Below, in pieces: positions 1 to 64,000 of a stretch of DNA of 64,000 nucleotides; positions within the stretch are counted from its first letter, which is position 1, and the number at the start of each line of letters is the position of its first letter. The position numbers were made by a program, and so were the translations under genes. The DNA is from an uncultured bacterium. Its GTDB lineage: Bacteria > Cyanobacteriota > Vampirovibrionia > Gastranaerophilales > Gastranaerophilaceae. The stretch spans positions 1-64,000 of the forward strand of contig CASGCE010000035.1 of assembly GCA_949299935.1 (NCBI GenBank), written 5' to 3'. The notes under the pieces were generated by a model. That model was not told the origin of the DNA. It saw only the letters and a list, made by a program, of their open reading frames with translations, and did not search any database.

Positions 1-2288
1 GCAATATTTGCGTCAAATGTAATTTTATTGTTGTTTGCATTAATTGCAAGATTACCAAAATTATTCAATGCGCCACCATTTAATCCTGCGCTGTTTGCCT
101 TGAATAAAGCTGCGTTTTCATCTGCATTAATATCTAATTTATTGGTGTTATAAACAGCACCACCGGATTTTGCAGAGTTATCAGACCAAATAGAGTCGCT
201 GATAGTCGTTGTCCCTGAATTATATAATGCCCCGCCTGAACCTGTTGCAATAGAAAATCCGCTGGAGCCTTTTGAAGTATCAACTGATGAATTACCAACA
301 TTATCAATTGTCAATGTTTGACCACTATTAACGATTATACCCCTAATGCCACTACCGCTTGTGATAATATCATTGCCATTTCCAAAGATTGTAAATTCTC
401 TGTTATCACCTGCAAGAGTCCCCAGAGTTTTGGTTACGGTTTCTTGGCTAAGCATAGAATATGCATCTATTGCACTGTTTGACATTGCTTCAGCTAAACT
501 TGCGGCTGTCGGGCTGTCTGATCTTGTAACATTAAATACGCCAAACTTTGCGTTATCTAAGGTAAATGTGTATTCATAACCTTCTGAAGTCAATGTTTTT
601 AATACAGGGCTCTGAGATAGTTCAATATTATCCTTAACGGCAGATTCCATAAACGTTCCGCTGCCTGCTGTACCGTCTGCTGTTACATTTATAGCATTAA
701 GATTAAATTTTGCAGAATCAACACCAGACTCAAGACCATTGATAACTAATTTATCGGATATTCCGGAATTTGCATCAAAATCAAGGTTTAAGTTTGTTGT
801 GTTTGTATTTGCCCCCAACACGTCGATTGTTAGGACATCACCAGCATGGTCGTTTCTTAAATCTAATGCAGCGCCATAAGCACCTAAGAAATTAAGTGTT
901 TGATTAGCGGCTTCTTGACCTAACTTTAAAGTTCCGGCATCACCAGTCGCACCACCGCCAAGATTAATCCCGTATCCGCCATCAAGTGCTTTATCTAAGA
1001 CTACCGTACCTGCGTAATTATTGGTAAAATCAGTATTAATATTTAGCATTGAGTTTGAACCAGCAAACTTGATTGTATCGTTAATTGTTAAAGTTTTACC
1101 CTCAGATGCCATAGCATTTAGTGCACCTGTTAAATAAATGCCGCTGCCTGTTCCACCAGCCGTACCTGTAGAGTTATTGTTTTCAAAAACAACATCTTTT
1201 GAATTGGCTTGAATTGTCGTTGTTGAAGATGATTCACTATAAATTGCACCGCCTTCTTTGGCCGCATTATTCCTAAATGATGAATCAGTTATGGTTAAGC
1301 CGTTAACATCTGATGAAGCATATATTGCACCGCCTTTTGAATTCGCTCCTGTTGCTTTATTTGATGTAAAATTCGTATTTTCAACAGTTAATCCGATATT
1401 TGCTGAATCTGTTATCTCGGATCTCTCAGCATATATTGCACCACCATTATTTACGGTTTCGTTACCTTCAAAAGAGGAATTCTTTATTGTAGAATTTATA
1501 TCATATACTGGGATATAGGCTATTGCACCGCCTGAATTTGTTGATTTATTAGATGTAAAAGTAACAGTATCAAGAGTTGAGTTTTCAGAAGCAATCATCA
1601 TTGCTCCGCCGTCTTGTGTCGTTGTCTGCGGTGCGGAATCATAATCTTTTATTCCGTTATAGTTAAAGGTTGAATCTGAAATTACTAAATTATCTACATA
1701 AGATTCTATTGCACCACCATAGGATTGATTTGATGCATCATGCACGGTGTTGCCGGTAAAAACAGAATCAGAGATAGTAACCTTGTTAGCACCTGAAAGT
1801 TTAAGAGCTCCACCCTGCCCATAACGGTTTGAATATTGACCGGTTACATAATTATTGAGAAAATTCATATCCGCTATTTCAAGTTCACTACCATATACTT
1901 CCCAATATAAAGTTGAATTAACCGCATTTTGTATTGTTCCACCCGTTATTGAAGTCTTTGCACCTTCTGCATTTCCCTCAAAATAAAATACCGAATTGTG
2001 AGGAATACCGTACGATTCATAACCTTGGTTTACTTGAGCATCTAAAACTTTAGAATTTAAATTTATTGTTTCAGGAACTGTATTTTTTGAATAAATTGCA
2101 TCCACATCACTTGCGGTAATGTTTCCCTCAAATATTACGCTATTGCCAGTCACGACATTGGATTTTAACTCGTCCCAATTTGAGACAGGAGTTTCTGCCG
2201 CACTTGTTTTTAATGGCATATTTAACAACAATATTGAAACCAACATTGGTAATACTAAAGTTCTTTTCAATAACCTTTTCAAATCCAT
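1..2288 (-). CDS. Surface protein with Pmp-like beta-helix repeats (C-terminal part outside window)
   Basis: The frame is open for 762 codons from an ATG at 2288 to the left edge, so only the N-terminal part is present. GAGGAATAAAGA precedes the ATG as a ribosome binding site. Residues 1 to about 31 form a signal peptide (Lys/Arg-rich start, then a Leu/Val/Ile core, then TSAAE). From about residue 120 the protein is built of short repeats pairing F-x-x-N (FTGN, FTSN, FEGN, FRNN) with GGA[ILM] (GGAIYA, GGAIES, GGALKL). This is the hallmark of chlamydial polymorphic membrane proteins and of right-handed beta-helix adhesins. The later part is Asn-, Thr- and Gly-rich with less regular repeats. 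A secreted, surface-displayed adhesin or autotransporter passenger is the natural inference. The C-terminal anchor (beta-barrel or sorting signal) is not visible, so the export route is unknown. Confidence 0.85.
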   Translation of the reverse strand, partial: MDLKRLLKRTLVLPMLVSILLLNMPLKTSAAETPVSNWDELKSNVVTGNSVIFEGNITASDVDAIYSKNTVPETINLNSKVLDAQVNQGYESYGIPHNSVFYFEGNAEGAKTSITGGTIQNAVNSTLYWEVYGSELEIADMNFLNNYVTGQYSNRYGQGGALKLSGANKVTISDSVFTGNTVHDASNQSYGGAIESYVDNLVISDSTFNYNGIKDYDSAPQTTTQDGGAMMIASENSTLDTVTFTSNKSTNSGGAIAYIPVYDINSTIKNSSFEGNETVNNGGAIYAERSEITDSANIGLTVENTNFTSNKATGANSKGGAIYASSDVNGLTITDSSFRNNAAKEGGAIYSESSSTTTIQANSKDVVFENNNSTGTAGGTGSGIYLTGALNAMASEGKTLTINDTIKFAGSNSMLNINTDFTNNYAGTVVLDKALDGGYGINLGGGATGDAGTLKLGQEAANQTLNFLGAYGAALDLRNDHAGDVLTIDVLGANTNTTNLNLDFDANSGISDKLVINGLESGVDSAKFNLNAINVTADGTAGSGTFMESAVKDNIELSQSPVLKTLTSEGYEYTFTLDNAKFGVFNVTRSDSPTAASLAEAMSNSAIDAYSMLSQETVTKTLGTLAGDNREFTIFGNGNDIITSGSGIRGIIVNSGQTLTIDNVGNSSVDTSKGSSGFSIATGSGGALYNSGTTTISDSIWSDNSAKSGGAVYNTNKLDINADENAALFKANSAGLNGGALNNFGNLAINANNNKITFDANI

Positions 2289-2334
2289 TCTTTATTCCTC
2301 ATGTTTTATCTTTTTTATAACTCCACAAAAGCAA

Positions 2335-2371
2335 AAAACACCTCTAAAACAAAGTTGCACAGAGGTGTTTT
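2335..2371 (-). terminator. Intrinsic terminator/attenuator in the leader of the surface-protein gene
   Basis: An 11-bp perfect inverted repeat (AAAACACCTCT / AGAGGTGTTTT, 15-nt loop) is followed on the minus strand by a run of T. It ends about 47 nt upstream of the surface-protein ATG. No annotated minus-strand gene lies upstream for it to terminate, apart from a possible 31-codon ORF ending inside the stem. A leader attenuator is therefore plausible. Confidence 0.6.
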
Positions 2372-2439
2372 AAATTTTCATTCGTTTTATGCCCGAATAT
2401 AAACTCTTTTTCATCACGCTTTCTTAAGTTATTTTTCAT
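2344..2439 (-). CDS. Possible 31-residue leader peptide
   Basis: A short ORF (ATG at 2439, TAG at 2346-2344) lies upstream of the surface-protein gene. Its stop codon falls at the base of the terminator hairpin at 2335-2371. The peptide is charged (MKNNLRKRDEKEF...) and has no recognisable motif. There is no clear ribosome binding site. It could be a leader ORF coupling translation to attenuation, or chance. Confidence 0.22.
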   Translation of the reverse strand: MKNNLRKRDEKEFIFGHKTNENLKHLCATLF

Positions 2440-2905
2440 CACCAATCGCTTCGTCCCGTTAACAAAATTTTCATTAAGTTAAGAAAACGATAAGCACCTT
2501 TATTCTACCATAAATTGACAATTTTTTCATCATAACTACACCTTGTAACAAAATTGTTACATAACTAGAAAATCGGCATTTTACTTGGCTTTGACTATAT
2601 GTATAATCTTTGATACTCGTTCGGTTTTCTGTAGAAAAACTTTTTATTTACATATGTTAAAAAAATTAAGTTTCAAAAAAATTTTTATTACAGTTTTTGG
2701 GCAAACTGCATAACAACAATTGTAGTATATCCCGACTGTTTACCCCAATAAACAAGCTATGTAATTACATTGTTGAAAAGCTGCGCCCGGTTGTTAAACC
2801 TATAAACCTGTTAATCGTAATATGTTACAATAAATTAATATAACAACAGAAATTATTTTTACGAGTTTAGAATAAAAGAGAAGAAAGTAACTATGAGGAG
2901 TATGT
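2440..2905. other. Intergenic region between divergent genes
   Basis: No credible gene in 466 bases. The sequence is very AT-rich, has no long ORF with a ribosome binding site, and must hold the divergent promoters of the surface-protein gene and of the orphan gene starting at 2906. I see no tRNA or convincing riboswitch. Confidence 0.5.
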
Positions 2906-3505
2906 ATGAAAATTAACGGTTATCAATCAAGCTACAATCATAATTTTGGAGCCAAGTTTGTAAACAATACAAAAGATTTGGACATTGATGCGCAAAAAGT
3001 CGGCACAATTTTTGAAAAATTAACACAAGATATACCTGATGAAACTCTATCTTTAGATAAACAATACGCTTGGGGCGAGGGTGGAGATGTATTCACACTC
3101 AAAGATAACGCTAACAATAAATTGGCAAGAATCGCCTGTTCCTTCACTACTCATAGTAAAATGGATGAAAATCCAGAAACACAAGCATCATTATTGAATA
3201 ACATATTTAGATTCATGAGAGCAAGAGCAAGTGAAAATGCTTCCTTCAATGAAATAACTCAAAAAATGAATATTTTGAAAAAACAAATGAATTATTTGAC
3301 CGAACAGGAAGAAAACCTTCATAATAAACAATATCAAAATATAATCAAAGATGCACAAAAATATGATATTGAAATATCACAATTGAACTCTTATGATCCG
3401 GATTTCAAACGAATTTATAAAACAGCTCAATATATGATAAGAAGCACTCAAGAAGATTCATTTATCAACAGGATACAAGCTAAGCATGATGCAGTAAAGA
3501 ATTAA
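2906..3505 (+). CDS. Orphan protein with N-terminal NFGAKF motif and coiled coil
   Basis: 199 residues. ATG is preceded by GAGGAG at 5-nt spacing. Residues 1-18 read MKINGYQSSYNHNFGAKF, an Asn-rich opening with a Phe-Gly core that recurs in other orphans of this window. There is no signal peptide or membrane segment. Residues about 110-150 (MNILKKQMNYLTEQEENL and beyond) look like a coiled coil. I do not recognise a family and assign no function. The gene is monocistronic and divergent from the surface-protein gene. Confidence 0.75.
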   Translation: MKINGYQSSYNHNFGAKFVNNTKDLDIDAQKVGTIFEKLTQDIPDETLSLDKQYAWGEGGDVFTLKDNANNKLARIACSFTTHSKMDENPETQASLLNNIFRFMRARASENASFNEITQKMNILKKQMNYLTEQEENLHNKQYQNIIKDAQKYDIEISQLNSYDPDFKRIYKTAQYMIRSTQEDSFINRIQAKHDAVKN

Positions 3506-3680
3506 TTGAAATCACTTGTTAATTCTCTGCTTCAAAAAGCAACGGAATAAATGAAATTAAAAATCAAAATATGACCAAAGCTGTACGAAAATACCAACTT
3601 GAAAATTGTGAAAAACACCTTTAAAGCTGATATTTAAGGGAAAAATGCTTTTCATATTGCATACAAAAGCACAACAAGTA

Positions 3681-4115
3681 TTAATCCAATCCGCCTAATT
3701 TGATAAATTTGTTTTTTAAACGGCTAACACTTTCAATAAGATAATCCGCCACGTTTTTATCATCGGGTATGGAGTTAAAAATAATTTTGTCTTCCAGTTT
3801 TGGAGGTAATTCCTTTTGTTTAAACAGATTAACAAAGAAACTTTTTACAGGATTTTTAATTTTAGGTTTTTCAGGCAATATTTTAGAAATAACATACTTA
3901 AATCCAAAATGCCTCAAGTCCTCCGGATGAAAAAGGTTAACACATGGTAAAACTTCGATATTGACATCTTTTGCCAATTCTTCAAGTCTTGGTATAGCAT
4001 CAACCGCATGTTTTGCAAAGCGTTTACCGACAACTTGTTCGATTTTAGCAGGATTTATGTAGAGTGCAGTAAAACCGGTATTATTTTGACAGCTGCTATA
4101 ACTATTTACTCGCAT
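3681..4115 (-). CDS. Orphan protein with N-terminal GFTALYI motif
   Basis: 144 residues from the ATG at 4115, which sits behind AAAGGAAT. An in-frame ATG ten codons upstream would place that binding site inside the gene, so I reject it. The N-terminus MRVNSYSSCQNNTGFTALYI matches the style of the protein at 4838-5194 (NVNFTGLYLK). The centre carries a Pro/Lys-rich stretch with a short hydrophobic patch (FFVNLF), and the end is charged. There is no signal peptide. Function unknown; probably a lineage-specific family. Confidence 0.7.
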   Translation of the reverse strand: MRVNSYSSCQNNTGFTALYINPAKIEQVVGKRFAKHAVDAIPRLEELAKDVNIEVLPCVNLFHPEDLRHFGFKYVISKILPEKPKIKNPVKSFFVNLFKQKELPPKLEDKIIFNSIPDDKNVADYLIESVSRLKNKFIKLGGLD

Positions 4116-4377
4116 TTTCAATTCCTTTCTCTCTTTAAACTCCACAACTACTTACATTAAAACTCGTAAAAATAAAATTTGCTATAATTTTAACAGAATG
4201 TAAAGCTGTAATATTATTTAAATATTATTTACAGAAAAATGAAGCTGTTATTCGCTTCTGGAATTATGTATAATATTTTGCATAAGTTAAGTTGGCATAA
4301 ATGTAACAAAAAGTTAACAGTTTAAAAAAAATCTTTTTGATGTTTTAATAATAGTGTGATGAATTAAGGGGGTAAAC

Positions 4378-4674
4378 ATGGTTAGAATTTATGGTATGAA
4401 CAGATTCGTAAGTGAAAAAAGTACAGCGGTTCAAAGAATAGTAAAAATTTTACCTAAAACAGATACTCAAGTCATAAAATTTATGAATGACGGGAAGTTA
4501 ATGTCTAAAATAGTTATTCCTGGACCCGGAAATAGAAATTCCAGATATATTGCTAAGCTAATAACAAATTATAAAAATGAAAAACCGTATAAAATTATGC
4601 TGGACTTCATAAAACGCCCTTATAAGGATTTTAGCGACTTTCCTAATTGGATGAAGTTTAGGCCCAAGGTATAG
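4378..4674 (+). CDS. Small orphan basic protein
   Basis: 98 residues. AAGGGGGT sits 7 nt before the ATG, a strong ribosome binding site. The protein is Lys/Arg-rich and soluble, with no cysteine, signal peptide or membrane segment. Motifs such as VIPGPGNRNSRYIAKLITNY are not familiar to me. It is divergent from the orphan at 3681-4115, with a 262-nt AT-rich spacer that contains TATAAT-like -10 boxes (4183-4188 and 4269-4274). The perfect palindromic terminator at 4786-4823 follows. Function unknown. Confidence 0.65.
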   Translation: MVRIYGMNRFVSEKSTAVQRIVKILPKTDTQVIKFMNDGKLMSKIVIPGPGNRNSRYIAKLITNYKNEKPYKIMLDFIKRPYKDFSDFPNWMKFRPKV

Positions 4675-4785
4675 AATTTTGTTTTAACCGTAAAATTATC
4701 TTGAATAAAATAAATTGAAATTTTAAAATTATGTAAAATATCAATTAAATTGAAATCAAATAACACCAACTTAAAATAAATATTT

Positions 4786-4823
4786 AAAAAGCGTCTTTAA
4801 GTTATAACTTAAAGACGCTTTTT
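4786..4823. terminator. Bidirectional intrinsic terminator, perfect palindrome
   Basis: A loopless perfect inverted repeat: AAAAAGCGTCTTTAAGTT, a TTATAA centre, and the mirrored arm ending in TTTTT. A-runs and T-runs flank it on both sides, so it can stop transcription of both convergent orphan genes (4378-4674 and 4838-5194). Confidence 0.85.
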
Positions 4824-4837
4824 AGTATCAGAATTTA

Positions 4838-5194
4838 TTACGCATGCAATTGAGCTAAGTAATCAGCAATATCCCAATCGTGCCCCATTTTTTTTACTGC
4901 TTCTCGCAATGTTTTAATTATTTTTTCTTCATTTTTAGCAGTAAATGCCCTAAGTGATATTGGTTTTATATATTTGTTTATATCTTCACCATATTTTTCA
5001 TGACTTAGGAAAACCTTATCTAATGCTTCATTTATAAAAACATCCGTATTTTCTTCTTTTTCTAATCGATTAATAAATCCACCTCTTTCTTTTAAAATTT
5101 GAGATAGTTTATTAATACTTTTTGTACTCACTGCCATTGGCTCACAGGTTTTTAAATATAAACCGGTAAAATTAACATTATTTTGTATATTCAT
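4838..5194 (-). CDS. Orphan protein with N-terminal NFTGLYLK motif
   Basis: 118 residues from the ATG at 5194, chosen because AGGAGG lies 8-13 nt upstream. The longer frame to 5251 has a Phe/Ile-rich low-complexity start and no binding site. The protein opens MNIQNNVNFTGLYLKT, matching the motif of the gene at 3681-4115 although the bodies are not obviously alike. The rest is charged and helical. No known domain seen; function unknown. Confidence 0.7.
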   Translation of the reverse strand: MNIQNNVNFTGLYLKTCEPMAVSTKSINKLSQILKERGGFINRLEKEENTDVFINEALDKVFLSHEKYGEDINKYIKPISLRAFTAKNEEKIIKTLREAVKKMGHDWDIADYLAQLHA

Positions 5195-5436
5195 CAAACA
5201 ATACCTCCTTTTGTGTATTAAAAAAACAAAAAAAAAAATTTGCCATAACAATTACAAAATTTAAAATTATAACCTTATTTACATATTCTTTTTATATTTC
5301 CGAGTAAATTGAAATAAATTTCCACCAAAATTTAAAATTTTGAAAAAATTTTCAACACTGTCCAGTCCCAAAATTTCTGAACAGTGTCTAAATTCTCGCC
5401 ATTTAAGGTTTTGAGACACTATCATGTTTTAGACAT

Positions 5437-5572
5437 TGACAGACAGTAGTCGGACTTTTTTGCCAGTTCAGGAATTTTTCATTTTTAGCAAATTCCGACT
5501 AAAAAAATCAAGATATATTTAAAACACAGTACTATCAGTTCAAAAAAATCAAATTCCTGTAATGTCTGTCAA
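5437..5572. repeat. Nested inverted repeat, MITE-like or structured RNA
   Basis: Outer arms TTGACAGACA (5437-5446) and TGTCTGTCAA (5563-5572) are perfect complements. Inside them, CAGGAATTT (5469-5477) pairs with AAATTCCTG (5551-5559). A third pair, TAGTCGGA (5447-5454) with TCCGACTA (5494-5501), would form an alternative hairpin. There is no coding potential and no obvious target-site duplication. Confidence 0.5.
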
Positions 5573-5622
5573 ACCAAAGCAAAGCCTCACTTTTTTCATT
5601 AAAAAACTCCTCGGGCACTCTT

Positions 5623-5712
5623 GAGTCGCTCGCGTTAAACGAGTCTACGGATTTTGCTGCAAAGAATTTCATTCTTTTTGCAAAAGTCCTCCGCTCTCTG
5701 CTCGCTGGACTC
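5623..5712 (-). repeat. 90-nt structured repeat, copy 1
   Basis: Read on the minus strand this matches 62605-62693. Both copies share GCGAGCAGAG, then GCG[GA]AGG, a central AAGAA-GAA-TTCTT palindrome, CCGTAG, and CGTTTAA[CT]GCGAGC, all in the same order. The parts that differ are base-paired arms: GAGTC/GACTC outside and TTTTGC/GCAAAA inside here, against GACCTGC/GCAGGTC and TTGAGTGT/ACACTCAA in copy 2. Pairing is preserved while sequence changes, which suggests a folded RNA or DNA hairpin element. Confidence 0.65.
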
Positions 5713-5909
5713 TAAAGCAAGGCATACGCTTTGCGGTTCTCGTCCAACTTTGCACATTTTTATTGTAAAAGAACACATGGTTTGATTATTTGTTACAGAT
5801 GGTTTGATTATTTTGGGCAACATCAACTTAAAATTTTAAATAAATGAACAAATTGAAATTTCAAAACGTTCACCCATTGTCAAGTGGTCTTTTTATGGTT
5901 GATTACGTA

Positions 5910-6269
5910 TTAATCCATATCACCTTTGTAGGCACAGGGGATATTTTCTTCTTTTAAATAGTTCATACCCCACTTGTTCAACTCAATAATTGCCGGAATA
6001 AGTGTTTCACCTCTTTTTGTTAGCGAATATTCAGTCTTTGGCGGCACTATCGGATAAAGTTTCCGTTTAATTATTCCGTCTGCTTCAAGTTCTTTTAACT
6101 GCTGAATAAGCATTTTGGGTGTAGCGTGAGAAATTAGTTTTTGCAGTTCGTTATACCTCAATGTTTTATTTATAAGATGCCCGATTATAACCCCTTTATA
6201 CTTCCCGCCGATTATCTCCATGGTTACTTCTAACGGGCATTGATATTCATCTTTTCTTCGTTTTATCAT
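5910..6269 (-). CDS. HxlR-family winged-helix transcriptional regulator
   Basis: 119 residues, the usual HxlR length. The start ATG has AAGGAT upstream. The hallmark elements are present in order: an N-terminal Cys in the CPLEVTMEIIGGKYKG segment, a helix-turn-helix with LRYNELQKLI and TPKMLIQQLKELEADGIIKR, and a wing with PPKTEYSLTKRGETL. HxlR proteins are usually dimeric sensors of electrophiles or oxidants, some through the conserved N-terminal Cys (Cys11 here). It is divergent from the hydrolase gene at 6377 with a palindrome between them (6285-6298). Autoregulation and control of the hydrolase is the likely arrangement, but this is inferred. Confidence 0.9.
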   Translation of the reverse strand: MIKRRKDEYQCPLEVTMEIIGGKYKGVIIGHLINKTLRYNELQKLISHATPKMLIQQLKELEADGIIKRKLYPIVPPKTEYSLTKRGETLIPAIIELNKWGMNYLKEENIPCAYKGDMD

Positions 6270-6284
6270 ATATAAAATCCTTAT

Positions 6285-6298
6285 TTACTTTTTAGTAA
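6285..6298. promoter_or_regulatory. Candidate HxlR operator
   Basis: TTACT-TTTT-AGTAA, an inverted repeat 16 bp upstream of the regulator start. It lies in the divergent promoter region, which also holds TTGTCA (6322-6327) and TATAAA (6343-6348) facing the hydrolase gene with a short 15-bp spacer. Confidence 0.4.
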
Positions 6299-6376
6299 GT
6301 ATTATACAAAAAAGTGCATTCTTGTCAAAATGATAATAACTATATAAAATTGTTTTATTATAAGGAGGGTATCTAA

Positions 6377-7168
6377 ATGAAAATTACACAAGTAAGAAAT
6401 GCAACGATTATAGTGGAATACAATAATACAAAATTCCTAATAGACCCTTGGCTTATGCCTAAAGATTATATGCCGGGGTTTGATACAGCGATAAATTCCG
6501 AAATTCGCCAGCCAAGAGCGGAGCTGCCATTTGAAATTGAAAAAATTGTTGATGTTAATGCAGTTATTATTACTCATATTCATCCTGACCACTGGGATGA
6601 ATTTGCTGAAAAAGCTCTGGATAAAAATATAAAAGTTTTTGTGCAATCTTCTGTTGACAAAGATTACGTCATTACAAAAGGGTTTACAAATGTTGAAATT
6701 ATAGAGGAAACGGGAACTGAATATAATGGCATAACTCTATACAAAACAGGTACTCAGCATGGCAAAAGAGAAATAATTAAACCGCTATGCGATTCTATCG
6801 GCTTGCCTTATGATGCAATGGGTGTTGTTTTTAAATCAAATAATGAAAAAACATTGTATATTGCAGGCGATACAATTTGGTGTGAGGAAGTAAAAGATGT
6901 CTTAGGCAAATACAAGCCTGAAGTTATAGTAGTAAATGCCTGTGCTGCAACTCTTTTGAACGGAGAACGCATAATTATGAATATTGAAGATGTAAAAAAT
7001 GTTATGGATGCTGCGCCTGACGCAAAAGTAATTGCAAGTCATTTAGATACAGTCAGCCATCTTTCTGTTACAAGAGAAGATTTAAAAGAATTTAAAACTA
7101 AAAATAATATTGGTAATCTGTTAATCCCTGATGATGGAGAAACGCTTGATTTTATAGGCAATAATTAA
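6377..7168 (+). CDS. Metallo-beta-lactamase-fold hydrolase (UlaG-like)
   Basis: 263 residues. The ribosome binding site AAGGAGGG is strong. The fold signature is visible: an N-terminal strand pair with FLIDPWL, the metal motif THIHPDHWD (His67, His69, Asp71, His72), a later AGDTIW carrying a bridging Asp (around 162), and ASHLDTVSH near residues 219-227 supplying the last His. The overall plan resembles L-ascorbate-6-phosphate lactonase-like members of the superfamily. The substrate cannot be read from sequence. It is divergent from an HxlR regulator, so the substrate or a related stress may be the inducer. Confidence 0.85.
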   Translation: MKITQVRNATIIVEYNNTKFLIDPWLMPKDYMPGFDTAINSEIRQPRAELPFEIEKIVDVNAVIITHIHPDHWDEFAEKALDKNIKVFVQSSVDKDYVITKGFTNVEIIEETGTEYNGITLYKTGTQHGKREIIKPLCDSIGLPYDAMGVVFKSNNEKTLYIAGDTIWCEEVKDVLGKYKPEVIVVNACAATLLNGERIIMNIEDVKNVMDAAPDAKVIASHLDTVSHLSVTREDLKEFKTKNNIGNLLIPDDGETLDFIGNN

Positions 7169-7197
7169 AATTTTATACTAATGAAGTTGCTCAACCC

Positions 7198-7228
7198 AAG
7201 GTCGGAAAAATTTTCCCGACCTTGTTTC
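7198..7228 (+). terminator. Intrinsic terminator of the hydrolase gene
   Basis: CAAGGTCGG (7198-7206) pairs perfectly with CCGACCTTG (7216-7224), followed by TTT. It lies 30 nt after the hydrolase stop codon. Confidence 0.75.
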
Positions 7229-7505
7229 AAATTCTCAAACCTTATGATATTTTTGTGAAAATTTGCGGAACTGGACTATTCCGAAATAATCAAATTATCC
7301 GTACAGTTCAAATTTGGTGCGTATCTCACTGATAATATACAAATCTCAATCTATCCGTACAGTCCAGAAAAAGTCCAGTTTTCCAGTTTGATTTTTTTGG
7401 AACACTTAATTTTTCCGACCCGAAAACGCCCACACAAAGCCTACTTTACCAAAATAATCTATCTAGCCGTACAAATCAACCTGGACAAAAAACTACATTT
7501 ATTCT
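7229..7505. other. Noncoding spacer with repeated TATCCGTACAG
   Basis: No gene. TA[TG]CCGTACA occurs at 7296, 7352 and 7464, so the spacings are 56 and 112 bases. AACTGGACT (7269-7277) and AGTCCAGTT (7372-7380) form an inverted repeat around the first two copies. No ORF with a binding site is present. Confidence 0.5.
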
Positions 7506-7534
7506 AAAAAAGTGGGGTTCCTTCCCCACTTTTT
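7506..7534. terminator. Intrinsic terminator downstream of tRNA-Asn
   Basis: AGTGGGG (7511-7517) pairs with CCCCACT (7524-7530), flanked by A-run and T-run, so it works in both directions. On the minus strand it ends the tRNA-Asn transcript. Confidence 0.85.
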
Positions 7535-7545
7535 CCAATAAAAAA

Positions 7546-7617
7546 CTCCCCAGGCTGGACTCGAACCAGCAGCCTACCGGTTAACAGCCGGTTGCTCCGC
7601 CATTGAGCTACTGAGGA
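7546..7617 (-). tRNA. tRNA-Asn (GTT)
   Basis: A full cloverleaf on the minus strand. Acceptor TCCTCAG pairs with CTGGGGA, with G as discriminator. The D-arm contains AGCTCAATGGCGGAGC. The anticodon arm CCGGC-TGTTAAC-CGG carries GTT, and the T-arm holds GGTTCGAGTCC. CCA is not encoded. Confidence 0.95.
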
Positions 7618-7734
7618 TTATAAACTCATTATAAAATAAAAATTTTTCTTGTAAAGTACTTTTTCAAAATTATTGGCAAACTATACAGTTGTGTGTTAGA
7701 ATGTTTCATGTAAATTTTATATATGGAGGTAATT

Positions 7735-8466
7735 ATGTCCAATCCGGTTTTTAACGATAATGTTGCAGAACAGGCAAGAATTTTAGAAGGCGAGCCTATG
7801 ACAATCAGCGGAGCTGTTAACAAAACTCTTATACTTTTAGCATGTTTAATTGTTTCCGCGGGTTATACTTGGTTTTTATGGTTAAACGGCTATACCGACA
7901 AAGCTCAGATGCTTACAGTTGCAGGGGCGTTTGTAGGCTTTATTCTCGCCATGGTTATAATTTTTACGCGAAAAGCGATGCACATTTTAGCGCCTTTATA
8001 CACAATCTGCGAGGGTTTTTTCATCGGCGGAGTTTCTGCCGTTTATGCCGCTCAGTATTCCGGAATTGTAACGCAAGCCGTTACTGCAACTTTTGCCGCA
8101 TTATTTTCCATGCTCATTTTATATCGGGCTGGAGTTATAAGATGCACTGAAAAATTCCGTGCTGTAATCTTTACGGCCACATTATCCGTCGCACTCGTTT
8201 ATTTAATCCAAATAGTAGCATCCTTTTTCAATCGTGGCATACCTCAAATCTTTACTGCAAGTCCTATTGGTATAGGTTTCAGCATTTTAGTTGTTGCCAT
8301 TGCAGCTTTAAATCTTATTATTGATTTTGACTTTATTGAGCGAGGATCTCAGGGGTTATTCGAGAAAAAATACGAATGGTACGGTGCATTTGGACTTATG
8401 GTAAGTTTAATATGGCTATATTTGGAGATGCTAAGATTACTTGCCAAACTAAGTGACAGAAGATAG
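7735..8466 (+). CDS. Bax inhibitor-1/YccA-like multi-pass membrane protein
   Basis: 243 residues from the ATG at 7735, which sits behind GGAGG. The in-frame ATG four codons upstream overlaps that site. Seven hydrophobic segments span about residues 28-235. The layout and loops (FTRKAMHILAPLYTICEGFF, and the acidic IIDFDFIE near the end) match the Bax1-I/YccA family. These proteins are inner-membrane, and some act as pH-sensitive Ca2+ leak channels or interact with FtsH. Which of these applies here cannot be told. The gene stands alone, with a terminator at 8470-8498. Confidence 0.85.
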   Translation: MSNPVFNDNVAEQARILEGEPMTISGAVNKTLILLACLIVSAGYTWFLWLNGYTDKAQMLTVAGAFVGFILAMVIIFTRKAMHILAPLYTICEGFFIGGVSAVYAAQYSGIVTQAVTATFAALFSMLILYRAGVIRCTEKFRAVIFTATLSVALVYLIQIVASFFNRGIPQIFTASPIGIGFSILVVAIAALNLIIDFDFIERGSQGLFEKKYEWYGAFGLMVSLIWLYLEMLRLLAKLSDRR

Positions 8467-8469
8467 CAC

Positions 8470-8498
8470 AAAAAACTCCGTTACACACGGAGTTTTTT
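8470..8498. terminator. Shared terminator of convergent genes
   Basis: AAAAAACTCCG pairs with CGGAGTTTTTT around a 7-nt loop. It sits after the BI-1-like gene and overlaps the mtaB stop codon (8481-8483), so it can serve both strands. Confidence 0.8.
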
Positions 8499-9785
8499 CT
8501 CTGAAATGACCGAGCCATAAATTTTACCAAACTTAAATTCTTTTAACAAAACCTGCCGTATAGAATTTGTCAAGGAGCGGTCATTGCAATCCAGGTGGAC
8601 GGTGAGGTAATTTTCCGTAACACCTTTAAGCATTCCATCATACTTATCAAGCTTTTTTTCAATAAGCACATTACGAATTTTACCGAGGTTATTCAAGACA
8701 AAATCATTATACTTATTGGCAGAAATTTTTTTAATAACGGTCGCACGTTGTTCTTTAAGCTTTTCATCAACCTGATAAGGCATATTTGCCCCTGCGGTTC
8801 CCTTACGAAGTGAATAAGGGAAAGTATGGATTTGTGAAAGTCCTGATTTTTCGAGGTTCATCCTTGTAATTTCAAAATCCTCATCAGTTTCTCCGGCAAA
8901 GCCCGTTATAATATCGCTTCCCAAAAACGGTAAATCAAATAAGGAATTAATTTTGTCAATCTGCCGTAAGAAATTCTCAACCCGATAGTATCTGTTCATA
9001 CTGGCGAGTGTTTTATCGCAAGCGGATTGTAACGAGAGGTGAAAATGGGGGCAAAATTTATCAGATTCAACTAAAAAATCCAGCAAATCATCAGTAATTT
9101 CCGAGGGATTTAAAGAACCCAGTCTATAGCGTACCAGATCGGTTTCAGTTTCAACCGATTTTAACAAATCCAAAAGGTTTAATCCTATATCCTTACCCCA
9201 AAGTCCTATATGAATACCCGTAAACACAATTTCCTTAAAGCCGTGCTGCGTGAAATTATTTATGCCGTCAATAATGAAATCCAAATCTGCACTTCTGCAA
9301 TTCCCACGTGCAAACGGAATTACGCAATACGCACAGCGATTATCACATCCGTCTTGGATTTTAAGGCTTGCACGAGTTTTTGACATATCGTCAAGTTTAA
9401 CTTTATTAAATTCATTCAACAGCATAATATCTGACACAAAACAAGAACTTGGTTTATCTAAATAATCCGCCAGACAAAGTTTTTCATCGTTGCCGATTAC
9501 GTAATCTATAAACTCATTTTGCAACAGTTTTTCCTTTTCAAGCTGGGCGATGCAGCCTGTCAGAACTGTCTTAATATACGGATTTTTATGTTTTGCGTTT
9601 CTCAGAAGATAAAGTGCTTCGTTGTCACTTTTTTGGGTGACAGAGCAGGAATTTAGAATATAAAAATCGGCATTTTCGAGTCTTGAAACTTTTTCAAACC
9701 CGTTTTTAACAAGGTTTTCTTCAATGACAAACCCCTCAAACTGGTTTGACTTGCAGCCCATAGTATGTATCAAAAATCTTTTCAT
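8481..9785 (-). CDS. mtaB: tRNA t6A37 methylthiotransferase MtaB
   Basis: 434 residues from the ATG at 9785. It is a radical SAM methylthiotransferase of the MiaB family. The N-terminal UPF0004 domain has three cluster Cys: C11 in HTMGCKSNQ, one in NSCSVT and one in LTGCIAQ. The radical SAM motif CDNRCAYC is near residue 145. Short linker and C-terminal TRAM-like residues follow. The MGCKSN and GCDNRCAYCVIPFARG signatures are typical of MtaB, which converts t6A to ms2t6A at tRNA position 37, rather than of MiaB or RimO. There is no Shine-Dalgarno. TATCAT (9793-9798) sits 7 nt before the ATG, so the mRNA may be leaderless. Confidence 0.9.
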   Translation of the reverse strand: MKRFLIHTMGCKSNQFEGFVIEENLVKNGFEKVSRLENADFYILNSCSVTQKSDNEALYLLRNAKHKNPYIKTVLTGCIAQLEKEKLLQNEFIDYVIGNDEKLCLADYLDKPSSCFVSDIMLLNEFNKVKLDDMSKTRASLKIQDGCDNRCAYCVIPFARGNCRSADLDFIIDGINNFTQHGFKEIVFTGIHIGLWGKDIGLNLLDLLKSVETETDLVRYRLGSLNPSEITDDLLDFLVESDKFCPHFHLSLQSACDKTLASMNRYYRVENFLRQIDKINSLFDLPFLGSDIITGFAGETDEDFEITRMNLEKSGLSQIHTFPYSLRKGTAGANMPYQVDEKLKEQRATVIKKISANKYNDFVLNNLGKIRNVLIEKKLDKYDGMLKGVTENYLTVHLDCNDRSLTNSIRQVLLKEFKFGKIYGSVISEKKLRV

Positions 9786-9911
9786 CCATATAATGATAAT
9801 CAAAATAAAAAATATTGTAAATAATTATTAAAAAGAATAAATTACCTGACAAAATAATTTACTTTTTGTTTTTACATGTATATAATGAAGATGTGAAAGG
9901 TGTGTGTAAAG

Positions 9912-10769
9912 ATGCAAGTAAATGCGATTAGCTCACAAAATATCGGTTTCGCGCATGATTTTAGAGGCAAACGTGATAACATTGATGCGTTTATTAACCT
10001 CGATGACGAAACTATAAGACAGTTGGCATATCTAAAAACAGTCAACAGCGTTGACGACAAACGTCATAAAAAGCTTGACAGAGGTTTAATGAATTTGGTA
10101 CCTGTTGCAGCGGGTGTTGTAGCGGCAGTTGCCACTCCGAAATTATGGTCAAAAGCAGGTCGAATCGAAAAGCTTATGGCTTTTGGTGAAACAGTAGTAA
10201 AATGGTTTGCGGCATTCGGAATTATTGATTTAGTATTTGCAGGCAAAAACAAACTTGACCAAACATCTGAAAAATCACGCGAATTTAGCAACAACAACCC
10301 ACTGTTATCCTTCTTAGCAACAGCCGGCTTAAGCTTTGCAGCGATTGCAGGTGCTAAGAAAGGTTTTGGCAAGCTGGTTGACAAATATGGTACAAGATTT
10401 ATCAACAAATTTGATGATCAAATTACCAATGTACTTGTAAAAGCGGGTGAAAAACTGGACAACAGCAAAGTTTTGAATTGGATTTCAAAACAAACTGCCA
10501 AATTGTCAAGCAAGACTCCTGCAGCCTTAAAAAATATCGGCAGCGGAATAATCGAGTGGTCACCGCTTATTTTAGGACTCGGTGCAGTAACACATTCAGC
10601 TGATCATGGTCGGGTTAAAGCTCGGGAATTTTCTAAAAATTATAACGATTTGAAGGACAAGCAATTTGAACTTTCCAAAAGAAGAATGACCGAATTGGCA
10701 GTTCAAAACGATTTTATGCTTACAAATCCTCGAAACAAAGAAGAAATTGATTTAATAGAAAAATCTTAA
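9912..10769 (+). CDS. Orphan membrane protein with N-terminal FG/FRG motif
   Basis: 285 residues from the ATG at 9912, behind GAAAGG. A GTG four codons upstream has no site. The N-terminus MQVNAISSQNIGFAHDFRGK again has the M-x-[IV]-N plus Phe/Gly opening seen in other orphans here. Three hydrophobic segments follow: about 64-84 (VPVAAGVVAAVATP), 93-110 and 135-155. A later Leu/Gly segment lies near 225. No known domain. The basic, Gly/Ala-rich helices could mean a membrane-associated coat or scaffold role, but no function is assigned. Confidence 0.7.
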   Translation: MQVNAISSQNIGFAHDFRGKRDNIDAFINLDDETIRQLAYLKTVNSVDDKRHKKLDRGLMNLVPVAAGVVAAVATPKLWSKAGRIEKLMAFGETVVKWFAAFGIIDLVFAGKNKLDQTSEKSREFSNNNPLLSFLATAGLSFAAIAGAKKGFGKLVDKYGTRFINKFDDQITNVLVKAGEKLDNSKVLNWISKQTAKLSSKTPAALKNIGSGIIEWSPLILGLGAVTHSADHGRVKAREFSKNYNDLKDKQFELSKRRMTELAVQNDFMLTNPRNKEEIDLIEKS

Positions 10770-10790
10770 TAGAAGTGTAGTGTGTAGAGT

Positions 10791-10824
10791 AAAAAACGTC
10801 GGCTAAAAATGCCGGCGTTTTTTT
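10791..10824 (+). terminator. Intrinsic terminator of the orphan membrane protein gene
   Basis: AAAAACGTCGGC pairs with GCCGGCGTTTTTTT (one G-T pair) around a 7-nt loop, 21 nt after the stop codon. Confidence 0.85.
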
Positions 10825-10874
10825 AATTTCAAAATAACTGAAACATAAAATAACTAAAACAGTTTCAACACAAC

Positions 10875-10906
10875 AAAAAAGAGGCTCCAAAATTGGAACC
10901 TCTTTT
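10875..10906 (-). terminator. Intrinsic terminator of nifJ
   Basis: On the minus strand AAAAGAGGTTCC pairs with GGAGCCTCTTTT with one mismatch, then runs into TTTTTT. It lies 18 nt past the nifJ stop codon. Confidence 0.8.
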
Positions 10907-10923
10907 AATTTACATAAGATGAA

Positions 10924-13900
10924 TTACTTCATCAATTCGCCGACAGCTTTGTAAACAGCCATACGTTTTTCGGCATCTTCTTGAGCCTGAGCATAAAGTG
11001 CTTCAGCAGCTTCAGGGTTCGTTTTCATCAATGATTTATAACGACCTTCAGATCTGATGAATTCTTGGTAATCGCCTTTAGGCTCTTTAGCGTCCCAAGT
11101 GAACGGTACTTCATTTTCAGGGTTGTATCTGTAAAGCGGGAAGTAACCGGCTTCGACAGCGCGTTTTTGTTCAGTTTGAGTTTTACTCATATCAATACCG
11201 TGAGCAATACAAGGAGCATAAGCAAATATGATAGACGGACCTTTGTATGCTTCAGCCTCTTGGAAAGCTTTAAGAGTTTGAGCTCTGTCAGCACCCAAAG
11301 CAACAGATGCGACGTACACATAACCGTAAGACATACTCATCAAGCCCATATTTTTCTTGTAAGTTTTCTTACCGCCGGTAGCGAACTTAGCAACAGCACC
11401 TGTAGGTGTTGATTTAGAAGCCTGACCGCCGGTATTAGAGTAAACCTCCGTATCAAGAACGAGGATATTAACATCCTGGTTTTGAGCCAATACGTGGTCA
11501 ATACCGCCGTAACCGATATCGTTTGCCCAACCGTCACCACCGATAATCCATACAGATTTATCAGTGAAGTAGTCTTGAAGTTCTCTCACCTTTGCCAAAT
11601 CTGGACATTCAACGTCTTTATATTTAGCAAGAACTGCTTTAGCCTTATCTTGAGCAGCACGAGCTTCTTCAGTTTTTGAATTTTCAAAGTGTGACATTGC
11701 TTCTTCAAGTGCTGATTTCAAATCGGCAGGAGTTTTCTCGTTTTCAAGCACTTTTTCGACGTAAGTTTTCAAAGTACTTCTGTTTTGATCGACAGCCAAT
11801 CTCATACCGAAGCCGAATTCAGCGTTGTCCTCAAATAATGAATTTGCCCAAGCCGGACCGCGACCTTCCTTAGTAGTCGTATAAGGAATTGTCGGGAATG
11901 TACCTGAGTAAATTGAAGAACAGCCTGTTGCATTTGCAACTATCATGTTTTCACCGAACAATTGTGAAACAAGTTTCACATAAGGTGTTTCGCCGCAACC
12001 TGCGCAAGCGCCTGAAAATTCGAATAACGGTTTTCTAAGCATTGCACCTTTAATAGTTTTGGTTGTGTTTTTACCCATAACGTTGTCAGGCAGTGAGTCG
12101 AAGAATCTTTCGTTAACAACTTCGCCTACTGCTTCTTCTTCCTCAATTGAAGACCAGCTTAACGCTGCCTTTTCAGGGTTTTTAGCCATAGGGCATTGAT
12201 CTATACAAACTCCGCAGCCCGTACAATCTTTGCAATAAACTTGGACTTTGAATTGTTCGCCGTTTTCGTTTGGTTTTGCGTCAACTGTTTTGAACGAAGC
12301 CGGAGCGTCTTTCAATGAATCTTTTTCAATCAATTTGGTTCTGATTGCAGCGTGTGGACAAGCTGAAGCACAGATACCGCATTGAATACAAAATTCAGGA
12401 TTCCACTTGGGAACTCTCGGTGCGATACCGCGTTTTTCAAGACAAGCTGTACCTGTCGGAATTACACCATCAACACTCATTGCTGATACAGGAATATCAT
12501 CGCCCTTTTGTCTCATTGAAGGTTCAATGATTTTCTTGGCAAAATCAGATGCATTATCCGGTATAAGTTTTACATCATCAGCAGCTTCAACAGCTGAAAG
12601 TGATGACGGAACAACAACCTCCTCAGTTGCATCAACCGCTGCATCAATCAATGCAAGGTTCATGTTAACAACATCGTCGCCTTTTTTCTTGAAGGTTTTC
12701 TTAGTCATTTCTCTCATACCTTCCAAAGCCTGTTCAAACGGAATAATTCCTGAAACTTTGAAGTATGCAACCATCATAACCGTGTTAGCACCTTTACCGC
12801 GCAAGCCCGGTTGTTGCTCTATAAGTTTTTCGGCATCTACGTTGTAGAATTTGATTTTCTTATCAATTATTGTTTTTTGCATTTCACGTGTTAAACGGGA
12901 AAAAGCCTCATCCTTCGTATAAGGACTGTTCAACAGGAAGGTTCCGCCTTCTTTTATACCTTTTAACAAGTCATATCTGCCAATGTATGCATGAGCTGAG
13001 CATGATACAAAGTCCGGAGCTGTAATAAGGTACGTTGATTTTATCGGTTTGTCACCGAATCTTAAGTGAGAAACGGTTACACCGAAAGATTTTTTAGAAT
13101 CATAAGCAAAGTATGCTTGAGCATCTTTATTTGTGTATTGACCGATAATTTTAATAGAGTTTTTGTTAGCACCAACGGTACCGTCTGAACCCAAACCCCA
13201 AAACATACAGTTTGTAGTGCCTTCCGGTTCTGTTACGATGTGTTCCGTAACCTTCAATGATTTGTGAGTTACATCATCTTCAATACCTACGGTAAATCCG
13301 TGGAAACCGTTATTTTCTGCGTGTTTGTAAACAGCAAGAACCATTGACGGTGTAAATTCTTTTGAAGATAGACCGTAACGTCCGCCGATTACTCTGATAT
13401 CTTTGTTTTCCAAAGCTGCAACAACATCTAGGTATAAAGGTTCACCGATTGAACCTGGTTCTTTTGTTCTGTCTAAAACTGTTATACGTTTTACGGTTTT
13501 TGGTAATGCTTCGTTGAAGCGTTTAACATCAAACGGTCTGTATAATCTTACTTTTACCAAACCGTATTTACTACCGCGTTTTGCGTTCAAGTATTCAATA
13601 GTTTCTTCTATTGTTTCGCATCCTGAACCCATAGCCACAATAACATCCGTTGCATCAGGTGCACCGACATAGTCAAACGGATGATATTGTCTGCCGGTAA
13701 CTTTTGCAACTTTATCCATGTATTCTTGAACAATTTCGGGAACCAAGTCGTAGTATTTGTTAACAGTTTCACGACCTTGAAAGTAAACGTCTGTATTTTG
13801 AGCACCTACTTTACAAACCGGAGCCTCAGGTCGCATTGCTCTGTTTTTAAATTCTTCGATATATTTAGGTTCAACAAGTTTTGCAATGTCTTCGTAAGAA

Positions 13901-14457
13901 ATTTCTTCGATTTTGTGTACTTCGTGAGAAGTTCTGAAACCGTCAAAAAATTGCAAAAACGGAACTTTTGCTTTGTAAGTAGCCAAATGCGCTACCAAAG
14001 CCAAATCCATTTCTTCTTGTACTGAGTTTGCAGCCAGCATTGCATACCCTGTATTACGGCAACCCATAACGTCTGAATGATCTCCGAATATTGATAGTGA
14101 TTGTGCAGCTAAAGCACGTGCTGCTACGTGTATTACTGACGGAAGCATTTCACCCGCTATTTTGTGCATTACGGGAATCATCAACAACAAACCTTGAGAA
14201 GCTGTATATGTTGATGTCAAAGTACCTGCTGCCAAAGCACCGTGTACGGCACCTGCTGCACCTGCTTCTGATTGCATTTCGGCAACTCTCACTTCTTTGC
14301 CCCAAATGTTTTTCTTGTGTTGTGATGCCCATTCATCAATCCATTCACCCATCGTTGATGATGGAGTAATCGGGTAAATTGCTGATACTTCGCTTAAGGC
14401 ATACGCTATATGCGCCGCTGCGTAGTTACCGTCAACTGTTATAGTTTTTCCCGGCAT
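10924..14457 (-). CDS. nifJ: Pyruvate:ferredoxin (flavodoxin) oxidoreductase
   Basis: 1177 residues, the standard length for the single-chain homodimeric enzyme. It oxidises pyruvate plus CoA to acetyl-CoA and CO2 and reduces ferredoxin in the cytoplasm. Domains run in the classic order. First come the N-terminal pyruvate-binding domains (YPITPSSTMGEW). Next are two [4Fe-4S] motifs, CIQCGICASACP near residue 695 and CKDCTGCGVCIDQCP near 750. A proximal cluster Cys motif, CAGCGETPY, lies near 820. The TPP/Mg motif GGDGWANDIGYGG is near 970. GGAGGATACTAAAT precedes the ATG. It is monocistronic with its own terminator. The bifurcating hydrogenase at 58-62 kb is the obvious partner for its reduced ferredoxin. 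Confidence 0.98.
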   Translation of the reverse strand: MPGKTITVDGNYAAAHIAYALSEVSAIYPITPSSTMGEWIDEWASQHKKNIWGKEVRVAEMQSEAGAAGAVHGALAAGTLTSTYTASQGLLLMIPVMHKIAGEMLPSVIHVAARALAAQSLSIFGDHSDVMGCRNTGYAMLAANSVQEEMDLALVAHLATYKAKVPFLQFFDGFRTSHEVHKIEEISYEDIAKLVEPKYIEEFKNRAMRPEAPVCKVGAQNTDVYFQGRETVNKYYDLVPEIVQEYMDKVAKVTGRQYHPFDYVGAPDATDVIVAMGSGCETIEETIEYLNAKRGSKYGLVKVRLYRPFDVKRFNEALPKTVKRITVLDRTKEPGSIGEPLYLDVVAALENKDIRVIGGRYGLSSKEFTPSMVLAVYKHAENNGFHGFTVGIEDDVTHKSLKVTEHIVTEPEGTTNCMFWGLGSDGTVGANKNSIKIIGQYTNKDAQAYFAYDSKKSFGVTVSHLRFGDKPIKSTYLITAPDFVSCSAHAYIGRYDLLKGIKEGGTFLLNSPYTKDEAFSRLTREMQKTIIDKKIKFYNVDAEKLIEQQPGLRGKGANTVMMVAYFKVSGIIPFEQALEGMREMTKKTFKKKGDDVVNMNLALIDAAVDATEEVVVPSSLSAVEAADDVKLIPDNASDFAKKIIEPSMRQKGDDIPVSAMSVDGVIPTGTACLEKRGIAPRVPKWNPEFCIQCGICASACPHAAIRTKLIEKDSLKDAPASFKTVDAKPNENGEQFKVQVYCKDCTGCGVCIDQCPMAKNPEKAALSWSSIEEEEAVGEVVNERFFDSLPDNVMGKNTTKTIKGAMLRKPLFEFSGACAGCGETPYVKLVSQLFGENMIVANATGCSSIYSGTFPTIPYTTTKEGRGPAWANSLFEDNAEFGFGMRLAVDQNRSTLKTYVEKVLENEKTPADLKSALEEAMSHFENSKTEEARAAQDKAKAVLAKYKDVECPDLAKVRELQDYFTDKSVWIIGGDGWANDIGYGGIDHVLAQNQDVNILVLDTEVYSNTGGQASKSTPTGAVAKFATGGKKTYKKNMGLMSMSYGYVYVASVALGADRAQTLKAFQEAEAYKGPSIIFAYAPCIAHGIDMSKTQTEQKRAVEAGYFPLYRYNPENEVPFTWDAKEPKGDYQEFIRSEGRYKSLMKTNPEAAEALYAQAQEDAEKRMAVYKAVGELMK

Positions 14458-14700
14458 ATTTAGTATCCTCCTTATTTTCCATACTTAATAAATAACCTAC
14501 GCACAATATCATAATACAAACATTTTACTGTGACAATTAAATTTTCTGGCTTTATACTTTAATGTGTTTATTTCGTGCTTTAATTAATTTAGCTTGGTTT
14601 TTATAATCGTATTCTGTAAACTTATGTAAAAATTTATGAAATTTACTCGCAAATAACAACAAAAAACTTTCAGGAATTTTAAATATAAAAAAGGTGGATT

Positions 14701-15723
14701 ATGAATATCAAATCTGTTAATAATTTTTATTTCACAAAATCAAATCTCAGCGTTAAAAACAACACAAACCCTTTATCAGTTAAACGGAATAACCCGTCTT
14801 TCGGTCAAACTACCATTAGAGATTCATTTGAACAACAATACGAAAATAATATTGATAAATACATGGTTTATGCTGAAATCTTCTTTGACACAATTGAAAA
14901 TGTGGCAAAAGAATTGGATGGATACGGGTTAGTTTTTGATCGTGAATATGCAATGCAAAGCCCCGTCAAATCAGCCAAATCAATGAGCAGTAAGGTGGAG
15001 CGCTCCGGATCATTCGATGTGCCTGATTTAATAAGAACAACACTATATTTTTCAAACCCCTATGATACAGACTTCATAAATAAAAAATTCCTTCCGTCAA
15101 TGGAAGAACACGGTTATGTTTTAGCAAAGGTCAACGGTAAACCCGATATTGATTTTAGACTTGAGGGAGTAGGCTCGCCACAAAAATCAGGCTACGAAGA
15201 TATACAAATGCGTTTCATTGAAAAAAAAGCTAAAAAAAATAAGATTAAATACGAACTAATTATCCTGTTCGGTCCTAATTATGCTCAGGCTAAACACCTC
15301 GAATCCGAAAAAGTATATAACCTTATCAGGCAATTTGATGAACTGCACATTGACTTTACCGAAGCTCCGATTGGCTCGGATCAATTTAAAGCTCAAAGAT
15401 ATATCCAGTTGATAAAAACTCAAGCTCAAAATAAAATTTCTAAAAAACTTTTCGATAACGCTAAAAATAAAGATTTTTACAATATATGTGAGATGTCTCC
15501 AATTACTTTTACACCTCAAAATAAAACCTTAATTAATAACTACTTCTCTGCACTCAAAGATAAAACAAAAAACTATTACAAACATAAAAAAATAAATGCA
15601 CGCAACAGTCAACTGTCTTTAATACAGCTACGTAAAGAAGAAAAAGACGACATTAACCTCATAAATTATATAAGCAGTATGTTTAATGCCACTATTAAAT
15701 ACTTTGAGAAAAATCCACAATAG
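14701..15723 (+). CDS. Protein with divergent RelA/SpoT-like nucleotidyltransferase core
   Basis: 340 residues, start supported by AAAAAAGGTGG. The N-terminus (1-40) is Asn-rich and holds NPSFGQTT, the orphan-family signature. Residues 85-206 line up with the (p)ppGpp synthetase core of RelA/SpoT in order. VKSAKSMSSKVER (89-101) matches RxKSxxSxxxKxxR. Asp109 in VPDLIRTT sits where DLxGxR carries its catalytic Asp. SGYEDIQ (163-169) corresponds to NGYxSIH, and Glu185 in KYELIIL to the catalytic Glu of EIQxRT. AKHLESEKVY (197-206) matches the AExxHxxY helix. The usual His is Gln and the Arg after EIQ is lost, so synthetase activity is uncertain. No HD hydrolase, TGS or ACT domain is present. 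The call rests on pattern matching by eye. Confidence 0.5.
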   Translation: MNIKSVNNFYFTKSNLSVKNNTNPLSVKRNNPSFGQTTIRDSFEQQYENNIDKYMVYAEIFFDTIENVAKELDGYGLVFDREYAMQSPVKSAKSMSSKVERSGSFDVPDLIRTTLYFSNPYDTDFINKKFLPSMEEHGYVLAKVNGKPDIDFRLEGVGSPQKSGYEDIQMRFIEKKAKKNKIKYELIILFGPNYAQAKHLESEKVYNLIRQFDELHIDFTEAPIGSDQFKAQRYIQLIKTQAQNKISKKLFDNAKNKDFYNICEMSPITFTPQNKTLINNYFSALKDKTKNYYKHKKINARNSQLSLIQLRKEEKDDINLINYISSMFNATIKYFEKNPQ

Positions 15724-17050
15724 CAACAGTTTCAATATGATAAGTATGGCAAAACATGTCAAAAGGCTGAACAATAACAACTTGTGCACCTTTTTCGGCC
15801 ATGTATTTCAAATCTCTGGCTAATGTCGCAGGGTTGCAGCTTACGTAAATTATTTTGCCTTTTGAAAGTCTTAGTGTATTATCCAAAGACTCTTTTGTAC
15901 AGCCTTTTCTTGGCGGATCAAGAATTATGACATCAAACCTTCTTTTTTCTTTTGCGAAAAACTCACCCGCATCCATATTGTTAATTTCAACGTTCTCAAT
16001 TACGTTTTCTTTCAAGCAGTCCGCTGCCATTTTGCAAGATTGCGCGTTTTCCTCAACACTCACAACCTTTTCACAAACATCACTGACACATATTCCAAAA
16101 GCCGAAATCCCTGCATAAGCATCCAATACTGTAGGATTTTCAAAATTTGATGAAATATATTCTTTTACATACTTGAAAATATTTTCCGCGCTTTTCGGAT
16201 TAATTTGAAAGAACGTATTTGCCCCGATTTTGAAAGACTTACCAAGAAGTTTTTCACAAACAAAATCCTTGCCCGAAATGCATTTCGTAACGTTACCCTG
16301 AATTACATTTGTCTTTTTGGTATTAAAGTTGACGCAAACTCCCGAAACTTCAGAAAATTTTTCATAAACAGCCACCGCCAGCTTTTTAATATTTTGTGAA
16401 ACTTCACTTGCATTAACAACCAAAACAACCAAATTTTCACCGTCAAAGGCTGAATTTCTTATTATTATGTGCCGCAAATCTCCGGAGTGTGTTTTTTCAT
16501 CATAGCCTGAAACCCTCAATTCAAAAGCCTTTTCTTTGATATAATCAATAATCCCATCGCAAATTTTCGGCTGAATCGGGCAGTGCTTTATATTAACAAG
16601 TTCATGGGTACCTGTTTTGTAATAGCCTGCAAGAATACGTTTTGACACTTTTTTCTGCGATACCGGGTATTGGATTTTGTGGCGGTATTCAATAATTTCA
16701 GGACTTTTTATAACATTTTTTACTTCAATATCAAGCCCGCCGATTTTTCTTACGGCATCCTGCACTATTTGACGCTTCAACTCCAACTGATAATTGTAAT
16801 CGATAAATTGCAGTTGACAAGCACCACAAACCTTTTGCATGACACAAAAAGGCTTTACACGATAAGGCGAAGGTTTAATAATTTCCAAGACCTTTGCATT
16901 AGCGTATGACTTATTTTTTTTAGTAATTTCAATTCTTACAACATCTTCAGGGCAAGCACCTTCTACAAATACCACCCGACCGTCCACACGCGCTATACCG
17001 CTTTCGGGTGTGGCAAAACCCTCTATACGTACCGTTAATACATCTGCCAT
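15695..17050 (-). CDS. rlmD: 23S rRNA (uracil-C5)-methyltransferase, RlmD/TrmA family
   Basis: 451 residues. The N-terminal TRAM domain (1-60) is followed by an iron-sulfur motif around 68-80 (CVMQKVCGACQLQ), as in RumA/RlmD. The SAM-dependent methyltransferase domain follows, with LDAYAGISAFGI, then DPPRKGC, and the catalytic Cys in YVSCNPATLARDL. RlmD makes m5U1939 in 23S rRNA; close paralogs such as RlmCD or TrmFO-independent TrmA are possible, so the exact U is uncertain. The last 29 nt overlap the convergent gene at 14701-15723. No Shine-Dalgarno: TATAAT (17057-17062) lies exactly 6 nt before the ATG. Confidence 0.88.
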   Translation of the reverse strand: MADVLTVRIEGFATPESGIARVDGRVVFVEGACPEDVVRIEITKKNKSYANAKVLEIIKPSPYRVKPFCVMQKVCGACQLQFIDYNYQLELKRQIVQDAVRKIGGLDIEVKNVIKSPEIIEYRHKIQYPVSQKKVSKRILAGYYKTGTHELVNIKHCPIQPKICDGIIDYIKEKAFELRVSGYDEKTHSGDLRHIIIRNSAFDGENLVVLVVNASEVSQNIKKLAVAVYEKFSEVSGVCVNFNTKKTNVIQGNVTKCISGKDFVCEKLLGKSFKIGANTFFQINPKSAENIFKYVKEYISSNFENPTVLDAYAGISAFGICVSDVCEKVVSVEENAQSCKMAADCLKENVIENVEINNMDAGEFFAKEKRRFDVIILDPPRKGCTKESLDNTLRLSKGKIIYVSCNPATLARDLKYMAEKGAQVVIVQPFDMFCHTYHIETVAIVDFSQSI

Positions 17051-17056
17051 ACTCTG

Positions 17057-17062
17057 ATTATA
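17057..17062 (-). promoter_or_regulatory. -10 box predicting leaderless rlmD mRNA
   Basis: TATAAT followed by CAGAGT and the rlmD ATG. A 6-nt gap puts the expected transcription start on the A of ATG. The -35 region is weak (TTAATT at 17 nt). Confidence 0.5.
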
Positions 17063-17190
17063 TTACGAAAATTACTGCAAACAATTAAAAAGATGTAAAT
17101 TGTTAAAATTTGGTTAAAAAAAGCAATTTTACTTAAAAACCGAGTTATAACGTAAATATAAGATGACAAAGTTTGAAAGGAGTGTTTAAA

Positions 17191-17646
17191 ATGAAATTTT
17201 TAGTTAGAAAAGCACCGGAAAGTTTTATAAGAACTGTTAATGATGAAATCAGCTCTTTGTTAAACAGACATTTTGACAGCTATTTCCCCGAAGCTGCTTA
17301 TTGGGAAGACATGGATAAGTACTCCATGCCTGTAGAGATGACTGATAAAGGCAAAGAATTTATTGTAAAAGCAGAGCTGCCGGGAGTCAAAAAGGAAGAC
17401 CTTGACATAGAAATAGATAAAAAATACATCACAATTAACGCTAAAAAAGAGGAAGAAACTGAAGTGGAGGAAAATTCTTATAAAAAATCAGAATTCAGAT
17501 ACGGTGAATTTTCAAGAAGTGTGTACTTCCCCGAAGAAATCGATGTCGAAAAAACAGAAGCTAAACTTGAACATGGCGTATTGAAGATTAACGCCCCCAA
17601 AATTCGGATAGAAAAAGAAGCTAAAAAGAAACTGACCGTTAAATAA
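17191..17646 (+). CDS. Small heat-shock protein, Hsp20/alpha-crystallin family
   Basis: 151 residues from the ATG at 17191, which sits behind AAAGGAG. A longer in-frame start would bury that site. The alpha-crystallin domain spans about 45-140: PVEMTDKGKEFIVKAELPGV, then KKEDLDIEI, the ELPGVK and FSRSVYFPEEID strands, and the end signature LEHGVLKINAP. A short Lys-rich tail follows. This ATP-independent holdase chaperone binds unfolding proteins in the cytoplasm. Terminator at 17669-17706. Confidence 0.95.
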   Translation: MKFLVRKAPESFIRTVNDEISSLLNRHFDSYFPEAAYWEDMDKYSMPVEMTDKGKEFIVKAELPGVKKEDLDIEIDKKYITINAKKEEETEVEENSYKKSEFRYGEFSRSVYFPEEIDVEKTEAKLEHGVLKINAPKIRIEKEAKKKLTVK

Positions 17647-17668
17647 CGTTTAATTAACAACCCTAAAT

Positions 17669-17706
17669 AAAAAAAGCGGACTACCAATTTGAGTCCGCTT
17701 TTTTTT
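17669..17706 (+). terminator. Intrinsic terminator of hsp20
   Basis: AGCGGACT (17675-17682) pairs with AGTCCGCT (17692-17699), with an A-run before and T-run after; usable on both strands. Confidence 0.85.
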
Positions 17707-17732
17707 GACTTATTTAAACAATATTCCATACT
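17705..17732 (+). promoter_or_regulatory. Promoter of the small orphan gene at 17739
   Basis: TTGACT (17705-17710), 16-bp spacer, CATACT (17727-17732), then 6 nt to the ATG. No Shine-Dalgarno follows, so a leaderless transcript is predicted. Confidence 0.45.
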
Positions 17733-17738
17733 GTTAGC

Positions 17739-17951
17739 ATGAATGTATCTAAGGAAGAAATTTATATCCTGTACAAATATGATCCTTTTATTGGCGAAAA
17801 AAAGATTAAAGGAATTTATAAATCAAAATTAAAAGCAATGAATTTTAAACATTATCTTGAAAACAGAAACAGAATAAAACAAACAAAAAATGAAGATTAT
17901 TCAACTTATTCTATTGAACGTACAAGAATTTATATCAATCTTGAGACGTAA
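17739..17951 (+). CDS. Small orphan protein, 70 residues
   Basis: 70 residues, highly charged, with several Tyr and Lys; no signal peptide or membrane segment. It starts 6 nt after a plausible -10 box and has no ribosome binding site, which fits a leaderless message. The last bases overlap the terminator of the convergent phage-like cluster. I do not recognise a family. Codon composition is ordinary for the neighbourhood. It could be a host gene or the remnant edge of the phage-like region. Confidence 0.5.
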   Translation: MNVSKEEIYILYKYDPFIGEKKIKGIYKSKLKAMNFKHYLENRNRIKQTKNEDYSTYSIERTRIYINLET

Positions 17952-17978
17952 AAAAAGCCCCCTGCAAAAGCAGGGGGT
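17950..17978 (-). terminator. Terminator ending the phage-like cluster
   Basis: On the minus strand ACCCCCTGC/GCAGGGGGC-type stem with a TTTT loop, then seven T. It lies directly after the endolysin stop codon and closes the leftward transcription unit. Confidence 0.85.
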
Positions 17979-17993
17979 CGAAGGATTTAAAGA

Positions 17994-18413
17994 CTATGCC
18001 AAATAGTTATCAACAGCCTGATGTCTGTTGTAACCATTCTGACAAAAAGAAACATGTATCCACTTATTCGTTTTGTCGGATTCCAAAAGAAGTTGATCAA
18101 AGTTAAGCGTTGTTTTTATATAGTTAAAAACCTCGCGTAATTCCTTCTGCGGCACAACAAAATCAACAGCCTGACCAGTTAGATGTTGCGAGTTCGGTTG
18201 ACCGCCTATTTGTTTATTTAATTGATTACATCTGTATCCGCTTGTAATTACCACAGGACAACCAAAATGATTTCTTACCGGCTGTAAAATGTTTTCACAC
18301 AGCACTTTTAAGTTTGCTATAACCGAAACTGAAGGCCTGTTATCAATATTGTTTTGCTCTGCAGTAAACGAATATGTAAGCTCGTTTATCGTAAAATTTT
18401 CAGTAAGTTTCAT
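17994..18413 (-). CDS. Endolysin, peptidase M15A family
   Basis: 139 residues, a single-domain M15A metallopeptidase. The zinc-site motifs are visible: SGYRCNQLNKQIGG, SQHLTGQAVDF (His and Asp ligands) and WIHVSF (last His). M15A enzymes of phages are L,D- or D,D-endopeptidases that cut peptidoglycan cross-bridges. There is no signal peptide, so release would depend on a holin. AAAGGCGG precedes the ATG, and the start overlaps the end of the preceding TM protein gene by 14 nt. It is the last gene of the cluster. Confidence 0.9.
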   Translation of the reverse strand: MKLTENFTINELTYSFTAEQNNIDNRPSVSVIANLKVLCENILQPVRNHFGCPVVITSGYRCNQLNKQIGGQPNSQHLTGQAVDFVVPQKELREVFNYIKTTLNFDQLLLESDKTNKWIHVSFCQNGYNRHQAVDNYLA

Positions 18414-18813
18414 TTTGCACCGCCTTTGCTTTTAATGCCGCAACCTCCAGCTTTATTTGCATTTGCTCTTGACTGATTCTTTGTGTTTTGTCCATTATAT
18501 CGGCAATTGTGTCGCTTGTGACAGAAAGCGTGTGAATTCCCATACCCAAACTCACAAGACCCGTTACAAGCAAACCACCGAAAATACTTAAAAATGTGTT
18601 ATAAAATCGTCTTGTATTCTGTTGAGATTCGTAAAGACTGTTTACTTTATCAACAAATGATATGTGTCCATCGGATTGGTTTATACCTCCAAAGAAAAAA
18701 CAATGCATGTCACGACAATTTCTGGTTAAATCATCGAATTCCTTTTTAAAACTTTCCAATTCACTTTTTAACATCAGATGATGTTCATAACATTTATACG
18801 GTTGCTCAACCAT
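18400..18813 (-). CDS. Phage membrane protein, possible lysis accessory
   Basis: 137 residues with a single strong membrane span around 72-95 (IFGGLLVTGLVSLGMGIHT). A charged coiled-coil-like segment flanks it on each side. Its place directly before the endolysin, with overlapping frames, suggests a holin- or XhlA-like lysis protein. The two Cys near residues 33 and 38 are unexplained. I see no family signature strong enough for a firm name. Confidence 0.6.
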   Translation of the reverse strand: MVEQPYKCYEHHLMLKSELESFKKEFDDLTRNCRDMHCFFFGGINQSDGHISFVDKVNSLYESQQNTRRFYNTFLSIFGGLLVTGLVSLGMGIHTLSVTSDTIADIMDKTQRISQEQMQIKLEVAALKAKAVQNETY

Positions 18814-18815
18814 TT

Positions 18816-19058
18816 TTAATCTTTCCTGTCAAATTTTTTCCTTAATTTGTTGTACATTTCCGTGTGATCGGCCATAAAAAACTCTTTGTAATTATCGGTT
18901 ATCGTAAAGATTTGTTCAGCAATATCAGTAGCCGCTTTAAGCCGATTTTTATCTTTTATAATTTGCGTTTCGCACTGTTCCTTTTTAGCAGTTGTAAAAT
19001 AGTTCAAAAAACTCGTGAAAACCTCGCCAAATGATTTTATTAAACCGATTATATCCAT
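18816..19058 (-). CDS. Small phage-cluster protein of unknown function
   Basis: 80 residues, amphipathic helix at the start (DIIGLIKSFGEVFTSFLNYF) and a charged end. GAGGCGTA precedes the ATG. It starts at the base where the preceding gene ends and is separated by 2 nt from the next, so it belongs to the lysis-end operon. It could be a small lysis or membrane-binding protein. Function not assigned. Confidence 0.55.
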   Translation of the reverse strand: MDIIGLIKSFGEVFTSFLNYFTTAKKEQCETQIIKDKNRLKAATDIAEQIFTITDNYKEFFMADHTEMYNKLRKKFDRKD

Positions 19059-19282
19059 TACGCCTCGGTCCCGTCAATTTTCGCCACTTGTTTAGCTAAA
19101 AAATCTTCCAATAACCCAAAACACGGATTTATTATGCTCAAAAATAAATCGTCAATTTTATTTTCTGATTTTTCAATCGCTGTGTTGACAATATCCTTTA
19201 CAAACGCTACTACTGCAGGAGTTAATATTTCACAATTCCTTTCGCAGCATTCTAACAAAGCTATTTTCATTTCATCGTTCAT
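19058..19282 (-). CDS. Small phage-cluster protein of unknown function
   Basis: 74 residues, acidic and helical, with Cys12, Cys13 and Cys17 clustered in the first 17 residues. A TGAGG site precedes the start. It is tightly packed between the fibre-accessory gene and the next small gene. No domain recognised. Confidence 0.55.
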   Translation of the reverse strand: MNDEMKIALLECCERNCEILTPAVVAFVKDIVNTAIEKSENKIDDLFLSIINPCFGLLEDFLAKQVAKIDGTEA

Positions 19283-19284
19283 TC

Positions 19285-19821
19285 TTAAACCTCACTTTCT
19301 TCATCACTGATATCATCGTTTTCCATAACTGTTTTAACACTTGAATCCGCAACAGCTTTAGGATTTAAAACAGCTGGCTCAACAGAAGGAAATGTTTTAT
19401 TTTCAAATAAATAATCCATTTCCTCCGTCGTGTAACCCAATGCCAGACCTAGCGTATTTACTACAGCATCACCGCGATAATACGAGCTTGCATAATCAAA
19501 TTTGATTAACGCCGGAATGTTATCTGCAAGCATTTGTTTTATATCTTCAGGTTTTATTCCTTTGTCCTCGTACAAAGCTAAAAGTACATCCGCTTTTGTT
19601 AAATTTAACATGTCCAGACGGGCGCGCTCTTTTTGCGCCTGTTCTTGTTCATATGCTTCGGTATTATCAACAACCTCATCATCTTCCAAAACTTCCCAAG
19701 CTCCAAGTGCATATAACGCCGTTTCGGTTTCTTGTATATTTAGCCCCTGCTGATGGTTGTATTCAACTATAAAATCAGCCCTTTGTTTATCGGTATACGG
19801 TTTTTCCAATTTATAACTCAT
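19285..19821 (-). CDS. Putative tail-fibre accessory protein
   Basis: 178 residues, acidic. The N-terminus (EKPYTDKQRADFIVEYNHQQ) resembles the opening of XkdW- or fibre-chaperone-like proteins that follow tail-fibre genes. AAGGAGG lies 7 nt before the ATG. It follows the collar fibre gene by 12 nt. A chaperone or a structural role is inferred from position alone; no catalytic motif is visible. Confidence 0.5.
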   Translation of the reverse strand: MSYKLEKPYTDKQRADFIVEYNHQQGLNIQETETALYALGAWEVLEDDEVVDNTEAYEQEQAQKERARLDMLNLTKADVLLALYEDKGIKPEDIKQMLADNIPALIKFDYASSYYRGDAVVNTLGLALGYTTEEMDYLFENKTFPSVEPAVLNPKAVADSSVKTVMENDDISDEESEV

Positions 19822-19833
19822 TTTATTACCTCC

Positions 19834-21984
19834 TTATGATATATAACCTCTTGCCTGCCAATAAAACCCGCTTTTATTTATTGAACCGTAGACTTCACAG
19901 CCGCTTGTAGAAGTTTTATTAAACGCTAAATTGGCAGTATTATCCTTGTTATAAGAAGCGTTAATCATCGCCCCTGACATTATATAATTCAAATTACTAA
20001 ATGATTTGATAAAAGATAGTGTATAAGAAGTATTCGTTGTAGTAACTTGCCCCCATTGCTCACAATATCCGTTAGAATAAACAAGATACCCGCTGGTTTC
20101 ATTTACATAAGTTTCGGTTATGTAGGGCTTTGTATCATTTGAATGGTCGGTATTAAGTTTACCTTGTAAACCTGTAGCCCATTGGCTCCAATCCATTGCT
20201 GATTGACTGATAGCACCTGTTGCTACCACTACGAAATATCTCAGTGCAACTGCTTCCGGTTGTACAGTGTCGGAATTGCCATAGGTTGAATTTGAAAGGG
20301 ACGCATCAAAAGAAACATAACAATCACCTGAACCGCTTGATCCCCCAGCTCTTTGCGTTGTATCTTTTATGGAAAATGCTCCCGAAGTATAAAATGTACT
20401 ACCTTCCAGCCCTCCATGCGAGCCTTCAATATTCGGCAACCCTGCATTGTAGCTTTTACCCAATTCATCATCAGACATTGCCTGTTGAATAATTGTACCG
20501 TCAGGGATTGTCGGGACTTTGAATTTTTGATTAGTTGTATCAAGACCAAACTTAGCACATTTGCCGTAAGCAGTTATATCACTTTGATATTCAGTATAAG
20601 TGCAGGTGTTTAGCTTCCCATCTACAAGCCAATTTGTGTATAGCGAGGAGAATTGTGATGATGTATATTCCGAACCGTCACAGGGCAAAGAATTTTCAGG
20701 TACAAAATCGGCCGCACAGGTGTGGGCAAATATCGTACCGACAGGCATTGCCCCTTTTCTGCTATTTTCAATCATCCCGTAAATGTCCGCCATCGGAAGC
20801 GTGAAATTCTGATTTTCTTCATCAATCGTATAATAAAGGGCTTCGCCGGTTTGTTCGTATAAATCTTGAACTCTGTCACGATAAGCCGCATCTGCTATCT
20901 TTGAACCTGTCTTACTCAATGTATAAGGGATTTCAACTTCTTCCCCATCTATGATATATGTGTCAGTGCCTGTTTCATTACCGTTAAATACAGGCACTCC
21001 GTCTGACCAAATTGCAACAGATTTTAGGTCGATTGAGCCATAATTAGTAGTATTTGCCGACAAACCTAAAAATCCTATATTAAAATTATTAGTAAATATT
21101 ATATCCGATGTATTAAATTCCTGAGCACCAATTAAATCATCGTTTACATATAAACTAAATTTTCCTTGAATATTATCAACCTTATTCCATACGACTTTTG
21201 CCGTATTAATACTGTTAGTATTTACAGCACCCGTTGTAATTGTTGTACCGTTAACATTCAATATAACACTTGTGCCAGTTGTATTTACATACAAATAAAT
21301 TCTTTTGCTTAGGTCATCAGTACAAATTGCAAACAAACATTGGTAACGGTCATCAGTGGTGTTTTGTACGGGAGTAAATTTCATTGAAATTATCAATGAA
21401 TCTTGTGGTGCAGAGGCAAGATTAGCTATTGTTAAGTAATTTGCTGCACTAAATCCACTTGCGACTCCGTCATCAGAAATAGTCGGAGTTCCGACGAGCT
21501 CAAATTTTGATAAGTTAAACGTTGAATGCGCACGCTCTAATATTGTCGAATATACATCGGCATCATTTGAAATATTACCTGTTGTTAGGGCCTTTGATTG
21601 GTTGATTTTATCCATGGATAAAGACGATATTTCTTGCCATTTGGAAGTATTAGATAAAGAATTGCCGGTATTATTATTAACGAGTGATAAAAATATCGAT
21701 ACTTTGCCGTTGTCCTCTATATTAAATACAATGGATTTATCATTGTATGTTTCATTTTCATCATAAAGAACAGCCCCTTTATACAAGTCGGATACCCCGG
21801 CAATTGAGTAATTTAACCCCTTATACGTATCATCTATAAATTTATTCAAATTATCTCCGGCAAGTACATCCGGATCTACAGGGTCAAATCCTTGTTCAAT
21901 TTGCTCTTGTAAAAAATCTGTCTTAGTTCCGTTAATAGCAAATCCCGAAGGTATCGTAATATTTGGTTTAATTGGTTTTGACAT
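19834..21984 (-). CDS. Tail fibre with LamG-like and phage collar domains
   Basis: 716 residues from the ATG at 21984, behind AAAGGAG. Residues 1-110 look like a baseplate-attachment region. About 150-340 has the pattern of a LamG/concanavalin A-like sandwich (FSLYVNDDLIGAQEF, VAIWSDGVPVFNGN). A phage tail collar domain spans about 410-500, with PVGTIFAHTCA, LPCDGSEYTSSQFSSLY and FKVPTIPDGT. The C-terminus (about 630-716) contains GYLVYSNGYCEQWGQVT, typical of short tail-fibre tips. It should bind a host surface glycan or protein. A carbohydrate-binding domain in front of the collar suggests recognition of polysaccharide. Confidence 0.85.
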   Translation of the reverse strand: MSKPIKPNITIPSGFAINGTKTDFLQEQIEQGFDPVDPDVLAGDNLNKFIDDTYKGLNYSIAGVSDLYKGAVLYDENETYNDKSIVFNIEDNGKVSIFLSLVNNNTGNSLSNTSKWQEISSLSMDKINQSKALTTGNISNDADVYSTILERAHSTFNLSKFELVGTPTISDDGVASGFSAANYLTIANLASAPQDSLIISMKFTPVQNTTDDRYQCLFAICTDDLSKRIYLYVNTTGTSVILNVNGTTITTGAVNTNSINTAKVVWNKVDNIQGKFSLYVNDDLIGAQEFNTSDIIFTNNFNIGFLGLSANTTNYGSIDLKSVAIWSDGVPVFNGNETGTDTYIIDGEEVEIPYTLSKTGSKIADAAYRDRVQDLYEQTGEALYYTIDEENQNFTLPMADIYGMIENSRKGAMPVGTIFAHTCAADFVPENSLPCDGSEYTSSQFSSLYTNWLVDGKLNTCTYTEYQSDITAYGKCAKFGLDTTNQKFKVPTIPDGTIIQQAMSDDELGKSYNAGLPNIEGSHGGLEGSTFYTSGAFSIKDTTQRAGGSSGSGDCYVSFDASLSNSTYGNSDTVQPEAVALRYFVVVATGAISQSAMDWSQWATGLQGKLNTDHSNDTKPYITETYVNETSGYLVYSNGYCEQWGQVTTTNTSYTLSFIKSFSNLNYIMSGAMINASYNKDNTANLAFNKTSTSGCEVYGSINKSGFYWQARGYIS

Positions 21985-22088
21985 CTTTTCTCCTTTCACT
22001 TAATAATATAAATTTGTTATAAATTTCTTTATCAGGCGCGCAAAATTTTTATTACTAATTAAAAATTATTCGTACGAAGTTTAGAAAA

Positions 22089-22472
22089 TTATCTGCCGTT
22101 ACGCTTTGCTGCTATCCAAGTAACAATTCGTTCATCACTGTCCTTTTTCTTAACGGTTGCTTGTATTATGCAGTTGGTAAATATATCTGTGGACCCGTTA
22201 TTCAAATCTCTTATGATTAGAGTATTTTCATAATTATAGAGATTATCCTGTTCTAATATAGGGTAAGAAAGACTGAGCGGATTAAAAGTAGCCGTTATCT
22301 GCCAACCTCTTTTTGGGTTCGGCACGATAAAACACTCACCGAACATGCCATATACAATATTGCCGCTGGACATATTTTCACCCGCTTGGTTTATTTCAGC
22401 TTTTAAACTGCCAAATCCTGTTAAGGTTAGCCCGCGCCATACTAATTCTACATTTTTTATATCATAAACCAT
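22089..22472 (-). CDS. Second tail-tube-like protein (paralog of 26227-26607)
   Basis: 127 residues and clearly related to the tube protein at 26227-26607. Shared segments in the same order are VWRG[LI]TLTG, the WQIT strand, [ED]NTL[IV]IRDLN and RIVTWIAAKRNG. AGAGGATAATT precedes the ATG. It lies between the wedge gene and the fibre gene rather than beside the sheath. A role as tube initiator, plug adaptor or baseplate tube ring is inferred. Alternatively it is a minor tube subunit. Confidence 0.7.
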   Translation of the reverse strand: MVYDIKNVELVWRGLTLTGFGSLKAEINQAGENMSSGNIVYGMFGECFIVPNPKRGWQITATFNPLSLSYPILEQDNLYNYENTLIIRDLNNGSTDIFTNCIIQATVKKKDSDERIVTWIAAKRNGR

Positions 22473-22474
22473 AA

Positions 22475-22819
22475 TTATCCTCTGTTTATCGTCGTTTGAA
22501 TATCAACTTTTCCGTAAACTGTCTTGATACTGGCAGTAACGTTTATTACCAAATTTGTTTTATCATATTCGATGGCAAAATTATTTACTGATAAAACACC
22601 GACAACCCCGCAAATCTGTTTTTTAATGTCATATTCGAGAAATTCTTCGTGTCTCAGTCCGTAAACGTAATCAATTCCGACTGTGTAATCCAATGCCCAG
22701 TCGCCGTAAAATGTATTAAGGGCGATAATTATTTGCTGTTTAATTTCATCAACACCGCTTACCAGTTGAAAATCTCCGTTCTTTAAAGGCAAGCTGTTTT
22801 CTTGCATAAGAATGTCCAT
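22475..22819 (-). CDS. Baseplate wedge protein, GPW/gp25 family
   Basis: 114 residues. The gp25-like plan is plain: LKNGDFQLVSGVDEIKQQI, the LNTFYGDWALDYTVGIDY core (gp25-type EPR-region equivalent), and an IKTVYGKVDI beta strand. AAGGAGC precedes the ATG. In T4, gp25 joins the sheath to the baseplate wedge. It sits directly after the spike gene, as in P2-like V-W order. Confidence 0.85.
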   Translation of the reverse strand: MDILMQENSLPLKNGDFQLVSGVDEIKQQIIIALNTFYGDWALDYTVGIDYVYGLRHEEFLEYDIKKQICGVVGVLSVNNFAIEYDKTNLVINVTASIKTVYGKVDIQTTINRG

Positions 22820-22832
22820 ATTTGCTCCTTAT

Positions 22833-23396
22833 CTATATTACACCGCCGGTCGGACTACCGTTATTTCCGTTCGAATGAGTATGCTCCAGAAATTTTTTCC
22901 CGTCGATAACCGTTTCTGTGCCTAAATTAACCGTACTTGCGGATATGTTTACGGTAGCACTATTTATGGTTATATTTTCTCCGGTTATATTTACAACTGC
23001 GCCTTGCTTTGTGCCTATTACAATATCGCCAGTCGGAAATACATATTGAGATTTTCCCGGGTAAAAACCTAATGAAAACAAATTATCATTTATATCGTGA
23101 CATCTTTTTTCAGGATACTTCTGACAGGTGCCGTTAAGATAATCCTCAACATCATTATCGAAAAACCTTACAGTTCCGCAATCGCCTTTACTTAGTCCTA
23201 AAAAAACATATGCCTTTTGGGTTTGCAGATGTTTAACAGGTACATTACACAAATAATCCGCGATACCGTTGTCGTAGTATTCCACATCTACCGAATATTG
23301 GGAATTAACCTTTATAATTTTGCACGGTTTTTCAACCAACATTGCAGATGAAAATCCATTTAAGATATCATCTAAACTTTCATCAAATGTCCTCAT
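22833..23396 (-). CDS. Baseplate central spike, P2 gpV-like
   Basis: 187 residues. An OB-fold-like N-terminus (CKIIKVNSQYSVDVEYYDNG) is followed by a beta-helix of alternating residues (GAVVNITGENITINS, ATVNISASTVNLGT). It ends in FLEHTHSNGNNG, a His-x-His motif. P2 gpV and phi92 gp138 use such a His pair to bind iron at the spike tip. It is the membrane-piercing device of the contractile tail. The start overlaps the spacer of the hub gene by only 2 nt. Confidence 0.85.
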   Translation of the reverse strand: MRTFDESLDDILNGFSSAMLVEKPCKIIKVNSQYSVDVEYYDNGIADYLCNVPVKHLQTQKAYVFLGLSKGDCGTVRFFDNDVEDYLNGTCQKYPEKRCHDINDNLFSLGFYPGKSQYVFPTGDIVIGTKQGAVVNITGENITINSATVNISASTVNLGTETVIDGKKFLEHTHSNGNNGSPTGGVI

Positions 23397-23398
23397 TT

Positions 23399-24211
23399 TT
23401 ACACCACAATCTCTGTTATTATCGCTTTTCCATAATTATTTCCGAATGAATGAACTCTGTTGACCAGACATAATCCGGAAAATTCCGTAAAATTACATTT
23501 TACGGTACTGTTAGGGTTAATCTGCGGAATAAATCCGGTTGTAATTAACATTTCATTTGTGCCAAGACGAGTAGGACGCTTTGCATTTTGGATATTCAGT
23601 TCAACAGCGGTTTCCTCCACCGGCTCATCTTGTACTGACGCTATATGCGCAATCTCATTTTGAACACTGAATTTTAAATTTAAAGTTGTGCAAATCTTCT
23701 GCAATATCGTATGCGCAAGTCCAACAGCCTTGTAATTCTCGTAAGTTCTCTCCGGCAAGTTGTCGTTAAACGTTCTTATATCAAGATTCATAGCTTTTAT
23801 GCAATCTTTGATAATCACTGTAGAGGTAACTCTACCACGGTAATTTTTGTTTATATAAGCGTTTGTATAACTTTGTTTGCCATCTATGAGTTCCATGTAA
23901 ACCGCAGCATCAGCAGACTTGAAAGCATTTTTTTTATAAACTTTATTAATGTTGCCTCTAAAAACCAATACCGGTTCTTCTTCTCCATATCCTGTATATA
24001 TGCAAATCTTTTGGTCTTTCTCAACAAGATTTTGGTAATTCGTATCATCCAAATTCCAAATTGTAATAACCGCTTTATTATTGGCGGACTTGTTTGTTTT
24101 TGTTATATCAAAATCCGTATCAAAATCAGCAATTTGGATAATATCGTCCGTTTCAGGTTCAGTTTTTATAATAAGATTGAATTTTAAAGATTTTTTATTC
24201 ATCATATTCAT
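23399..24211 (-). CDS. Baseplate hub protein
   Basis: 270 residues. Strand-rich N-terminal half with FDITKTNKSANNKAVITIWN, then VFRGNINKVYKK. This is the tail hub pattern seen in XkdQ, gpD and gp27-like proteins, which form a trimer on which the spike sits. The C-terminal half has a small middle domain (TYENYKAVGLAHTILQKICT). It overlaps the plug gene end by 17 nt and the spike gene follows. A hub role is inferred from order and fold-like pattern. Confidence 0.7.
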   Translation of the reverse strand: MNMMNKKSLKFNLIIKTEPETDDIIQIADFDTDFDITKTNKSANNKAVITIWNLDDTNYQNLVEKDQKICIYTGYGEEEPVLVFRGNINKVYKKNAFKSADAAVYMELIDGKQSYTNAYINKNYRGRVTSTVIIKDCIKAMNLDIRTFNDNLPERTYENYKAVGLAHTILQKICTTLNLKFSVQNEIAHIASVQDEPVEETAVELNIQNAKRPTRLGTNEMLITTGFIPQINPNSTVKCNFTEFSGLCLVNRVHSFGNNYGKAIITEIVV

Positions 24212-24527
24212 CTTCCGAGTACAAAAGGTAATAGTCCGTGTGAAAATTATCTTGCAAAGGTTCAGTAGTTAAGCCGTATTTATTTATCAGAAAAAGTGAG
24301 CCCGATATTATATCACTATCTTTTAAACGTTTAATAATATTAGTCAACGAAGTGAGAGCTCTGCCCTTCACAAGAAAATTATTTACATTATTTTTTATAA
24401 GATATATGTCAATAACACAAAATGTACCGCACCACTGAAAACGAAACATATACTCTTTTCCGTTAATACTATAAGATAAACTGGTTTTAGGCTTTGTTGA
24501 AAGATCAGGTAAAGTAAGTTTTTTCAT
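24195..24527 (-). CDS. Baseplate plug-like protein
   Basis: 110 residues. The pattern of SLSYSINGKEYMFRFQW, then a Leu/Val-rich strand (FLVKGRALTSLTNI), then SGSLFLINKYG and a final YYLLYSEDE, fits the phage baseplate plug family (DUF6983-type) often found next to the tape measure and hub. The plug closes the tube at the baseplate. Family recognition is by eye. Confidence 0.6.
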   Translation of the reverse strand: MKKLTLPDLSTKPKTSLSYSINGKEYMFRFQWCGTFCVIDIYLIKNNVNNFLVKGRALTSLTNIIKRLKDSDIISGSLFLINKYGLTTEPLQDNFHTDYYLLYSEDEYDE

Positions 24528-24530
24528 AAT

Positions 24531-25514
24531 TTACACCGCCTTTGTATATCCGCGTTTCAATATAAAATCATCAAGTGCATCAGTTAAAGCAGTTCGAACA
24601 GCCTCACCTATCTCGTGAGGATTATCGTATGCTGTATTAACCTGGATTGCACCCCGCTCAAGGTTAACACTCAAGCCATCAGAATTATTTATTTTCATTT
24701 GGCTGTCAGATATTGAATTAAACTGTTCCTGACGAGTTAAAATATTTTCCGTTGCAGGCAAAAAGTCTTTATTCACCAATGATATATTTTCCGCACCAAA
24801 AACTTTTTGTAACGGAATTAATGGTTGTAAGTCATTGATTGAATAACCGGTATTTTTTTCATAAATGTTACTTGCAGCGGAAACATTTTTCAATTCTGAA
24901 ATCGTTTTTGCAGTATTTGAATGTACATTTGTTAAATTTTTATTGTTAACATCCGATATAATCGAGTTAGCATTTTGCCGACGGGGTAAAGGGAAGCTGT
25001 TTGAAATACTCAGTAAGCTTGAAAATAAATTCTTAGGCATCTGAATAATTTTGTTCTCAAAATTTTTATATAAATCAGAAAAAATAAGATTAAATTTTTC
25101 AGAAGGATTTTTGTAATCAAAAACTTGATTAAAATTAATCAAATTACCAAAACGAGTCAAAAGTTTGCTCATAAAAAATGAGTTTTGATTAGACCGTTCT
25201 GTAGTACCGTAAGCACTGGGCTCTATCAACTTTTTCAACTTATCTTTCTCAACATATTGAGTTGAGACGTCGTTATTATCAGGTTCAAGCAAAGTAACGG
25301 TTTTTAGTGAATTATTCAAAATATTCAAATCACCGTTAATTTTACCGAAGATTTTACGAAACAAATTTCCATCTTTCAGGTTGAACAAATTTTTTATAGA
25401 ATTTGACAAATTTTTAACAGACTTATCCGCATCAGCTTGAAGCTTTTCAAGTTTTTCAAAACCGGTTTCATCCAACTCGGACACTATTTTTACAATAAAC
25501 TTTTCAATTGCCAT
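24531..25514 (-). CDS. Short tape measure protein
   Basis: 327 residues, unusually short for a tape measure. The N-terminus has the coiled-coil-like start (LDETGFEKLEKLQADADKSV) and the C-terminus matches the tape-measure end pattern (GAIQVNTAYDNPHEIGEAVR). The middle is low in hydrophobic residues, with no transmembrane stretch and no lytic domain. It follows the chaperone pair, the classical position. By the usual relation of tail length to tape-measure length, the tail would be short. Confidence 0.7.
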   Translation of the reverse strand: MAIEKFIVKIVSELDETGFEKLEKLQADADKSVKNLSNSIKNLFNLKDGNLFRKIFGKINGDLNILNNSLKTVTLLEPDNNDVSTQYVEKDKLKKLIEPSAYGTTERSNQNSFFMSKLLTRFGNLINFNQVFDYKNPSEKFNLIFSDLYKNFENKIIQMPKNLFSSLLSISNSFPLPRRQNANSIISDVNNKNLTNVHSNTAKTISELKNVSAASNIYEKNTGYSINDLQPLIPLQKVFGAENISLVNKDFLPATENILTRQEQFNSISDSQMKINNSDGLSVNLERGAIQVNTAYDNPHEIGEAVRTALTDALDDFILKRGYTKAV

Positions 25515-25761
25515 GTTTTCGCCTCATTTCTTTAATTTGCATAGCTGTATCAATAACCTGCCTTGTAAAAAAATACCCCTCTTGAGGAGTCATATTTTTT
25601 ATTTCCGCCAATTGTGCATTAAAACCAATTTGTTTATTAAGTACAAACAGATTAATAAAATAGTTCATAACGTCAGTTTTTATTTTTGAAGTTGTCCGCT
25701 TAGGTTTTCTAACAGCATTGACAATTTGGCAGTAAGAATAGAAGCAAAATTCCGAGTCCAC
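25504..25761 (-). CDS. Downstream frame of tail-assembly chaperone (frameshift product)
   Basis: This frame is open from about 25761 and overlaps the end of the upstream chaperone frame by 82 nt. The only local start is a GTG with no binding site. It fits a -1 frameshift extension of the 25680-26156 product, as in gpG/gpGT-type pairs of other phages. The likely slip is CAA AAA TAA at the end of the upstream frame: a Lys codon can re-pair after shifting back one base, giving ...TSKIKTDVMNYF. The extension adds about 60 residues and sits directly before the tape measure. Confidence 0.6.
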   Translation of the reverse strand: MDSEFCFYSYCQIVNAVRKPKRTTSKIKTDVMNYFINLFVLNKQIGFNAQLAEIKNMTPQEGYFFTRQVIDTAMQIKEMRRKHGN

Positions 25762-26156
25762 TCTGTTGGTAACAGTGCGGACAAACTCGAAAAATTTCCC
25801 AGGTTCATCCTTATAAAATTAAAACAAACAACCCTGTAATCAGCGAACCCAACATTTTGCCAGTGTTTTTCCCATTCCAAGCTATCCGGCTTTTTACCGT
25901 CAATTCGCATATGTTCACGATTAAGCGCGAGGTTAGAAATATATTTCAAATCCTCACGATTAAAAATATCCTTACAAGATGTGTAAAGTGCCTTTAACAG
26001 CTCCCCATCAGACAAATCATTCGCCATACAAGCAATAAGGCAAGTCAAAAACGGATATACTTTTTCTTCTGCCACAAAACCGAGGGTTGTAAATTCCTCA
26101 AAATAAAGCGGTTCTGTTTCGTATTTATGACCACCCACACTGCATTCAAGTACCAT
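25680..26156 (-). CDS. Tail-assembly chaperone, upstream frame
   Basis: 158 residues between the tail-tube gene and the tape measure, the standard chaperone position. AAGGAAAAATTATT precedes the ATG. The C-terminus ends in GQLQK before TAA, where a -1 slip would continue into the 25504-25761 frame. No conserved motif is obvious beyond its acidic, helical character (LKALYTSCKDIFNREDLK), as expected for this fast-evolving class. Confidence 0.65.
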   Translation of the reverse strand: MVLECSVGGHKYETEPLYFEEFTTLGFVAEEKVYPFLTCLIACMANDLSDGELLKALYTSCKDIFNREDLKYISNLALNREHMRIDGKKPDSLEWEKHWQNVGFADYRVVCFNFIRMNLGNFSSLSALLPTEWTRNFASILTAKLSMLLENLSGQLQK

Positions 26157-26207
26157 AATAATTTTTCCTTTCTTAAATACGGAAAATTCCCACAGTCAGT
26201 CAAACAA

Positions 26208-26226
26208 TCGGGGAAAATTTCCCCGA
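26208..26226 (-). terminator. Partial terminator after the major tail-tube gene
   Basis: TCGGGGA pairs with TCCCCGA around a short loop, directly after the tail-tube stop. The trailing T-run is weak, so attenuation of downstream genes, not full termination, is likely. Confidence 0.5.
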
Positions 26227-26607
26227 CTATTTACCATTTCTGTTTAGCGCATTCCAAGTAACAATTCTTGTTGAACTGTCTTGCTCTTTTGAAATATTCA
26301 TAATCACGCAATTTGAAAAAGTATCGGTAAGTCCCGTATTCAAATCACGAATTACAAGAGTATCTTCAGTATTATTCAAATTATCCTCAATGAGCAAAGG
26401 CAAAGAAACACTATCGACTTTGAAGGAACGTGTAATCTGCCATTGGCGCATATTGTTAACAATATTCAAGCCCTCACCTTGAACACCTTTGTAACTTGTA
26501 AAACTGTCATTCTGCTGAATTATGTTGTACGCATGATCATCACCTGTTCCGGTTAAAGTAATCCCGCGCCATACAAATTGTATATTTTTCGCATCATATA
26601 CTGTCAT
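26227..26607 (-). CDS. Tail tube protein (DUF3277-like)
   Basis: 126 residues, directly after the sheath gene. Motifs VYDAKNIQFVWRGITLTG, RQWQITRSF and LVIRDLNTGLTD match the phage tail-tube family described for contractile phages of the KPP10 type. It forms the inner hexameric tube. A paralog at 22089-22472 is present. A GC-rich hairpin follows its stop codon. Confidence 0.8.
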   Translation of the reverse strand: MTVYDAKNIQFVWRGITLTGTGDDHAYNIIQQNDSFTSYKGVQGEGLNIVNNMRQWQITRSFKVDSVSLPLLIEDNLNNTEDTLVIRDLNTGLTDTFSNCVIMNISKEQDSSTRIVTWNALNRNGK

Positions 26608-26628
26608 TTTTCATTTCCCTTTCTTAAA

Positions 26629-27765
26629 TTATTCACCTAAAATTTGTTCAACCTGTTCATCAGAAGGATCAACATAGAACAAGAAATCGACCTTTTCACC
26701 AACAATAGCGTCATAATAATAACCGGTAAGTTTAAATTTTTTAGCATTATAAGCTTCAGCATCAGTATTCATGATACTTTCAGAACCTGTTCTTATGGGT
26801 GTAACCTTTAACTGATAACCAACCTGTTCAGCAGTAGTAGCAATAACAAGGTTATAAGTTTGGAAACTTTTAAATTGCTTTTCAGCCATAGTTAACAATA
26901 GATTATTACCGGTTTCGTCATAGACAGGTTTTTGATTAAAAAACTCAAGAGCCATAAGTCCCATAGATTTTTTAATATAATGCATAATCATCTGACGCTG
27001 TCTAAGCTCACCGCCTAACATTTTTGAACCTATAACCCAATTGTATCCAAAACTGTCGGTATCACCGCCGTCAATAGGTGAAACATTTGTGTAGTAAGCG
27101 ACATTATTAGAATTCATTTCAGAGATTTCAGATCCCGAATAAGTTTCCGGCAAAATTCCGGTAAGCTGAGTGAACTGAGCCGAACCGTCTTTACCGCCGA
27201 AATAACCGCAAGTAGAAGTAGATGCTACCGCAGATGCAATAGGTGAAGTGACATTTTTTCTAAAAATTCCGTATGCATAATTGTTTTCATCCGCAACAAT
27301 ATCTGCTACATCATCCACATCAGTTACAACGAAATCACAAAACCTGTCATTTGCCAAACACCAATCCGCAACAGACTTAATATCAGATGCTTCGCGTGAA
27401 ACAGGTACCACCTTAGCGAATTTGCCATCAACCGATTTGGCATTATCCAAAGCTTGAGAAACACTCTCACTATCTGATTGTTTTGCTATCATTAAATACA
27501 TAATTTGAGATGTGGTTTGAGTATTGTTTTTTTGATTAAAAATTGCATTAGCCTCCAATGCAAACTGAGATGTTGATTGAAAATCTGCAAGAACCTCATC
27601 ATATGAAGAATATTTTTTCAAACCTGTTGCAGCAAAGGTAACATCTGCCTGCAAATCATTCGCTCCAATTTTTCCCACCAATAAAACATTTTTAAAATAC
27701 TCCTCCAAACTCCTTCCATCCGGAAGTTTAAACAGTATGCTAATTAAATTGTCATAAACACTCAT
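26629..27765 (-). CDS. Tail sheath protein (DUF3383-like)
   Basis: 378 residues, directly before the tube gene. The pattern (FKNVLLVGKIGAND, a central CGYFGGKDGSAQFTQLTG stretch, then LMALEFFNQKPVYDETGN and a C-terminal YYYDAIVGEKVDFLFYVDP) corresponds to the DUF3383 type sheath. It is shorter than Mu or P2 sheath proteins, which usually exceed 400 residues. It forms the contractile outer sheath that drives the tube into the target. Confidence 0.75.
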   Translation of the reverse strand: MSVYDNLISILFKLPDGRSLEEYFKNVLLVGKIGANDLQADVTFAATGLKKYSSYDEVLADFQSTSQFALEANAIFNQKNNTQTTSQIMYLMIAKQSDSESVSQALDNAKSVDGKFAKVVPVSREASDIKSVADWCLANDRFCDFVVTDVDDVADIVADENNYAYGIFRKNVTSPIASAVASTSTCGYFGGKDGSAQFTQLTGILPETYSGSEISEMNSNNVAYYTNVSPIDGGDTDSFGYNWVIGSKMLGGELRQRQMIMHYIKKSMGLMALEFFNQKPVYDETGNNLLLTMAEKQFKSFQTYNLVIATTAEQVGYQLKVTPIRTGSESIMNTDAEAYNAKKFKLTGYYYDAIVGEKVDFLFYVDPSDEQVEQILGE

Positions 27766-27875
27766 TTTGTTCTCCTTTCATTATCTAAGACATTTAATAT
27801 ACTTAACAGCCTAATCACAAATTCTTTTATTTTATTTGAAATAAATCCAAGCTTTAGGTAAATATTTTCCAATTA

Positions 27876-29045
27876 TCACTGGCTATTTTGGCTCAGAGTA
27901 ATTCTTTCAAAAGCAAAAACGGGCAATTCCACTTCAGTTAGTGATACACTGTCAGAAAAGTTCGTATCACTGTTTTTTTTCACCTGTACTCCGGTTACAG
28001 CCTCCACACCATCAACCTCCAACATTGGGATGATAAACTCAGTGGCGTAGATTATTGATTCAAGCCCGTAAACACGCTTTTGAATATAATTCAATATATT
28101 CTGTTTCACATTGGACATTACGGTATTTGCATAATAGCCGGTTCTTACTTTTATTGTGCCGGATATATCCATCGGAATTTCGTCCGCATTTTTCCAACAT
28201 ATTTCGACATTCTGACCCGATTTATTTTTAACAGTTACCGTAGTGTCGCCGATCAAAACTGGTCCCAGCGCAACCGTATCGAATATTGCATTTGCAAAAA
28301 CTTCATCAGTAGTGTTATGTTTTGCAATAATTTTTACGGTACCAGCCTCCATTTTACTGTCAATCTTTTTATCTAACACTTTCAAAAAAGCTTGATTATC
28401 AACATATTGCAATAGATTTGCAATATTAGCATTACAAGTAGCTTTTGCATTTTGTGCTTTTGATCTACGGAAACGAATACGAAATTCACTATCCGTTTCA
28501 CGTTCCCTGCCTATTGCAATCTTAGAAGCTTCATCGTCAGAAATATTAGCCACTTCATATGGTGCTGTTACTATTATAAAACTTTCTCCGGCGTTAACCC
28601 CGATAGCACCCGATACTACACAACCGAATTCAACATCAGCATATCCGTCAGCACCAATCTCATAATCCTTTGTGTTTGAAAATTCATAACCTGATAATAG
28701 CGAACGAATAACAATACTATTTACTTCGCCTAAATACCCTCCGGTTCCGGTAATTTTTTTTGTAAATTTTGTTACTTGAGAAGGCAACCTTTTAACACCG
28801 ATACGCTCATACAAAGCATCTTGCCAGTAAGATTCAGCAGTTTCCGGATCAAATTGTTTTGCCAGGAAGGCTATTTGCTCTTGTAGCGACATCTCCATTA
28901 TACCGGCTGAAGTTACGATATTATCAATCACGCCCTCTGGTTTAATAAAAAAGTCAGCACCAAACTTTTGCTGTAATTGTTCTTCATATGCATTAAGCAC
29001 CTCTTGCAAATTAAGTAAAGTATATCCGTTTTTATCTATATTCAT
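27876..29045 (-). CDS. Baseplate J-like protein
   Basis: 389 residues from the ATG at 29045, behind GAAAGGATAG. The Baseplate_J features run in order: GVIDNIVTSAGIMEMSLQEQ near the start, a central acidic strand block with AGESFIIVTAPYEVANISDD, then SDSEFRIRFRRSKAQNAKAT-type sequence (ETDSEFRIRFRRSKA here). The C-terminal domain is strand-rich. This is a wedge component (P2 gpJ, Mu gp47 type). Here it lies upstream of the sheath instead of after the spike and wedge genes, an unusual order. Confidence 0.85.
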   Translation of the reverse strand: MNIDKNGYTLLNLQEVLNAYEEQLQQKFGADFFIKPEGVIDNIVTSAGIMEMSLQEQIAFLAKQFDPETAESYWQDALYERIGVKRLPSQVTKFTKKITGTGGYLGEVNSIVIRSLLSGYEFSNTKDYEIGADGYADVEFGCVVSGAIGVNAGESFIIVTAPYEVANISDDEASKIAIGRERETDSEFRIRFRRSKAQNAKATCNANIANLLQYVDNQAFLKVLDKKIDSKMEAGTVKIIAKHNTTDEVFANAIFDTVALGPVLIGDTTVTVKNKSGQNVEICWKNADEIPMDISGTIKVRTGYYANTVMSNVKQNILNYIQKRVYGLESIIYATEFIIPMLEVDGVEAVTGVQVKKNSDTNFSDSVSLTEVELPVFAFERITLSQNSQ

Positions 29046-29414
29046 GTAACTATCCTTTCGTTTATAAATTTTCAAGCAATGTATTAAATTTTTAATCGTA
29101 GTTGCGACACCATAACAAAGAGTAGTTCAAAACATGATCAGAAAACTATGTTATACATAGTCGCAATATTTATGGTTAAACAAGGAGTTAATACCGATAG
29201 TGAAGGCATTTTAGCAGTACTTGGCACCAAATTGGCAAAACAGCCGGACATAAATTGGGACAAAAGTTTTAAGATATTTTATACATATACCAAAGTAATA
29301 ATGAAGATCAAAAAATGCACACAAAGAAAATGAAAGGTTCAGATATTTATCAGAATAAAGAAAGCAGAAGCGAAGTAATAGGTTATTCAATTCTTGCATA
29401 AGCATCCGAGCATA
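29046..29414. other. Gap inside the phage-like cluster
   Basis: About 370 bases with no supported phage gene. A rightward frame at 29148-29333 (61 codons, MLYIVAIFMVKQG...) looks fairly coding in composition but has no ribosome binding site and no recognisable motif. It may be the remnant of a small moron gene. A leftward frame (29211-29405) is hydrophobic and also unsupported. Confidence 0.4.
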
Positions 29415-30401
29415 TTACAATTCATCCTGAACATCCGAGTTTGCAAGCAACAAATTTAATGCAGAATTTGTTAAAACAGTACTTTGCGGGTTGACATATT
29501 CAACAAAATACGAACCGCAATAGACATTTTTAGCCTGCCAGTTTCCGACTTGTTTATTAACACAGCGGCTTACTGAATTATCAGATTGGTTAGTGGACGT
29601 ATTTTTTGAAGCAGGTTGATAAAGATAAGTCAAATTTATGTTGGATTTTATCTCATAGGCATTTGAAATAACAGGATTATATGATTTAAGCAGAACATCC
29701 TCGTAAATATTATGTCCTAACCTTAAAACTATATATTTTTTTGCAGCCATAACCTCTGCCAATTTATCGGAGTAATCATTAATCTTCCAATTTTTTGCAT
29801 TTTCATTTTTAATATGAACAGTCAAAGTAAGGTTTATCGGAGCTAACGAATCAACATAGTCTGTATCAACGAACTGCACCGTTTTCTTTTCGGCAGTAAG
29901 AGTAAAATAAGTATACTTAAACTCCTCTACAACATCAAACGGAATTTCATCGCCATATTTATCAAATCTGGTATTAAGATTAATTTCATCCTGCATGGCA
30001 ATGAGCCCGCTGTTAAAAGCAGACAAAAAACTTGCCGGATTTATCGTACCCTCCAGTGCAGCATTTTTCATTCCTATTAAGCTGTTGTAACCGGATTTTT
30101 CTAATGTAGCATTAAATGCCGGTGCATAAGTATTAAATAATGCATCCAGCATAGCTTCGTTGGTTATCGGTTCATCATTAACTATTTTGCTGATGGCACC
30201 CACCGCATAACGTTGTACCAACTCAGTTTTGCCTTGCAGAGTCAAATTTTCTGACATTTTAAATAAGTCAAGATTTAAATTATCCTTGTAATTTTTTAAG
30301 GCATCGCATAACCCGTCTTTCGTTCTGGCGAAATCTTGCGAATTCAATTCATTAAGCTTAATTTCTTCTTTTGGAATGTACAATGATGCCTCTGCACTCA
30401 T
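29415..30401 (-). CDS. Phage structural protein of unknown type
   Basis: 328 residues between the DUF2612-like gene and baseplate J. The first half is helical (EEIKLNELNSQDFARTKDG, then a region rich in Asn and Ala). The second half has alternating strands with aromatic residues (INLTLTVHIKNENAKNWKI, SNINLTYLYQPAS). Two Cys in the last 60 residues may form a pair. Position argues for a baseplate or tail component. I do not recognise a family. Confidence 0.55.
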   Translation of the reverse strand: MSAEASLYIPKEEIKLNELNSQDFARTKDGLCDALKNYKDNLNLDLFKMSENLTLQGKTELVQRYAVGAISKIVNDEPITNEAMLDALFNTYAPAFNATLEKSGYNSLIGMKNAALEGTINPASFLSAFNSGLIAMQDEINLNTRFDKYGDEIPFDVVEEFKYTYFTLTAEKKTVQFVDTDYVDSLAPINLTLTVHIKNENAKNWKINDYSDKLAEVMAAKKYIVLRLGHNIYEDVLLKSYNPVISNAYEIKSNINLTYLYQPASKNTSTNQSDNSVSRCVNKQVGNWQAKNVYCGSYFVEYVNPQSTVLTNSALNLLLANSDVQDEL

Positions 30402-30414
30402 TTTCTTCTCCTTT

Positions 30415-30984
30415 CTATGATTCTATTTTTTCCAAATAGATACCGTCACCTAACACCTGCTGAATGTATGAAATCGTATTTTGGGTAAGTATAAGCAAGT
30501 TACCGACCAATTTAATCTTAATTTTGCATTTACCGGTTTTGGTAATCAAAACCTGATTTGCATTGGTAATCGTGCTAACAATGTCAATAACCTCATTTTC
30601 TGTTCCGCAAGCTGAATTAGCACCAATATAAGCAAAAATCTTCTGAATGAATTCTGCATCCGAAAGACTTAACGGCACATTAGGGTTTATTCCGGATATC
30701 AAGAAATAAAATCGTTTTTCGACATTAAGATGTTTACGATTAACACAAAAATAATCTCCAAAATCCTTTTCATCTCTCGTGGCACCAACCTCAGCACCTG
30801 CATAATCAAGCCAAATTCCTCTTGCATCATTTATATTCAAGCTGTTAACAAGGTAATTTATAGCGTTCTGTAAGTTAGTAAATCTTGAACCTATAGCTGA
30901 GAGAATAACACTAACGTCATTATTTTCACGTAAATAAGGTATTATATATTTAAGCGCCAGTACCTGATAATCGATTAAGTTCAT
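30415..30984 (-). CDS. Phage tail/baseplate protein, DUF2612-like
   Basis: 189 residues. Pattern ARGIWLDYAGAEVGATRDEKD, then FLISGINPNVPLSLSDAEFIQ, resembles the DUF2612 tail/baseplate proteins of contractile phages, where a GxWLDxxGxxVGxxR segment is typical. Likely a wedge or baseplate periphery component. Confident only that it is a tail or baseplate gene by position. Confidence 0.6.
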   Translation of the reverse strand: MNLIDYQVLALKYIIPYLRENNDVSVILSAIGSRFTNLQNAINYLVNSLNINDARGIWLDYAGAEVGATRDEKDFGDYFCVNRKHLNVEKRFYFLISGINPNVPLSLSDAEFIQKIFAYIGANSACGTENEVIDIVSTITNANQVLITKTGKCKIKIKLVGNLLILTQNTISYIQQVLGDGIYLEKIES

Positions 30985-30995
30985 TTTTTAACTCC

Positions 30996-31523
30996 TTATT
31001 TGTATTCTATATCCATATAAAGTTCTTTACCTTCCATAGAAATATGTTCTTTAATATCCTCAAATTCAAAGACAATACAGATTTCCTTTCTAAACATTTG
31101 ATTTGTTTCGGCAAAGGAACTTAAATCTCTTACAGGACCTGCTAAAAGCTCATTAACAGTTATTCCGATTTCAGCAAGTGAAACATGAGTTGAATCAGTT
31201 TCTAGAAAAAGCTGTTCAATATAATCAATAATTTCATCAGATTCTTTTTCAGCATCACTGGGATTTTTGTAAAGCGAATATACAGAAAAAATAACCTCTA
31301 TTCTATACTGAGCGCGAATAAAATTTTTTCCATCAGAGTTGTAACTTTCAAAGCGCTTATTAATCCTTTTTCTTTCGCCAGTTTTCAATAATACAAAAGG
31401 GTAAGAAGGCGCCTCAGCACGTAACCTTTCTCTAAATATCTTGCCCTTAAGCATCGGGAATTCACTTGACATACAAACGTTAAAAAAGCTGAATAGCTTT
31501 GTTTTAAATTCATAAGTTTTCAT
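30996..31523 (-). CDS. Tail terminator / head-tail joining protein
   Basis: 175 residues. It starts with GGTGAAG before the ATG and overlaps the head-closure gene by 14 nt. Structure: a helical start, basic middle (GERKRINKRFESYNSDGKN), and an acidic IVFEFEDIKEH end. This resembles neck-terminator (LIC_12616-type) proteins that cap the tail tube at the neck. Named by position and length; no diagnostic motif. Confidence 0.55.
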   Translation of the reverse strand: MKTYEFKTKLFSFFNVCMSSEFPMLKGKIFRERLRAEAPSYPFVLLKTGERKRINKRFESYNSDGKNFIRAQYRIEVIFSVYSLYKNPSDAEKESDEIIDYIEQLFLETDSTHVSLAEIGITVNELLAGPVRDLSSFAETNQMFRKEICIVFEFEDIKEHISMEGKELYMDIEYK

Positions 31524-31839
31524 CAGTCTTCACCAAATATCCTTTGTAATAACTCAATCCTCTCAACTGCCAAAATTCAACTTCACGGATTTCAAACAAA
31601 CTTCCGTTTATTTCTAATCTGTATGCAGGTACCAATTTTTCGGAGCAGTAAAGAACACCTGTTATACCGAATTTATCACCAATTTCAGAACCAACCAGAG
31701 TTTCAATCGGTTCATAATAACCCGAAACTTCTTTATCAAAAGTCCAAGTTGAGATACTTGCTCCAGACGTTTCATCGATTTTGACATTTCTTTTTAATAA
31801 TTTATATTTATTATTTGAAAAAAAATTTATAATAGACAC
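31510..31839 (-). CDS. Head closure / head-tail adaptor protein
   Basis: 109 residues, GTG start with AAAAAGGAATAG upstream. The pattern SASISTWTF-like start (SGASISTWTFDKEVSGYYEP) with IETLVGSEIGDKFGITG and a C-terminal IREVEFWQLRGL strand resembles the small head-closure proteins found between the portal-side connector and tail terminator. Its start abuts the rightward metallophosphoesterase promoter region. Confidence 0.6.
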   Translation of the reverse strand: MSIINFFSNNKYKLLKRNVKIDETSGASISTWTFDKEVSGYYEPIETLVGSEIGDKFGITGVLYCSEKLVPAYRLEINGSLFEIREVEFWQLRGLSYYKGYLVKTDENL

Positions 31840-31869
31840 TTGTACTATTCCTTTTTAAAAATTTTATGT

Positions 31870-31875
31870 TATAAT
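31870..31875 (+). promoter_or_regulatory. -10 box of the metallophosphoesterase gene
   Basis: TATAAT preceded by TGT (extended -10) and followed by six bases to the ATG. No Shine-Dalgarno. A leaderless transcript is predicted. The promoter faces against the phage-like genes. Confidence 0.5.
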
Positions 31876-31881
31876 TTAAAA

Positions 31882-32583
31882 ATGCGGGAAATATTATTAA
31901 TATTATTTTTAATAAGTTGCTGGATATTTGCGGTTGAGCCGAATATGTTACGCACTACAGAGTACGAAATAGAGTTTAACGAACTTGCGGGAAAGAGAGC
32001 TGTTTTAGCGGGAGATTTTCATTTCAGGAACAAAAATCGCGTACGAAAAGTAGTAGAAAAAATTAACGAACAAAATGCTGACTACATATTTTACATAGGC
32101 GATTATACGGAGAGCGTACCTGAAAAATACGTCATAGAAAAACTTTCCAAAGTAAACGCACCTGTTTTTTCCGTATTAGGGAACCATGACCTTTCAGAAG
32201 AATTCAGCAAACTGCCTAATCTTTTAAATAACAGCAACTTAGAGAAAGACACAATAACTGTTGCAGGATTAAATTATTACACACCGGATATTTCAAAGGC
32301 ACTTGAAAATGCAAGTAAACCGATAATACTGTTAAGTCACAACCCGGACATCTATAAGAAAGTACCCAAAAAAGTAAAACTTATTCTTTCAGGTCACACT
32401 CACGGTGGTCAAGTAACCCTTTTTGGTAAACCGTTTGTGACAATTTCAAAATACAAATTTGGGAAAGGAAAAATAAATAAGCGGCTGGTAATAACGGGGG
32501 GAACCGGAACAAGTATTATACCGGCAAGACTTTTTAACCCGCCCGAAATTACCATAATAAAGTTCATCCCCGAAAAGGAATAA
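31882..32583 (+). CDS. Membrane-anchored calcineurin-like metallophosphoesterase
   Basis: 233 residues from the ATG at 31882. An N-terminal hydrophobic segment (EILLILFLISCWIFAVEP) acts as anchor or signal. All five metal-site blocks are present: AGDFHF, YIGDY, LGNHD, LLSHNPD and SGHTHGGQ. This is the YkuE/LpxG-like subgroup. Substrates of relatives include lipid A precursors, phosphodiesters and nucleotides, so the substrate here is open. It is the only confident rightward gene in the phage-like cluster, lying between the head-closure gene and the connectors. It may be an inserted host or moron gene. Confidence 0.8.
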   Translation: MREILLILFLISCWIFAVEPNMLRTTEYEIEFNELAGKRAVLAGDFHFRNKNRVRKVVEKINEQNADYIFYIGDYTESVPEKYVIEKLSKVNAPVFSVLGNHDLSEEFSKLPNLLNNSNLEKDTITVAGLNYYTPDISKALENASKPIILLSHNPDIYKKVPKKVKLILSGHTHGGQVTLFGKPFVTISKYKFGKGKINKRLVITGGTGTSIIPARLFNPPEITIIKFIPEKE

Positions 32584-32587
32584 ACCC

Positions 32588-32956
32588 TTACATGCCAATT
32601 TTTTTAATCCTGTCAGCCCTATTCACCGAGTAATCTTGAAACAACATACGAAGGAGATCAGCACGGTCTGTTAAAGGAAATTTCAAACCATATTGAATGC
32701 CAACTTCGTTATTAAAAAGGTCAATTTGTCTGTCATCGTGCCCCGAGAGAAAACCTAAAATTTCATTTGCCCAACCAAGCTGTCTGGTAAGTTTTTCACC
32801 GCGAATTTGAGTAAAAACAGCCGCTGCGTATTGATGTCTTAAGTCATTAGAATAAAGTTTCGGTGCATTGGTAACACTGTTTAAAAATTCACCCACTTCC
32901 AGCTCAAGGAGTTTTGCAAATTCAAGATCTGATAAAAGAGTTTTCAATCCGTACAA
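32588..32956 (-). CDS. Protein with DUF6973-like RH..NE..DxxNN pattern
   Basis: 122 residues. Arg40-His41 (DLRHQYAAAVFTQIRG), Asn64-Glu65 (WANEILG), His73 and DLFNNEVGIQYG (Asp79, Asn82, Asn83) line up with a fold I recall as DUF6973. That family, seen in secreted or phage-associated proteins, has RHAYW, an HE pair and a DLxNN block. A hydrolase-like core is possible, but no activity can be read. It ends 5 bases from the metallophosphoesterase stop and sits 3 nt after the connector gene. It is not a typical head-tail connector. Confidence 0.45.
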   Translation of the reverse strand: MYGLKTLLSDLEFAKLLELEVGEFLNSVTNAPKLYSNDLRHQYAAAVFTQIRGEKLTRQLGWANEILGFLSGHDDRQIDLFNNEVGIQYGLKFPLTDRADLLRMLFQDYSVNRADRIKKIGM

Positions 32957-32958
32957 TT

Positions 32959-33408
32959 TTAGTAAATCTCCTCAAAATAGGCGTTCTCAATATCAAAACC
33001 TTTTTTTAAAAGTCCTGAAAGAAGAAGCTTTGCTTCAGCACAGAGTTCAAAGTCGGCATTATCACGAAAAGTTATACTTGCAGAACCAAGCGTTAGAGAT
33101 TTTATATTAGGATTATCTTCATAATCGTTCAAAAACAATCCCAAAACCTGTTCACAAACAGCAGCTTTCACTCTATATAACACCTCGTATCTTTTGCCGC
33201 GAATAATCCTTGGAAAAGACATATACTGTTTCGGATCAGCTTTTATCCCAAGAAAGGGCTGTATATCTATTTGTCTTGATGCTGTAATTAATGCTTTTTC
33301 CTGAACGGTCTTATCCAATTCAGACCAAAAATCAGCCTTAAGTTTTTCTTCAAAATACTGGTTAGCTTCGTCTAAAGTTACATATGAATTTTTATATATT
33401 TCAAGCAT
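32959..33408 (-). CDS. Head-tail connector protein
   Basis: 149 residues. The opening YVTLDEANQYFEEKLKADF with SELDKTVQEKALITASRQID matches phage head-tail connectors (often labelled DnaT-like). These gp6-type proteins bind below the portal. It follows the capsid gene after a strong terminator. Confidence 0.7.
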   Translation of the reverse strand: MLEIYKNSYVTLDEANQYFEEKLKADFWSELDKTVQEKALITASRQIDIQPFLGIKADPKQYMSFPRIIRGKRYEVLYRVKAAVCEQVLGLFLNDYEDNPNIKSLTLGSASITFRDNADFELCAEAKLLLSGLLKKGFDIENAYFEEIY

Positions 33409-33420
33409 TTTTCACCTCTT

Positions 33421-33447
33421 AAAAAAAAGGCAGGGTTAACCCCTGCC
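33421..33447 (-). terminator. Intrinsic terminator after the major capsid gene
   Basis: On the minus strand GGCAGGG pairs with CCCTGCC around a TTAAC-type loop, followed by eight T. It lies 31 nt past the capsid stop codon and splits the cluster into a terminase-to-capsid unit and a connector-tail unit. A second small hairpin (ATCCCC/GGGGTAT) lies at 33451-33465. Confidence 0.85.
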
Positions 33448-33477
33448 ACAATCCCCAAAGGGGTATGTATGGAGTTA

Positions 33478-34440
33478 TTATGATTCTAATTCGTCACTTG
33501 CAGCCGGTGCCAAAATAGCAAACGGATATCCATTTTTAGCATTTTTACGTGTCGCCGGATTTGCAATTTGAACTCCCAAACGCATCACGACACGCAAAGC
33601 TACCATATCTTGCTGCGCAAGATTATACGCAATAGTACCGTCAGTATTTTGAATTATAGCTTCAGTCAAGAGTTTATAAGTAACATCCTGCCTTATTGAG
33701 TAAACAGCCTTTGAAAAATCCCCGCACACCATTAATGCTTTTGAAGTATCAAATACACCGTTATTATCATAAGCAATAGGTCTGCCTACAAGACTTGAAG
33801 CAGTGTTTGTAATCAAGGAAGAATTATATAAAAGATTATTATTTTTATCTCTTAAATCTCTTAAATAAGCCTCAAAAGTAGCATCCGCATAAAAACCGTT
33901 AACCACAAATCCTGATTTTTCAACTAAAGACATTATCCCCTCTACACCGATAATGTCGGCAGCGACATCGGAGTTTGTACCAAGAGTAACAATTTGCGAT
34001 TTAGCAGCGGCACTGCTGTATATTGAATTAGGCCAGCTGGCAGGTTTATTAGTACCAAAGAGGATTGCCTTATCAATAGCTATTCCCATAGCTTCAACTA
34101 TTTGTGGCTTAATTTCCTCCCAAATATCAAAAGAGGAATCATCTAAAACAGCTTCTGGTATAGGAACAATTACGGCAAGTTCTTCTGCAGTCAAGGTTAA
34201 CTTATCCCATTCAGCCTTTGTCGTTTTTTTCTGAGCGGTATCACCAGATAAAAAATATGCATCCGGCAAAGCATTTTGCACCGGCAACGTTTTTTGCTTT
34301 GAGGGCATATTAGGCAATCTTCTCATCAAAGGCAACAATTTTGAAGCCTGAGGAGTTTCTTTAATAATATCTTTGGAAATTTCCAAAGGAATAAGAGCAT
34401 CCGCTCCTGTTCTGTCAATTAAATTTGCATCAGTAGTCAT
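33478..34440 (-). CDS. Major capsid protein
   Basis: 320 residues from the ATG at 34440, behind AAAGGA. HK97-like features: an N-terminal arm (MTTDANLIDRTGADALIPLE), TGQ-like E-loop region, an A-domain style tail (RQDVTYKLLTEAIIQNTDGTIAYNLAQQDMVALRVVMRLG), which is typical of the Phage_capsid family. A separate scaffold gene (34464-34898) precedes it. No protease gene is evident. Size suggests an icosahedral head with one main subunit. Confidence 0.85.
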   Translation of the reverse strand: MTTDANLIDRTGADALIPLEISKDIIKETPQASKLLPLMRRLPNMPSKQKTLPVQNALPDAYFLSGDTAQKKTTKAEWDKLTLTAEELAVIVPIPEAVLDDSSFDIWEEIKPQIVEAMGIAIDKAILFGTNKPASWPNSIYSSAAAKSQIVTLGTNSDVAADIIGVEGIMSLVEKSGFVVNGFYADATFEAYLRDLRDKNNNLLYNSSLITNTASSLVGRPIAYDNNGVFDTSKALMVCGDFSKAVYSIRQDVTYKLLTEAIIQNTDGTIAYNLAQQDMVALRVVMRLGVQIANPATRKNAKNGYPFAILAPAASDELES

Positions 34441-34463
34441 ATTTTTTCCTTTCATTTTATCTA

Positions 34464-34898
34464 TTATCTTCCTGCAGCCTGTCGGATAAATGTATTCATT
34501 AATTCCGAAGGACTGAGATTATTCATCAACGAAGGTTTAAAACCTCCGCCATGGTTTTCAATTTCGTTTTTAAACAAAATCCCGTTTTCACGTTTGTATT
34601 CGTCAATCCAGTTTTCAATATTTTCGCAATCATCTGGAATAATATTTGCAACCAAGTCTGATTTAATACAACCTGCTTTATCCAAAAGCAATTGGCGTTT
34701 TACCAACAAATTTTCCTTTTTAGTAAGCGAAAGTTCTTCTTGCAGGGATTTAAGTTGTTCTTCAGCGGTTTGCTTTTCTGCAGAGAAATTTTTCGCGTTA
34801 ATTCTATACTTAGCAGCTTCCCTTCTGAGATCTGCAATTTGATTTTTTAAAGCTTCAAGCTCAGAATCAGCTCCGGGCTGATTAAATTCTTTTTCCAT
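34464..34898 (-). CDS. Capsid scaffolding protein
   Basis: 144 residues from the ATG at 34898, behind GGGGAG. The middle (about 15-70) is a coiled coil rich in Glu, Leu and Lys (ELEALKNQIADLRREA). The order portal-scaffold-capsid is the usual one. It would guide capsid assembly and be released or digested. No protease motif. Confidence 0.75.
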   Translation of the reverse strand: MEKEFNQPGADSELEALKNQIADLRREAAKYRINAKNFSAEKQTAEEQLKSLQEELSLTKKENLLVKRQLLLDKAGCIKSDLVANIIPDDCENIENWIDEYKRENGILFKNEIENHGGGFKPSLMNNLSPSELMNTFIRQAAGR

Positions 34899-34900
34899 TT

Positions 34901-36091
34901 TTATTCTCCCCAAACAATTTTCACATTTACATTTTTATATCCGGCGAATGCAAGCGCGCATTTTACAGTCTTTTGTATGGCATTATTCATAGAAACTGTT
35001 CTGATATCATCAACCTTGGCTATGGCAGAAGAAAAAATTTGTTTTAAACTTTCTCCGGACATATTGGAATCAATATCCAGCCCATAAGCCTGCGGAGGTG
35101 TTTTAGACAGCATATAAAACATCTGCATCAAAGTATCAACATGAGATTTAATTGCATCAGATTGCAAATCAGCGGTAATATATTCGGGTTTTGTGCCATC
35201 TCTGCCTATGGTTATAAAATCAGAATTTGGAAAATGTCTTTCTCCCGTTGAAGGATTCATTTCAGTATTTTCAATGCTTCCCGCAAGTTTGGGATTTGCA
35301 TGACGGTTAATTATTTTAGAATTTTGAGAAATCGTAAGCATAATTTCTTCGACAATGCTTTCACATGATTTGTAGTCACTTTCTCCATAGTAAGTGTCAC
35401 TTTCCGTAGTGTTTTTAACGTGAAATAACACAAAATCATTCCACTTATCAGAGAAATTATCCACAGCAATAACATTAAAAGCCTCCAAATTATCTATAGG
35501 TCTTAAAAGCTTGCCATTTGATATCTCCCAAATTTCATTTTCAATAAAACCCTTATGAATTTTTTCAATACGTTTATAAATTTTACCGTCTTTAACTATA
35601 TCATAAAATAAAATATGTCCTGAAAGATTATTTAAATTGCCGTCATTAAAGACCGGAAACCAGCAATCGGGACATACTGAGAAAATTTTCACCTCATTGT
35701 CAACAATAGCAACCTTTATCAGTGCATCTCCAAATCTGGAATTATCAATTGCTATTTCTTTTAACACAGAAATAAAATTGTTATTTGAATTAATCTTTTC
35801 CCAATCATCTTTTGCATTTTGGTCAACTACAATTTCAAAATTTTGATTAGTAATTAAAAATTTATAAAAGTCAGTCATCGCTTTAAAAAGGTTAACCTCA
35901 ATAAGGCTTTGTGCAGTTGTATTACTTAAAGGATAACGTTGACGAATTTTTCTTAAAACATTAGCAAACGGTCTTGCAAAATTACTCCTATATAAATCTC
36001 TGTACCTTGAATAATTCCGTAAACGTTCAACATCTTGTGCACACCATTTTAAATTCCTAAAATTTTCATTTATTTCAAATGTAGTAAGCAT
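34901..36091 (-). CDS. Portal protein
   Basis: 396 residues from the ATG at 36091, behind GAGAGGAAAT. Portal-like pattern: an N-terminal RQRYPLSNTTAQSLIEVN, a wing domain with FGDALIKVAIVDNEVKIFSV, then KTPPQAYGLDIDSNMSGESL in the stem and SGESLKQIFSSAIAKVDDIR in the clip. It is somewhat short for a portal (often 450-550). It forms the dodecameric DNA gate and overlaps the terminase gene frame in its upstream region. Confidence 0.75.
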   Translation of the reverse strand: MLTTFEINENFRNLKWCAQDVERLRNYSRYRDLYRSNFARPFANVLRKIRQRYPLSNTTAQSLIEVNLFKAMTDFYKFLITNQNFEIVVDQNAKDDWEKINSNNNFISVLKEIAIDNSRFGDALIKVAIVDNEVKIFSVCPDCWFPVFNDGNLNNLSGHILFYDIVKDGKIYKRIEKIHKGFIENEIWEISNGKLLRPIDNLEAFNVIAVDNFSDKWNDFVLFHVKNTTESDTYYGESDYKSCESIVEEIMLTISQNSKIINRHANPKLAGSIENTEMNPSTGERHFPNSDFITIGRDGTKPEYITADLQSDAIKSHVDTLMQMFYMLSKTPPQAYGLDIDSNMSGESLKQIFSSAIAKVDDIRTVSMNNAIQKTVKCALAFAGYKNVNVKIVWGE

Positions 36092-36104
36092 AAATTTCCT
36101 CTCG

Positions 36105-37343
36105 TTAATTTTCTGTAAGATATTTGTAAAGCCCATATCTTAATGCATCCATACAATCATCATTAATTTTCAACGGGACATCCTCTTTAGAACCGTCGTA
36201 GCTGTACACTTCGAATTCATCAAGGGTATGAAGGCACTTTTTAGATACAATAAGCTTATCGTAGTTAATAAGTGAACGAACAAGAGCAATACTATCGTCC
36301 ACTTTAGGTTTTTCCTCGTAAATAATCAAATTTGTGTAACGTCTTAATTTTTCATTTTGCTCGGGTCTTGCGTTATCGCAATTAGCATAACTAAAGAACT
36401 TACCATATTCATTTTGTTTCTGATTAATCCAGCTAATCACGCCTTCAAAATCCAATTTAGTCGAATAAAGCTCATCAATCACATAACAAGTACCGTTCAC
36501 ACTGCTACCCAAAAGCAAACATGCAGTAGGGTGATTCCAGCCCCAATCGATCCCCAAAAAAAATTCAATAATCTCATTTTTTTTAATTTTATCAAGGAGC
36601 ATAGCCTTATGAATTGAATGCTTATCGCGACTAAATGTATCGTATACAAGTCCGTCGGCAATAACCCATAAACCGTCAATTTTTCTTTTTTTAAAAGCAC
36701 CTTTATAAAGTTTTTCCTGATTGCTTATAAAAATTTTTGACAGATTTGCGTTATCGAGCATTGTAAAATGCCAATACTCAAATACATCCTTACCTTCGCC
36801 TTTCAAATAAGGTTTTATTTTTTCCTGATAAAGCCAATGATTAGAGCTTTCGGGATTACTATCCGCAAAGGCTCTGGCATTATCGGGAGTAAGCCTGCTT
36901 AATGCCATATTATAAAACCCGTAATTATGTTTAGGCAACTCATTTGCATACCAAAAATCCCAGGTTCCGCCTTGGATTGAATTCACGCTATCAGATTTTC
37001 CGCCACCTATAACGTAGCAGTTATAGCTTTTTCCAAAAAGTTTTATGTCCAATTCTCCGCTTGAATTGTTGTAACGAACTTTTCCGCCGAGATAGTTCTC
37101 AATAAACGGTTTCAATTCCAAAATAACATTATTCTTAACGGAATTTCTGGAATAACCTGAAAAAACCTTTAAATATTCATTACCGACGAATTCAAAAATT
37201 TGCGGAATTTTTTGAATAATATTCAAAGTTTTTCCGCTGCGAACGGCACCATCAAGCAGAGTAAAAAGCGGGAAATTCTCGGGTGGTTTACTTAAGAATC
37301 TTCTGGCTTTCTCACTGTATTTACTATTTTCCCATCTTATCAT
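36105..37343 (-). CDS. Terminase large subunit
   Basis: 412 residues. The ATPase part has Walker A GAVRSGKT (32-39) and a Walker B-like segment near 131-136 (WYANELP). The nuclease part has GIDWGWNHP near 264 and NDDCMDALRYGL near 395, the acidic RNase H-like residues. It packages DNA into the prohead. The small subunit gene overlaps its start by 20 nt. A functional terminase argues that the cluster can make DNA-containing particles. Confidence 0.88.
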   Translation of the reverse strand: MIRWENSKYSEKARRFLSKPPENFPLFTLLDGAVRSGKTLNIIQKIPQIFEFVGNEYLKVFSGYSRNSVKNNVILELKPFIENYLGGKVRYNNSSGELDIKLFGKSYNCYVIGGGKSDSVNSIQGGTWDFWYANELPKHNYGFYNMALSRLTPDNARAFADSNPESSNHWLYQEKIKPYLKGEGKDVFEYWHFTMLDNANLSKIFISNQEKLYKGAFKKRKIDGLWVIADGLVYDTFSRDKHSIHKAMLLDKIKKNEIIEFFLGIDWGWNHPTACLLLGSSVNGTCYVIDELYSTKLDFEGVISWINQKQNEYGKFFSYANCDNARPEQNEKLRRYTNLIIYEEKPKVDDSIALVRSLINYDKLIVSKKCLHTLDEFEVYSYDGSKEDVPLKINDDCMDALRYGLYKYLTEN

Positions 37344-37743
37344 TTGTTAATTCGGACATTGCTTTCAAATAAGCATCTCTAATATCATTATTTGAATTTG
37401 TTGAAGATTCTTTGCACATATCGGTAAGATTTTTTGCGGCAAATGCCGTATATGTTGCATTATAATATCCGCGAAGTGCAAGATCATTTAACATATCTTT
37501 TTGCAACGCTAGACATTTTTTATAGGTATCCGAAAATTTCGGATATTCTTTGCGCCATTGATTTAAAACTTCAGGACAAACACCTATATCTACTGAAAAT
37601 TTTTCAAAAGTTGGTAATATATTGGGCAATTCTACCGATTTTTCAACATTATTTTTATCAAAAATACGTTTTTCAAAAGTATGTGGTATATTAAAAAACT
37701 CCAACATTTGTTTGCAATATATTTTTTTATACCTTTTAGTCAT
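37324..37743 (-). CDS. Terminase small subunit
   Basis: 139 residues, first gene of the leftward cluster. A Lys/Arg-rich start and a central helical region (VCPEVLNQWRKEYPKFSDTY) look like a DNA-binding helix-turn-helix of small terminases. The start ATG at 37743 has no clear binding site, so another start is possible. It overlaps the large subunit gene by 20 nt. Confidence 0.7.
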   Translation of the reverse strand: MTKRYKKIYCKQMLEFFNIPHTFEKRIFDKNNVEKSVELPNILPTFEKFSVDIGVCPEVLNQWRKEYPKFSDTYKKCLALQKDMLNDLALRGYYNATYTAFAAKNLTDMCKESSTNSNNDIRDAYLKAMSELTNDKMGK

Positions 37744-37823
37744 AAAATTAAAACAGAACTCTTAACAGCATCCTTTTTCTAAAAGTTCACATTATAACTT
37801 TAAACCATAACGCATATTTAAAC

Positions 37824-37853
37824 AAGTGTAACAATGTGTGAATATGTGTGAAA
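37824..37853. promoter_or_regulatory. Three 10-bp tandem iterons upstream of the phage-like cluster
   Basis: AAGTGTAACA, ATGTGTGAAT and ATGTGTGAAA follow each other without gap, so GTGT recurs every 10 bp, one helical turn. They lie about 80 bp upstream of the terminase small subunit start and 167 bp before the 44-residue ORF. This spacing suits a protein binding on one face of the DNA. Confidence 0.5.
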
Positions 37854-38019
37854 TGAAATAATAATGTTAAATTTAAAAAATCAAAGTACGAAAAAATTCC
37901 ACCCAACTGGGTTATAGACAAAAGTATATTAGCATATTATCTTATTGTTATAGAGAGCTTTAATAAGCAGGGAAAAAGTGCACTAAGCCTTGTTTAATGA
38001 ATTTTTTTAAGGGAAAAAG

Positions 38020-38154
38020 ATGGAAGAAAAAATAATCATTAAACTACAAAATAGAGAGCTGGTTAATAAAATAAAACAAATACGTAAAGCCAAAATAGAC
38101 ATAACAGAACTGATTTGCAGTTGGATATTAGAATATGAGATAAACGTAAAATAG
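38020..38154 (+). CDS. 44-residue ribbon-helix-helix-like protein
   Basis: ATG at 38020 behind AAGGGA, TAG at 38152-38154. The peptide starts with an alternating strand (KIIIKLQ) and continues with two amphipathic helices, as in Arc/CopG-type regulators. This is inference from secondary-structure pattern; the family is not confirmed. It stands just upstream of recN and faces away from the phage-like cluster, which makes it a candidate controller of the 37824-37853 iterons. Confidence 0.5.
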   Translation: MEEKIIIKLQNRELVNKIKQIRKAKIDITELICSWILEYEINVK

Positions 38155-38190
38155 TTGCCCCGAATGATTTTTGCAGGTAATATAATAAGT

Positions 38191-39843
38191 ATGATAAAGC
38201 AATTAAGATTAAAAGATTACATTTTGATTGACGAATTAACGGCAAATTTTGACGGTGGTCTAAACGTCATAACAGGGGAAACTGGCGCAGGTAAAAGTAT
38301 ACTAATCAATGCAATTGATCTTGTTTTTGCTCCGCGAGTTTCTAAGGAGATAATAAAAACAGGCAGTGAAAAAGCCGTGATAGAAGTTGTTATCGAGAAT
38401 AAAAAAAACGAGCTGTCAAAACTTTTTGCAGAAAACGGAATAGATAATACCGGTGAGGAAATCGTAATATCAAAAGAGGTTACGCAAAGCGGGGTACGCT
38501 CAAGAGTGAACGGTACGCTGGTCAATACGGAAATTTTAAAGAACTTACGCTCAGTATTTATTGACATTCATTCACAGCATCAAACCTACACATTTATGCA
38601 GCCCAAATATCATATAACTCTATTGGACACATACGGAAAAGAAGCCTACGGTAAAAAACTCAGTGAATACAGAGAGCTTTTTTGTGTATACAACGAACTT
38701 AAATTACAACTGGAGAAATTAAACAGCACGGCGAATATGACGGAATCACAGATTGAATTTATGAAATTTCAAATAAATGAAATCGAAACAGCAAATATTA
38801 AGTCCGAAAACGAATACACAGATCTCTCACAGGAGCTTGAAATACTTGAAAACTCCGAGAAATTAAAAGAATTAACAGGCACTTCATACTGGGCAATAAA
38901 CGGAGATGAAGGTTCAATTATTGACGGATTAAGTAAAATCAAATCAAATATGACAAAAGCCGTTTCATTTGACCCTAAGCTGGCAGATATTGAACGAATT
39001 ATTATAGAAGCAACACAAGCCCTCAAAGAAGCAGGCAGTGAACTTAACCGATACAGCCAGAATCTTGAAAATGACACCCAAAAACTGAATCAAATTCAGG
39101 AGCGGCTTTTTTTGCTGGATAAACTAAAACGCAAATACGGAGGTACACTTGCAGATGTACTGAAAACTTTTGAAAATTTAAACAGCGAACTTGCAGCCAT
39201 TGATTTATCTACACAAAATATTGAAGAACTTGAGCGAAAGATATTTCAAACCGAACAAGAACTCAAGCAAAAAGCTTCAGATATAAGCAAATACAGGAAA
39301 GCTTTTGCGCAAGACTTATCAATAAAAATACAAGCAAAGTTAGCACTTTTAGAATTACCAAAATCAAGATTTGAAATAGCAGTACGCCCAAAAGACCTAT
39401 CTGTAGACGGAATAGACGACATTGAATTTTTGATTTCGACGAATGTATCGGAAGATTTAAAACCACTTGGCAAAGTTGCTTCAGGAGGAGAAATATCACG
39501 AGTAATGTTGGCTATAAAGTCCATTTTTGCAGAGCAGGACGATATTGACACAGTAATTTTTGATGAGATAGACACCGGAATTTCAGGTCGTACCTCACAG
39601 AGTGTTGCCGATGAAATTGTTTCGCTTTCGAAATTTCACCAGATAATTTTAATAACACATCAAGCTATTATTGCATCAAAATCGGACAAACACTTTTACG
39701 TAAGGAAATCACAGGCTGATGAAACCAAGGTTGAAGTCTATGTTCTGACAGGTGAAAACAGGGTTAAAGCATTGGCAGAACTTGCAGGCGGAGAAATTAA
39801 CGAAAAATCAATCGAATTTGCAAAATCACTTTTAAGCTGTTAA
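38191..39843 (+). CDS. recN: DNA repair protein RecN
   Basis: 550 residues from the ATG at 38191 (MIKQLRLKDYILIDELTANF, the usual RecN opening). Walker A ETGAGKSIL is near residue 35. Long coiled-coil arms lie between about 150 and 380. The ABC signature is LGKVASGGEISRVMLAIKS near 430, and the Walker B/D-loop FDEIDTGISGR near 475. RecN is an SMC-like ATPase in double-strand break repair. Length matches the family. A 44-residue ORF ends 36 nt upstream of this start. No SOS box identified. Confidence 0.93.
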   Translation: MIKQLRLKDYILIDELTANFDGGLNVITGETGAGKSILINAIDLVFAPRVSKEIIKTGSEKAVIEVVIENKKNELSKLFAENGIDNTGEEIVISKEVTQSGVRSRVNGTLVNTEILKNLRSVFIDIHSQHQTYTFMQPKYHITLLDTYGKEAYGKKLSEYRELFCVYNELKLQLEKLNSTANMTESQIEFMKFQINEIETANIKSENEYTDLSQELEILENSEKLKELTGTSYWAINGDEGSIIDGLSKIKSNMTKAVSFDPKLADIERIIIEATQALKEAGSELNRYSQNLENDTQKLNQIQERLFLLDKLKRKYGGTLADVLKTFENLNSELAAIDLSTQNIEELERKIFQTEQELKQKASDISKYRKAFAQDLSIKIQAKLALLELPKSRFEIAVRPKDLSVDGIDDIEFLISTNVSEDLKPLGKVASGGEISRVMLAIKSIFAEQDDIDTVIFDEIDTGISGRTSQSVADEIVSLSKFHQIILITHQAIIASKSDKHFYVRKSQADETKVEVYVLTGENRVKALAELAGGEINEKSIEFAKSLLSC

Positions 39844-39995
39844 TTATATTTTTTACCCCAAAACCCAACTAAAACCGAAGAATGAAATACCAGAATAATA
39901 CGAGAAAAATAATCAGTTTTTTCCGAAAGAGGCATACAGAGTATATTTTTCAAATAACAAGCTAAAAAAGGCTTCTAGTCATCAAAACGCGAACT

Positions 39996-40029
39996 AAAAA
40001 ACCGGAGAACAAATGTTCTCCGGTTTTTT
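39996..40029. terminator. Bidirectional terminator between recN and tRNA-Val
   Basis: AAAAAACCGGAGAAC pairs with GTTCTCCGGTTTTTT around a 4-nt loop, immediately downstream of tRNA-Val on the minus strand. Confidence 0.85.
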
Positions 40030-40030
40030 A

Positions 40031-40106
40031 TGGTGGGCGTTAGAAGACTCGAACTTCTGACCCTCTCCTTGTAAGGGAGACGCTCTACCAACTGAGCTAA
40101 ACGCCC
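40031..40106 (-). tRNA. tRNA-Val (TAC)
   Basis: Minus-strand cloverleaf. Acceptor GGGCGTT pairs with AACGCCC and is followed by ACCA, so CCA is encoded. D-arm AGCTCAGTTGGTAGAGC. Anticodon loop CTTACAA carries TAC. T-arm with AGTTCGAGTCT. Confidence 0.95.
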
Positions 40107-40273
40107 CTATTATTTTACAAAAAGCTTAAAATAAGTTTAAAATATAAAATTTTCACAAACACGGGATATACAACCCGCAGGAACAATGTTACCAGTAACA
40201 AACTAGTTTGTCAATATTTTTTTGAAACAATTTTCAAAGAATTACGTCGATGGAAATGAGAGAGGATTGGAAG

Positions 40274-41215
40274 ATGAATGACACGTTATATAGAGATTTA
40301 CAATACAGCATCAAAGAAGAAGACACAGATAGGCTGGAGAATGATGAATTAGCAGAAGATTCCCCAAAAACCTTTAACTCCATATCGCATGACGACGATA
40401 TCTTGCAGATGTATTTAAAAGATATAGGCAAGATTAAGCTATTGACGACGAAGGAGGAGCGAACACTCGGGCAACAAATAAAGGAAAACAAGTCCGAAAT
40501 AGCAAAAAGGAAATTAATTCAAGCGAATTTAAGACTGGTTGTAAGCATAGCCAAAAAATACATAGGACAAGGCGTATTATTTATGGATCTGGTGCAAGAG
40601 GGTGCATTAGGACTGATAAAAGCAGCGGAAAAATTTGACTACACAAGAAATTTCAAATTTTCAACATATGCCACATGGTGGATAAAACAAACAATTATTC
40701 GAGCGATTAGCAATAACTCAAGAACAATAAGAATACCGGTACATATGGCAGACAAAATCCGAAAATACAAAAGACTTTACACACAATTATCATTTACACT
40801 TGGGCGGGAGCCGACCGATGCAGAAATTGCCGAAAAAATGAAGATTCCTGTCAAAAAGCTAACGGCAGTGAAAAAAGCAATAATAAAAGAACCAATAAGT
40901 TTGGAAACACCTGTAACAGACGATTTAAATATAGGCGATTACGTAGAGGATAAAAGCTACAATTCACCGGAGATACAAACTCGAAACAACATTGTAAAAG
41001 GCAGCATAGAAAATCTTCTTAAAAATCTGAGCGAACGTGAAAGAAGAATTATAACGTGCAGATTCGGGATAAATGGAGAAACACCAAAAACATTGGAACA
41101 ATTAGGAGAAATTATGGGTTATTCAAAGGAACGCATAAGACAACTTGAAGACGGCGCCTTACGAAAAATTCGAGAGAAAGAAGAATACCGACACTTTAGG
41201 GATTTTATAGAATAA
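40274..41215 (+). CDS. RNA polymerase sigma-70 family factor (RpoD-like)
   Basis: 313 residues from the ATG at 40274, preceded by GAGAGGATTGGAAG. Regions in order: 1.2 ([15 protein letters not shown]), 2 with the -10-recognising [19 protein letters not shown] helix, 3 ([20 protein letters not shown]) and 4.2 with the -35-binding helix ([20 protein letters not shown]). Region 1.1 is absent, so it could be a group 2 sigma factor or the housekeeping sigma of this lineage. It recognises -35/-10 promoters of the type seen throughout the window. Terminator at 41222-41256. Confidence 0.9.
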
Positions 41216-41221
41216 TAATCA

Positions 41222-41256
41222 AAAAAAGGTCCTGAGCATAAACTCAAGACCTTTTC
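41222..41256. terminator. Terminator shared by sigma factor and pilin-like gene
   Basis: AAAAGGTC-C-TGAG pairs with CTCA-A-GACCTTTT with one mismatch. T-runs on both sides serve both convergent genes. Confidence 0.75.
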
Positions 41257-41278
41257 AGAAAAACATTTATCCGATAAA

Positions 41279-42070
41279 TTACTTACCGAACAATACAGCT
41301 CTTGCAGAAGCAGTAGCCGGTTCAAATGTTTGACCGTGGAAAATTACAGGGAAAATATCTGTAATTTCAGAAGGCTCACAAGAACCGTTATCAGCATCGG
41401 CGCAAAGAATAACTGTATTAGGACCGGCAGCACCGTTTACATCGATGAAACCATAGCAGTTATTTTGAACTGCTGCAGAATCAGTACAATTTGCTGCATC
41501 TAAGAAGTACCAGAATGATGTACCGTCAGCAAATGAGAATTTTGCATAATTATCAGGTGTTGAATCCATAGTTTTCTCTACTTCAGCAGTACCAGTCGTT
41601 TGATCGCATTGTGTGCCTTGAGGAGCTGTTCCGCCACCAGGTATAGTCCCAGGAAGATCATAGCCATCATCTGCATTACCAGTACATTGGATTGTATAAG
41701 TAATTTTTGGAGCTGTTGCACCTGTGCCAGAACCTTCGGTCAAAGTAGGTGCAGTTTCATAAGAACCTGTAATTTCTGTAGCTGACTGCATTCTGTTTTT
41801 CAACATAAGACCTAAAGAACCAGCGTTAGTTCCGAATGTAGCAGAATCTGTACCTGTATCAGCTGCAAGTGTAGAAAGATCTGTATCTTCCATTGCAATG
41901 TTCATCAATACTGCCTGGTTCAATGTTGATAATGCTTTTTTGTAAGCTGTTTTGAACTGTGCGCCATTTGTGTTTGAAATCAATGTCGGAATAGTCATGG
42001 CAGCAACTACACCGATGATGCCCAAAGTGATTAACACTTCGGCCAAAGTAAAACCGAATCTTTTTGTCAT
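41279..42070 (-). CDS. Type IV pilin-like prepilin (GFTLAEVLITL)
   Basis: 263 residues from the ATG at 42070, which sits behind AAAGGTG. Prepilin motif at the N-terminus: the leader MTKRFG is cut before FTLAEVLITLGIIGVVAAMTI, the hydrophobic assembly helix with Glu5. The globular part is rich in Thr, Gly and Asp and has several Cys (QCTGNADDGYD, ANCTDSA, NNCYGF, CADADNGSCE), probably disulfides. A motif DVNGAAGPNTV near the end recurs in the pilin-like gene at 50460. Likely a pseudopilin or secreted surface protein. No C-terminal anchor. Confidence 0.85.
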   Translation of the reverse strand: MTKRFGFTLAEVLITLGIIGVVAAMTIPTLISNTNGAQFKTAYKKALSTLNQAVLMNIAMEDTDLSTLAADTGTDSATFGTNAGSLGLMLKNRMQSATEITGSYETAPTLTEGSGTGATAPKITYTIQCTGNADDGYDLPGTIPGGGTAPQGTQCDQTTGTAEVEKTMDSTPDNYAKFSFADGTSFWYFLDAANCTDSAAVQNNCYGFIDVNGAAGPNTVILCADADNGSCEPSEITDIFPVIFHGQTFEPATASARAVLFGK

Positions 42071-42197
42071 AATCTTTTCACCTTTCTTTTTTTGTACTAA
42101 TAAAGCTATGAACAATTTTTATCTTTACTAATGCGATTATAATATCAATTTTTTCAAAAGGTGTCAAGCATATGTATGATTTTTAACAAAAATATTT

Positions 42198-44462
42198 TTA
42201 AGCTTTCAAAAGTTCAAATACCCGAAACTCACCATTTTTAAGCTCTTTCAGCTCCAAATCGTGTCCGCAATTTTCACAAATATTTTTCTCAAATTTGTCT
42301 TTACTTAATACATGCTCTCCAACTATAGTATAATCAACGGGTAAATGTACCGTCTTATTAAATACGGTTTCCCCCTCAACCCATTCTTGATACGTGCTGT
42401 CATCGGTTTTAGATATTTTTTCGACGGGATATTTATAATTAGCAGCTACTAAAAAAGCTATTTTAGACGGCTCTTTCGTAATAAGCCATGCGGCAAAACC
42501 ATCCTCATCCTGTTCAATAATTTGTGCCTCACCCTGATTAATTACTGGTTGAGTTTTGACAAATACGTCAATGGCGTTAAATTTATTGTAAAAATCCTGA
42601 TTACATTCTCTTGGCATGGAAACTTCTTCGCCTATGGCATGCTCAATACCTCTTTGAGTAAAACTCTCGTCACCGTCAACGTAAAGCATTGGTCGCTGAG
42701 CAAACTTACCGCCCGGCAAAAATTTGTACTTAAACCACTTAAACAAAGCACCATCCTCGCCTAATTGTCCAGGATACTGGTCTATACAACGGAATTCACC
42801 ATCTTGATTATTATATGTTTTTAGTATGGACAGGTAATTACCGGGTTTAAATTTTGTATTATAATTTGCCAAATATTGATTATCCGCAGTAATTTGTTCG
42901 GGGTTTTTAGAAAATTGCGAAACAATATCGTTACCCCACAAGATATCAAACGCCATGTCCTCATGGTATTCTTTATAAAAATTATCCCACAGCATATATT
43001 CCGCAAGCGTAGCAAAATAAGGGATTTTTTCCTTCATGGCTCTGTTCAATCTTCCGAGCACAACTCTTGGCGCACGGTAACTTATCGGGATATTGTTCAT
43101 TTCAGAAACATCATCAACAACATGATCTATGTGATCCACACGAAATCCGTCAAAATTATATTCGGCCTGTAGATTCTTCATATAACTGATAAAATACTCA
43201 ACTACAGGTTCATTAAGATTTCCGTTTTCAAGGAAAACGAAATAATATGGCGTTTGACAATCCAAATTAGCAAAACACGTAACATCCTCACCCTTGTAAT
43301 CATAATGCTTAAACGTAGGATAAGTACCACAAACGCTCATCTTATCATAAACAGGAACACCCGCAGAACACCAAGCACCGCCGGGTGCCGGCCAAAGTCC
43401 TTCTTTTATCAGTGCCTGAATTATTTCAAGCTGCTTTGTTATATCACTCTCACTCAATTTTTTGTCAACTTTTATGTTCTCAATTCTTGCAACAACCTCT
43501 TTTACACGCCTGTGAATTTTACTTTGAGGCAGTTTTTCTAGCATTTTATTTGAATATTCTTTTTTGTACTCATCCATTTTCACTTCAAATTGGTTTAAAA
43601 TATTACGGTAATATTCGCTCAAATCGCCAGAATTGTCACCCTGCTTATAAATTCCTTTAACAACTTCAACATCCTCGTTATCATAATTATCCGTCATTAA
43701 TTTTGCCAGTTTTTCAACCTCAGCATCAAGCTCCTTATCCAGCAAAGAAATGTCAAACCAACGTGCGATTTGAGGATTTGCAAGCACTGACTTAGAAAAT
43801 CTTCCAGTCTGAGGTAATATGTCATATATAACAGGATGACCAGCCAGCTGGGCCATCTGGATAAACGTTCTGACCTGACCTTTTGCATCCAAACCCGTTA
43901 TTTTCTCAATTTCTTTATCTAAAAGATTTTCACTTACACCCGAACTTTTGGGCAAATAAGCGCAACCAAATTCTCTGGGATGAAAAGGTATAAGATAAAT
44001 AGTCGTATTGTATATACCACAAGCTTGATTGCCTGAAGGCAAGATCAATAGCTGTTTAAGCCAATCAATAAACTTTCCGGCTTCACCTTTTTTGTCGCCC
44101 AGACCTGCAAGGTTAATTAACTTTATGTTATGCCCTTCTTTTTTTATCCAATCCGCATCATTTTCGTTATTACGTGCAAGTACGCTTAATTTTTCAAAAC
44201 GGAATTTCCCGTCGTAAAACACACCTTCTTTAATCCATTTTTCCCGTAACGCAAAAAGTGTTTCGGCACAGGTCAGTTCTTTAAGGGCCTTATAATATGG
44301 ATAAGGCAAATATCCGTTGTCTTTTACAATATTTTTTAAATACTCTTTTCTGTCAGAAGGAATATTCTCGACTTCAAATTCATCACACAACTTTGAATAA
44401 ACTTCATTCAATTTTTCATACATCGGCTCCACTTTTTTTGTAAATAAAAAATCGAAAATCAT
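42198..44462 (-). CDS. GH13-like glycoside hydrolase, divergent
   Basis: 754 residues, ATG at 44462 behind GGGGGA. The (beta/alpha)8 catalytic pattern of GH13 is visible: FDGFRVDHIDHV near 436-447 (nucleophile Asp), ATLAEYM near 482 (acid/base Glu), and YVDGDESF near 592 (transition-state Asp region). About 370 residues before the first catalytic block form an unusual N-terminal extension. The C-terminus has ICENCGHDLELKEL, a possible zinc ribbon half. Alpha-amylase, glucanotransferase or phosphorylase activity cannot be told apart. Probably acts on storage glycogen or dietary alpha-glucan in the cytoplasm, as no signal peptide is seen. Confidence 0.7.
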   Translation of the reverse strand: MIFDFLFTKKVEPMYEKLNEVYSKLCDEFEVENIPSDRKEYLKNIVKDNGYLPYPYYKALKELTCAETLFALREKWIKEGVFYDGKFRFEKLSVLARNNENDADWIKKEGHNIKLINLAGLGDKKGEAGKFIDWLKQLLILPSGNQACGIYNTTIYLIPFHPREFGCAYLPKSSGVSENLLDKEIEKITGLDAKGQVRTFIQMAQLAGHPVIYDILPQTGRFSKSVLANPQIARWFDISLLDKELDAEVEKLAKLMTDNYDNEDVEVVKGIYKQGDNSGDLSEYYRNILNQFEVKMDEYKKEYSNKMLEKLPQSKIHRRVKEVVARIENIKVDKKLSESDITKQLEIIQALIKEGLWPAPGGAWCSAGVPVYDKMSVCGTYPTFKHYDYKGEDVTCFANLDCQTPYYFVFLENGNLNEPVVEYFISYMKNLQAEYNFDGFRVDHIDHVVDDVSEMNNIPISYRAPRVVLGRLNRAMKEKIPYFATLAEYMLWDNFYKEYHEDMAFDILWGNDIVSQFSKNPEQITADNQYLANYNTKFKPGNYLSILKTYNNQDGEFRCIDQYPGQLGEDGALFKWFKYKFLPGGKFAQRPMLYVDGDESFTQRGIEHAIGEEVSMPRECNQDFYNKFNAIDVFVKTQPVINQGEAQIIEQDEDGFAAWLITKEPSKIAFLVAANYKYPVEKISKTDDSTYQEWVEGETVFNKTVHLPVDYTIVGEHVLSKDKFEKNICENCGHDLELKELKNGEFRVFELLKA

Positions 44463-44608
44463 GACAGTTTCCCCCTAGTAAATGAATTATAACATAAAAT
44501 ATATTTTTCAAATCGACTGATTTTCAAAATAATATTGTCCGGTTGGGTAATGGAATTAACATTGCGGGTATTCTTAAATTGACATATCAAGAAAAGAGGT
44601 AATAAAAA

Positions 44609-45301
44609 ATGACAAATTCTAAAGAAGCGAAAAAGGCTGACAATACAATCAAACTGGTTATTGTAGAAGATTTCAAACTAACAAGGGTAGGACTTAGATG
44701 CGCACTTAATGCCAATCCTGACCTTAACGTAGTGGCAGAATCGGAGGATGCAATCGAAGGTCTAAAACTAATAGAAAGGTACAAACCTGACATAGTACTT
44801 ATGGATCTGGGGCTTCCCGGAATGAACGGAATTGAAGCCATGCAAAAAATCAGAGAATTTTCAAACGACATAAAAATAATAGCATTAACCTCGCACGACA
44901 GAGAAGAAGAAGTAATTGCAGCATTAAGCTCCGGAGCGAATGCTTACTGTTTGAAAGATATTGATCCGATAAAACTTGCAGATGTAATAAGGGATGTATC
45001 AAGCGGAGTATGCTGGATAGATCCGGTTGTAGCCAAAATGGCATTAAATTCACTGCCAAAGATAGATAATTTGGGATTTTTGCCTAATAAATCTCAAGGC
45101 GAAGGCAGAGTTCCACTGACAGAAAGAGAATACGAAGTACTAAAACACCTGGTAACCGGCAAAAGCAACACCGAAATAGCAAAGGAATTAATAGTAAGCG
45201 TTCATACCGCAAAAGCGCACGTATGTTCCATTTTGCAAAAAATGTGTGTTAATGACCGAGTACAAGCAGCCGTCAAAGCGGTAAAAGAAGGCATGGTTTA
45301 A
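44609..45301 (+). CDS. NarL/FixJ-type response regulator
   Basis: 230 residues. The receiver domain (13-130) has the phosphoacceptor Asp in IVLMDLGLPGMNG, acidic IVEDF, Thr in IIALTSHD and Lys in YCLKDIDP. The LuxR-type output domain (about 165-230) has LTEREYEVLKHLVTGKSNTEIA and SVHTAKAHVCSILQKM. It has a good AGAGGTAAT site. No histidine kinase is adjacent. The partner and target genes cannot be read from here. Confidence 0.93.
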   Translation: MTNSKEAKKADNTIKLVIVEDFKLTRVGLRCALNANPDLNVVAESEDAIEGLKLIERYKPDIVLMDLGLPGMNGIEAMQKIREFSNDIKIIALTSHDREEEVIAALSSGANAYCLKDIDPIKLADVIRDVSSGVCWIDPVVAKMALNSLPKIDNLGFLPNKSQGEGRVPLTEREYEVLKHLVTGKSNTEIAKELIVSVHTAKAHVCSILQKMCVNDRVQAAVKAVKEGMV

Positions 45302-45321
45302 AATCAATTTTTAATAGCAGA

Positions 45322-45356
45322 CCAAAAGGAAACAGAAATATTCTGTTTCCTTTTGG
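45322..45356. terminator. Bidirectional terminator after the response regulator
   Basis: A 16-bp perfect stem (CCAAAAGGAAACAGAA with TTCTGTTTCCTTTTGG) around a 3-nt ATA loop. It also lies just downstream of tRNA-Ala on the minus strand. Confidence 0.8.
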
Positions 45357-45363
45357 AGTTTAA

Positions 45364-45436
45364 TGGAGCGTAGGGGACTCGAACCCCTGACCCCGACACT
45401 GCCAGTGTCGTGCGCTACCAACTGCGCTAACGCCCC
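45364..45436 (-). tRNA. tRNA-Ala (GGC)
   Basis: Minus-strand cloverleaf. Acceptor GGGGCGT pairs with ACGCTCC (one G-T pair), discriminator A. Anticodon arm CGACA-CTGGCAG-TGTCG carries GGC. T-arm GGTTCGAGTCC. Confidence 0.95.
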
Positions 45437-45535
45437 TCAACCGGTCCATGTAACCCTTTGGGCAGACTTTTGGGATACATGCACAATGAATCTATTTTGC
45501 TGCAATTACAAAGTAATAACAAACTCCTTTAAAAA

Positions 45536-45614
45536 TGGGCATGAAGAGACTCGAACTCCCACGCGTTAGCACTAGTTCCTAAGACTAGCGTGTCTACCAT
45601 TCCACCACATGCCC
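45536..45614 (-). tRNA. tRNA-Leu (TAG)
   Basis: Minus-strand class II cloverleaf, 79 nt with a variable arm. Acceptor GGGCATG pairs with CATGCCC, discriminator A. Anticodon arm CTAGT-CTTAGGA-ACTAG carries TAG. T-arm GAGTTCGAGTCTC. Confidence 0.92.
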
Positions 45615-45691
45615 AGATTAACTTTTCAAGCGACAACATACCGCCTTCCATTAATCTATATTAATCCAAGAACAATGTCAAGTCTTTATTC

Positions 45692-45720
45692 TTGCCCGTT
45701 GTGTTTTTTTATGCAATAAT
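45692..45720 (+). promoter_or_regulatory. Promoter of the ABC exporter gene
   Basis: TTGCCC, 17-bp spacer ending in TGC, AATAAT at 45715-45720: an extended -10 promoter 32 nt before the ATG. Confidence 0.55.
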
Positions 45721-45752
45721 TTAATCATGCCATACTTATAAAAAGGGATTTT

Positions 45753-47582
45753 ATGGAATATAAATTAAAAGACACTATTTCTAAGGATGCTTTTAGGTAC
45801 GGTTATTTGCTTAAAAAAATATATCCTTACATCAGGCCTTACTGGGGCAGAATAATATTGAACATTTTAATTGCCATACCTTTAGGGCTTCTGGATGGTG
45901 TTGTTGCGCTTTCTTTGAGACCGTATATGGATTTGGTTATTAACGGCAACCCTTCCGTAACCTACAATGTTATGGGACATAATCTTCAGGTTCAATCAAG
46001 TTTTGCAGCTATAATACCCATCGGTATAATTCTTTTTGCTGCGTTTCAGGGGATATTGAAATACGTCAGCCACTATTTAACCGATTGGCTTGGGCAAAAA
46101 ATTTCCAATGCTTTAAAAATTGATTTATTCAAAAAATTAACCTCATTGGATCCGCAATTTTACGACATTAATTCATCAGGACTAGTACTGACGAGATTTT
46201 TATCCGACCCCGATGCTGCATCTAAAAATATTATAAACAATCTACAATCTTTCATATCTACTGCATTCGGAATTGTAGGACTTGTTGCAGTACTTTTATA
46301 TAATTCTTGGCAGCTTGCCATAGTCGGTGTTACCGTAATGGCAATTGCAATCACTCCGGTTACTTTCATAAGAAAAAAAATTAAATCAGTTTCTAACGCC
46401 TCGATGGTTGTCGGCGGAAACATGACAACAAACTTCAACGAAACCTTTGCCGGTAACAAAATTGTTGCAGCCTATAATCTTCAAAACGAGCAGAATAAAA
46501 AATTCGAAAAACAAATCCATCAACAATTTGACCTTGCAATGTCCTTAACAAAACGTGTCGGATGGATGTCACCAATAATGTATTTTGTATGTTCGATAGG
46601 AATTGCTCTTGTTTTTTGGTACGGGACACACCTAATTTTGACGGGTAAATTAACAGCCGGAAGTATGATGTCGTTTGTGACTTCGCTGTTACTTTTATAC
46701 AAACCCGTTAAAAATCTCGGAAATACTCTCACCGGATTACAAACAACCTTTGTTGCGATGGGACGTGTATTTGAGTTATTTGATTTAACCCCTCATTTAA
46801 CGGATAAAACTAATGCTCTTGAGCTATACGGGTTAAACAACGAAATAAGTTTTAACAATGTATATTTTGAATATGAACCCGGAATACCTGTTTTGAAGAA
46901 CATAAACCTTAAAGTTCTTAAAAATGAAACTATAGCACTTGTGGGAAATTCCGGCGGGGGAAAAAGTACACTGGTAAATCTCATACCAAGATTTTACGAT
47001 ATCACAAAAGGATCAATTGAATTTGACGGAATAGACATTAAAAACTATACACTCAAATCATTAAGAAACAATATTTCATTTGTTTTCCAGGATAATTACC
47101 TGTTTTCCGGCACGATAAAAGAAAATATACTCATGGGCAATTCAAAAGCAAGTGATGAAGAAATCACAAAAGTTATAAAAATGGCACACTTAGAGGAATT
47201 TATAGCCACACTTGAACTCGGTGCGGACACTTATGTGGGAGAATACGGCACAACACTGTCTGGCGGACAGCGACAGCGCATTGCAATTGCACGTGCAATG
47301 CTTAAAGATGCACCCATTGTCATTTTGGATGAAGCGACTTCTGCTTTAGACAATGAATCAGAAGCAATAGTTCAGAAAGCTCTCGATAATCTCATACAAA
47401 ATAAAACAGTATTTGTCATAGCGCACAGACTTTCCACAATTAAAAATGCCGACAGAATTGCTGTTATCAACGAAGGTGAACTCACCGAAATAGGGACACA
47501 CGACGAATTAATGAAAATTAATAACGGAAAATACAAACACTTATACGAAATGCAATTTAAGAAACAAGAGGAATTATGCTAA
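45753..47582 (+). CDS. ABC exporter, MsbA-like half-transporter
   Basis: 609 residues. Six membrane helices in the first 320 residues (LNILIAIPLGLLDGVVALSL, then YVSHYLTDWLGQKISNALK). ATPase half: Walker A VGNSGGGKSTL near 395, signature LSGGQRQRIAIARAM near 504, Walker B VILDEATSALDNE, and H-loop IAHRLSTIKN. The start has an AAAAAGGGATTT site. An MsbA-like lipid A flippase fits the Gram-negative-type cell wall and the lpxK gene at 56-57 kb. A peptide exporter is an alternative. It overlaps the following small gene by 7 nt. Confidence 0.85.
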   Translation: MEYKLKDTISKDAFRYGYLLKKIYPYIRPYWGRIILNILIAIPLGLLDGVVALSLRPYMDLVINGNPSVTYNVMGHNLQVQSSFAAIIPIGIILFAAFQGILKYVSHYLTDWLGQKISNALKIDLFKKLTSLDPQFYDINSSGLVLTRFLSDPDAASKNIINNLQSFISTAFGIVGLVAVLLYNSWQLAIVGVTVMAIAITPVTFIRKKIKSVSNASMVVGGNMTTNFNETFAGNKIVAAYNLQNEQNKKFEKQIHQQFDLAMSLTKRVGWMSPIMYFVCSIGIALVFWYGTHLILTGKLTAGSMMSFVTSLLLLYKPVKNLGNTLTGLQTTFVAMGRVFELFDLTPHLTDKTNALELYGLNNEISFNNVYFEYEPGIPVLKNINLKVLKNETIALVGNSGGGKSTLVNLIPRFYDITKGSIEFDGIDIKNYTLKSLRNNISFVFQDNYLFSGTIKENILMGNSKASDEEITKVIKMAHLEEFIATLELGADTYVGEYGTTLSGGQRQRIAIARAMLKDAPIVILDEATSALDNESEAIVQKALDNLIQNKTVFVIAHRLSTIKNADRIAVINEGELTEIGTHDELMKINNGKYKHLYEMQFKKQEELC

Positions 47583-47911
47583 ATTTAATTATCAAAAAAT
47601 GGATTGAACCATACAAACTTTTAGAAACTATAAAGGAATACTCTGTTACTGAGGAATTCACCTTTGACGGGTCAAACAAAGCCATTTTAAAACAACATTT
47701 TCTAAAACAATTAAGGGATACCAAAGGCTTTGGTCTATACATGAAAAATGTAAACAAATTTTATATTTTTGATACAAATGTAAATGTAAAAAATGTTGTT
47801 ACAAAAGAATTTAACCTGGACGAAAAAGATTATGAATTAACCGAAGATGAGCACAAACCGTTTGAAATGATAGATTCAGGAGAAGCTGAGGCTTCTATAG
47901 TAACTTATTAA
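47576..47911 (+). CDS. Small protein translationally coupled to the ABC exporter
   Basis: 111 residues. Its ATG overlaps the exporter stop (ATGCTAA), so translation is coupled. The N-terminus is Lys-rich with KWIEPYKLLETI. The C-terminus is acidic (ELTEDEHKPFEMIDSGEAE). No signal peptide or membrane span. No family recognised. Coupling hints that it partners the exporter. Confidence 0.6.
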   Translation: MLNLIIKKWIEPYKLLETIKEYSVTEEFTFDGSNKAILKQHFLKQLRDTKGFGLYMKNVNKFYIFDTNVNVKNVVTKEFNLDEKDYELTEDEHKPFEMIDSGEAEASIVTY

Positions 47912-47979
47912 AATTTCTTTACAACAAGGCAATTATTCAATAAAATTTCACTTTATAAATATACAAAGGGGATATTTAA

Positions 47980-48702
47980 TTGAATATTTGGGCACTAAAT
48001 AATTTTTATACATATAACAGACCAACTCATATGATGGGATGCAATCCGTTTATGGTCATGGGAATACCGTACTATAGACCGATTGCAATGGGTGTATTTA
48101 AATATCCAAAACCTTTTTTCATGACGTTCCGTCCGTGCATTTTTATGGGTATGGGGATCTATCCCCCAATGAATAATAATATATTTTCAATCTACCGATT
48201 ACCACAGAATATAATGCCGGCGGATTCAGGTACAAATTATTCGCTATCTAACAACGTCAGCAAACCGTTACCCACGACTAACAAAGCAGACAACGATGCA
48301 ACTAAAATAAAGCCCAAACAGAAAATAAGGTACAACGCCAAAAAAGGAAAGAAACTTGCGCAAATTATTGCAACGCGCTCAAGCGAAGGCGGATTTGATA
48401 ATTACTGTGCAAGGAACGTCAAAAAAGCTATAGAAGATGCCGGTTTAGGGGAATATAAAAACGGAGATGCCTATCAAATGGCAGAGATTTTATCAAAAAA
48501 TAAAAACTTTAAAGAAATTTCTACCAAAAACATCAACTTATCGACCCTTCCGGCGGGGTGCGTTTTGGTATATGACAAAGGAGTAGCCGGCTACAGTTCG
48601 AAATACGGTCATACGGAAATCACTCTTGGGGACGGGACAGCAGCAAGTGGCGGGATAACTCATAATATAAAACGAGGCGCTCGGGTATTCATGCCGGTCT
48701 AA
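47980..48702 (+). CDS. CHAP-like amidase with Met/aromatic-rich N-terminus
   Basis: 240 residues from a TTG start behind AAAGGGGA. The C-terminal half has a CHAP/NlpC-type core: GGFDNYCARNVKKAIE (Cys nucleophile), then a strand with GCVLVYDKGVAG and YGHTEITLGDG (His). This would hydrolyse peptidoglycan bonds. Residues 1-75 are rich in Met, Phe, Tyr and Pro (MMGCNPFMVMGIPYY and similar). No clear signal peptide, so the export route is unknown. It converges on coaE with a 4-nt overlap. Confidence 0.65.
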   Translation: MNIWALNNFYTYNRPTHMMGCNPFMVMGIPYYRPIAMGVFKYPKPFFMTFRPCIFMGMGIYPPMNNNIFSIYRLPQNIMPADSGTNYSLSNNVSKPLPTTNKADNDATKIKPKQKIRYNAKKGKKLAQIIATRSSEGGFDNYCARNVKKAIEDAGLGEYKNGDAYQMAEILSKNKNFKEISTKNINLSTLPAGCVLVYDKGVAGYSSKYGHTEITLGDGTAASGGITHNIKRGARVFMPV

Positions 48703-49259
48703 AATATTTTACTAACCTGTTTTTGCAAATCTTCAAGAGAGCCATTATTGTTAATTATAATATCAGCTTTGGACAATTTATCCTGCTGATTATCCTGCGA
48801 TTTTATCCTTAATTCGGCATAATCCTTTGAAAATCCGTTCCTTGAAATAAGTCTTTTAATACGAATATTATCATCAGCATATACCAAAACAATCTTATCA
48901 AACATATTCTCCATGCCAGCCTCAAACAAGAGAGGAACGGAAACAAAAACATATTTTTCGGATTTATTTTCGAGCAAAAATTCCCGAATTTTTTTGCGAA
49001 TAGGGGGATGAAGGATATCGTTAAGCTTTGCAAGCATTTTTTTGTCATTGAAAACAACCTTACCCAACTTAACCCGAGAGATAACGTTCCCCAGAGTAAT
49101 ATCGTAATCCTTGAAAACACTTTTAACCTCGGGAGAATTTTCCAAAATTTCGTGTCCGACCTCATCGGCATCAAGGACTTTATATCCTTTGCTTTTCAAA
49201 ATTTTTTCAACCGTACTTTTTCCGGCAGCGATATTACCGGTAATTGCAATTTTAAGCAT
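48699..49259 (-). CDS. coaE: Dephospho-CoA kinase
   Basis: 186 residues. Walker A GNIAAGKST (8-16), DADEVGHEIL, and the CoaE block VSVPLLFEAGMENMFD. It phosphorylates dephospho-CoA in the last step of CoA biosynthesis. CoA is the substrate of NifJ. It overlaps the end of rluB by 8 nt, third gene of an operon. Confidence 0.95.
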   Translation of the reverse strand: MLKIAITGNIAAGKSTVEKILKSKGYKVLDADEVGHEILENSPEVKSVFKDYDITLGNVISRVKLGKVVFNDKKMLAKLNDILHPPIRKKIREFLLENKSEKYVFVSVPLLFEAGMENMFDKIVLVYADDNIRIKRLISRNGFSKDYAELRIKSQDNQQDKLSKADIIINNNGSLEDLQKQVSKIF

Positions 49260-49986
49260 TTCCTGAAATCCTGTTTAAAAAATTACGTAATTCTTTAATC
49301 TGTCTTGGCTTAATAGGTTTAAACTCACCTTTTTTTAGTCCTTCTAACTGTATTGTAGCATGCTGTATACGTTTCAAAGACTTGACTTCATATCCAAAGT
49401 ATTCAATCATTTTACGAATTTGTCTATTCATACCTTGATATAAAACTATTTGTAATTGAGTATAGTTACTGTCAGCATGCAAGAGGGTAACATCCGCATA
49501 GGCTACCTTACCCTCCTCAATTTCAATACCTTTAGCCATAATTTCAAATTCGTGAGGTCGCATTTTAGCATTTACGGTAACAAGGTAAACCTTTGGGACT
49601 TTTACCGAAGGGTGTGTCAATTCATTAATAAGGTCACCATCATTAGTTAAAATTAAAAGTCCAGTGGAATCTTTATCCAGCCTCCCTACAGGCTTCAAAT
49701 TATACAATTCTTCCGGCAGCAAATCATAAATTGTTTTTCTGCCTTTCTCGTCATCACAGGTTGTTATATATCCTGCAGGCTTGTAAAACCTGTAATAGAG
49801 GTGCTTTACAGGTCTAATGAGTTTTTGATTGACAAAAACCTTGTCCTTATCACCCACAATAAACCCAAGCTCAGTGACTTTTTTGCCGTTAACCAGAACA
49901 ACACCGCTTTCAATCAACTCATCGGCTTTTCTTCTTGAGCAGACCCCTGATGAGGCAATATATTTGTTTAGACGAGTGCCGGACAT
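49252..49986 (-). CDS. rluB: Ribosomal large subunit pseudouridine synthase RluB/RsuA-type
   Basis: 244 residues. An S4 domain (RLNKYIASSGVCSRRKADEL) leads into the RsuA catalytic domain: GRLDKDSTGLLILTNDGDL (Asp nucleophile in RLDKDS), YQGMNRQIRKMI, and a YEVKSLKRIQH end. RluB modifies 23S U2605; RluE or RluF relatives are possible. Overlaps the thioesterase gene by 19 nt. Confidence 0.92.
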   Translation of the reverse strand: MSGTRLNKYIASSGVCSRRKADELIESGVVLVNGKKVTELGFIVGDKDKVFVNQKLIRPVKHLYYRFYKPAGYITTCDDEKGRKTIYDLLPEELYNLKPVGRLDKDSTGLLILTNDGDLINELTHPSVKVPKVYLVTVNAKMRPHEFEIMAKGIEIEEGKVAYADVTLLHADSNYTQLQIVLYQGMNRQIRKMIEYFGYEVKSLKRIQHATIQLEGLKKGEFKPIKPRQIKELRNFLNRISGNA

Positions 49987-50390
49987 TTTAAAGCCTCTTC
50001 AAAAACTTTACATAAACACTCCGGCATTCTTCTGTAAAGCTTGCCGTCGTTGCTGATAGCGACTACATTAAATTCTGCCTCGATAAATAACTTTCCGCTT
50101 TCCTTTGACTTAACGGTTTGTTTGAAGGTTACGGAAAGTGAATTATATTTTTCAACCCAAGTTTCAATAACCACAACATCATCAAGCTTTGCAGAAGCCT
50201 TATATTTGACGTTCATATTCACAACAGGAAGCACAATGTCATTGTTTTTAAGTTCAACAAGACTGTAGCCTCTGTCCTCGCACCACAAAACCCTGCCCTG
50301 CTCAAGCCATCGAAGATACGCCCCATGCCATACAACACCGTAAGCATCAGTATCAGCATAAAATACTTTCTGTTCAAATACGTGTTTCAT
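49968..50390 (-). CDS. Acyl-CoA thioesterase, YbgC/FadM hot-dog family
   Basis: 140 residues from the ATG at 50390. The hot-dog motif DTDAYGVVWHGAYLRWLEQGR carries the catalytic Asp and matches YbgC. The sheet continues with VVIETWVEKYNSLSVTFKQ. It hydrolyses short to medium acyl-CoA or a related thioester. It leads the operon with rluB and coaE. TATAAT (50397-50402) lies exactly 6 nt before the ATG and no Shine-Dalgarno is present, so the message may be leaderless. Confidence 0.85.
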   Translation of the reverse strand: MKHVFEQKVFYADTDAYGVVWHGAYLRWLEQGRVLWCEDRGYSLVELKNNDIVLPVVNMNVKYKASAKLDDVVVIETWVEKYNSLSVTFKQTVKSKESGKLFIEAEFNVVAISNDGKLYRRMPECLCKVFEEALKCPALV

Positions 50391-50396
50391 AAAATT

Positions 50397-50402
50397 ATTA
50401 TA
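50397..50402 (-). promoter_or_regulatory. Extended -10 of the thioesterase-rluB-coaE operon
   Basis: TGC before TATAAT, then six bases to the ATG. Expected transcription start falls on the A of ATG. Confidence 0.55.
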
Positions 50403-50459
50403 GCACGAATTACAATTTATAATATTAAAGCCTCTGTAAACAGAAACAAATCGAAACAT

Positions 50460-51221
50460 CTACCAAGGATAATCATCAGCGATTTTCCACCCGTCATATC
50501 TTATTAGCGCACCGCAGTAGTACCCTGCATAATATCCATATTTGTTATCCTTTGAACATCCGTAATAGCCACGGTTATTTTCGGCCTCCTCGCTGCCTTC
50601 TATAGGACCTGCTTGTGTAAAACATGCTCTGCCTTGCATACAACCCGCAGAAGTCCAAAAACTTATATATGCATTACTCCCTTTACCCCAGGATTTACCG
50701 TCAAATACGAATATATCACGACCGATTCTATTTGGTCCCGCAAGCCCGTTTATGTCAACATAAATCCACAGGTAGCTCATAGTCCCATATTGCACGTCGT
50801 TAAAAAATAATATCATACCGTTTGAAAGAATTACCACTTGGTGATAAATCATGTGCCCTTCACCGGTTCCCGATAAATTCTTAACACTATACTTAGGATA
50901 CATACTCTTAAATTCAGAACGAGTCATTAATTTTGCAGAACGCAAATAGGGCAAATAATATTTTTCTATAAAAACTCCCATCAATTCAGTCCCTGAAATT
51001 TTAGGATAATCCCATGTCGACATAGGACCGTTTTCCGCTTCTGATAACCTTGCCGCATTACTCAAAATCGAATATGCTGCCCTCAGACCTGATACCGTCT
51101 GTTTTTTTTGATATTTTGTTATCAAATTCGGTATCGTCAACACCGCAACTATACCTACCACCGCTAATGTTATTAAAACTTCCGCTAATGTAAAACCGTT
51201 TTTGTAACTATACTTCTTCAT
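50460..51221 (-). CDS. Type IV pilin-like prepilin
   Basis: 253 residues from the ATG at 51221. Prepilin leader MKKYSYKNG is cut before FTLAEVLITLAVVGIVAVLTI, the assembly helix. The globular part is rich in Tyr, Trp and Gly (GHMIYHQVVIL, WIYVDINGLAGPN, then a Cys-rich end with GCMQGRACF and GYYCGAL). DINGLAGPNRIG matches the pilin-like gene at 41279. There is no ribosome binding site: a strong promoter ends 6 nt before the ATG, and a run of nine C lies upstream (51287-51295). Divergent from rubredoxin. Confidence 0.85.
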   Translation of the reverse strand: MKKYSYKNGFTLAEVLITLAVVGIVAVLTIPNLITKYQKKQTVSGLRAAYSILSNAARLSEAENGPMSTWDYPKISGTELMGVFIEKYYLPYLRSAKLMTRSEFKSMYPKYSVKNLSGTGEGHMIYHQVVILSNGMILFFNDVQYGTMSYLWIYVDINGLAGPNRIGRDIFVFDGKSWGKGSNAYISFWTSAGCMQGRACFTQAGPIEGSEEAENNRGYYGCSKDNKYGYYAGYYCGALIRYDGWKIADDYPW

Positions 51222-51227
51222 ATATGA

Positions 51228-51256
51228 ATTATAGCACATAATGTCGGTTAGGTCAA
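51228..51256 (-). promoter_or_regulatory. Leaderless promoter of the pilin-like gene
   Basis: TTGACC (51251-51256), 17-bp spacer ending in TGC, TATAAT (51228-51233), then six bases to the ATG. This is the best-formed of the leaderless promoters in the window. Confidence 0.75.
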
Positions 51257-51286
51257 AACCCTTGCTATTTCTACTTAGAGGAGTCG

Positions 51287-51295
51287 CCCCCCCCC
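51287..51295. repeat. Nine-C homopolymer in a promoter region
   Basis: A run of C in an AT-rich genome, 30 bp upstream of the -35 box of the pilin-like gene. Such runs can slip during replication; see findings. Confidence 0.7.
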
Positions 51296-51418
51296 GTTAT
51301 GCATACCACGCATGGACATTTTACCTCCTTTGTTTTTTATATTATACACAAACAAAACCAATCGGGCAATATATTTTTTCAACGAAATAAAATAAAGTAT
51401 TTGAGAAAGGAGAAAAAT

Positions 51419-51559
51419 ATGAAATACAGATGTTTAGTGTGCGGGTGGGTGTATGACGAAGAAAAGGAAGGGAAAAAATTTGACGAACTGGATTCGAGTT
51501 GGGAATGTCCAATGTGTCATGCAAGCAAAGATGAATTTGAATTAACAGACAAAGATTAA
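51419..51559 (+). CDS. Rubredoxin
   Basis: 46 residues from the ATG at 51419, behind GAAAGGAGA. Both iron-binding pairs are present: CLVCGWVYDEE and CPMCHASKDEFE, with the usual spacing. It is a small one-iron electron carrier, often part of oxygen or peroxide detoxification in anaerobes. The length is slightly below the usual 52-54. Terminator at 51590-51614. Confidence 0.93.
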   Translation: MKYRCLVCGWVYDEEKEGKKFDELDSSWECPMCHASKDEFELTDKD

Positions 51560-51589
51560 ACGACAAAACAAATAAGTAATAAACATACA

Positions 51590-51614
51590 AAACCCTCTGT
51601 ATAAAAGAGGGTTT
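51590..51614 (+). terminator. Terminator of rubredoxin
   Basis: AACCCTCT pairs with AGAGGGTT around a 7-nt loop, followed by TATTT. Confidence 0.75.
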
Positions 51615-51875
51615 ATTTATAATACTTGACGATAAAAAATGTTTATCATAAACTAAAAAGGCACGACAATACCGTGTTGAAAATCAAATAAATTAAAGGT
51701 TGAGGTTACGCCAACATTAGAAAGTTGTCGCAACTCTTCGGGGAATAGCACTCCAAATGAATATGCATATAAAGCGCCGGCAGTCATTTTGAGTGGAAAT
51801 TGAATGTAAAAGCCTAATAACACAATTGTTTGTGAGAAACAAAAGGCGAACCCGACAACTTATAATAATTCATCT

Positions 51876-51952
51876 TCGGGATGTAGCGCAGCTTGGTAGC
51901 GCACCTCGCTTGGGACGAGGGGGTCGCACGTTCAAATCGTGTCATCCCGACC
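51876..51952 (+). tRNA. tRNA-Pro (TGG)
   Basis: Plus-strand cloverleaf. Acceptor CGGGATG pairs with CATCCCG and is followed by ACCA, so CCA is encoded. Anticodon arm CCTCG-CTTGGGA-CGAGG carries TGG. T-arm CGTTCAAATCG. It is 43 nt upstream of yidC. Confidence 0.95.
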
Positions 51953-51995
51953 ATTAAAAAATTTCGAATATGGCCGAAAAAGAGGATTAGGGACA

Positions 51996-53081
51996 TTGGA
52001 TTTCACGACATTAACCATAGAATTTTTAAGTAAACTGGCATCACTCGTCGGAAGTTACGGCTGGGCAATAATAGTATTAACAATTATCGTAAGGCTTTTT
52101 TTGTGGCCGTTAAACGTATCCCAACAACGTTCAATGCGTATGATGCAAACACTCCAGCCGAAATTAAAAGCGATACAGGACAGGTACAAAAGTAATCCCC
52201 AGGTAATGCAACAAAAACTTATGGAATTTTACAAAGAACATAAGTTTAACCCTATGGGCGGCTGTATGCCTTTATTAATACAAATGCCGATATTTATCCT
52301 TTTATATTCGGCATTAATGAGTCCCCAATTCATACAAACCGCAGGAGATGCACCATTTTTATTTGTTAACCGTTTAGATACAACCCTTCGGGCATCCGCA
52401 GGGATATCCAATGACGGACAACTGGGAGTTTCACAATATGATCGGTTCATTGTCGGAAAAACTGCGATTGTATATCTTAAAGATGAAGTTTTGGAAAATG
52501 TTAAAATAACAAAGCCAAATCAAGCCTTGGAAATACAAGGTGAACTGACTCCCGGAGAACCTATAGATTTTAAAATCAGTCTTGATAACTTAAATTTAAA
52601 ATTTAGCCAACTTCAAAATATACAAAAAATTGACGTAACAATAACCGATATAAATACAAAAGAAACAGAAAAAGTAACCTTTAACAGACAAGGTGAGATT
52701 TTAACAGCTTCCGTACCGACAATAGAAGTACAGCAAACATTTCATATTGACGTTTTACTGCTAATAGTGCTGTTTGGTATAACAATGTACATATCACAAA
52801 AGGTAATGATGGCAACGTCAAAAACAGCACAGCCCCAAGATCCGACACAAGCAGCCATCCAAAAATCAATGGGCACATTTATGCCAATCATGATAATTGC
52901 AACATTTGTAATAATTCCAATACCGGCGGGTGTACTTTTATACCTTGTAACAAGTAATTTAATTCAAATACTACAGACAGTGATTGTAAATAAGCAGATG
53001 GATATAGAAGAAGCGCAGAAAAAGCAACTTGTAACGGACGCAGATTTGAATAATGCCAAAAAAATAGACAATAAGGAGTAA
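51996..53081 (+). CDS. yidC: Membrane protein insertase YidC
   Basis: 361 residues with a TTG start at 51996. An upstream in-frame ATG lies inside tRNA-Pro and cannot be used. The Oxa1/YidC core is visible: a first helix (YGWAIIVLTIIVRLFLWPL), the cytoplasmic loop with QQRSMRMMQTLQPKLKAIQ, LMEFYKEHKFNPMGGC, then helices ILLYSALMSP, LIVLFGITMYISQK and IIPIPAGVLLYLVTSN. A small periplasmic domain (about 130-240) interrupts the core, as in some Gram-negative YidC proteins. It inserts inner-membrane proteins with or without Sec. Confidence 0.88.
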   Translation: MDFTTLTIEFLSKLASLVGSYGWAIIVLTIIVRLFLWPLNVSQQRSMRMMQTLQPKLKAIQDRYKSNPQVMQQKLMEFYKEHKFNPMGGCMPLLIQMPIFILLYSALMSPQFIQTAGDAPFLFVNRLDTTLRASAGISNDGQLGVSQYDRFIVGKTAIVYLKDEVLENVKITKPNQALEIQGELTPGEPIDFKISLDNLNLKFSQLQNIQKIDVTITDINTKETEKVTFNRQGEILTASVPTIEVQQTFHIDVLLLIVLFGITMYISQKVMMATSKTAQPQDPTQAAIQKSMGTFMPIMIIATFVIIPIPAGVLLYLVTSNLIQILQTVIVNKQMDIEEAQKKQLVTDADLNNAKKIDNKE

Positions 53082-53086
53082 TTACG

Positions 53087-54130
53087 TTGCAGGTATCGGA
53101 ATATGATTACGAATTACCTGAAGGCTTAATAGCACAAATGCCGGTTGAAAAGCGCGATAATTCACGCATGATGGTTTTGGACAGAAATACAAAAACCTTA
53201 AAACATCATCACTTTTATGACATAGTTGACTTGATTGACGAAAATAGCATTTTGGTTTTGAATGATACAAAGGTTTTACCCGCAAGATTATATGGAACAA
53301 AATCCACAGGTGCCAGAATTGAAGTTTTTTTACTGGAAGAAAAAGAAAAAACAATCTGGTCTTGTCTCATAAAACCTTCAAAACGAGTAAAACCTGATAC
53401 AATAATAAAAATAAGTGAAAAGCTACAAGTACGTGCCATAAAAAGACTGGAAGAAGACGGAGAATGGCTTGTAGAAATGCTCTGCAACGGAGAAATAACA
53501 AACATACTTCACGAAGTCGGCAATATACCTCTACCGCCGTACATCCAGCGGAAAATACAGACCGAAGAAATAAAAAACTTTGATATGAACCGATATCAAA
53601 CGGTATATGCACAAAAAGAAGGTTCCGTTGCCGCACCGACTGCAGGCTTACACTTCACCAAAGAAATATTAAAAAAACTTAACAAAAGGAATATAGAAAT
53701 AGCGTACGTCACATTGAATGTAGGTTTAGGCACCTTCCGACCGGTAAAATGTACCAGAATTGAAGATCACAAAATGCACTCGGAAACTTTTGAAATCAAC
53801 GCCCAAACAGCAGATATGATTAATAAAGCAAAAGCAAATGGGAAAAAAGTAGTTGCAGTAGGAACAACAACCGTAAGAACATTGGAAACCGCCTTTAAAC
53901 AATTTGGATGCATAAAAGAATGCAAAAGCAGTTCTGAACTTTTCATCTACCCGCCCTATAAGTTTAATATAACAGATGAATTAATTACCAATTTTCACTT
54001 ACCCAAATCAACACTTTTAATGCTTGTAAGTGCGTTTGCGGGAAAAGATTTCATTTTCGAAGCGTATGAAGAAGCAATAAAAGAAAAATACAGATTTTTC
54101 TCATACGGAGATTGCATGTATATTAAATAA
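53087..54130 (+). CDS. queA: S-adenosylmethionine:tRNA ribosyltransferase-isomerase
   Basis: 347 residues. TTG start behind AAGGAG, six nt after yidC. The QueA pattern is clear: YDYELPEGLIAQMPVEKRD at the start, then LVLNDTKVLPARLYG, SVAAPTAGLHFT, VTLNVGLGTFRPV, and the end block VGTTTVRTLE. QueA moves the ribosyl group of SAM to preQ1 in tRNA wobble position 34, on the path to queuosine. Confidence 0.95.
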   Translation: MQVSEYDYELPEGLIAQMPVEKRDNSRMMVLDRNTKTLKHHHFYDIVDLIDENSILVLNDTKVLPARLYGTKSTGARIEVFLLEEKEKTIWSCLIKPSKRVKPDTIIKISEKLQVRAIKRLEEDGEWLVEMLCNGEITNILHEVGNIPLPPYIQRKIQTEEIKNFDMNRYQTVYAQKEGSVAAPTAGLHFTKEILKKLNKRNIEIAYVTLNVGLGTFRPVKCTRIEDHKMHSETFEINAQTADMINKAKANGKKVVAVGTTTVRTLETAFKQFGCIKECKSSSELFIYPPYKFNITDELITNFHLPKSTLLMLVSAFAGKDFIFEAYEEAIKEKYRFFSYGDCMYIK

Positions 54131-54250
54131 CGCCATACAGAACAAACCCTACCGAAATACAAACAAAGTTTTGACATTTAATCAAAAATCCTTAATTTAT
54201 ATGATACAAAACACCAACAGAGGGTGTAGAATAAAATTGAGGGTAGGATA

Positions 54251-54964
54251 ATGTTTTCAGAAATGCTGCAAAGGATGTTAAACAGTGGCGGACAAGCGGC
54301 CGCAATACAAAGAGCCGCCCAAATGAATCAGTACATCAATAATTTTTACAAGACAAAGAATGTAACCGGTACGACTATAAATTCTCCAATACCGTCATCA
54401 AATGTACAATCATTTGAAAGCGTGTTATCCTCAAGTAAAAAAGTAGACTTTGGCAATTTGCTTTTAAATCCGGAAACAATGAAGGTCAAAGCGGAACTTG
54501 TAAAAACAAACCCCACAGAAAGCCTGAACAACGCACTTACAGAGGCAGCAGCAGTATCCGGTAATATAGGTAGGATAAATAATCCTTCCAAAAGTCAGAT
54601 AATAAACATGGTAGAGCAAATAGCCCAAAAACACGGAGTAGACGATAAACTTGTAAAAGCACTTATAAAGCAGGAATCCGGTTTCAATCCAAAGGCAAAA
54701 TCAAAAGCCGGAGCAATGGGCTTAATGCAGTTGATGCCATCAACAGCTAAGGGGTTGGGTGTTACTGACGCATACAATCCTGTCCAAAATGTAGAGGGCG
54801 GAATAAGATATTTAAAATCCATGCTCAATAAATATAACGGGAATATAATACTGGCACTGGCAGCATACAACGCAGGTCCGGCGGCGGTAGACAAATATGA
54901 CGGAGTTCCGCCTTATAAAGAGACCCAAAATTATATAAAAAATATTTTAGCAAATTATCTGTAA
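54251..54964 (+). CDS. Lytic transglycosylase, SLT family
   Basis: 237 residues. The C-terminal half (125-237) is the goose-lysozyme-like domain: VKALIKQESGFNPKAKSKAG (catalytic Glu), GAMGLMQLMPSTAKGLG and ALAAYNAGPAAVDKY. The N-terminal half (1-120) is Gln/Asn- and Ser-rich with no signal peptide. It cleaves peptidoglycan glycan strands with 1,6-anhydro ends. Without a signal it may be secreted by another route, or act with a structure such as a pilus. GAGGGTAGGATA precedes the ATG. Confidence 0.88.
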   Translation: MFSEMLQRMLNSGGQAAAIQRAAQMNQYINNFYKTKNVTGTTINSPIPSSNVQSFESVLSSSKKVDFGNLLLNPETMKVKAELVKTNPTESLNNALTEAAAVSGNIGRINNPSKSQIINMVEQIAQKHGVDDKLVKALIKQESGFNPKAKSKAGAMGLMQLMPSTAKGLGVTDAYNPVQNVEGGIRYLKSMLNKYNGNIILALAAYNAGPAAVDKYDGVPPYKETQNYIKNILANYL

Positions 54965-54993
54965 GCACGACGATTCCAGTAAATTATAACTCT

Positions 54994-55022
54994 TTGCATT
55001 TAAAAAAGTTTTTTGCTACAAT
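54994..55022 (+). promoter_or_regulatory. Promoter of the MCE-lpxK-nth operon
   Basis: TTGCAT, 17-bp spacer ending in TGC, TACAAT (55017-55022). Its start would give a leader of about 22 nt with a GAGGGA ribosome binding site. Confidence 0.65.
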
Positions 55023-55051
55023 AAAAACGTGAATAATTTATGAGGGATTAA

Positions 55052-56410
55052 ATGAAATTCTCGTCATCATTTAAAGTAGGTTTATTAACATTAATAGCAC
55101 TAATATTGCTGTTCAGTGTAGTATTCAAGGTCAAAGGCAGAACCTTTTCAAGTGCAGAAAGAATAGAGATACAATTTAAAGACGTAAACGGAATGCGTCC
55201 GGGAGCGGGGGTACAGATGATGGGTCTTCGTGTAGGTCAAGTAGAAGAAATAACCCCCGTCATTAAAGAAGGCGAGAATTTTGTAAAGGTAAAATTTGTA
55301 ATAACCGATCCGGATGTAAAAATTCCAAAGGCATCAATGTTTTCGATACAACAAACGGGCCTGATAGGCGAATTATTTTTGGAGATTACACCGCCCAAAG
55401 ACAGGACTTTGTATATTCCGATGAAAACAAAGGGGCTTCTATATAAAGATGATCCCGTTGAAATGAAACTTGACGACAAATATTATGACGTAGGTCAAGT
55501 AAAATCGATTGAAGTAATTTCGCGTGATGCGGTACCGTTTAACTTACGGGATTCAATTGAGACGAACTACGCATACAAAATAGATTATATAGTTGATCTT
55601 CCGGGCTTAATTTTGCCCGAATTTATGAAAGGTGTACCGGTATACAAAAACGGTAGGAAGAAGTTAAGAATATCAACTCTGGATGATACAATTCTTCAGT
55701 ACCCGCAGCAAAATTCACCTTATACAATAATGGAGCCGATGAGAATAGCCGACTTTATGGAATGGCAATACAGGGCAGCAGAATCGTTAACAGAAACCAA
55801 CAGGAAAATAAATGCATTATTGTCCGATGAAGTTATCGCGGAACTACAGATGTCAGTGGCTAATATCAATTCCTTGACGGCAAAATCAGCCTCAACGATA
55901 GCGAAATTTGATCAGCTGATTGATGCTTCACAAGGTGATTTAAAGGAATTAATGTCATTACTGGATAAAACCAGCAGCGACTTTTCAAAGTTGTCAAACA
56001 ACCTGAATAACCTAATCGGCGATAAAGAATTTAAGACAAAACTGTATTCAACTGCGGATTCACTGGATTTGTTAGCACAAAATCTTAACAAGATAATGGA
56101 CAACGGGAATGCGGAAGCTATAGCAGCAGATTTGCGAGTGATAACACATAACGTCAATGAAATAAGCACTTACGTAAATTCAATGACAAAAGACGATAAT
56201 TTAAAGAAAGATCTAACGAGAACGATAAACAGTGCAAATAAAGCGATGACGGATATATCAACGACGTTAGCAGCCTTAAACAAGCTAACTCCGGAAAACA
56301 AAACCGAATTACAGTCGATAATAGATGACGCAGCAGTAACAACATGTAATTTAAGAAAGTTTTCCGAGAAACTAAATAAACGATTTTTACTATTCAGACT
56401 GATGTTTTAA
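55052..56410 (+). CDS. MCE/MlaD-family lipid transport protein
   Basis: 452 residues. One N-terminal membrane anchor (VGLLTLIALILLFSVVFKV). The MCE domain (about 35-140) has FKDVNGMRPGAGVQMMGLRVGQVEEI and FSIQQTGLIGELFLEI. The rest is a long helical tail (EVIAELQMSVANINSLTAK and repeated Ser/Asn-rich helices). MCE proteins bridge inner and outer membranes to move phospholipids. The permease and ATPase partners (MlaE, MlaF) are not in the window. It heads the operon with lpxK and nth. Confidence 0.85.
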   Translation: MKFSSSFKVGLLTLIALILLFSVVFKVKGRTFSSAERIEIQFKDVNGMRPGAGVQMMGLRVGQVEEITPVIKEGENFVKVKFVITDPDVKIPKASMFSIQQTGLIGELFLEITPPKDRTLYIPMKTKGLLYKDDPVEMKLDDKYYDVGQVKSIEVISRDAVPFNLRDSIETNYAYKIDYIVDLPGLILPEFMKGVPVYKNGRKKLRISTLDDTILQYPQQNSPYTIMEPMRIADFMEWQYRAAESLTETNRKINALLSDEVIAELQMSVANINSLTAKSASTIAKFDQLIDASQGDLKELMSLLDKTSSDFSKLSNNLNNLIGDKEFKTKLYSTADSLDLLAQNLNKIMDNGNAEAIAADLRVITHNVNEISTYVNSMTKDDNLKKDLTRTINSANKAMTDISTTLAALNKLTPENKTELQSIIDDAAVTTCNLRKFSEKLNKRFLLFRLMF

Positions 56411-56413
56411 AAT

Positions 56414-57445
56414 ATGAATATAAAGACAAATATAACAAAATTACATTATGACCGAAATGCGAGCGGAATACTGGTAAAAGTCTTAGAGGGCATGTCAAGT
56501 ATATACGGTATCGGAAGCGGACTAAAGAACATCCTATACGATAAAGGGCTGTTAAAAGCCCGAAAAGTAGATGCACAAGTAATTTCAGTAGGTAATATGA
56601 CAACAGGCGGAGTAGGTAAAACACCCGTAGTGTTAGAAATAGTGCGTCATTTAATAAAAAAAGGCAAAAAAGTATGTGTAATCTCAAGAGGATACGGAGG
56701 GAAACTGTCTAACAAGAAAGTAAACGTAATTTCCGATGGTCGACACGTACTATACACAGCGACAATGGCAGGCGACGAGCCGTTTTGGCTAGCGCAAAAA
56801 GCACAGGGGGCCTGTGTTTTAACGTGCAAAGACAGATACAAAGCTGCAAAATATGCCATAGAAAAATTTGGAACAGAAATAATAATTCTGGATGATGGAT
56901 TTCAGCATAGAAAATTACACCGAGACATAGATATTGTCTTAATGGATAGCAAGATGGGATTGGGTAATGAGAAATTACTGCCCGCAGGTCCGTTAAGGGA
57001 AGGTGCGGAGGCATTGGATAGGATTGACAAGCTTTTGATAGTAAGCAAAGACATTGAGCACAGCAAGGCACAAAAATTTGCGAAGATTATGGAAAAACGA
57101 CTAAACATTGAAACGATATTATGCGCAATAGAACCGGATTACATATACAACATCAAAACAGGTGAAAGGCTGGAAGAAGGAGCCACCGTAACGGCCATTT
57201 GTGCAATAGGCCAGCCGCAGCAATTTTTCAACTTTTTAGATGCGTATAACGTAAAACAGGGAATAGCACTTGATGATCACCACCAATATTCACCGACGGA
57301 TCTGGTAGATATATCAGGAGATATAGTTACAACCGAAAAAGATGCCGTGAAGCTTTTAAGGTTTGATAAGGATAACATATATGCGCTCAAATTACGCACC
57401 TTGCTTGATGTTGAAAGGTTACTAAATGTTAAAAAAAAGAGTTAA
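56414..57445 (+). CDS. lpxK: Tetraacyldisaccharide 4'-kinase
   Basis: 343 residues. Starts 3 nt after the MCE stop, with no independent binding site. Pattern: ISVGNMTTGGVGKTPVV (P-loop), SRGYGG, GDEPFWLA, DDGFQHRKLHRDIDIVLMD. LpxK phosphorylates the 4' position of the lipid A precursor on the inner face of the inner membrane. Together with the MsbA-like exporter this says the cell makes lipid A. Overlaps nth by 20 nt. Confidence 0.93.
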   Translation: MNIKTNITKLHYDRNASGILVKVLEGMSSIYGIGSGLKNILYDKGLLKARKVDAQVISVGNMTTGGVGKTPVVLEIVRHLIKKGKKVCVISRGYGGKLSNKKVNVISDGRHVLYTATMAGDEPFWLAQKAQGACVLTCKDRYKAAKYAIEKFGTEIIILDDGFQHRKLHRDIDIVLMDSKMGLGNEKLLPAGPLREGAEALDRIDKLLIVSKDIEHSKAQKFAKIMEKRLNIETILCAIEPDYIYNIKTGERLEEGATVTAICAIGQPQQFFNFLDAYNVKQGIALDDHHQYSPTDLVDISGDIVTTEKDAVKLLRFDKDNIYALKLRTLLDVERLLNVKKKS

Positions 57446-58067
57446 TATAACTAAGATAATCCAAAAACTGAAAGCTGCCAAACAACCTAAAAGTGAATTT
57501 GTAAAACTGATGGACAGCTTTAATGATCCATATTTGGTACTTATAGCGTGCATTTTAAGCCTTCGAACGAACGATAAAACGACATATCCCGCCACTTTAA
57601 GGATGTTGGAATTGGGAAAAACACCTGAAGATTTCGCAAATATGGAAAGAAAAGTTCTTGAAAAAGCGATATATCCCGTTGGATTTTATACAAATAAAGC
57701 AAAGCAAATAATTGAATTATCAAAGGAATTAGTCAAAAAATATAATTCAAAGGTTCCGGATAAAATAGAAGAGCTGATAAAATTTAACGGAGTAGGGAGA
57801 AAGACAGCTAATTTGGTAATATCTGAGGGTTTTAACAAACCTGCGATATGCGTAGACGTACACGTACACCGGATTTCAAATCGATTGGGCTATGTAAAAA
57901 CAAAAAAACCGGAAGATACAGAATTAGAATTAAGGAAAAAACTTCCTAAAAAATATTGGCAGGAAATAAATTCACTTTTAGTAACACACGGTCAAAACAT
58001 ATGCAAACCTGTTAAGCCAAAATGCGACACATGTCCTATTTGTGAATTTTGTAACAAAATATTATAA
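57426..58067 (+). CDS. nth: Endonuclease III
   Basis: 213 residues. Helix-hairpin-helix ELIKFNGVGRKTANLVISEGF ends with the catalytic Lys in RKTAN; the catalytic Asp is in CVDVHVHRISNRL. A C-terminal 4Fe-4S site is built by C-x6-C-x2-C-x5-C (CKPVKPKCDTCPICEFC). It is a bifunctional DNA glycosylase/AP-lyase that removes oxidised pyrimidines. Starts inside lpxK. Confidence 0.93.
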   Translation: MLKKRVNITKIIQKLKAAKQPKSEFVKLMDSFNDPYLVLIACILSLRTNDKTTYPATLRMLELGKTPEDFANMERKVLEKAIYPVGFYTNKAKQIIELSKELVKKYNSKVPDKIEELIKFNGVGRKTANLVISEGFNKPAICVDVHVHRISNRLGYVKTKKPEDTELELRKKLPKKYWQEINSLLVTHGQNICKPVKPKCDTCPICEFCNKIL

Positions 58068-58130
58068 TTGTACAAACCGTATAAATAGTCTAAAATAGGG
58101 AATAATGGGGTTTTTTAAGGGAATAACTTC

Positions 58131-58159
58131 TTGCTTTAAAAACATAAATGTGCAATAAT
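58131..58159 (+). promoter_or_regulatory. Promoter of the hyd operon
   Basis: TTGCTT, 17-bp spacer ending in TGC, AATAAT (58154-58159): an extended -10. The leader is about 50 nt with AGAGGAG before hydC. Confidence 0.6.
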
Positions 58160-58216
58160 ATGCTTGAGGAAGGAAAATAACCCGAACAACCGATACCACA
58201 GAGGAGAAAAACAAAT

Positions 58217-58705
58217 ATGGACACAACCCACAAAATAAGCACAGCCAAGCTGGACGAGATTTTAGAATCATATGAGTACAAAAAATCGAATTTAATAGCG
58301 ATATTGCAAAAAGTACAAGAAGAATACAGGTATCTGCCGGAGGAAGCATTAATATACATAGGCACTAAAATTGAGGGTTTATCACCGGCAACAGTTTTTG
58401 GTGTAGCGACTTTTTACGCACAATTTTCACTGGAGCCCAAGGGCAAATTTGAAATAAAAGTTTGCGACGGAACAGCATGTCATGTACGGGGTTCAATGCC
58501 TGTTCTAAACGCAATACGGAACAAGCTTAACATCCAAGAAGGGCAGTTAACAAGTGATAACGGACTATTTTCATTAGAGACCGTAAGCTGTTTAGGTGCG
58601 TGTGGACTGGCACCGGTTGTGGTAATAAACGGTAAAGTATACCCGCAAATGACTTCTGATGCGATAACAATAGTACTTGAAACCCTATTGAAAGAGGAAG
58701 AATAA
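58217..58705 (+). CDS. hydC: NuoE-like subunit of bifurcating [FeFe] hydrogenase
   Basis: 162 residues, thioredoxin-like [2Fe-2S] protein. Four ligand Cys: CDGTACHVRG (two) and CLGACGLAPVVVING (two). A helical N-terminus (SNLIAILQKVQEEY, then TVFGVATFYAQFSLEPKG) is standard for NuoE/HydC. It links electron flow from the NuoF-like subunit in the cytoplasmic complex. AGAGGAGAAA precedes the ATG. First gene of hydCBA; hydB follows after 1 nt. Confidence 0.92.
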   Translation: MDTTHKISTAKLDEILESYEYKKSNLIAILQKVQEEYRYLPEEALIYIGTKIEGLSPATVFGVATFYAQFSLEPKGKFEIKVCDGTACHVRGSMPVLNAIRNKLNIQEGQLTSDNGLFSLETVSCLGACGLAPVVVINGKVYPQMTSDAITIVLETLLKEEE

Positions 58706-58706
58706 C

Positions 58707-60569
58707 ATGGAAACAAAGAATTTAAATATAGATATTAAAGAGGAACAGAAAAAAGCGCAAGAGCTGTTGAAAAAACAAGGATTAAGGGTTCTGGTATGTG
58801 CCGGAACAGGTTGTGTAGCCAACGGTGCGTTAGGAGTAATAGAGAAATTCAAGGAATTAGGTGCTGATGTATCCGTATTAACAGACTATGACAAAATGAC
58901 AATAGTACCGACAGGTTGTCACGGATTTTGTGAGCAGGGCGTACTGGTAAACATACCCGACAAACACATAACCTACGTAAAAGTTCGATATAAAGACGTC
59001 GAAGAAATATATGAAACACACATACGAGGTGGCAAATACGTTGAACGATTGCTCTATAAAGATCCCCAAACAAACGAACACATACATAAAGACGAGGATA
59101 TAAATTTTTACGCGAAACAAAACAGGACAGCGCTTAAAAACTGTGGGAATATAAATGCGGAAAGTATAGATGAAGCAATAGCAGTGAGAGGCTATGAGGC
59201 GTTATATAACGTATTAAAAGAAAACAACGCAGAGGCAGTAATTGAAGCAATTGAAAAATCAGGATTACGAGGCAGAGGTGGCGGAGGATTTCCGACAGGT
59301 AAGAAATGGAGGTTTACGGCAGCAAACCGAGGAGGGAAATCCTATGTAGTATGCAACGGTGACGAAGGTGACCCCGGTGCATTTATGGACAGGAGCATAA
59401 TGGAGGGTGATCCTCATAAACTTCTTGAAGGTATGGCAATAGCTGCATTTGCGATTGGTGCGGACGAAGGTTATATCTACGTAAGGGCGGAATATCCGCT
59501 TGCTATTGAACGTTTAAAGAAAGCCATAAAAGATGCTGAGGAAAGACATTTTTTGGGCAAGAATATAATGGGCAGCGACTTTTCATTCACAATACACATA
59601 AAAGAAGGAGCCGGAGCATTTGTATGCGGAGAAGAAACGGCATTAATGGCGTCAATTGAAGGTGAAAGAGGCATGCCACGTCCAAAACCGCCATTTCCGG
59701 CGAATAAAGGCTTATTTGGCAGACCTACCCTAATAAATAATGTCGAAACACTTGCCAATGTGCCCGTTATAATTTTAAATGGCGCAGATTGGTTTGCACA
59801 AATGGGCACAGAAACTTCAAAAGGTACAAAAACTTTCGCACTTACCGGTGAAGTTAACAATACGGGCTTGATAGAAGTTCCGATGGGAACAACATTAAGA
59901 GAAATAATCTTTGACATAGGAGGAGGTATCAGAGGCGGCAAAAAATTCAAAGCCGTCCAAATAGGCGGGCCTTCAGGCGGATGCCTGACACAGGAGCATC
60001 TTGATTTACCGATGGATTATGACAGCCTTGTAAAAGCCGGAGCAATGGTAGGTTCAGGCGGGCTTGTGGTTATGGCTGAAGATACTTGTATGGTGGAAGT
60101 TGCAAGATTTTTCATGAACTTTACCAAGAATGAGAGCTGTGGTAAATGTGTTCCCTGCCGTGAAGGAACAAAAAACATGCTTAAAATTCTGGAAAAAATA
60201 GTTGCAGGCAAAGGTGAGCTTTCCGATTTGGACATATTGGAAGAACTTGCACACAGTGTTAAAGAAGGTTCGCTTTGCGGACTCGGAAAAACCGCCCCCA
60301 ATCCTGTACTTTCGACCCTTAAATATTTTAGGGATGAATATATTGCACATATTGTTGACAAAAAATGTCCTGCAGGAGTTTGTACCGCTATGAAAAGGAT
60401 TGTAATAAATGAAGAAAAATGCAAAGGTTGTACGAAATGTGCAAGAACATGTCCTGTAGGTGCTATAGAAGGAACAGTCAAACAACCGCATCACATTGAT
60501 GAAACAAAATGTATAAAATGTGAAGCGTGTCTTAAAAGTTGCCCGTTTAAAGCAATAGAATTACAATAA
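58707..60569 (+). CDS. hydB: NuoF-like NAD(P)H/ferredoxin subunit of bifurcating hydrogenase
   Basis: 620 residues. An N-terminal thioredoxin-like [2Fe-2S] domain (CAGTGCVANG near 31 and GCHGFCEQG near 68) precedes the NuoF core. The FMN/NADH site has GRGGGGFPTGKKW near 190 and NGDEGDPGAFMDR. An SLBB region follows, then the N3-type 4Fe-4S motif CGKCVPCREG near 475. A C-terminal pair of ferredoxin clusters (CKGCTKCARTCP and CIKCEACLKSCP) ends it. These features are typical of HydB of electron-bifurcating hydrogenases. The enzyme couples exergonic NADH and ferredoxin oxidation. The C-terminal extra clusters distinguish it from Complex I NuoF. Confidence 0.93.
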   Translation: METKNLNIDIKEEQKKAQELLKKQGLRVLVCAGTGCVANGALGVIEKFKELGADVSVLTDYDKMTIVPTGCHGFCEQGVLVNIPDKHITYVKVRYKDVEEIYETHIRGGKYVERLLYKDPQTNEHIHKDEDINFYAKQNRTALKNCGNINAESIDEAIAVRGYEALYNVLKENNAEAVIEAIEKSGLRGRGGGGFPTGKKWRFTAANRGGKSYVVCNGDEGDPGAFMDRSIMEGDPHKLLEGMAIAAFAIGADEGYIYVRAEYPLAIERLKKAIKDAEERHFLGKNIMGSDFSFTIHIKEGAGAFVCGEETALMASIEGERGMPRPKPPFPANKGLFGRPTLINNVETLANVPVIILNGADWFAQMGTETSKGTKTFALTGEVNNTGLIEVPMGTTLREIIFDIGGGIRGGKKFKAVQIGGPSGGCLTQEHLDLPMDYDSLVKAGAMVGSGGLVVMAEDTCMVEVARFFMNFTKNESCGKCVPCREGTKNMLKILEKIVAGKGELSDLDILEELAHSVKEGSLCGLGKTAPNPVLSTLKYFRDEYIAHIVDKKCPAGVCTAMKRIVINEEKCKGCTKCARTCPVGAIEGTVKQPHHIDETKCIKCEACLKSCPFKAIELQ

Positions 60570-60597
60570 TGCGGCAAAATATACGAGGGAAATAAAA

Positions 60598-62343
60598 ATG
60601 ACAGATAAAAAAACATTATTTATAGACGGTAAAGAAGTAGAGTTCACAGATGAACCGAATTTATTGGAAGTTATCAGGAAAGCGGGTATGAATGTTCCGA
60701 CATTTTGCTACAGGCCCGATTTAACGACATATGGTGCATGCAGAATGTGCGTAGTTGAAATTGAAGGCAGAGGGATACAATCATCCTGTACAATGCCTCC
60801 TGAACAAGGTATAAAAGTCCACCTTAATACTGAAAAAACGAGAAGAATCAGGAAAACCGTGCTTGAATTGCTGTTGGCAAATCACGATAGAAACTGCTTA
60901 ACTTGCGAGAAATCAGGAGATTGCGAATTGCAAAAATATGCGGAAGAATACGGTATTAATAAAATCCGATATGCAGAAAAGGACGAATATTTACCTATAG
61001 ATAGCAGTTCACCTTCGATAGTGCGAGATCCGAATAAATGCATTTTATGTGGAGCGTGCGTAAGAGCATGTCGAGAATTTCAAGGACATTCAGTATTAGA
61101 CTTCGCCAATAGAGGTTCCAAAACCATAGTACAACCCATGAACGGCAGACCGTTAGGTCAGGTGGATTGCGTAAATTGCGGTCAATGCGTTGCTGTATGC
61201 CCAACAGGAGCCTTAACCATAAAATCACAAATGGATGACGTCTGGAAATGTATAACAAATCCACAGATGAAAGTAGCAGCTCATATTGCTCCCTCCGTAA
61301 GAGTGGCTTTGGGTGAAATGTTCGGCCTTGAACCCGGAGAAAATTCTATCGGAAAAATTAATGCCGCACTTAGAAGGATTGGGTTTGATTTGGTATTTGA
61401 TACAAATTTTGGCGCAGATTTGACAATAATGGAAGAAGCAACAGAATTTATAGAAAGATTGAAATCAGGTAAAAATCTTCCGTTATTCACTTCATGCTGC
61501 CCCGCCTGGGTTAAATATCTTGAAATGATGCATCCCGATATGCTAAAACATCTGTCAAGCTGTAAATCACCAATGTCAATGCAATCACCGATATTAGCGG
61601 ATTTAATACCTAAAACTTTTGGTATAACCAGAGAAAATCTTACAATAGTAGCTGTAATGCCTTGTACTGCTAAGAAATATGAAGCACTTCGACCTGAATT
61701 AAGTCATAACGGGCGTCAGGATACTGATTTTGTACTGACTACAAAAGAATTAGGCAAGATGATTAAAAGTGCCGGAATAGATTTCAAGTCACTAGAACCT
61801 GAGCAGGCGGATTCACCGTTCGGAGAATATACGGGAGCTGGAACAATTTTCGGTGCATCAGGCGGAGTTGCTGAAGCTGCAGTTAGAACAGCCTATGAAT
61901 TCGCTACGGGAGAAGTTTTGCAAAATGTTGATATTAAAGAACTGCGCGGGACAACAAATCGCTGCAAAGACGTTGAAATAGATATAAAAGGTACAAAAGT
62001 TATCGTAAGAGTAGTATCAACTTTGAAAGAAGCTGAAAAATCACTAAAAGAAATAAAATCCGGAAAAGCAAGATTTCAACTTTTGGAGGTGATGGCGTGT
62101 CCCGGAGGATGTATAAACGGCGGCGGTCAACCTTCCAGTTTTGACAACACTAAAATCAAAGCTGAACGTGCAAAAGGACTTTATAAAGAAGATGAACAGC
62201 TGTCAATTCGAAAATCACATATGAATCCTTCAATACAAAAGCTTTATCAGGAATTTTTGGAATACCCGAACTCACATAAAGCTCACGAATTGCTGCATAC
62301 TGCATACGTGGACAGATTCAAGAATTCTTACAAAGACATATAA
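60598..62343 (+). CDS. hydA: [FeFe] hydrogenase catalytic subunit (group A3-like)
   Basis: 581 residues. N-terminal [2Fe-2S] domain (CYRPDLTTYGACRMC), His-ligated cluster motif (HDRNCLTCEKSGDCELQ), and two 4Fe-4S motifs (CILCGACVRACREF and CVNCGQCVAVCP). The H-cluster residues are complete: TSCCPAWVKYLEMM near 299, MPCTAKKYE near 353 and EVMACPGGCINGGGQPS near 499. The end carries the small-subunit-like tail. Reduces protons to H2 using ferredoxin plus NADH with HydB and HydC. With NifJ this explains fermentation ending in H2. No maturation gene (HydEFG) is in the window. Confidence 0.95.
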   Translation: MTDKKTLFIDGKEVEFTDEPNLLEVIRKAGMNVPTFCYRPDLTTYGACRMCVVEIEGRGIQSSCTMPPEQGIKVHLNTEKTRRIRKTVLELLLANHDRNCLTCEKSGDCELQKYAEEYGINKIRYAEKDEYLPIDSSSPSIVRDPNKCILCGACVRACREFQGHSVLDFANRGSKTIVQPMNGRPLGQVDCVNCGQCVAVCPTGALTIKSQMDDVWKCITNPQMKVAAHIAPSVRVALGEMFGLEPGENSIGKINAALRRIGFDLVFDTNFGADLTIMEEATEFIERLKSGKNLPLFTSCCPAWVKYLEMMHPDMLKHLSSCKSPMSMQSPILADLIPKTFGITRENLTIVAVMPCTAKKYEALRPELSHNGRQDTDFVLTTKELGKMIKSAGIDFKSLEPEQADSPFGEYTGAGTIFGASGGVAEAAVRTAYEFATGEVLQNVDIKELRGTTNRCKDVEIDIKGTKVIVRVVSTLKEAEKSLKEIKSGKARFQLLEVMACPGGCINGGGQPSSFDNTKIKAERAKGLYKEDEQLSIRKSHMNPSIQKLYQEFLEYPNSHKAHELLHTAYVDRFKNSYKDI

Positions 62344-62390
62344 TATCATAGGGGACTAAACCACCACTTTGTGCCGGAACAAAAAAAATG

Positions 62391-62419
62391 TTGACAATAA
62401 AATTTGTTCTTGTTAGACT
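62391..62419 (+). promoter_or_regulatory. Promoter of tRNA-Lys
   Basis: TTGACA (62391-62396), 17-bp spacer, TAGACT (62414-62419), about 40 nt before the tRNA. A near-consensus sigma-70 promoter. Confidence 0.6.
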
Positions 62420-62458
62420 AAAAGCATTGACAGCATTAGTCAATGTGGGTAGCAGTAA

Positions 62459-62531
62459 GCGCTTGTAGCTCAGTAGGTAGAGCACTCCCCTTTTAAGGGA
62501 TAGGTCGCGCGTTCGAATCGCGCCAAGCGCA
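62459..62531 (+). tRNA. tRNA-Lys (TTT)
   Basis: Plus-strand cloverleaf. Acceptor GCGCTTG pairs with CAAGCGC, discriminator A. D-arm GCTCAGTAGGTAGAGC. Anticodon loop CTTTTAA carries TTT. T-arm GCGCGTTCGAATCGCGC. Its last 17 bases are repeated at 62699-62715. Confidence 0.95.
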
Positions 62532-62566
62532 AAATAAAAGAGGACATTATGTCCTCTTTTATTTTG
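62531..62566 (+). terminator. Terminator of tRNA-Lys
   Basis: AAAATAAAAGAGGACAT pairs with ATGTCCTCTTTTATTTT, nearly loop-free, directly after the tRNA. Confidence 0.75.
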
Positions 62567-62604
62567 CTGTTTAGCTAAGATGAGAACGCCTATTGCGTTT
62601 GAGC

Positions 62605-62693
62605 GACCTGCGAGCAGAGTGCGAAGGCTTGAGTGTGTAAAGAACGAAGTTCTTGTAACACTCAACCGTAGTCACGTTTAATGCGAGCAGGTC
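62605..62693 (+). repeat. 90-nt structured repeat, copy 2
   Basis: Outer arms GACCTGC and GCAGGTC, inner arms TTGAGTGT and ACACTCAA, core hairpin AAAGAACGAAGTTCTT. It shares the fixed blocks of copy 1 (5623-5712) in the same order, with different paired arms. Confidence 0.65.
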
Positions 62694-62853
62694 AAGACAA
62701 TCGCGCCAAGCGCAATTTTTTTTACCCTTGCCATCCCGAAATACTCACAATTTTTCTATTATGTTTATTACGTGTTCGTTTGTATCTTTAGCCGGCGTTG
62801 AGTATATCCTACTTAAAGTTTTTTCTGCTAAAATACATTTAGAACTGTAAATA

Positions 62854-63417
62854 TCATTTAATATGTACAAACTTTTTGGCACAATCAAACATAGAATTTA
62901 CCATGGCGGCATTGGAATAAATATTCATACCGTTAACCTCTAAAACCTGTTTCATGCGCTTTTCCCACATATTGTAAACTTCATCGGTAGATAAATCCAA
63001 AACCTGACCTATCATTGATAATTCCTTATAGTCAATGGGTACAGGCAACGTACCCCGCAATATATCAACAATATCCAGTCGCTTTTTACGAGGAAAAGCC
63101 TTTAAAAAATTCACGACAGACATTTTTTTTGCTTTGAGCGCATCTTTTATAAATTCCACTGAATCATCCAATAAAACAGGTTCTTGCGGGATTTTGTATT
63201 CTTCAAAGTCTTCAGGTTCAATCTCCATAACGGTAGCAATACGCTCTAAAGTAGTCCCCCTTGTTGAAAAAGGTATTGATTCATCTATAAGATTATAAAC
63301 ATAAGACAAGGTAACACCTATCATCTCCGCGAAATCTTTTTTATGTAATGCATTTTTATCCAAAAATCTGGCAACTTTTTCGGAACTTTTTTCTTGAACT
63401 ATTTGTTTATCTTTCAT
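62854..63417 (-). CDS. XRE-type transcriptional regulator
   Basis: 187 residues. The helix-turn-helix is near residues 27-55 (KKDFAEMIGVTLSYVYNLI). The C-terminal two-thirds is helical with no ligand domain I recognise (VEFIKDALKAKKMSVVNFLK looks like a second HTH-like helix pair). AGGA precedes the ATG. Not next to the phage-like cluster, so I do not link it to that. Targets unknown. Confidence 0.85.
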   Translation of the reverse strand: MKDKQIVQEKSSEKVARFLDKNALHKKDFAEMIGVTLSYVYNLIDESIPFSTRGTTLERIATVMEIEPEDFEEYKIPQEPVLLDDSVEFIKDALKAKKMSVVNFLKAFPRKKRLDIVDILRGTLPVPIDYKELSMIGQVLDLSTDEVYNMWEKRMKQVLEVNGMNIYSNAAMVNSMFDCAKKFVHIK

Positions 63418-63547
63418 AAATTAATCCTCATAATTAAACTTATAATTAAAATACGTTTATTTTATCAATTTGTTAAGCGAAATGTCGGTAAATCTACACG
63501 GTAATATTTATTTACGTTAAAATAATAAATATAAAAGGTTAAAGCAA

Positions 63548-64000
63548 ATGAAACTAATAACAGGATTAGGAAATATAGGAGAAAAATACTGTTTTACACG
63601 TCATAATACAGGATTTATGGTAGTTGATAAATTGGCGTTGGATAAAAACCTGAGTTTTAAAGAAGAAAAAAAATTAAAGTGTTATATAACAAAATACAAA
63701 TTTAACGACGAGGACATAATAATCGCAAAACCGACAACATTTATGAATCTATCAGGAGAAGCTGTGTCAGCAATATGTAACTTTTATAAAATAAGTTTAG
63801 AAGATATATTGATAATATATGATGATATAGCAATAGATTTGGGAAGATTACGTTTTCGCAAAAACGGTTCTGACGGAGGTCATAACGGCATCAAATCCAT
63901 TATAAAACATCTTGGTACAGACAATTTTGCCAGACTAAAAATAGGAATAGGTCCCCAACCCCCAATACCATCCGAAAATTTTGTACTTCAAAATTTTCAA
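63548..64000 (+). CDS. pth: Peptidyl-tRNA hydrolase (runs off the right edge)
   Basis: 151 codons from an ATG behind AAAGG are in the window. Family pattern: ITGLGNIGEKYCFTRHNTGF (catalytic His in RHNTG), KPTTFMNLSGEAV (Asn and Met), IIYDDIAIDLGRLRFRK, and GSDGGHNGIKSIIKHLGT. It frees tRNA from prematurely released peptidyl-tRNA. Only the final residues are cut off. Confidence 0.93.
   Translation, partial: MKLITGLGNIGEKYCFTRHNTGFMVVDKLALDKNLSFKEEKKLKCYITKYKFNDEDIIIAKPTTFMNLSGEAVSAICNFYKISLEDILIIYDDIAIDLGRLRFRKNGSDGGHNGIKSIIKHLGTDNFARLKIGIGPQPPIPSENFVLQNFQ

Follow-up and report, generated by a model that had tools for sequence, protein, structure and literature searches.

A phage-derived contractile-tail gene cluster of Gastranaerophilales as a candidate gene transfer agent

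Gene transfer agents, PBSX and the content of the cluster

Few lineages are known to have gene transfer agents (GTAs), and distinguishing these from defective prophages is difficult. PBSX of Bacillus subtilis has a contractile tail. GTAs are described by six features: tailed particles of caudoviricete-derived proteins, endogenisation, mostly vertical inheritance, packaging of mostly random host DNA, own genes that are not fully packable and delivery of the DNA to cells (PMC9662315). A terminase small subunit (TerS) without a DNA-binding domain is usual for GTAs, but not defining (PMC11841831). PBSX packs 13.4-kb host fragments and has been called GTA-like, while FpGTA of gut Faecalibacterium is podovirus-like, is organised in two operons and was present in every genome examined from one genus (both PMC12946183). 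A literature search returned no paper joining GTAs and Gastranaerophilales, which is not proof of novelty, and none on Gastranaerophilales prophages.

The cluster described here occupies positions 17994–37743 of the window, a 64,000-nucleotide stretch of a Candidatus Gastranaerophilales metagenome-assembled genome (Cyanobacteriota), and the unit reaches approximately 38151 once the promoter and a divergent small gene are counted in. These ~20 kb hold intact HK97 head, contractile tail, TerS, TerL (large subunit), portal, capsid and lysis genes, flanked by recN on the terS side and hsp20-trmA on the endolysin side (Table 1). Family searches (Pfam, PHROG and TIGRFAM), with matches to TerL, TerS, portal, capsid, sheath and baseplate, confirm the intact head, packaging and tail gene set of the initial annotation, whose ORF, strand and coordinate calls were correct. 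They support caudoviricete-derived proteins for predicted tailed particles, the first of the GTA features.

Transcription had been read as running in a single direction, which is contradicted by a metallophosphoesterase gene on the opposite strand inside the cluster. This gene holds the identical position in all nine clusters at the recN site and adjoins cluster genes in the sister genus g6 as well. Of the terminators reported for the cluster ends, one is predicted at the operon end, and a strong internal one also follows the capsid gene; a hairpin is present there in 9/9 genomes, changed in sequence and followed by a T run in most.

Portal, tape measure and sheath had all been called short. 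This is true of the portal (411 aa versus 458–461 aa in the phage relatives described below) and the tape measure (327 aa versus 501–505 aa), whereas the sheath (378 aa versus 379–380 aa) is of phage-like length. The 'small particle' deduced from the tape measure was rejected, as tape measure length speaks for tail length only: a short tail follows, and nothing about head size. The solved capsids nearest to the major capsid protein (MCP) comprise 7 or 9 chains per entry, and on this basis the head may be big enough for the entire 20-kb cluster. The o328 product gave a weak AF2 model (pLDDT 66) with contractile baseplate chains, including those of cyanophage Pam3, as its top Foldseek matches, and these only suggest a baseplate or tube-initiator role. 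The tail fibre is strongly diverged among relatives.

Table 1. Features of the cluster and its control region, from the terS side to the lysis end (window coordinates).
Feature	Coordinates	Strand	Basis or remark
Small gene, 44 aa, divergent from terS	38020..38151	+	beta-alpha-alpha; ribbon-helix-helix-like candidate regulator
Control region	37744..38019	-	block GATAATATGCTAATATAC-n3-TGTCTATAACCCA; 10-bp phased ACAC repeats ending ACACTTGTT; -10-like TAAAGT
Terminase small subunit	37324..37743	-	phrog_3064 9e-19; HTH-like segment kept (alignment)
Terminase large subunit	36105..37343	-	phrog_2 7e-36; TIGR01547 PBSX family 104.4 bits, cut-off 105.05
Portal	34901..36136	-	phrog_533 8e-26
Putative scaffold-like coiled-coil protein	34464..34913	-	conserved in relatives at this portal-capsid position
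Major capsid protein, HK97 fold	33478..34455	-	PF05065 1e-33
Intrinsic terminator 3' of capsid gene	33429..33447	-	predicted hairpin
Head-tail adaptor Ad1	32959..33408	-	phrog_477 3e-14
DUF6973-type small protein	32588..32956	-	32-36% identical to g6 protein matching PF22322 2e-10
Membrane-anchored calcineurin-like phosphoesterase	31840..32583	+	PF00149 5e-14; LpxG/YaeI-like below cut-off
Putative head-tail connector-type protein	31510..31839	-	position; conserved in g1, g2, prophage L068
Putative tail terminator-type protein	30996..31523	-	position; just before sheath in L079, L068, G004, G015
Baseplate gpI-like protein	30415..30984	-	phrog_6277 6e-17; phrog_1160 baseplate
o328, fast-evolving baseplate/tube-initiator-like protein	29415..30401	-	occurs repeatedly in several relatives
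Baseplate J wedge	27876..29075	-	PF04865 5e-12
Tail sheath	26629..27765	-	phrog_205 2e-20
Tail tube, paralogue A	26227..26607	-	phrog_280 9e-10
Tail assembly chaperone	25680..26156	-	position between tube and tape measure; putative frameshift
ORF overlapping chaperone in another frame	25504..25761	-	candidate frameshift part; conserved in relatives
Tape measure, 327 aa	24531..25514	-	position; matches L068/L079 tape measures
Baseplate plug, Pam3 gp18 type	24195..24527	-	PF22479 4e-12
Baseplate hub	23399..24211	-	phrog_196 2e-26; PDB hub proteins
Spike	22833..23396	-	PF18352 2e-4 (below cut-off) and position
gp25-like sheath initiator	22475..22819	-	phrog_120 1e-19
Tube-like paralogue B	22089..22472	-	50% identical to paralogue A
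Tail fibre	19834..21999	-	PF21882 6.5e-4 (below cut-off)
Fibre-associated small protein	19285..19821	-	phrog_6034 3e-7
Two small lysis-side proteins, 74 and 80 aa	18816..19282	-	conserved next to endolysin
Holin-like protein	18400..18813	-	hydropathy: one hydrophobic segment
M15 peptidase endolysin	17994..18413	-	PF08291 2e-24; phrog_894 8e-42
Operon-end terminator	17958..17977	-	predicted; also in G002, G009, G012, G015

Mobility features, inheritance and selection

The reported lack of integrase, replication, lysogeny and att signals was borne out by family, contig and repeat searches. No integrase family was matched in the cluster, and the tyrosine recombinases of the genome lie on contigs C1, C7 and C27; the window belongs to the 165-kb contig C35, which has none. 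Family searches found no replication gene or phage repressor in the cluster. The insertion lies near a tRNA-Val, tRNA being the only RNA family matched in the region, and no direct repeat longer than 12 bp joins this tRNA-Val or both cluster ends; the 12-bp matches there are AT-rich, chance-like words. An active temperate prophage was rejected because no integrase, att site, repressor or replication gene was found, and a phage satellite because head, tail and terminase genes are all present in the cluster itself.

Two phage relatives share the same core genes with the cluster: the contractile phage IMGVR_UViG_3300032167_000607 (L079) and a prophage in genome G125 (L068), with 69–77% identity in the sheath, 66–67% in the capsid and 63–72% in TerL. 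Against phage records, the sheath had no match, and identity reached at most about 30% for TerL and 51% for the capsid. Unlike the cluster, L068 keeps an S24 repressor, and L079 carries Mom, YopX and ParB-like genes, of which Mom and YopX are absent from the cluster. Both relatives encode a minor capsid/PBECR1 nuclease protein that the cluster lacks, and both differ from it in their longer portal and tape measure and canonical gene order. The DUF6973-type protein was not seen in either.

Synteny at recN-hsp20 revealed a fixed site, with the cluster lying between recN and hsp20-trmA in 9/16 genomes of the genus. terS adjoins recN in all nine cluster genomes of this main clade, and the endolysin-hsp20-trmA order is kept in all 7 genomes with that side assembled. 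Presence is patchy (10–11 of 16 congeners; capsid protein in 27 of 146 genomes of the family). The initial annotation had named presence/absence variation with flanking att repeats as evidence against domestication; such variation exists, with an empty site in 5/16 congeners, but att repeats and integrase were not found. The fixed locus, the missing integrase and att sites and a shuffled gene order in other genomes correspond to the endogenisation of GTAs. This shuffling is seen in G007, G008 and other genera; in sister genera, other genes lie between the rearranged cluster genes, some of which are found on separate contigs. In g6, related head genes occur in 22/23 genomes together with a non-contractile tail, and in several of these at a conserved host site.

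Inheritance with the host was mostly vertical. The nine cluster genomes form one clade in the recN tree (0.95), and the main splits of the head-gene tree are those of the recN tree. The head-gene tree is also largely congruent with unlinked dnaE, which supports a 7-genome clade and G004+G015; dnaE served as host marker, the rpoB protein tree being too conserved to resolve the genus. Correspondingly, protein distances correlated with those of dnaE for TerL (r=0.64, p=0.007), portal (r=0.60, p=0.004) and sheath (r=0.61, p=0.009; all p uncorrected). Purifying selection acts on every gene, with dN/dS of 0.01–0.3 for nearly all and below 0.5 for all, as had been anticipated for a domesticated element; the head genes evolve slowest (MCP 0.014–0.062). 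The structural genes of G012 resemble those of G002, yet the rest of G012 is almost identical to G011, and the capsid tree places G007 with genus g2, which indicates that exchange between species occurs. The pattern is that of the mostly vertical, co-diversifying inheritance of GTAs, apart from a clear replacement in G012 and from losses or gains within the genus.

The control region upstream of terS

The control region is conserved in all nine genomes (alignment of 8 genomes and G004), and its 10-bp phased repeats end at the promoter. Within its own genome the repeat pattern is confined to the terS promoter. A single 3-unit array was found in the 570 kb examined, and none in 10 Markov shuffles. 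The divergent small gene (42–47 codons) accompanies the cluster in 9/9 genomes and was found at none of the cluster-free recN loci examined. Its codon-position pattern (.70/.43/.90), pN/pS of 0.39 and closed other frames are those of a small gene, and the AF2 model of the 44-aa protein (pLDDT 85) has an extended N-terminus and helices at residues 12–23 and 28–38. Pfam and Foldseek searches gave no match, the protein probably being too small for the latter; from its strand-helix-helix order, it is probably a ribbon-helix-helix protein. The same repeat array lies upstream of pilT in two genomes only, G010 and G011. PilT is the motor of type IV pilus retraction, which is used in DNA uptake. The conserved combination of small gene and phased repeats is new here.

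Particle function and comparison with known systems

Domestication of the cluster appears well supported, because inheritance is mostly vertical, selection is purifying, mobility genes are lacking and a dedicated control region is conserved. The initial proposal of a candidate GTA is upheld in part: its domestication reading is largely supported by the trees, selection and lack of mobility genes, and transfer of random host DNA would be a putative function. The favoured reading, with a probability of roughly 0.6, is a viriform: a domesticated phage particle, passed on mostly by vertical descent, that would work like a GTA. A domesticated DNA-packaging particle is likely; gene transfer as its actual function may be given even odds. 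The patchy presence, the exchange between species, a head that may hold the whole cluster and the pilT link in just two genomes weigh against this reading.

It is proposed that an activator would bind the 10-bp phased repeats by the -35 under a host cue, with the product of the divergent gene, probably ribbon-helix-helix, modulating the switch, and that heads would be made in a fraction of cells. Termination close to the capsid gene would shift the capsid:tail ratio upwards, and TerL would pack chromosomal DNA into heads by headful packaging. The M15 endolysin would then lyse producer cells, and the contractile tail would carry the DNA into relatives. A broader proposal is possible, if doubtful: Gastranaerophilales may carry a fixed GTA with related, slowly evolving heads and a contractile or siphovirus-type tail according to genus; in the present genus, the 44-aa regulator and the array shared with pilT would switch it and so couple DNA export and uptake.

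A PBSX-like killing particle, in which a domesticated phage packs host fragments, acts as a bacteriocin and kills non-immune relatives with its contractile tail, is an unlikely account and the main rival. It would fit the contractile tail, the TerL nearest the PBSX terminase family and the GTA-like packing of host fragments by PBSX itself, and the fast evolution of fibre and o328 and the swapping of structural genes among close species are as expected under diversifying selection. The slowest-evolving genes, however, are those of the head (MCP dN/dS about 0.02), so a filled head seems to matter; in g6, where related heads come with a non-contractile tail, a function in killing by contraction is excluded. 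The window showed no recognisable immunity gene.

Still less likely is the remnant of a defective or satellite-like prophage, or a hot spot beside tRNA-Val at which related phages inserted repeatedly. Cluster divergence follows host divergence in most pairs, and the genes are intact in nine species at 4-fold-site divergence of up to about 0.6. The nearby tRNA-Val, the varying presence in the genus and the true prophages of the family (L068) point towards insertion, but no att repeat, integrase or repressor was found, and the clusters share their position, promoter region, lysis end and embedded phosphoesterase. Very improbable is a contractile protein-delivery device or tailocin that makes no use of DNA, which would employ the full baseplate, sheath and lysis genes: tailocins lose head genes, and here TerL, portal and capsid are intact under the strongest constraint.

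If the GTA-like reading is true, Cyanobacteriota would have a GTA, carried by gut bacteria that are represented here by metagenome-assembled genomes alone. Sequence tests are provided by the empty sites, the congruence of trees with the host, the contrast with true phages nearby and the conserved promoter region. The pairing of related heads with two types of tail and the possible promoter–pilT link offer testable ideas on particle origin and control.

FpGTA is likewise a GTA-like system of gut anaerobes; unlike the cluster, it is podovirus-like, has a Gram-positive host and has particle data. PBSX has in common with the cluster a PBSX-family-like TerL, a contractile tail, domestication and lysis genes, and differs in its low sequence similarity and control region, and in the other tail type that related heads carry in the sister genera. 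In possible contrast with the TerS of known GTAs, the cluster TerS appears, from inspection of the alignment, to keep an HTH-like segment (conserved LPTFEKFAVNIGVCxxxLxxWCKEH). RcGTA, BaGTA and BhGTA (PMC9662315) differ from the cluster in its contractile tail, Cyanobacteriota host and unrelated sequences, the sole link being a distant match of capsid profiles with RcGTA (3e-8). Like these three, the cluster has caudoviricete-derived genes for head, tail and lysis but none for replication or integration, and is endogenised, under purifying selection and largely co-diversifying with its host.

Gene content and locus

Candidatus Gastranaerophilales is a non-photosynthetic branch of the Cyanobacteriota found in the gut. 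The cluster and its 64-kb window lie on a 165-kb contig (C35) of a 1.68-Mb MAG. The cluster holds a complete particle kit at a fixed locus, under constraint and with a dedicated control region.

Table. Features of the cluster and of related loci (plain coordinates refer to the window; L-numbers are loci from relatives)
Feature	Location	Description
Head and packaging genes: terS, terL, portal, scaffold-like, HK97 capsid, adaptor, connectors	within 37743 down to 17994	protein families
DUF6973-type protein	in cluster, listed after adaptor	
Tail genes: baseplate, sheath, Pam3-type plug, hub, spike, gp25, fibre	within 37743 down to 17994	
Two tube paralogues	in cluster	50% identical to each other
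Chaperone		second frame overlapping it
Tape measure		327 aa
Lysis side	17994 end of cluster	M15 endolysin
Calcineurin-like phosphoesterase	31840-32583	inside cluster, opposite strand
ORF between hsp20 and endolysin	17739-17951	70 aa
Extra o328 copies, full or C-terminal	L257:14959-16565, L019:156-1157 (G011); L248 (G008)	DNA identity 82-91%
pilT arrays	L361:1501 (G011), L362:72 (G010)	adjoining -35 (TTGTCA-17-TATAAT)
Kelch-repeat and lipase-like genes	L058:4837-9185 (genus g2)	between portal and tail genes
Secreted-looking paralogues (genus g6)	L070:18586-19784, L078:4551-5078	174-175 aa, SYTLKGEVTYTVERARKEAF

Comparison of recN-hsp20 synteny among congeners placed the cluster at one site: terS adjoins recN in 9 of the 16 genomes, and the lysis end adjoins hsp20-trmA in the seven with that side assembled. 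Where contiguous, the order in the nine is rpoD-tRNAVal-recN-cluster-hsp20-trmA. Five congeners (G003, G005, G006, G013 and G014) yielded no capsid, TerL or sheath and have the order recN-rpoD-tRNAVal-(hsp20)-trmA, the core of which also occurs in genus g2; G007 and G008 have cluster genes elsewhere, in a rearranged order and on different contigs. Most of the genomes are MAGs, a number of them fragmented, and these absences are bounded by their completeness.

The initial annotation held that presence/absence variation between close relatives with flanking att repeats would speak against domestication. Presence/absence variation was seen in the five cluster-free genomes, but no att-like repeats were found at the cluster ends or against the nearby tRNA-Val. 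Its reading of a cluster devoid of integrase, replication and lysogeny genes was borne out by family searches, in which no cluster protein matched integrase, recombinase, repressor or replication families. One adaptor matches a 'DnaT-like' Pfam model, but PHROGs identifies it as a head-tail adaptor. The tyrosine recombinases of the window's genome lie on contigs other than C35; several per genome there (C27, C7) and in relatives are of short invertase size (~183-203 aa), often near contig ends, which suggests phase-variable loci.

A single transcriptional direction holds for the other cluster genes, which run from 37743 to 17994, but not for the phosphoesterase. This protein is membrane-anchored, with an LpxG/YaeI-like match below cut-off, and perhaps has a role in envelope access or lysis. 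Its position between head genes is kept in 9/9 genomes, and it also adjoins cluster genes in genus g6. The 70-aa ORF is present in G001, G009 and G015 and was not detected at loci lacking the cluster.

Contig breaks fall at repeats beside bpJ (baseplate J), gpI (baseplate gpI-like) and o328, a fast-evolving baseplate/tube-initiator-like gene. Repeats of ~60-81-bp period, tandem or dispersed, lie between tail genes beside these three in G007, G009, G010, G011 and G012, and also mark contig ends (L251, L254, L255, L256, L257, L263) and the borders of rearranged gene blocks. They are absent from the window, and may drive gene shuffling. The extra o328 copies resemble a cassette or a reservoir for gene conversion.

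Inheritance and selection

In the recN tree the nine genomes form one group (support 0.95), and a TerL, portal and capsid tree has the same main splits. The unlinked dnaE tree supports the same seven-genome clade and the G004-G015 pair. Furthermore, protein distances correlated with those of dnaE for TerL (r=0.64, p=0.007), portal (r=0.60, p=0.004), sheath (r=0.61, p=0.009) and endolysin (r=0.79, p=0.002; all p uncorrected), compared with 0.81 for recN. Head-gene synonymous divergence approximates that of host genes in the G004-G015 and G010-G011 pairs.

Two points depart from purely vertical inheritance. The capsid tree groups G007 with genus g2. G011 and G012 hardly differ at the host genes dnaE, trmA and PFOR (4-fold-site difference 0.05-0.11) or on the lysis side (0.1-0.2), yet are 0.4-0.7 apart at structural genes; one of them therefore replaced its structural genes by recombination. 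As judged from these sequences, inheritance is mostly, not purely, vertical. Purifying selection was confirmed, with dN/dS well below 1: capsid has 0.014-0.062, TerL, portal and sheath lie at about 0.03-0.08, and the highest values (0.26-0.49) are those of the tape measure and overlapping frame. Nearly all recognisable assembled genes are kept by nine species.

Control region

The terS-recN interval of 9/9 genomes contains a divergent gene of 42-47 codons under coding constraint (pN/pS 0.39), a conserved promoter-like block and ACAC repeats spaced 10 bp (three to eight units, some imperfect). The gene product is predicted to have an extended N-terminus and two helices. The arrays mostly terminate in ACACTTGTT, and a TAAAGT-like -10 lies 17 nt past TTGTTT. 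Across sixteen genomes, the array pattern (0-1 mismatch) matched the cluster promoter and one other site, the start of pilT, encoding the type IV pilus retraction ATPase, in G010 and G011. The cluster promoter was the only three-unit array in 570 kb of the window's genome, and shuffled sequence gave none. In G004, a weaker three-unit array (L360) lies upstream of a dicarboxylate-symporter-like gene. A hairpin stands 3' of the capsid gene in 9/9 genomes, its sequence altered, and the terminator noted at the cluster end recurs as a hairpin closing the operon in all five genomes checked.

Relatives and classification

The closest phages are L079, an IMG/VR contig, and L068, a prophage in family genome G125. 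Both share the cluster's gene set but have canonical gene order and a minor capsid protein that includes a PBECR1 nuclease; their portal is longer, and their tape measure has 501-505 aa. L068 adds an S24 repressor, and L079 Mom, YopX and ParB-like genes. The capsid tree unites the window's genus and g2 (support 1.0) with both phages outside; the TerL tree gives a less clear picture, as L068 groups with g2 there (support 0.8). Against phage records, best identity was 51% for capsid and about 30% for TerL, and sheath had no match.

Related head genes occur in 27/146 sampled family genomes, concentrated in few genera. In g6, capsid is present in 22/23 genomes (18/18 of good ones), with the same flanking host genes in several; a DUF2460 protein marks the tail there as siphovirus-type. 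No sheath was found in a four-genus sample, the G125 prophage excepted. Related heads with two tail types are thus apparently kept by different genera, which could reflect either a single domestication plus an exchange of tails, or two domestications. Recurrent paralogues are interspersed in the g6 clusters. The g2 locus carries tandem kelch-repeat proteins and a 623-aa protein weakly matching Lipase_3, which may be cargo and its partner genes.

Activation would act through the phased repeats, the PBSX-like TerL would pack host DNA by a headful mechanism, and cell lysis would precede delivery via the short contractile tail. The main rival is a killing particle like PBSX of Bacillus subtilis. 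Six features define gene transfer agents (GTAs) (PMC9662315); phage-derived proteins, endogenisation and mostly vertical inheritance (3/6) were found here and the other three, packaging of random host DNA, incomplete self-packaging and delivery, are experimental, so the cluster is named a GTA-like viriform and not a proven GTA. By inspection of the alignment, a segment resembling an HTH is retained in TerS. The TerS of known GTAs has no detectable HTH (PMC11841831), a difference that would count against a simple GTA. Recent work reported GTA activity in gut Gram-positive families, its main text making no mention of Cyanobacteriota, and treated PBSX as a GTA-like element (PMC12946183).
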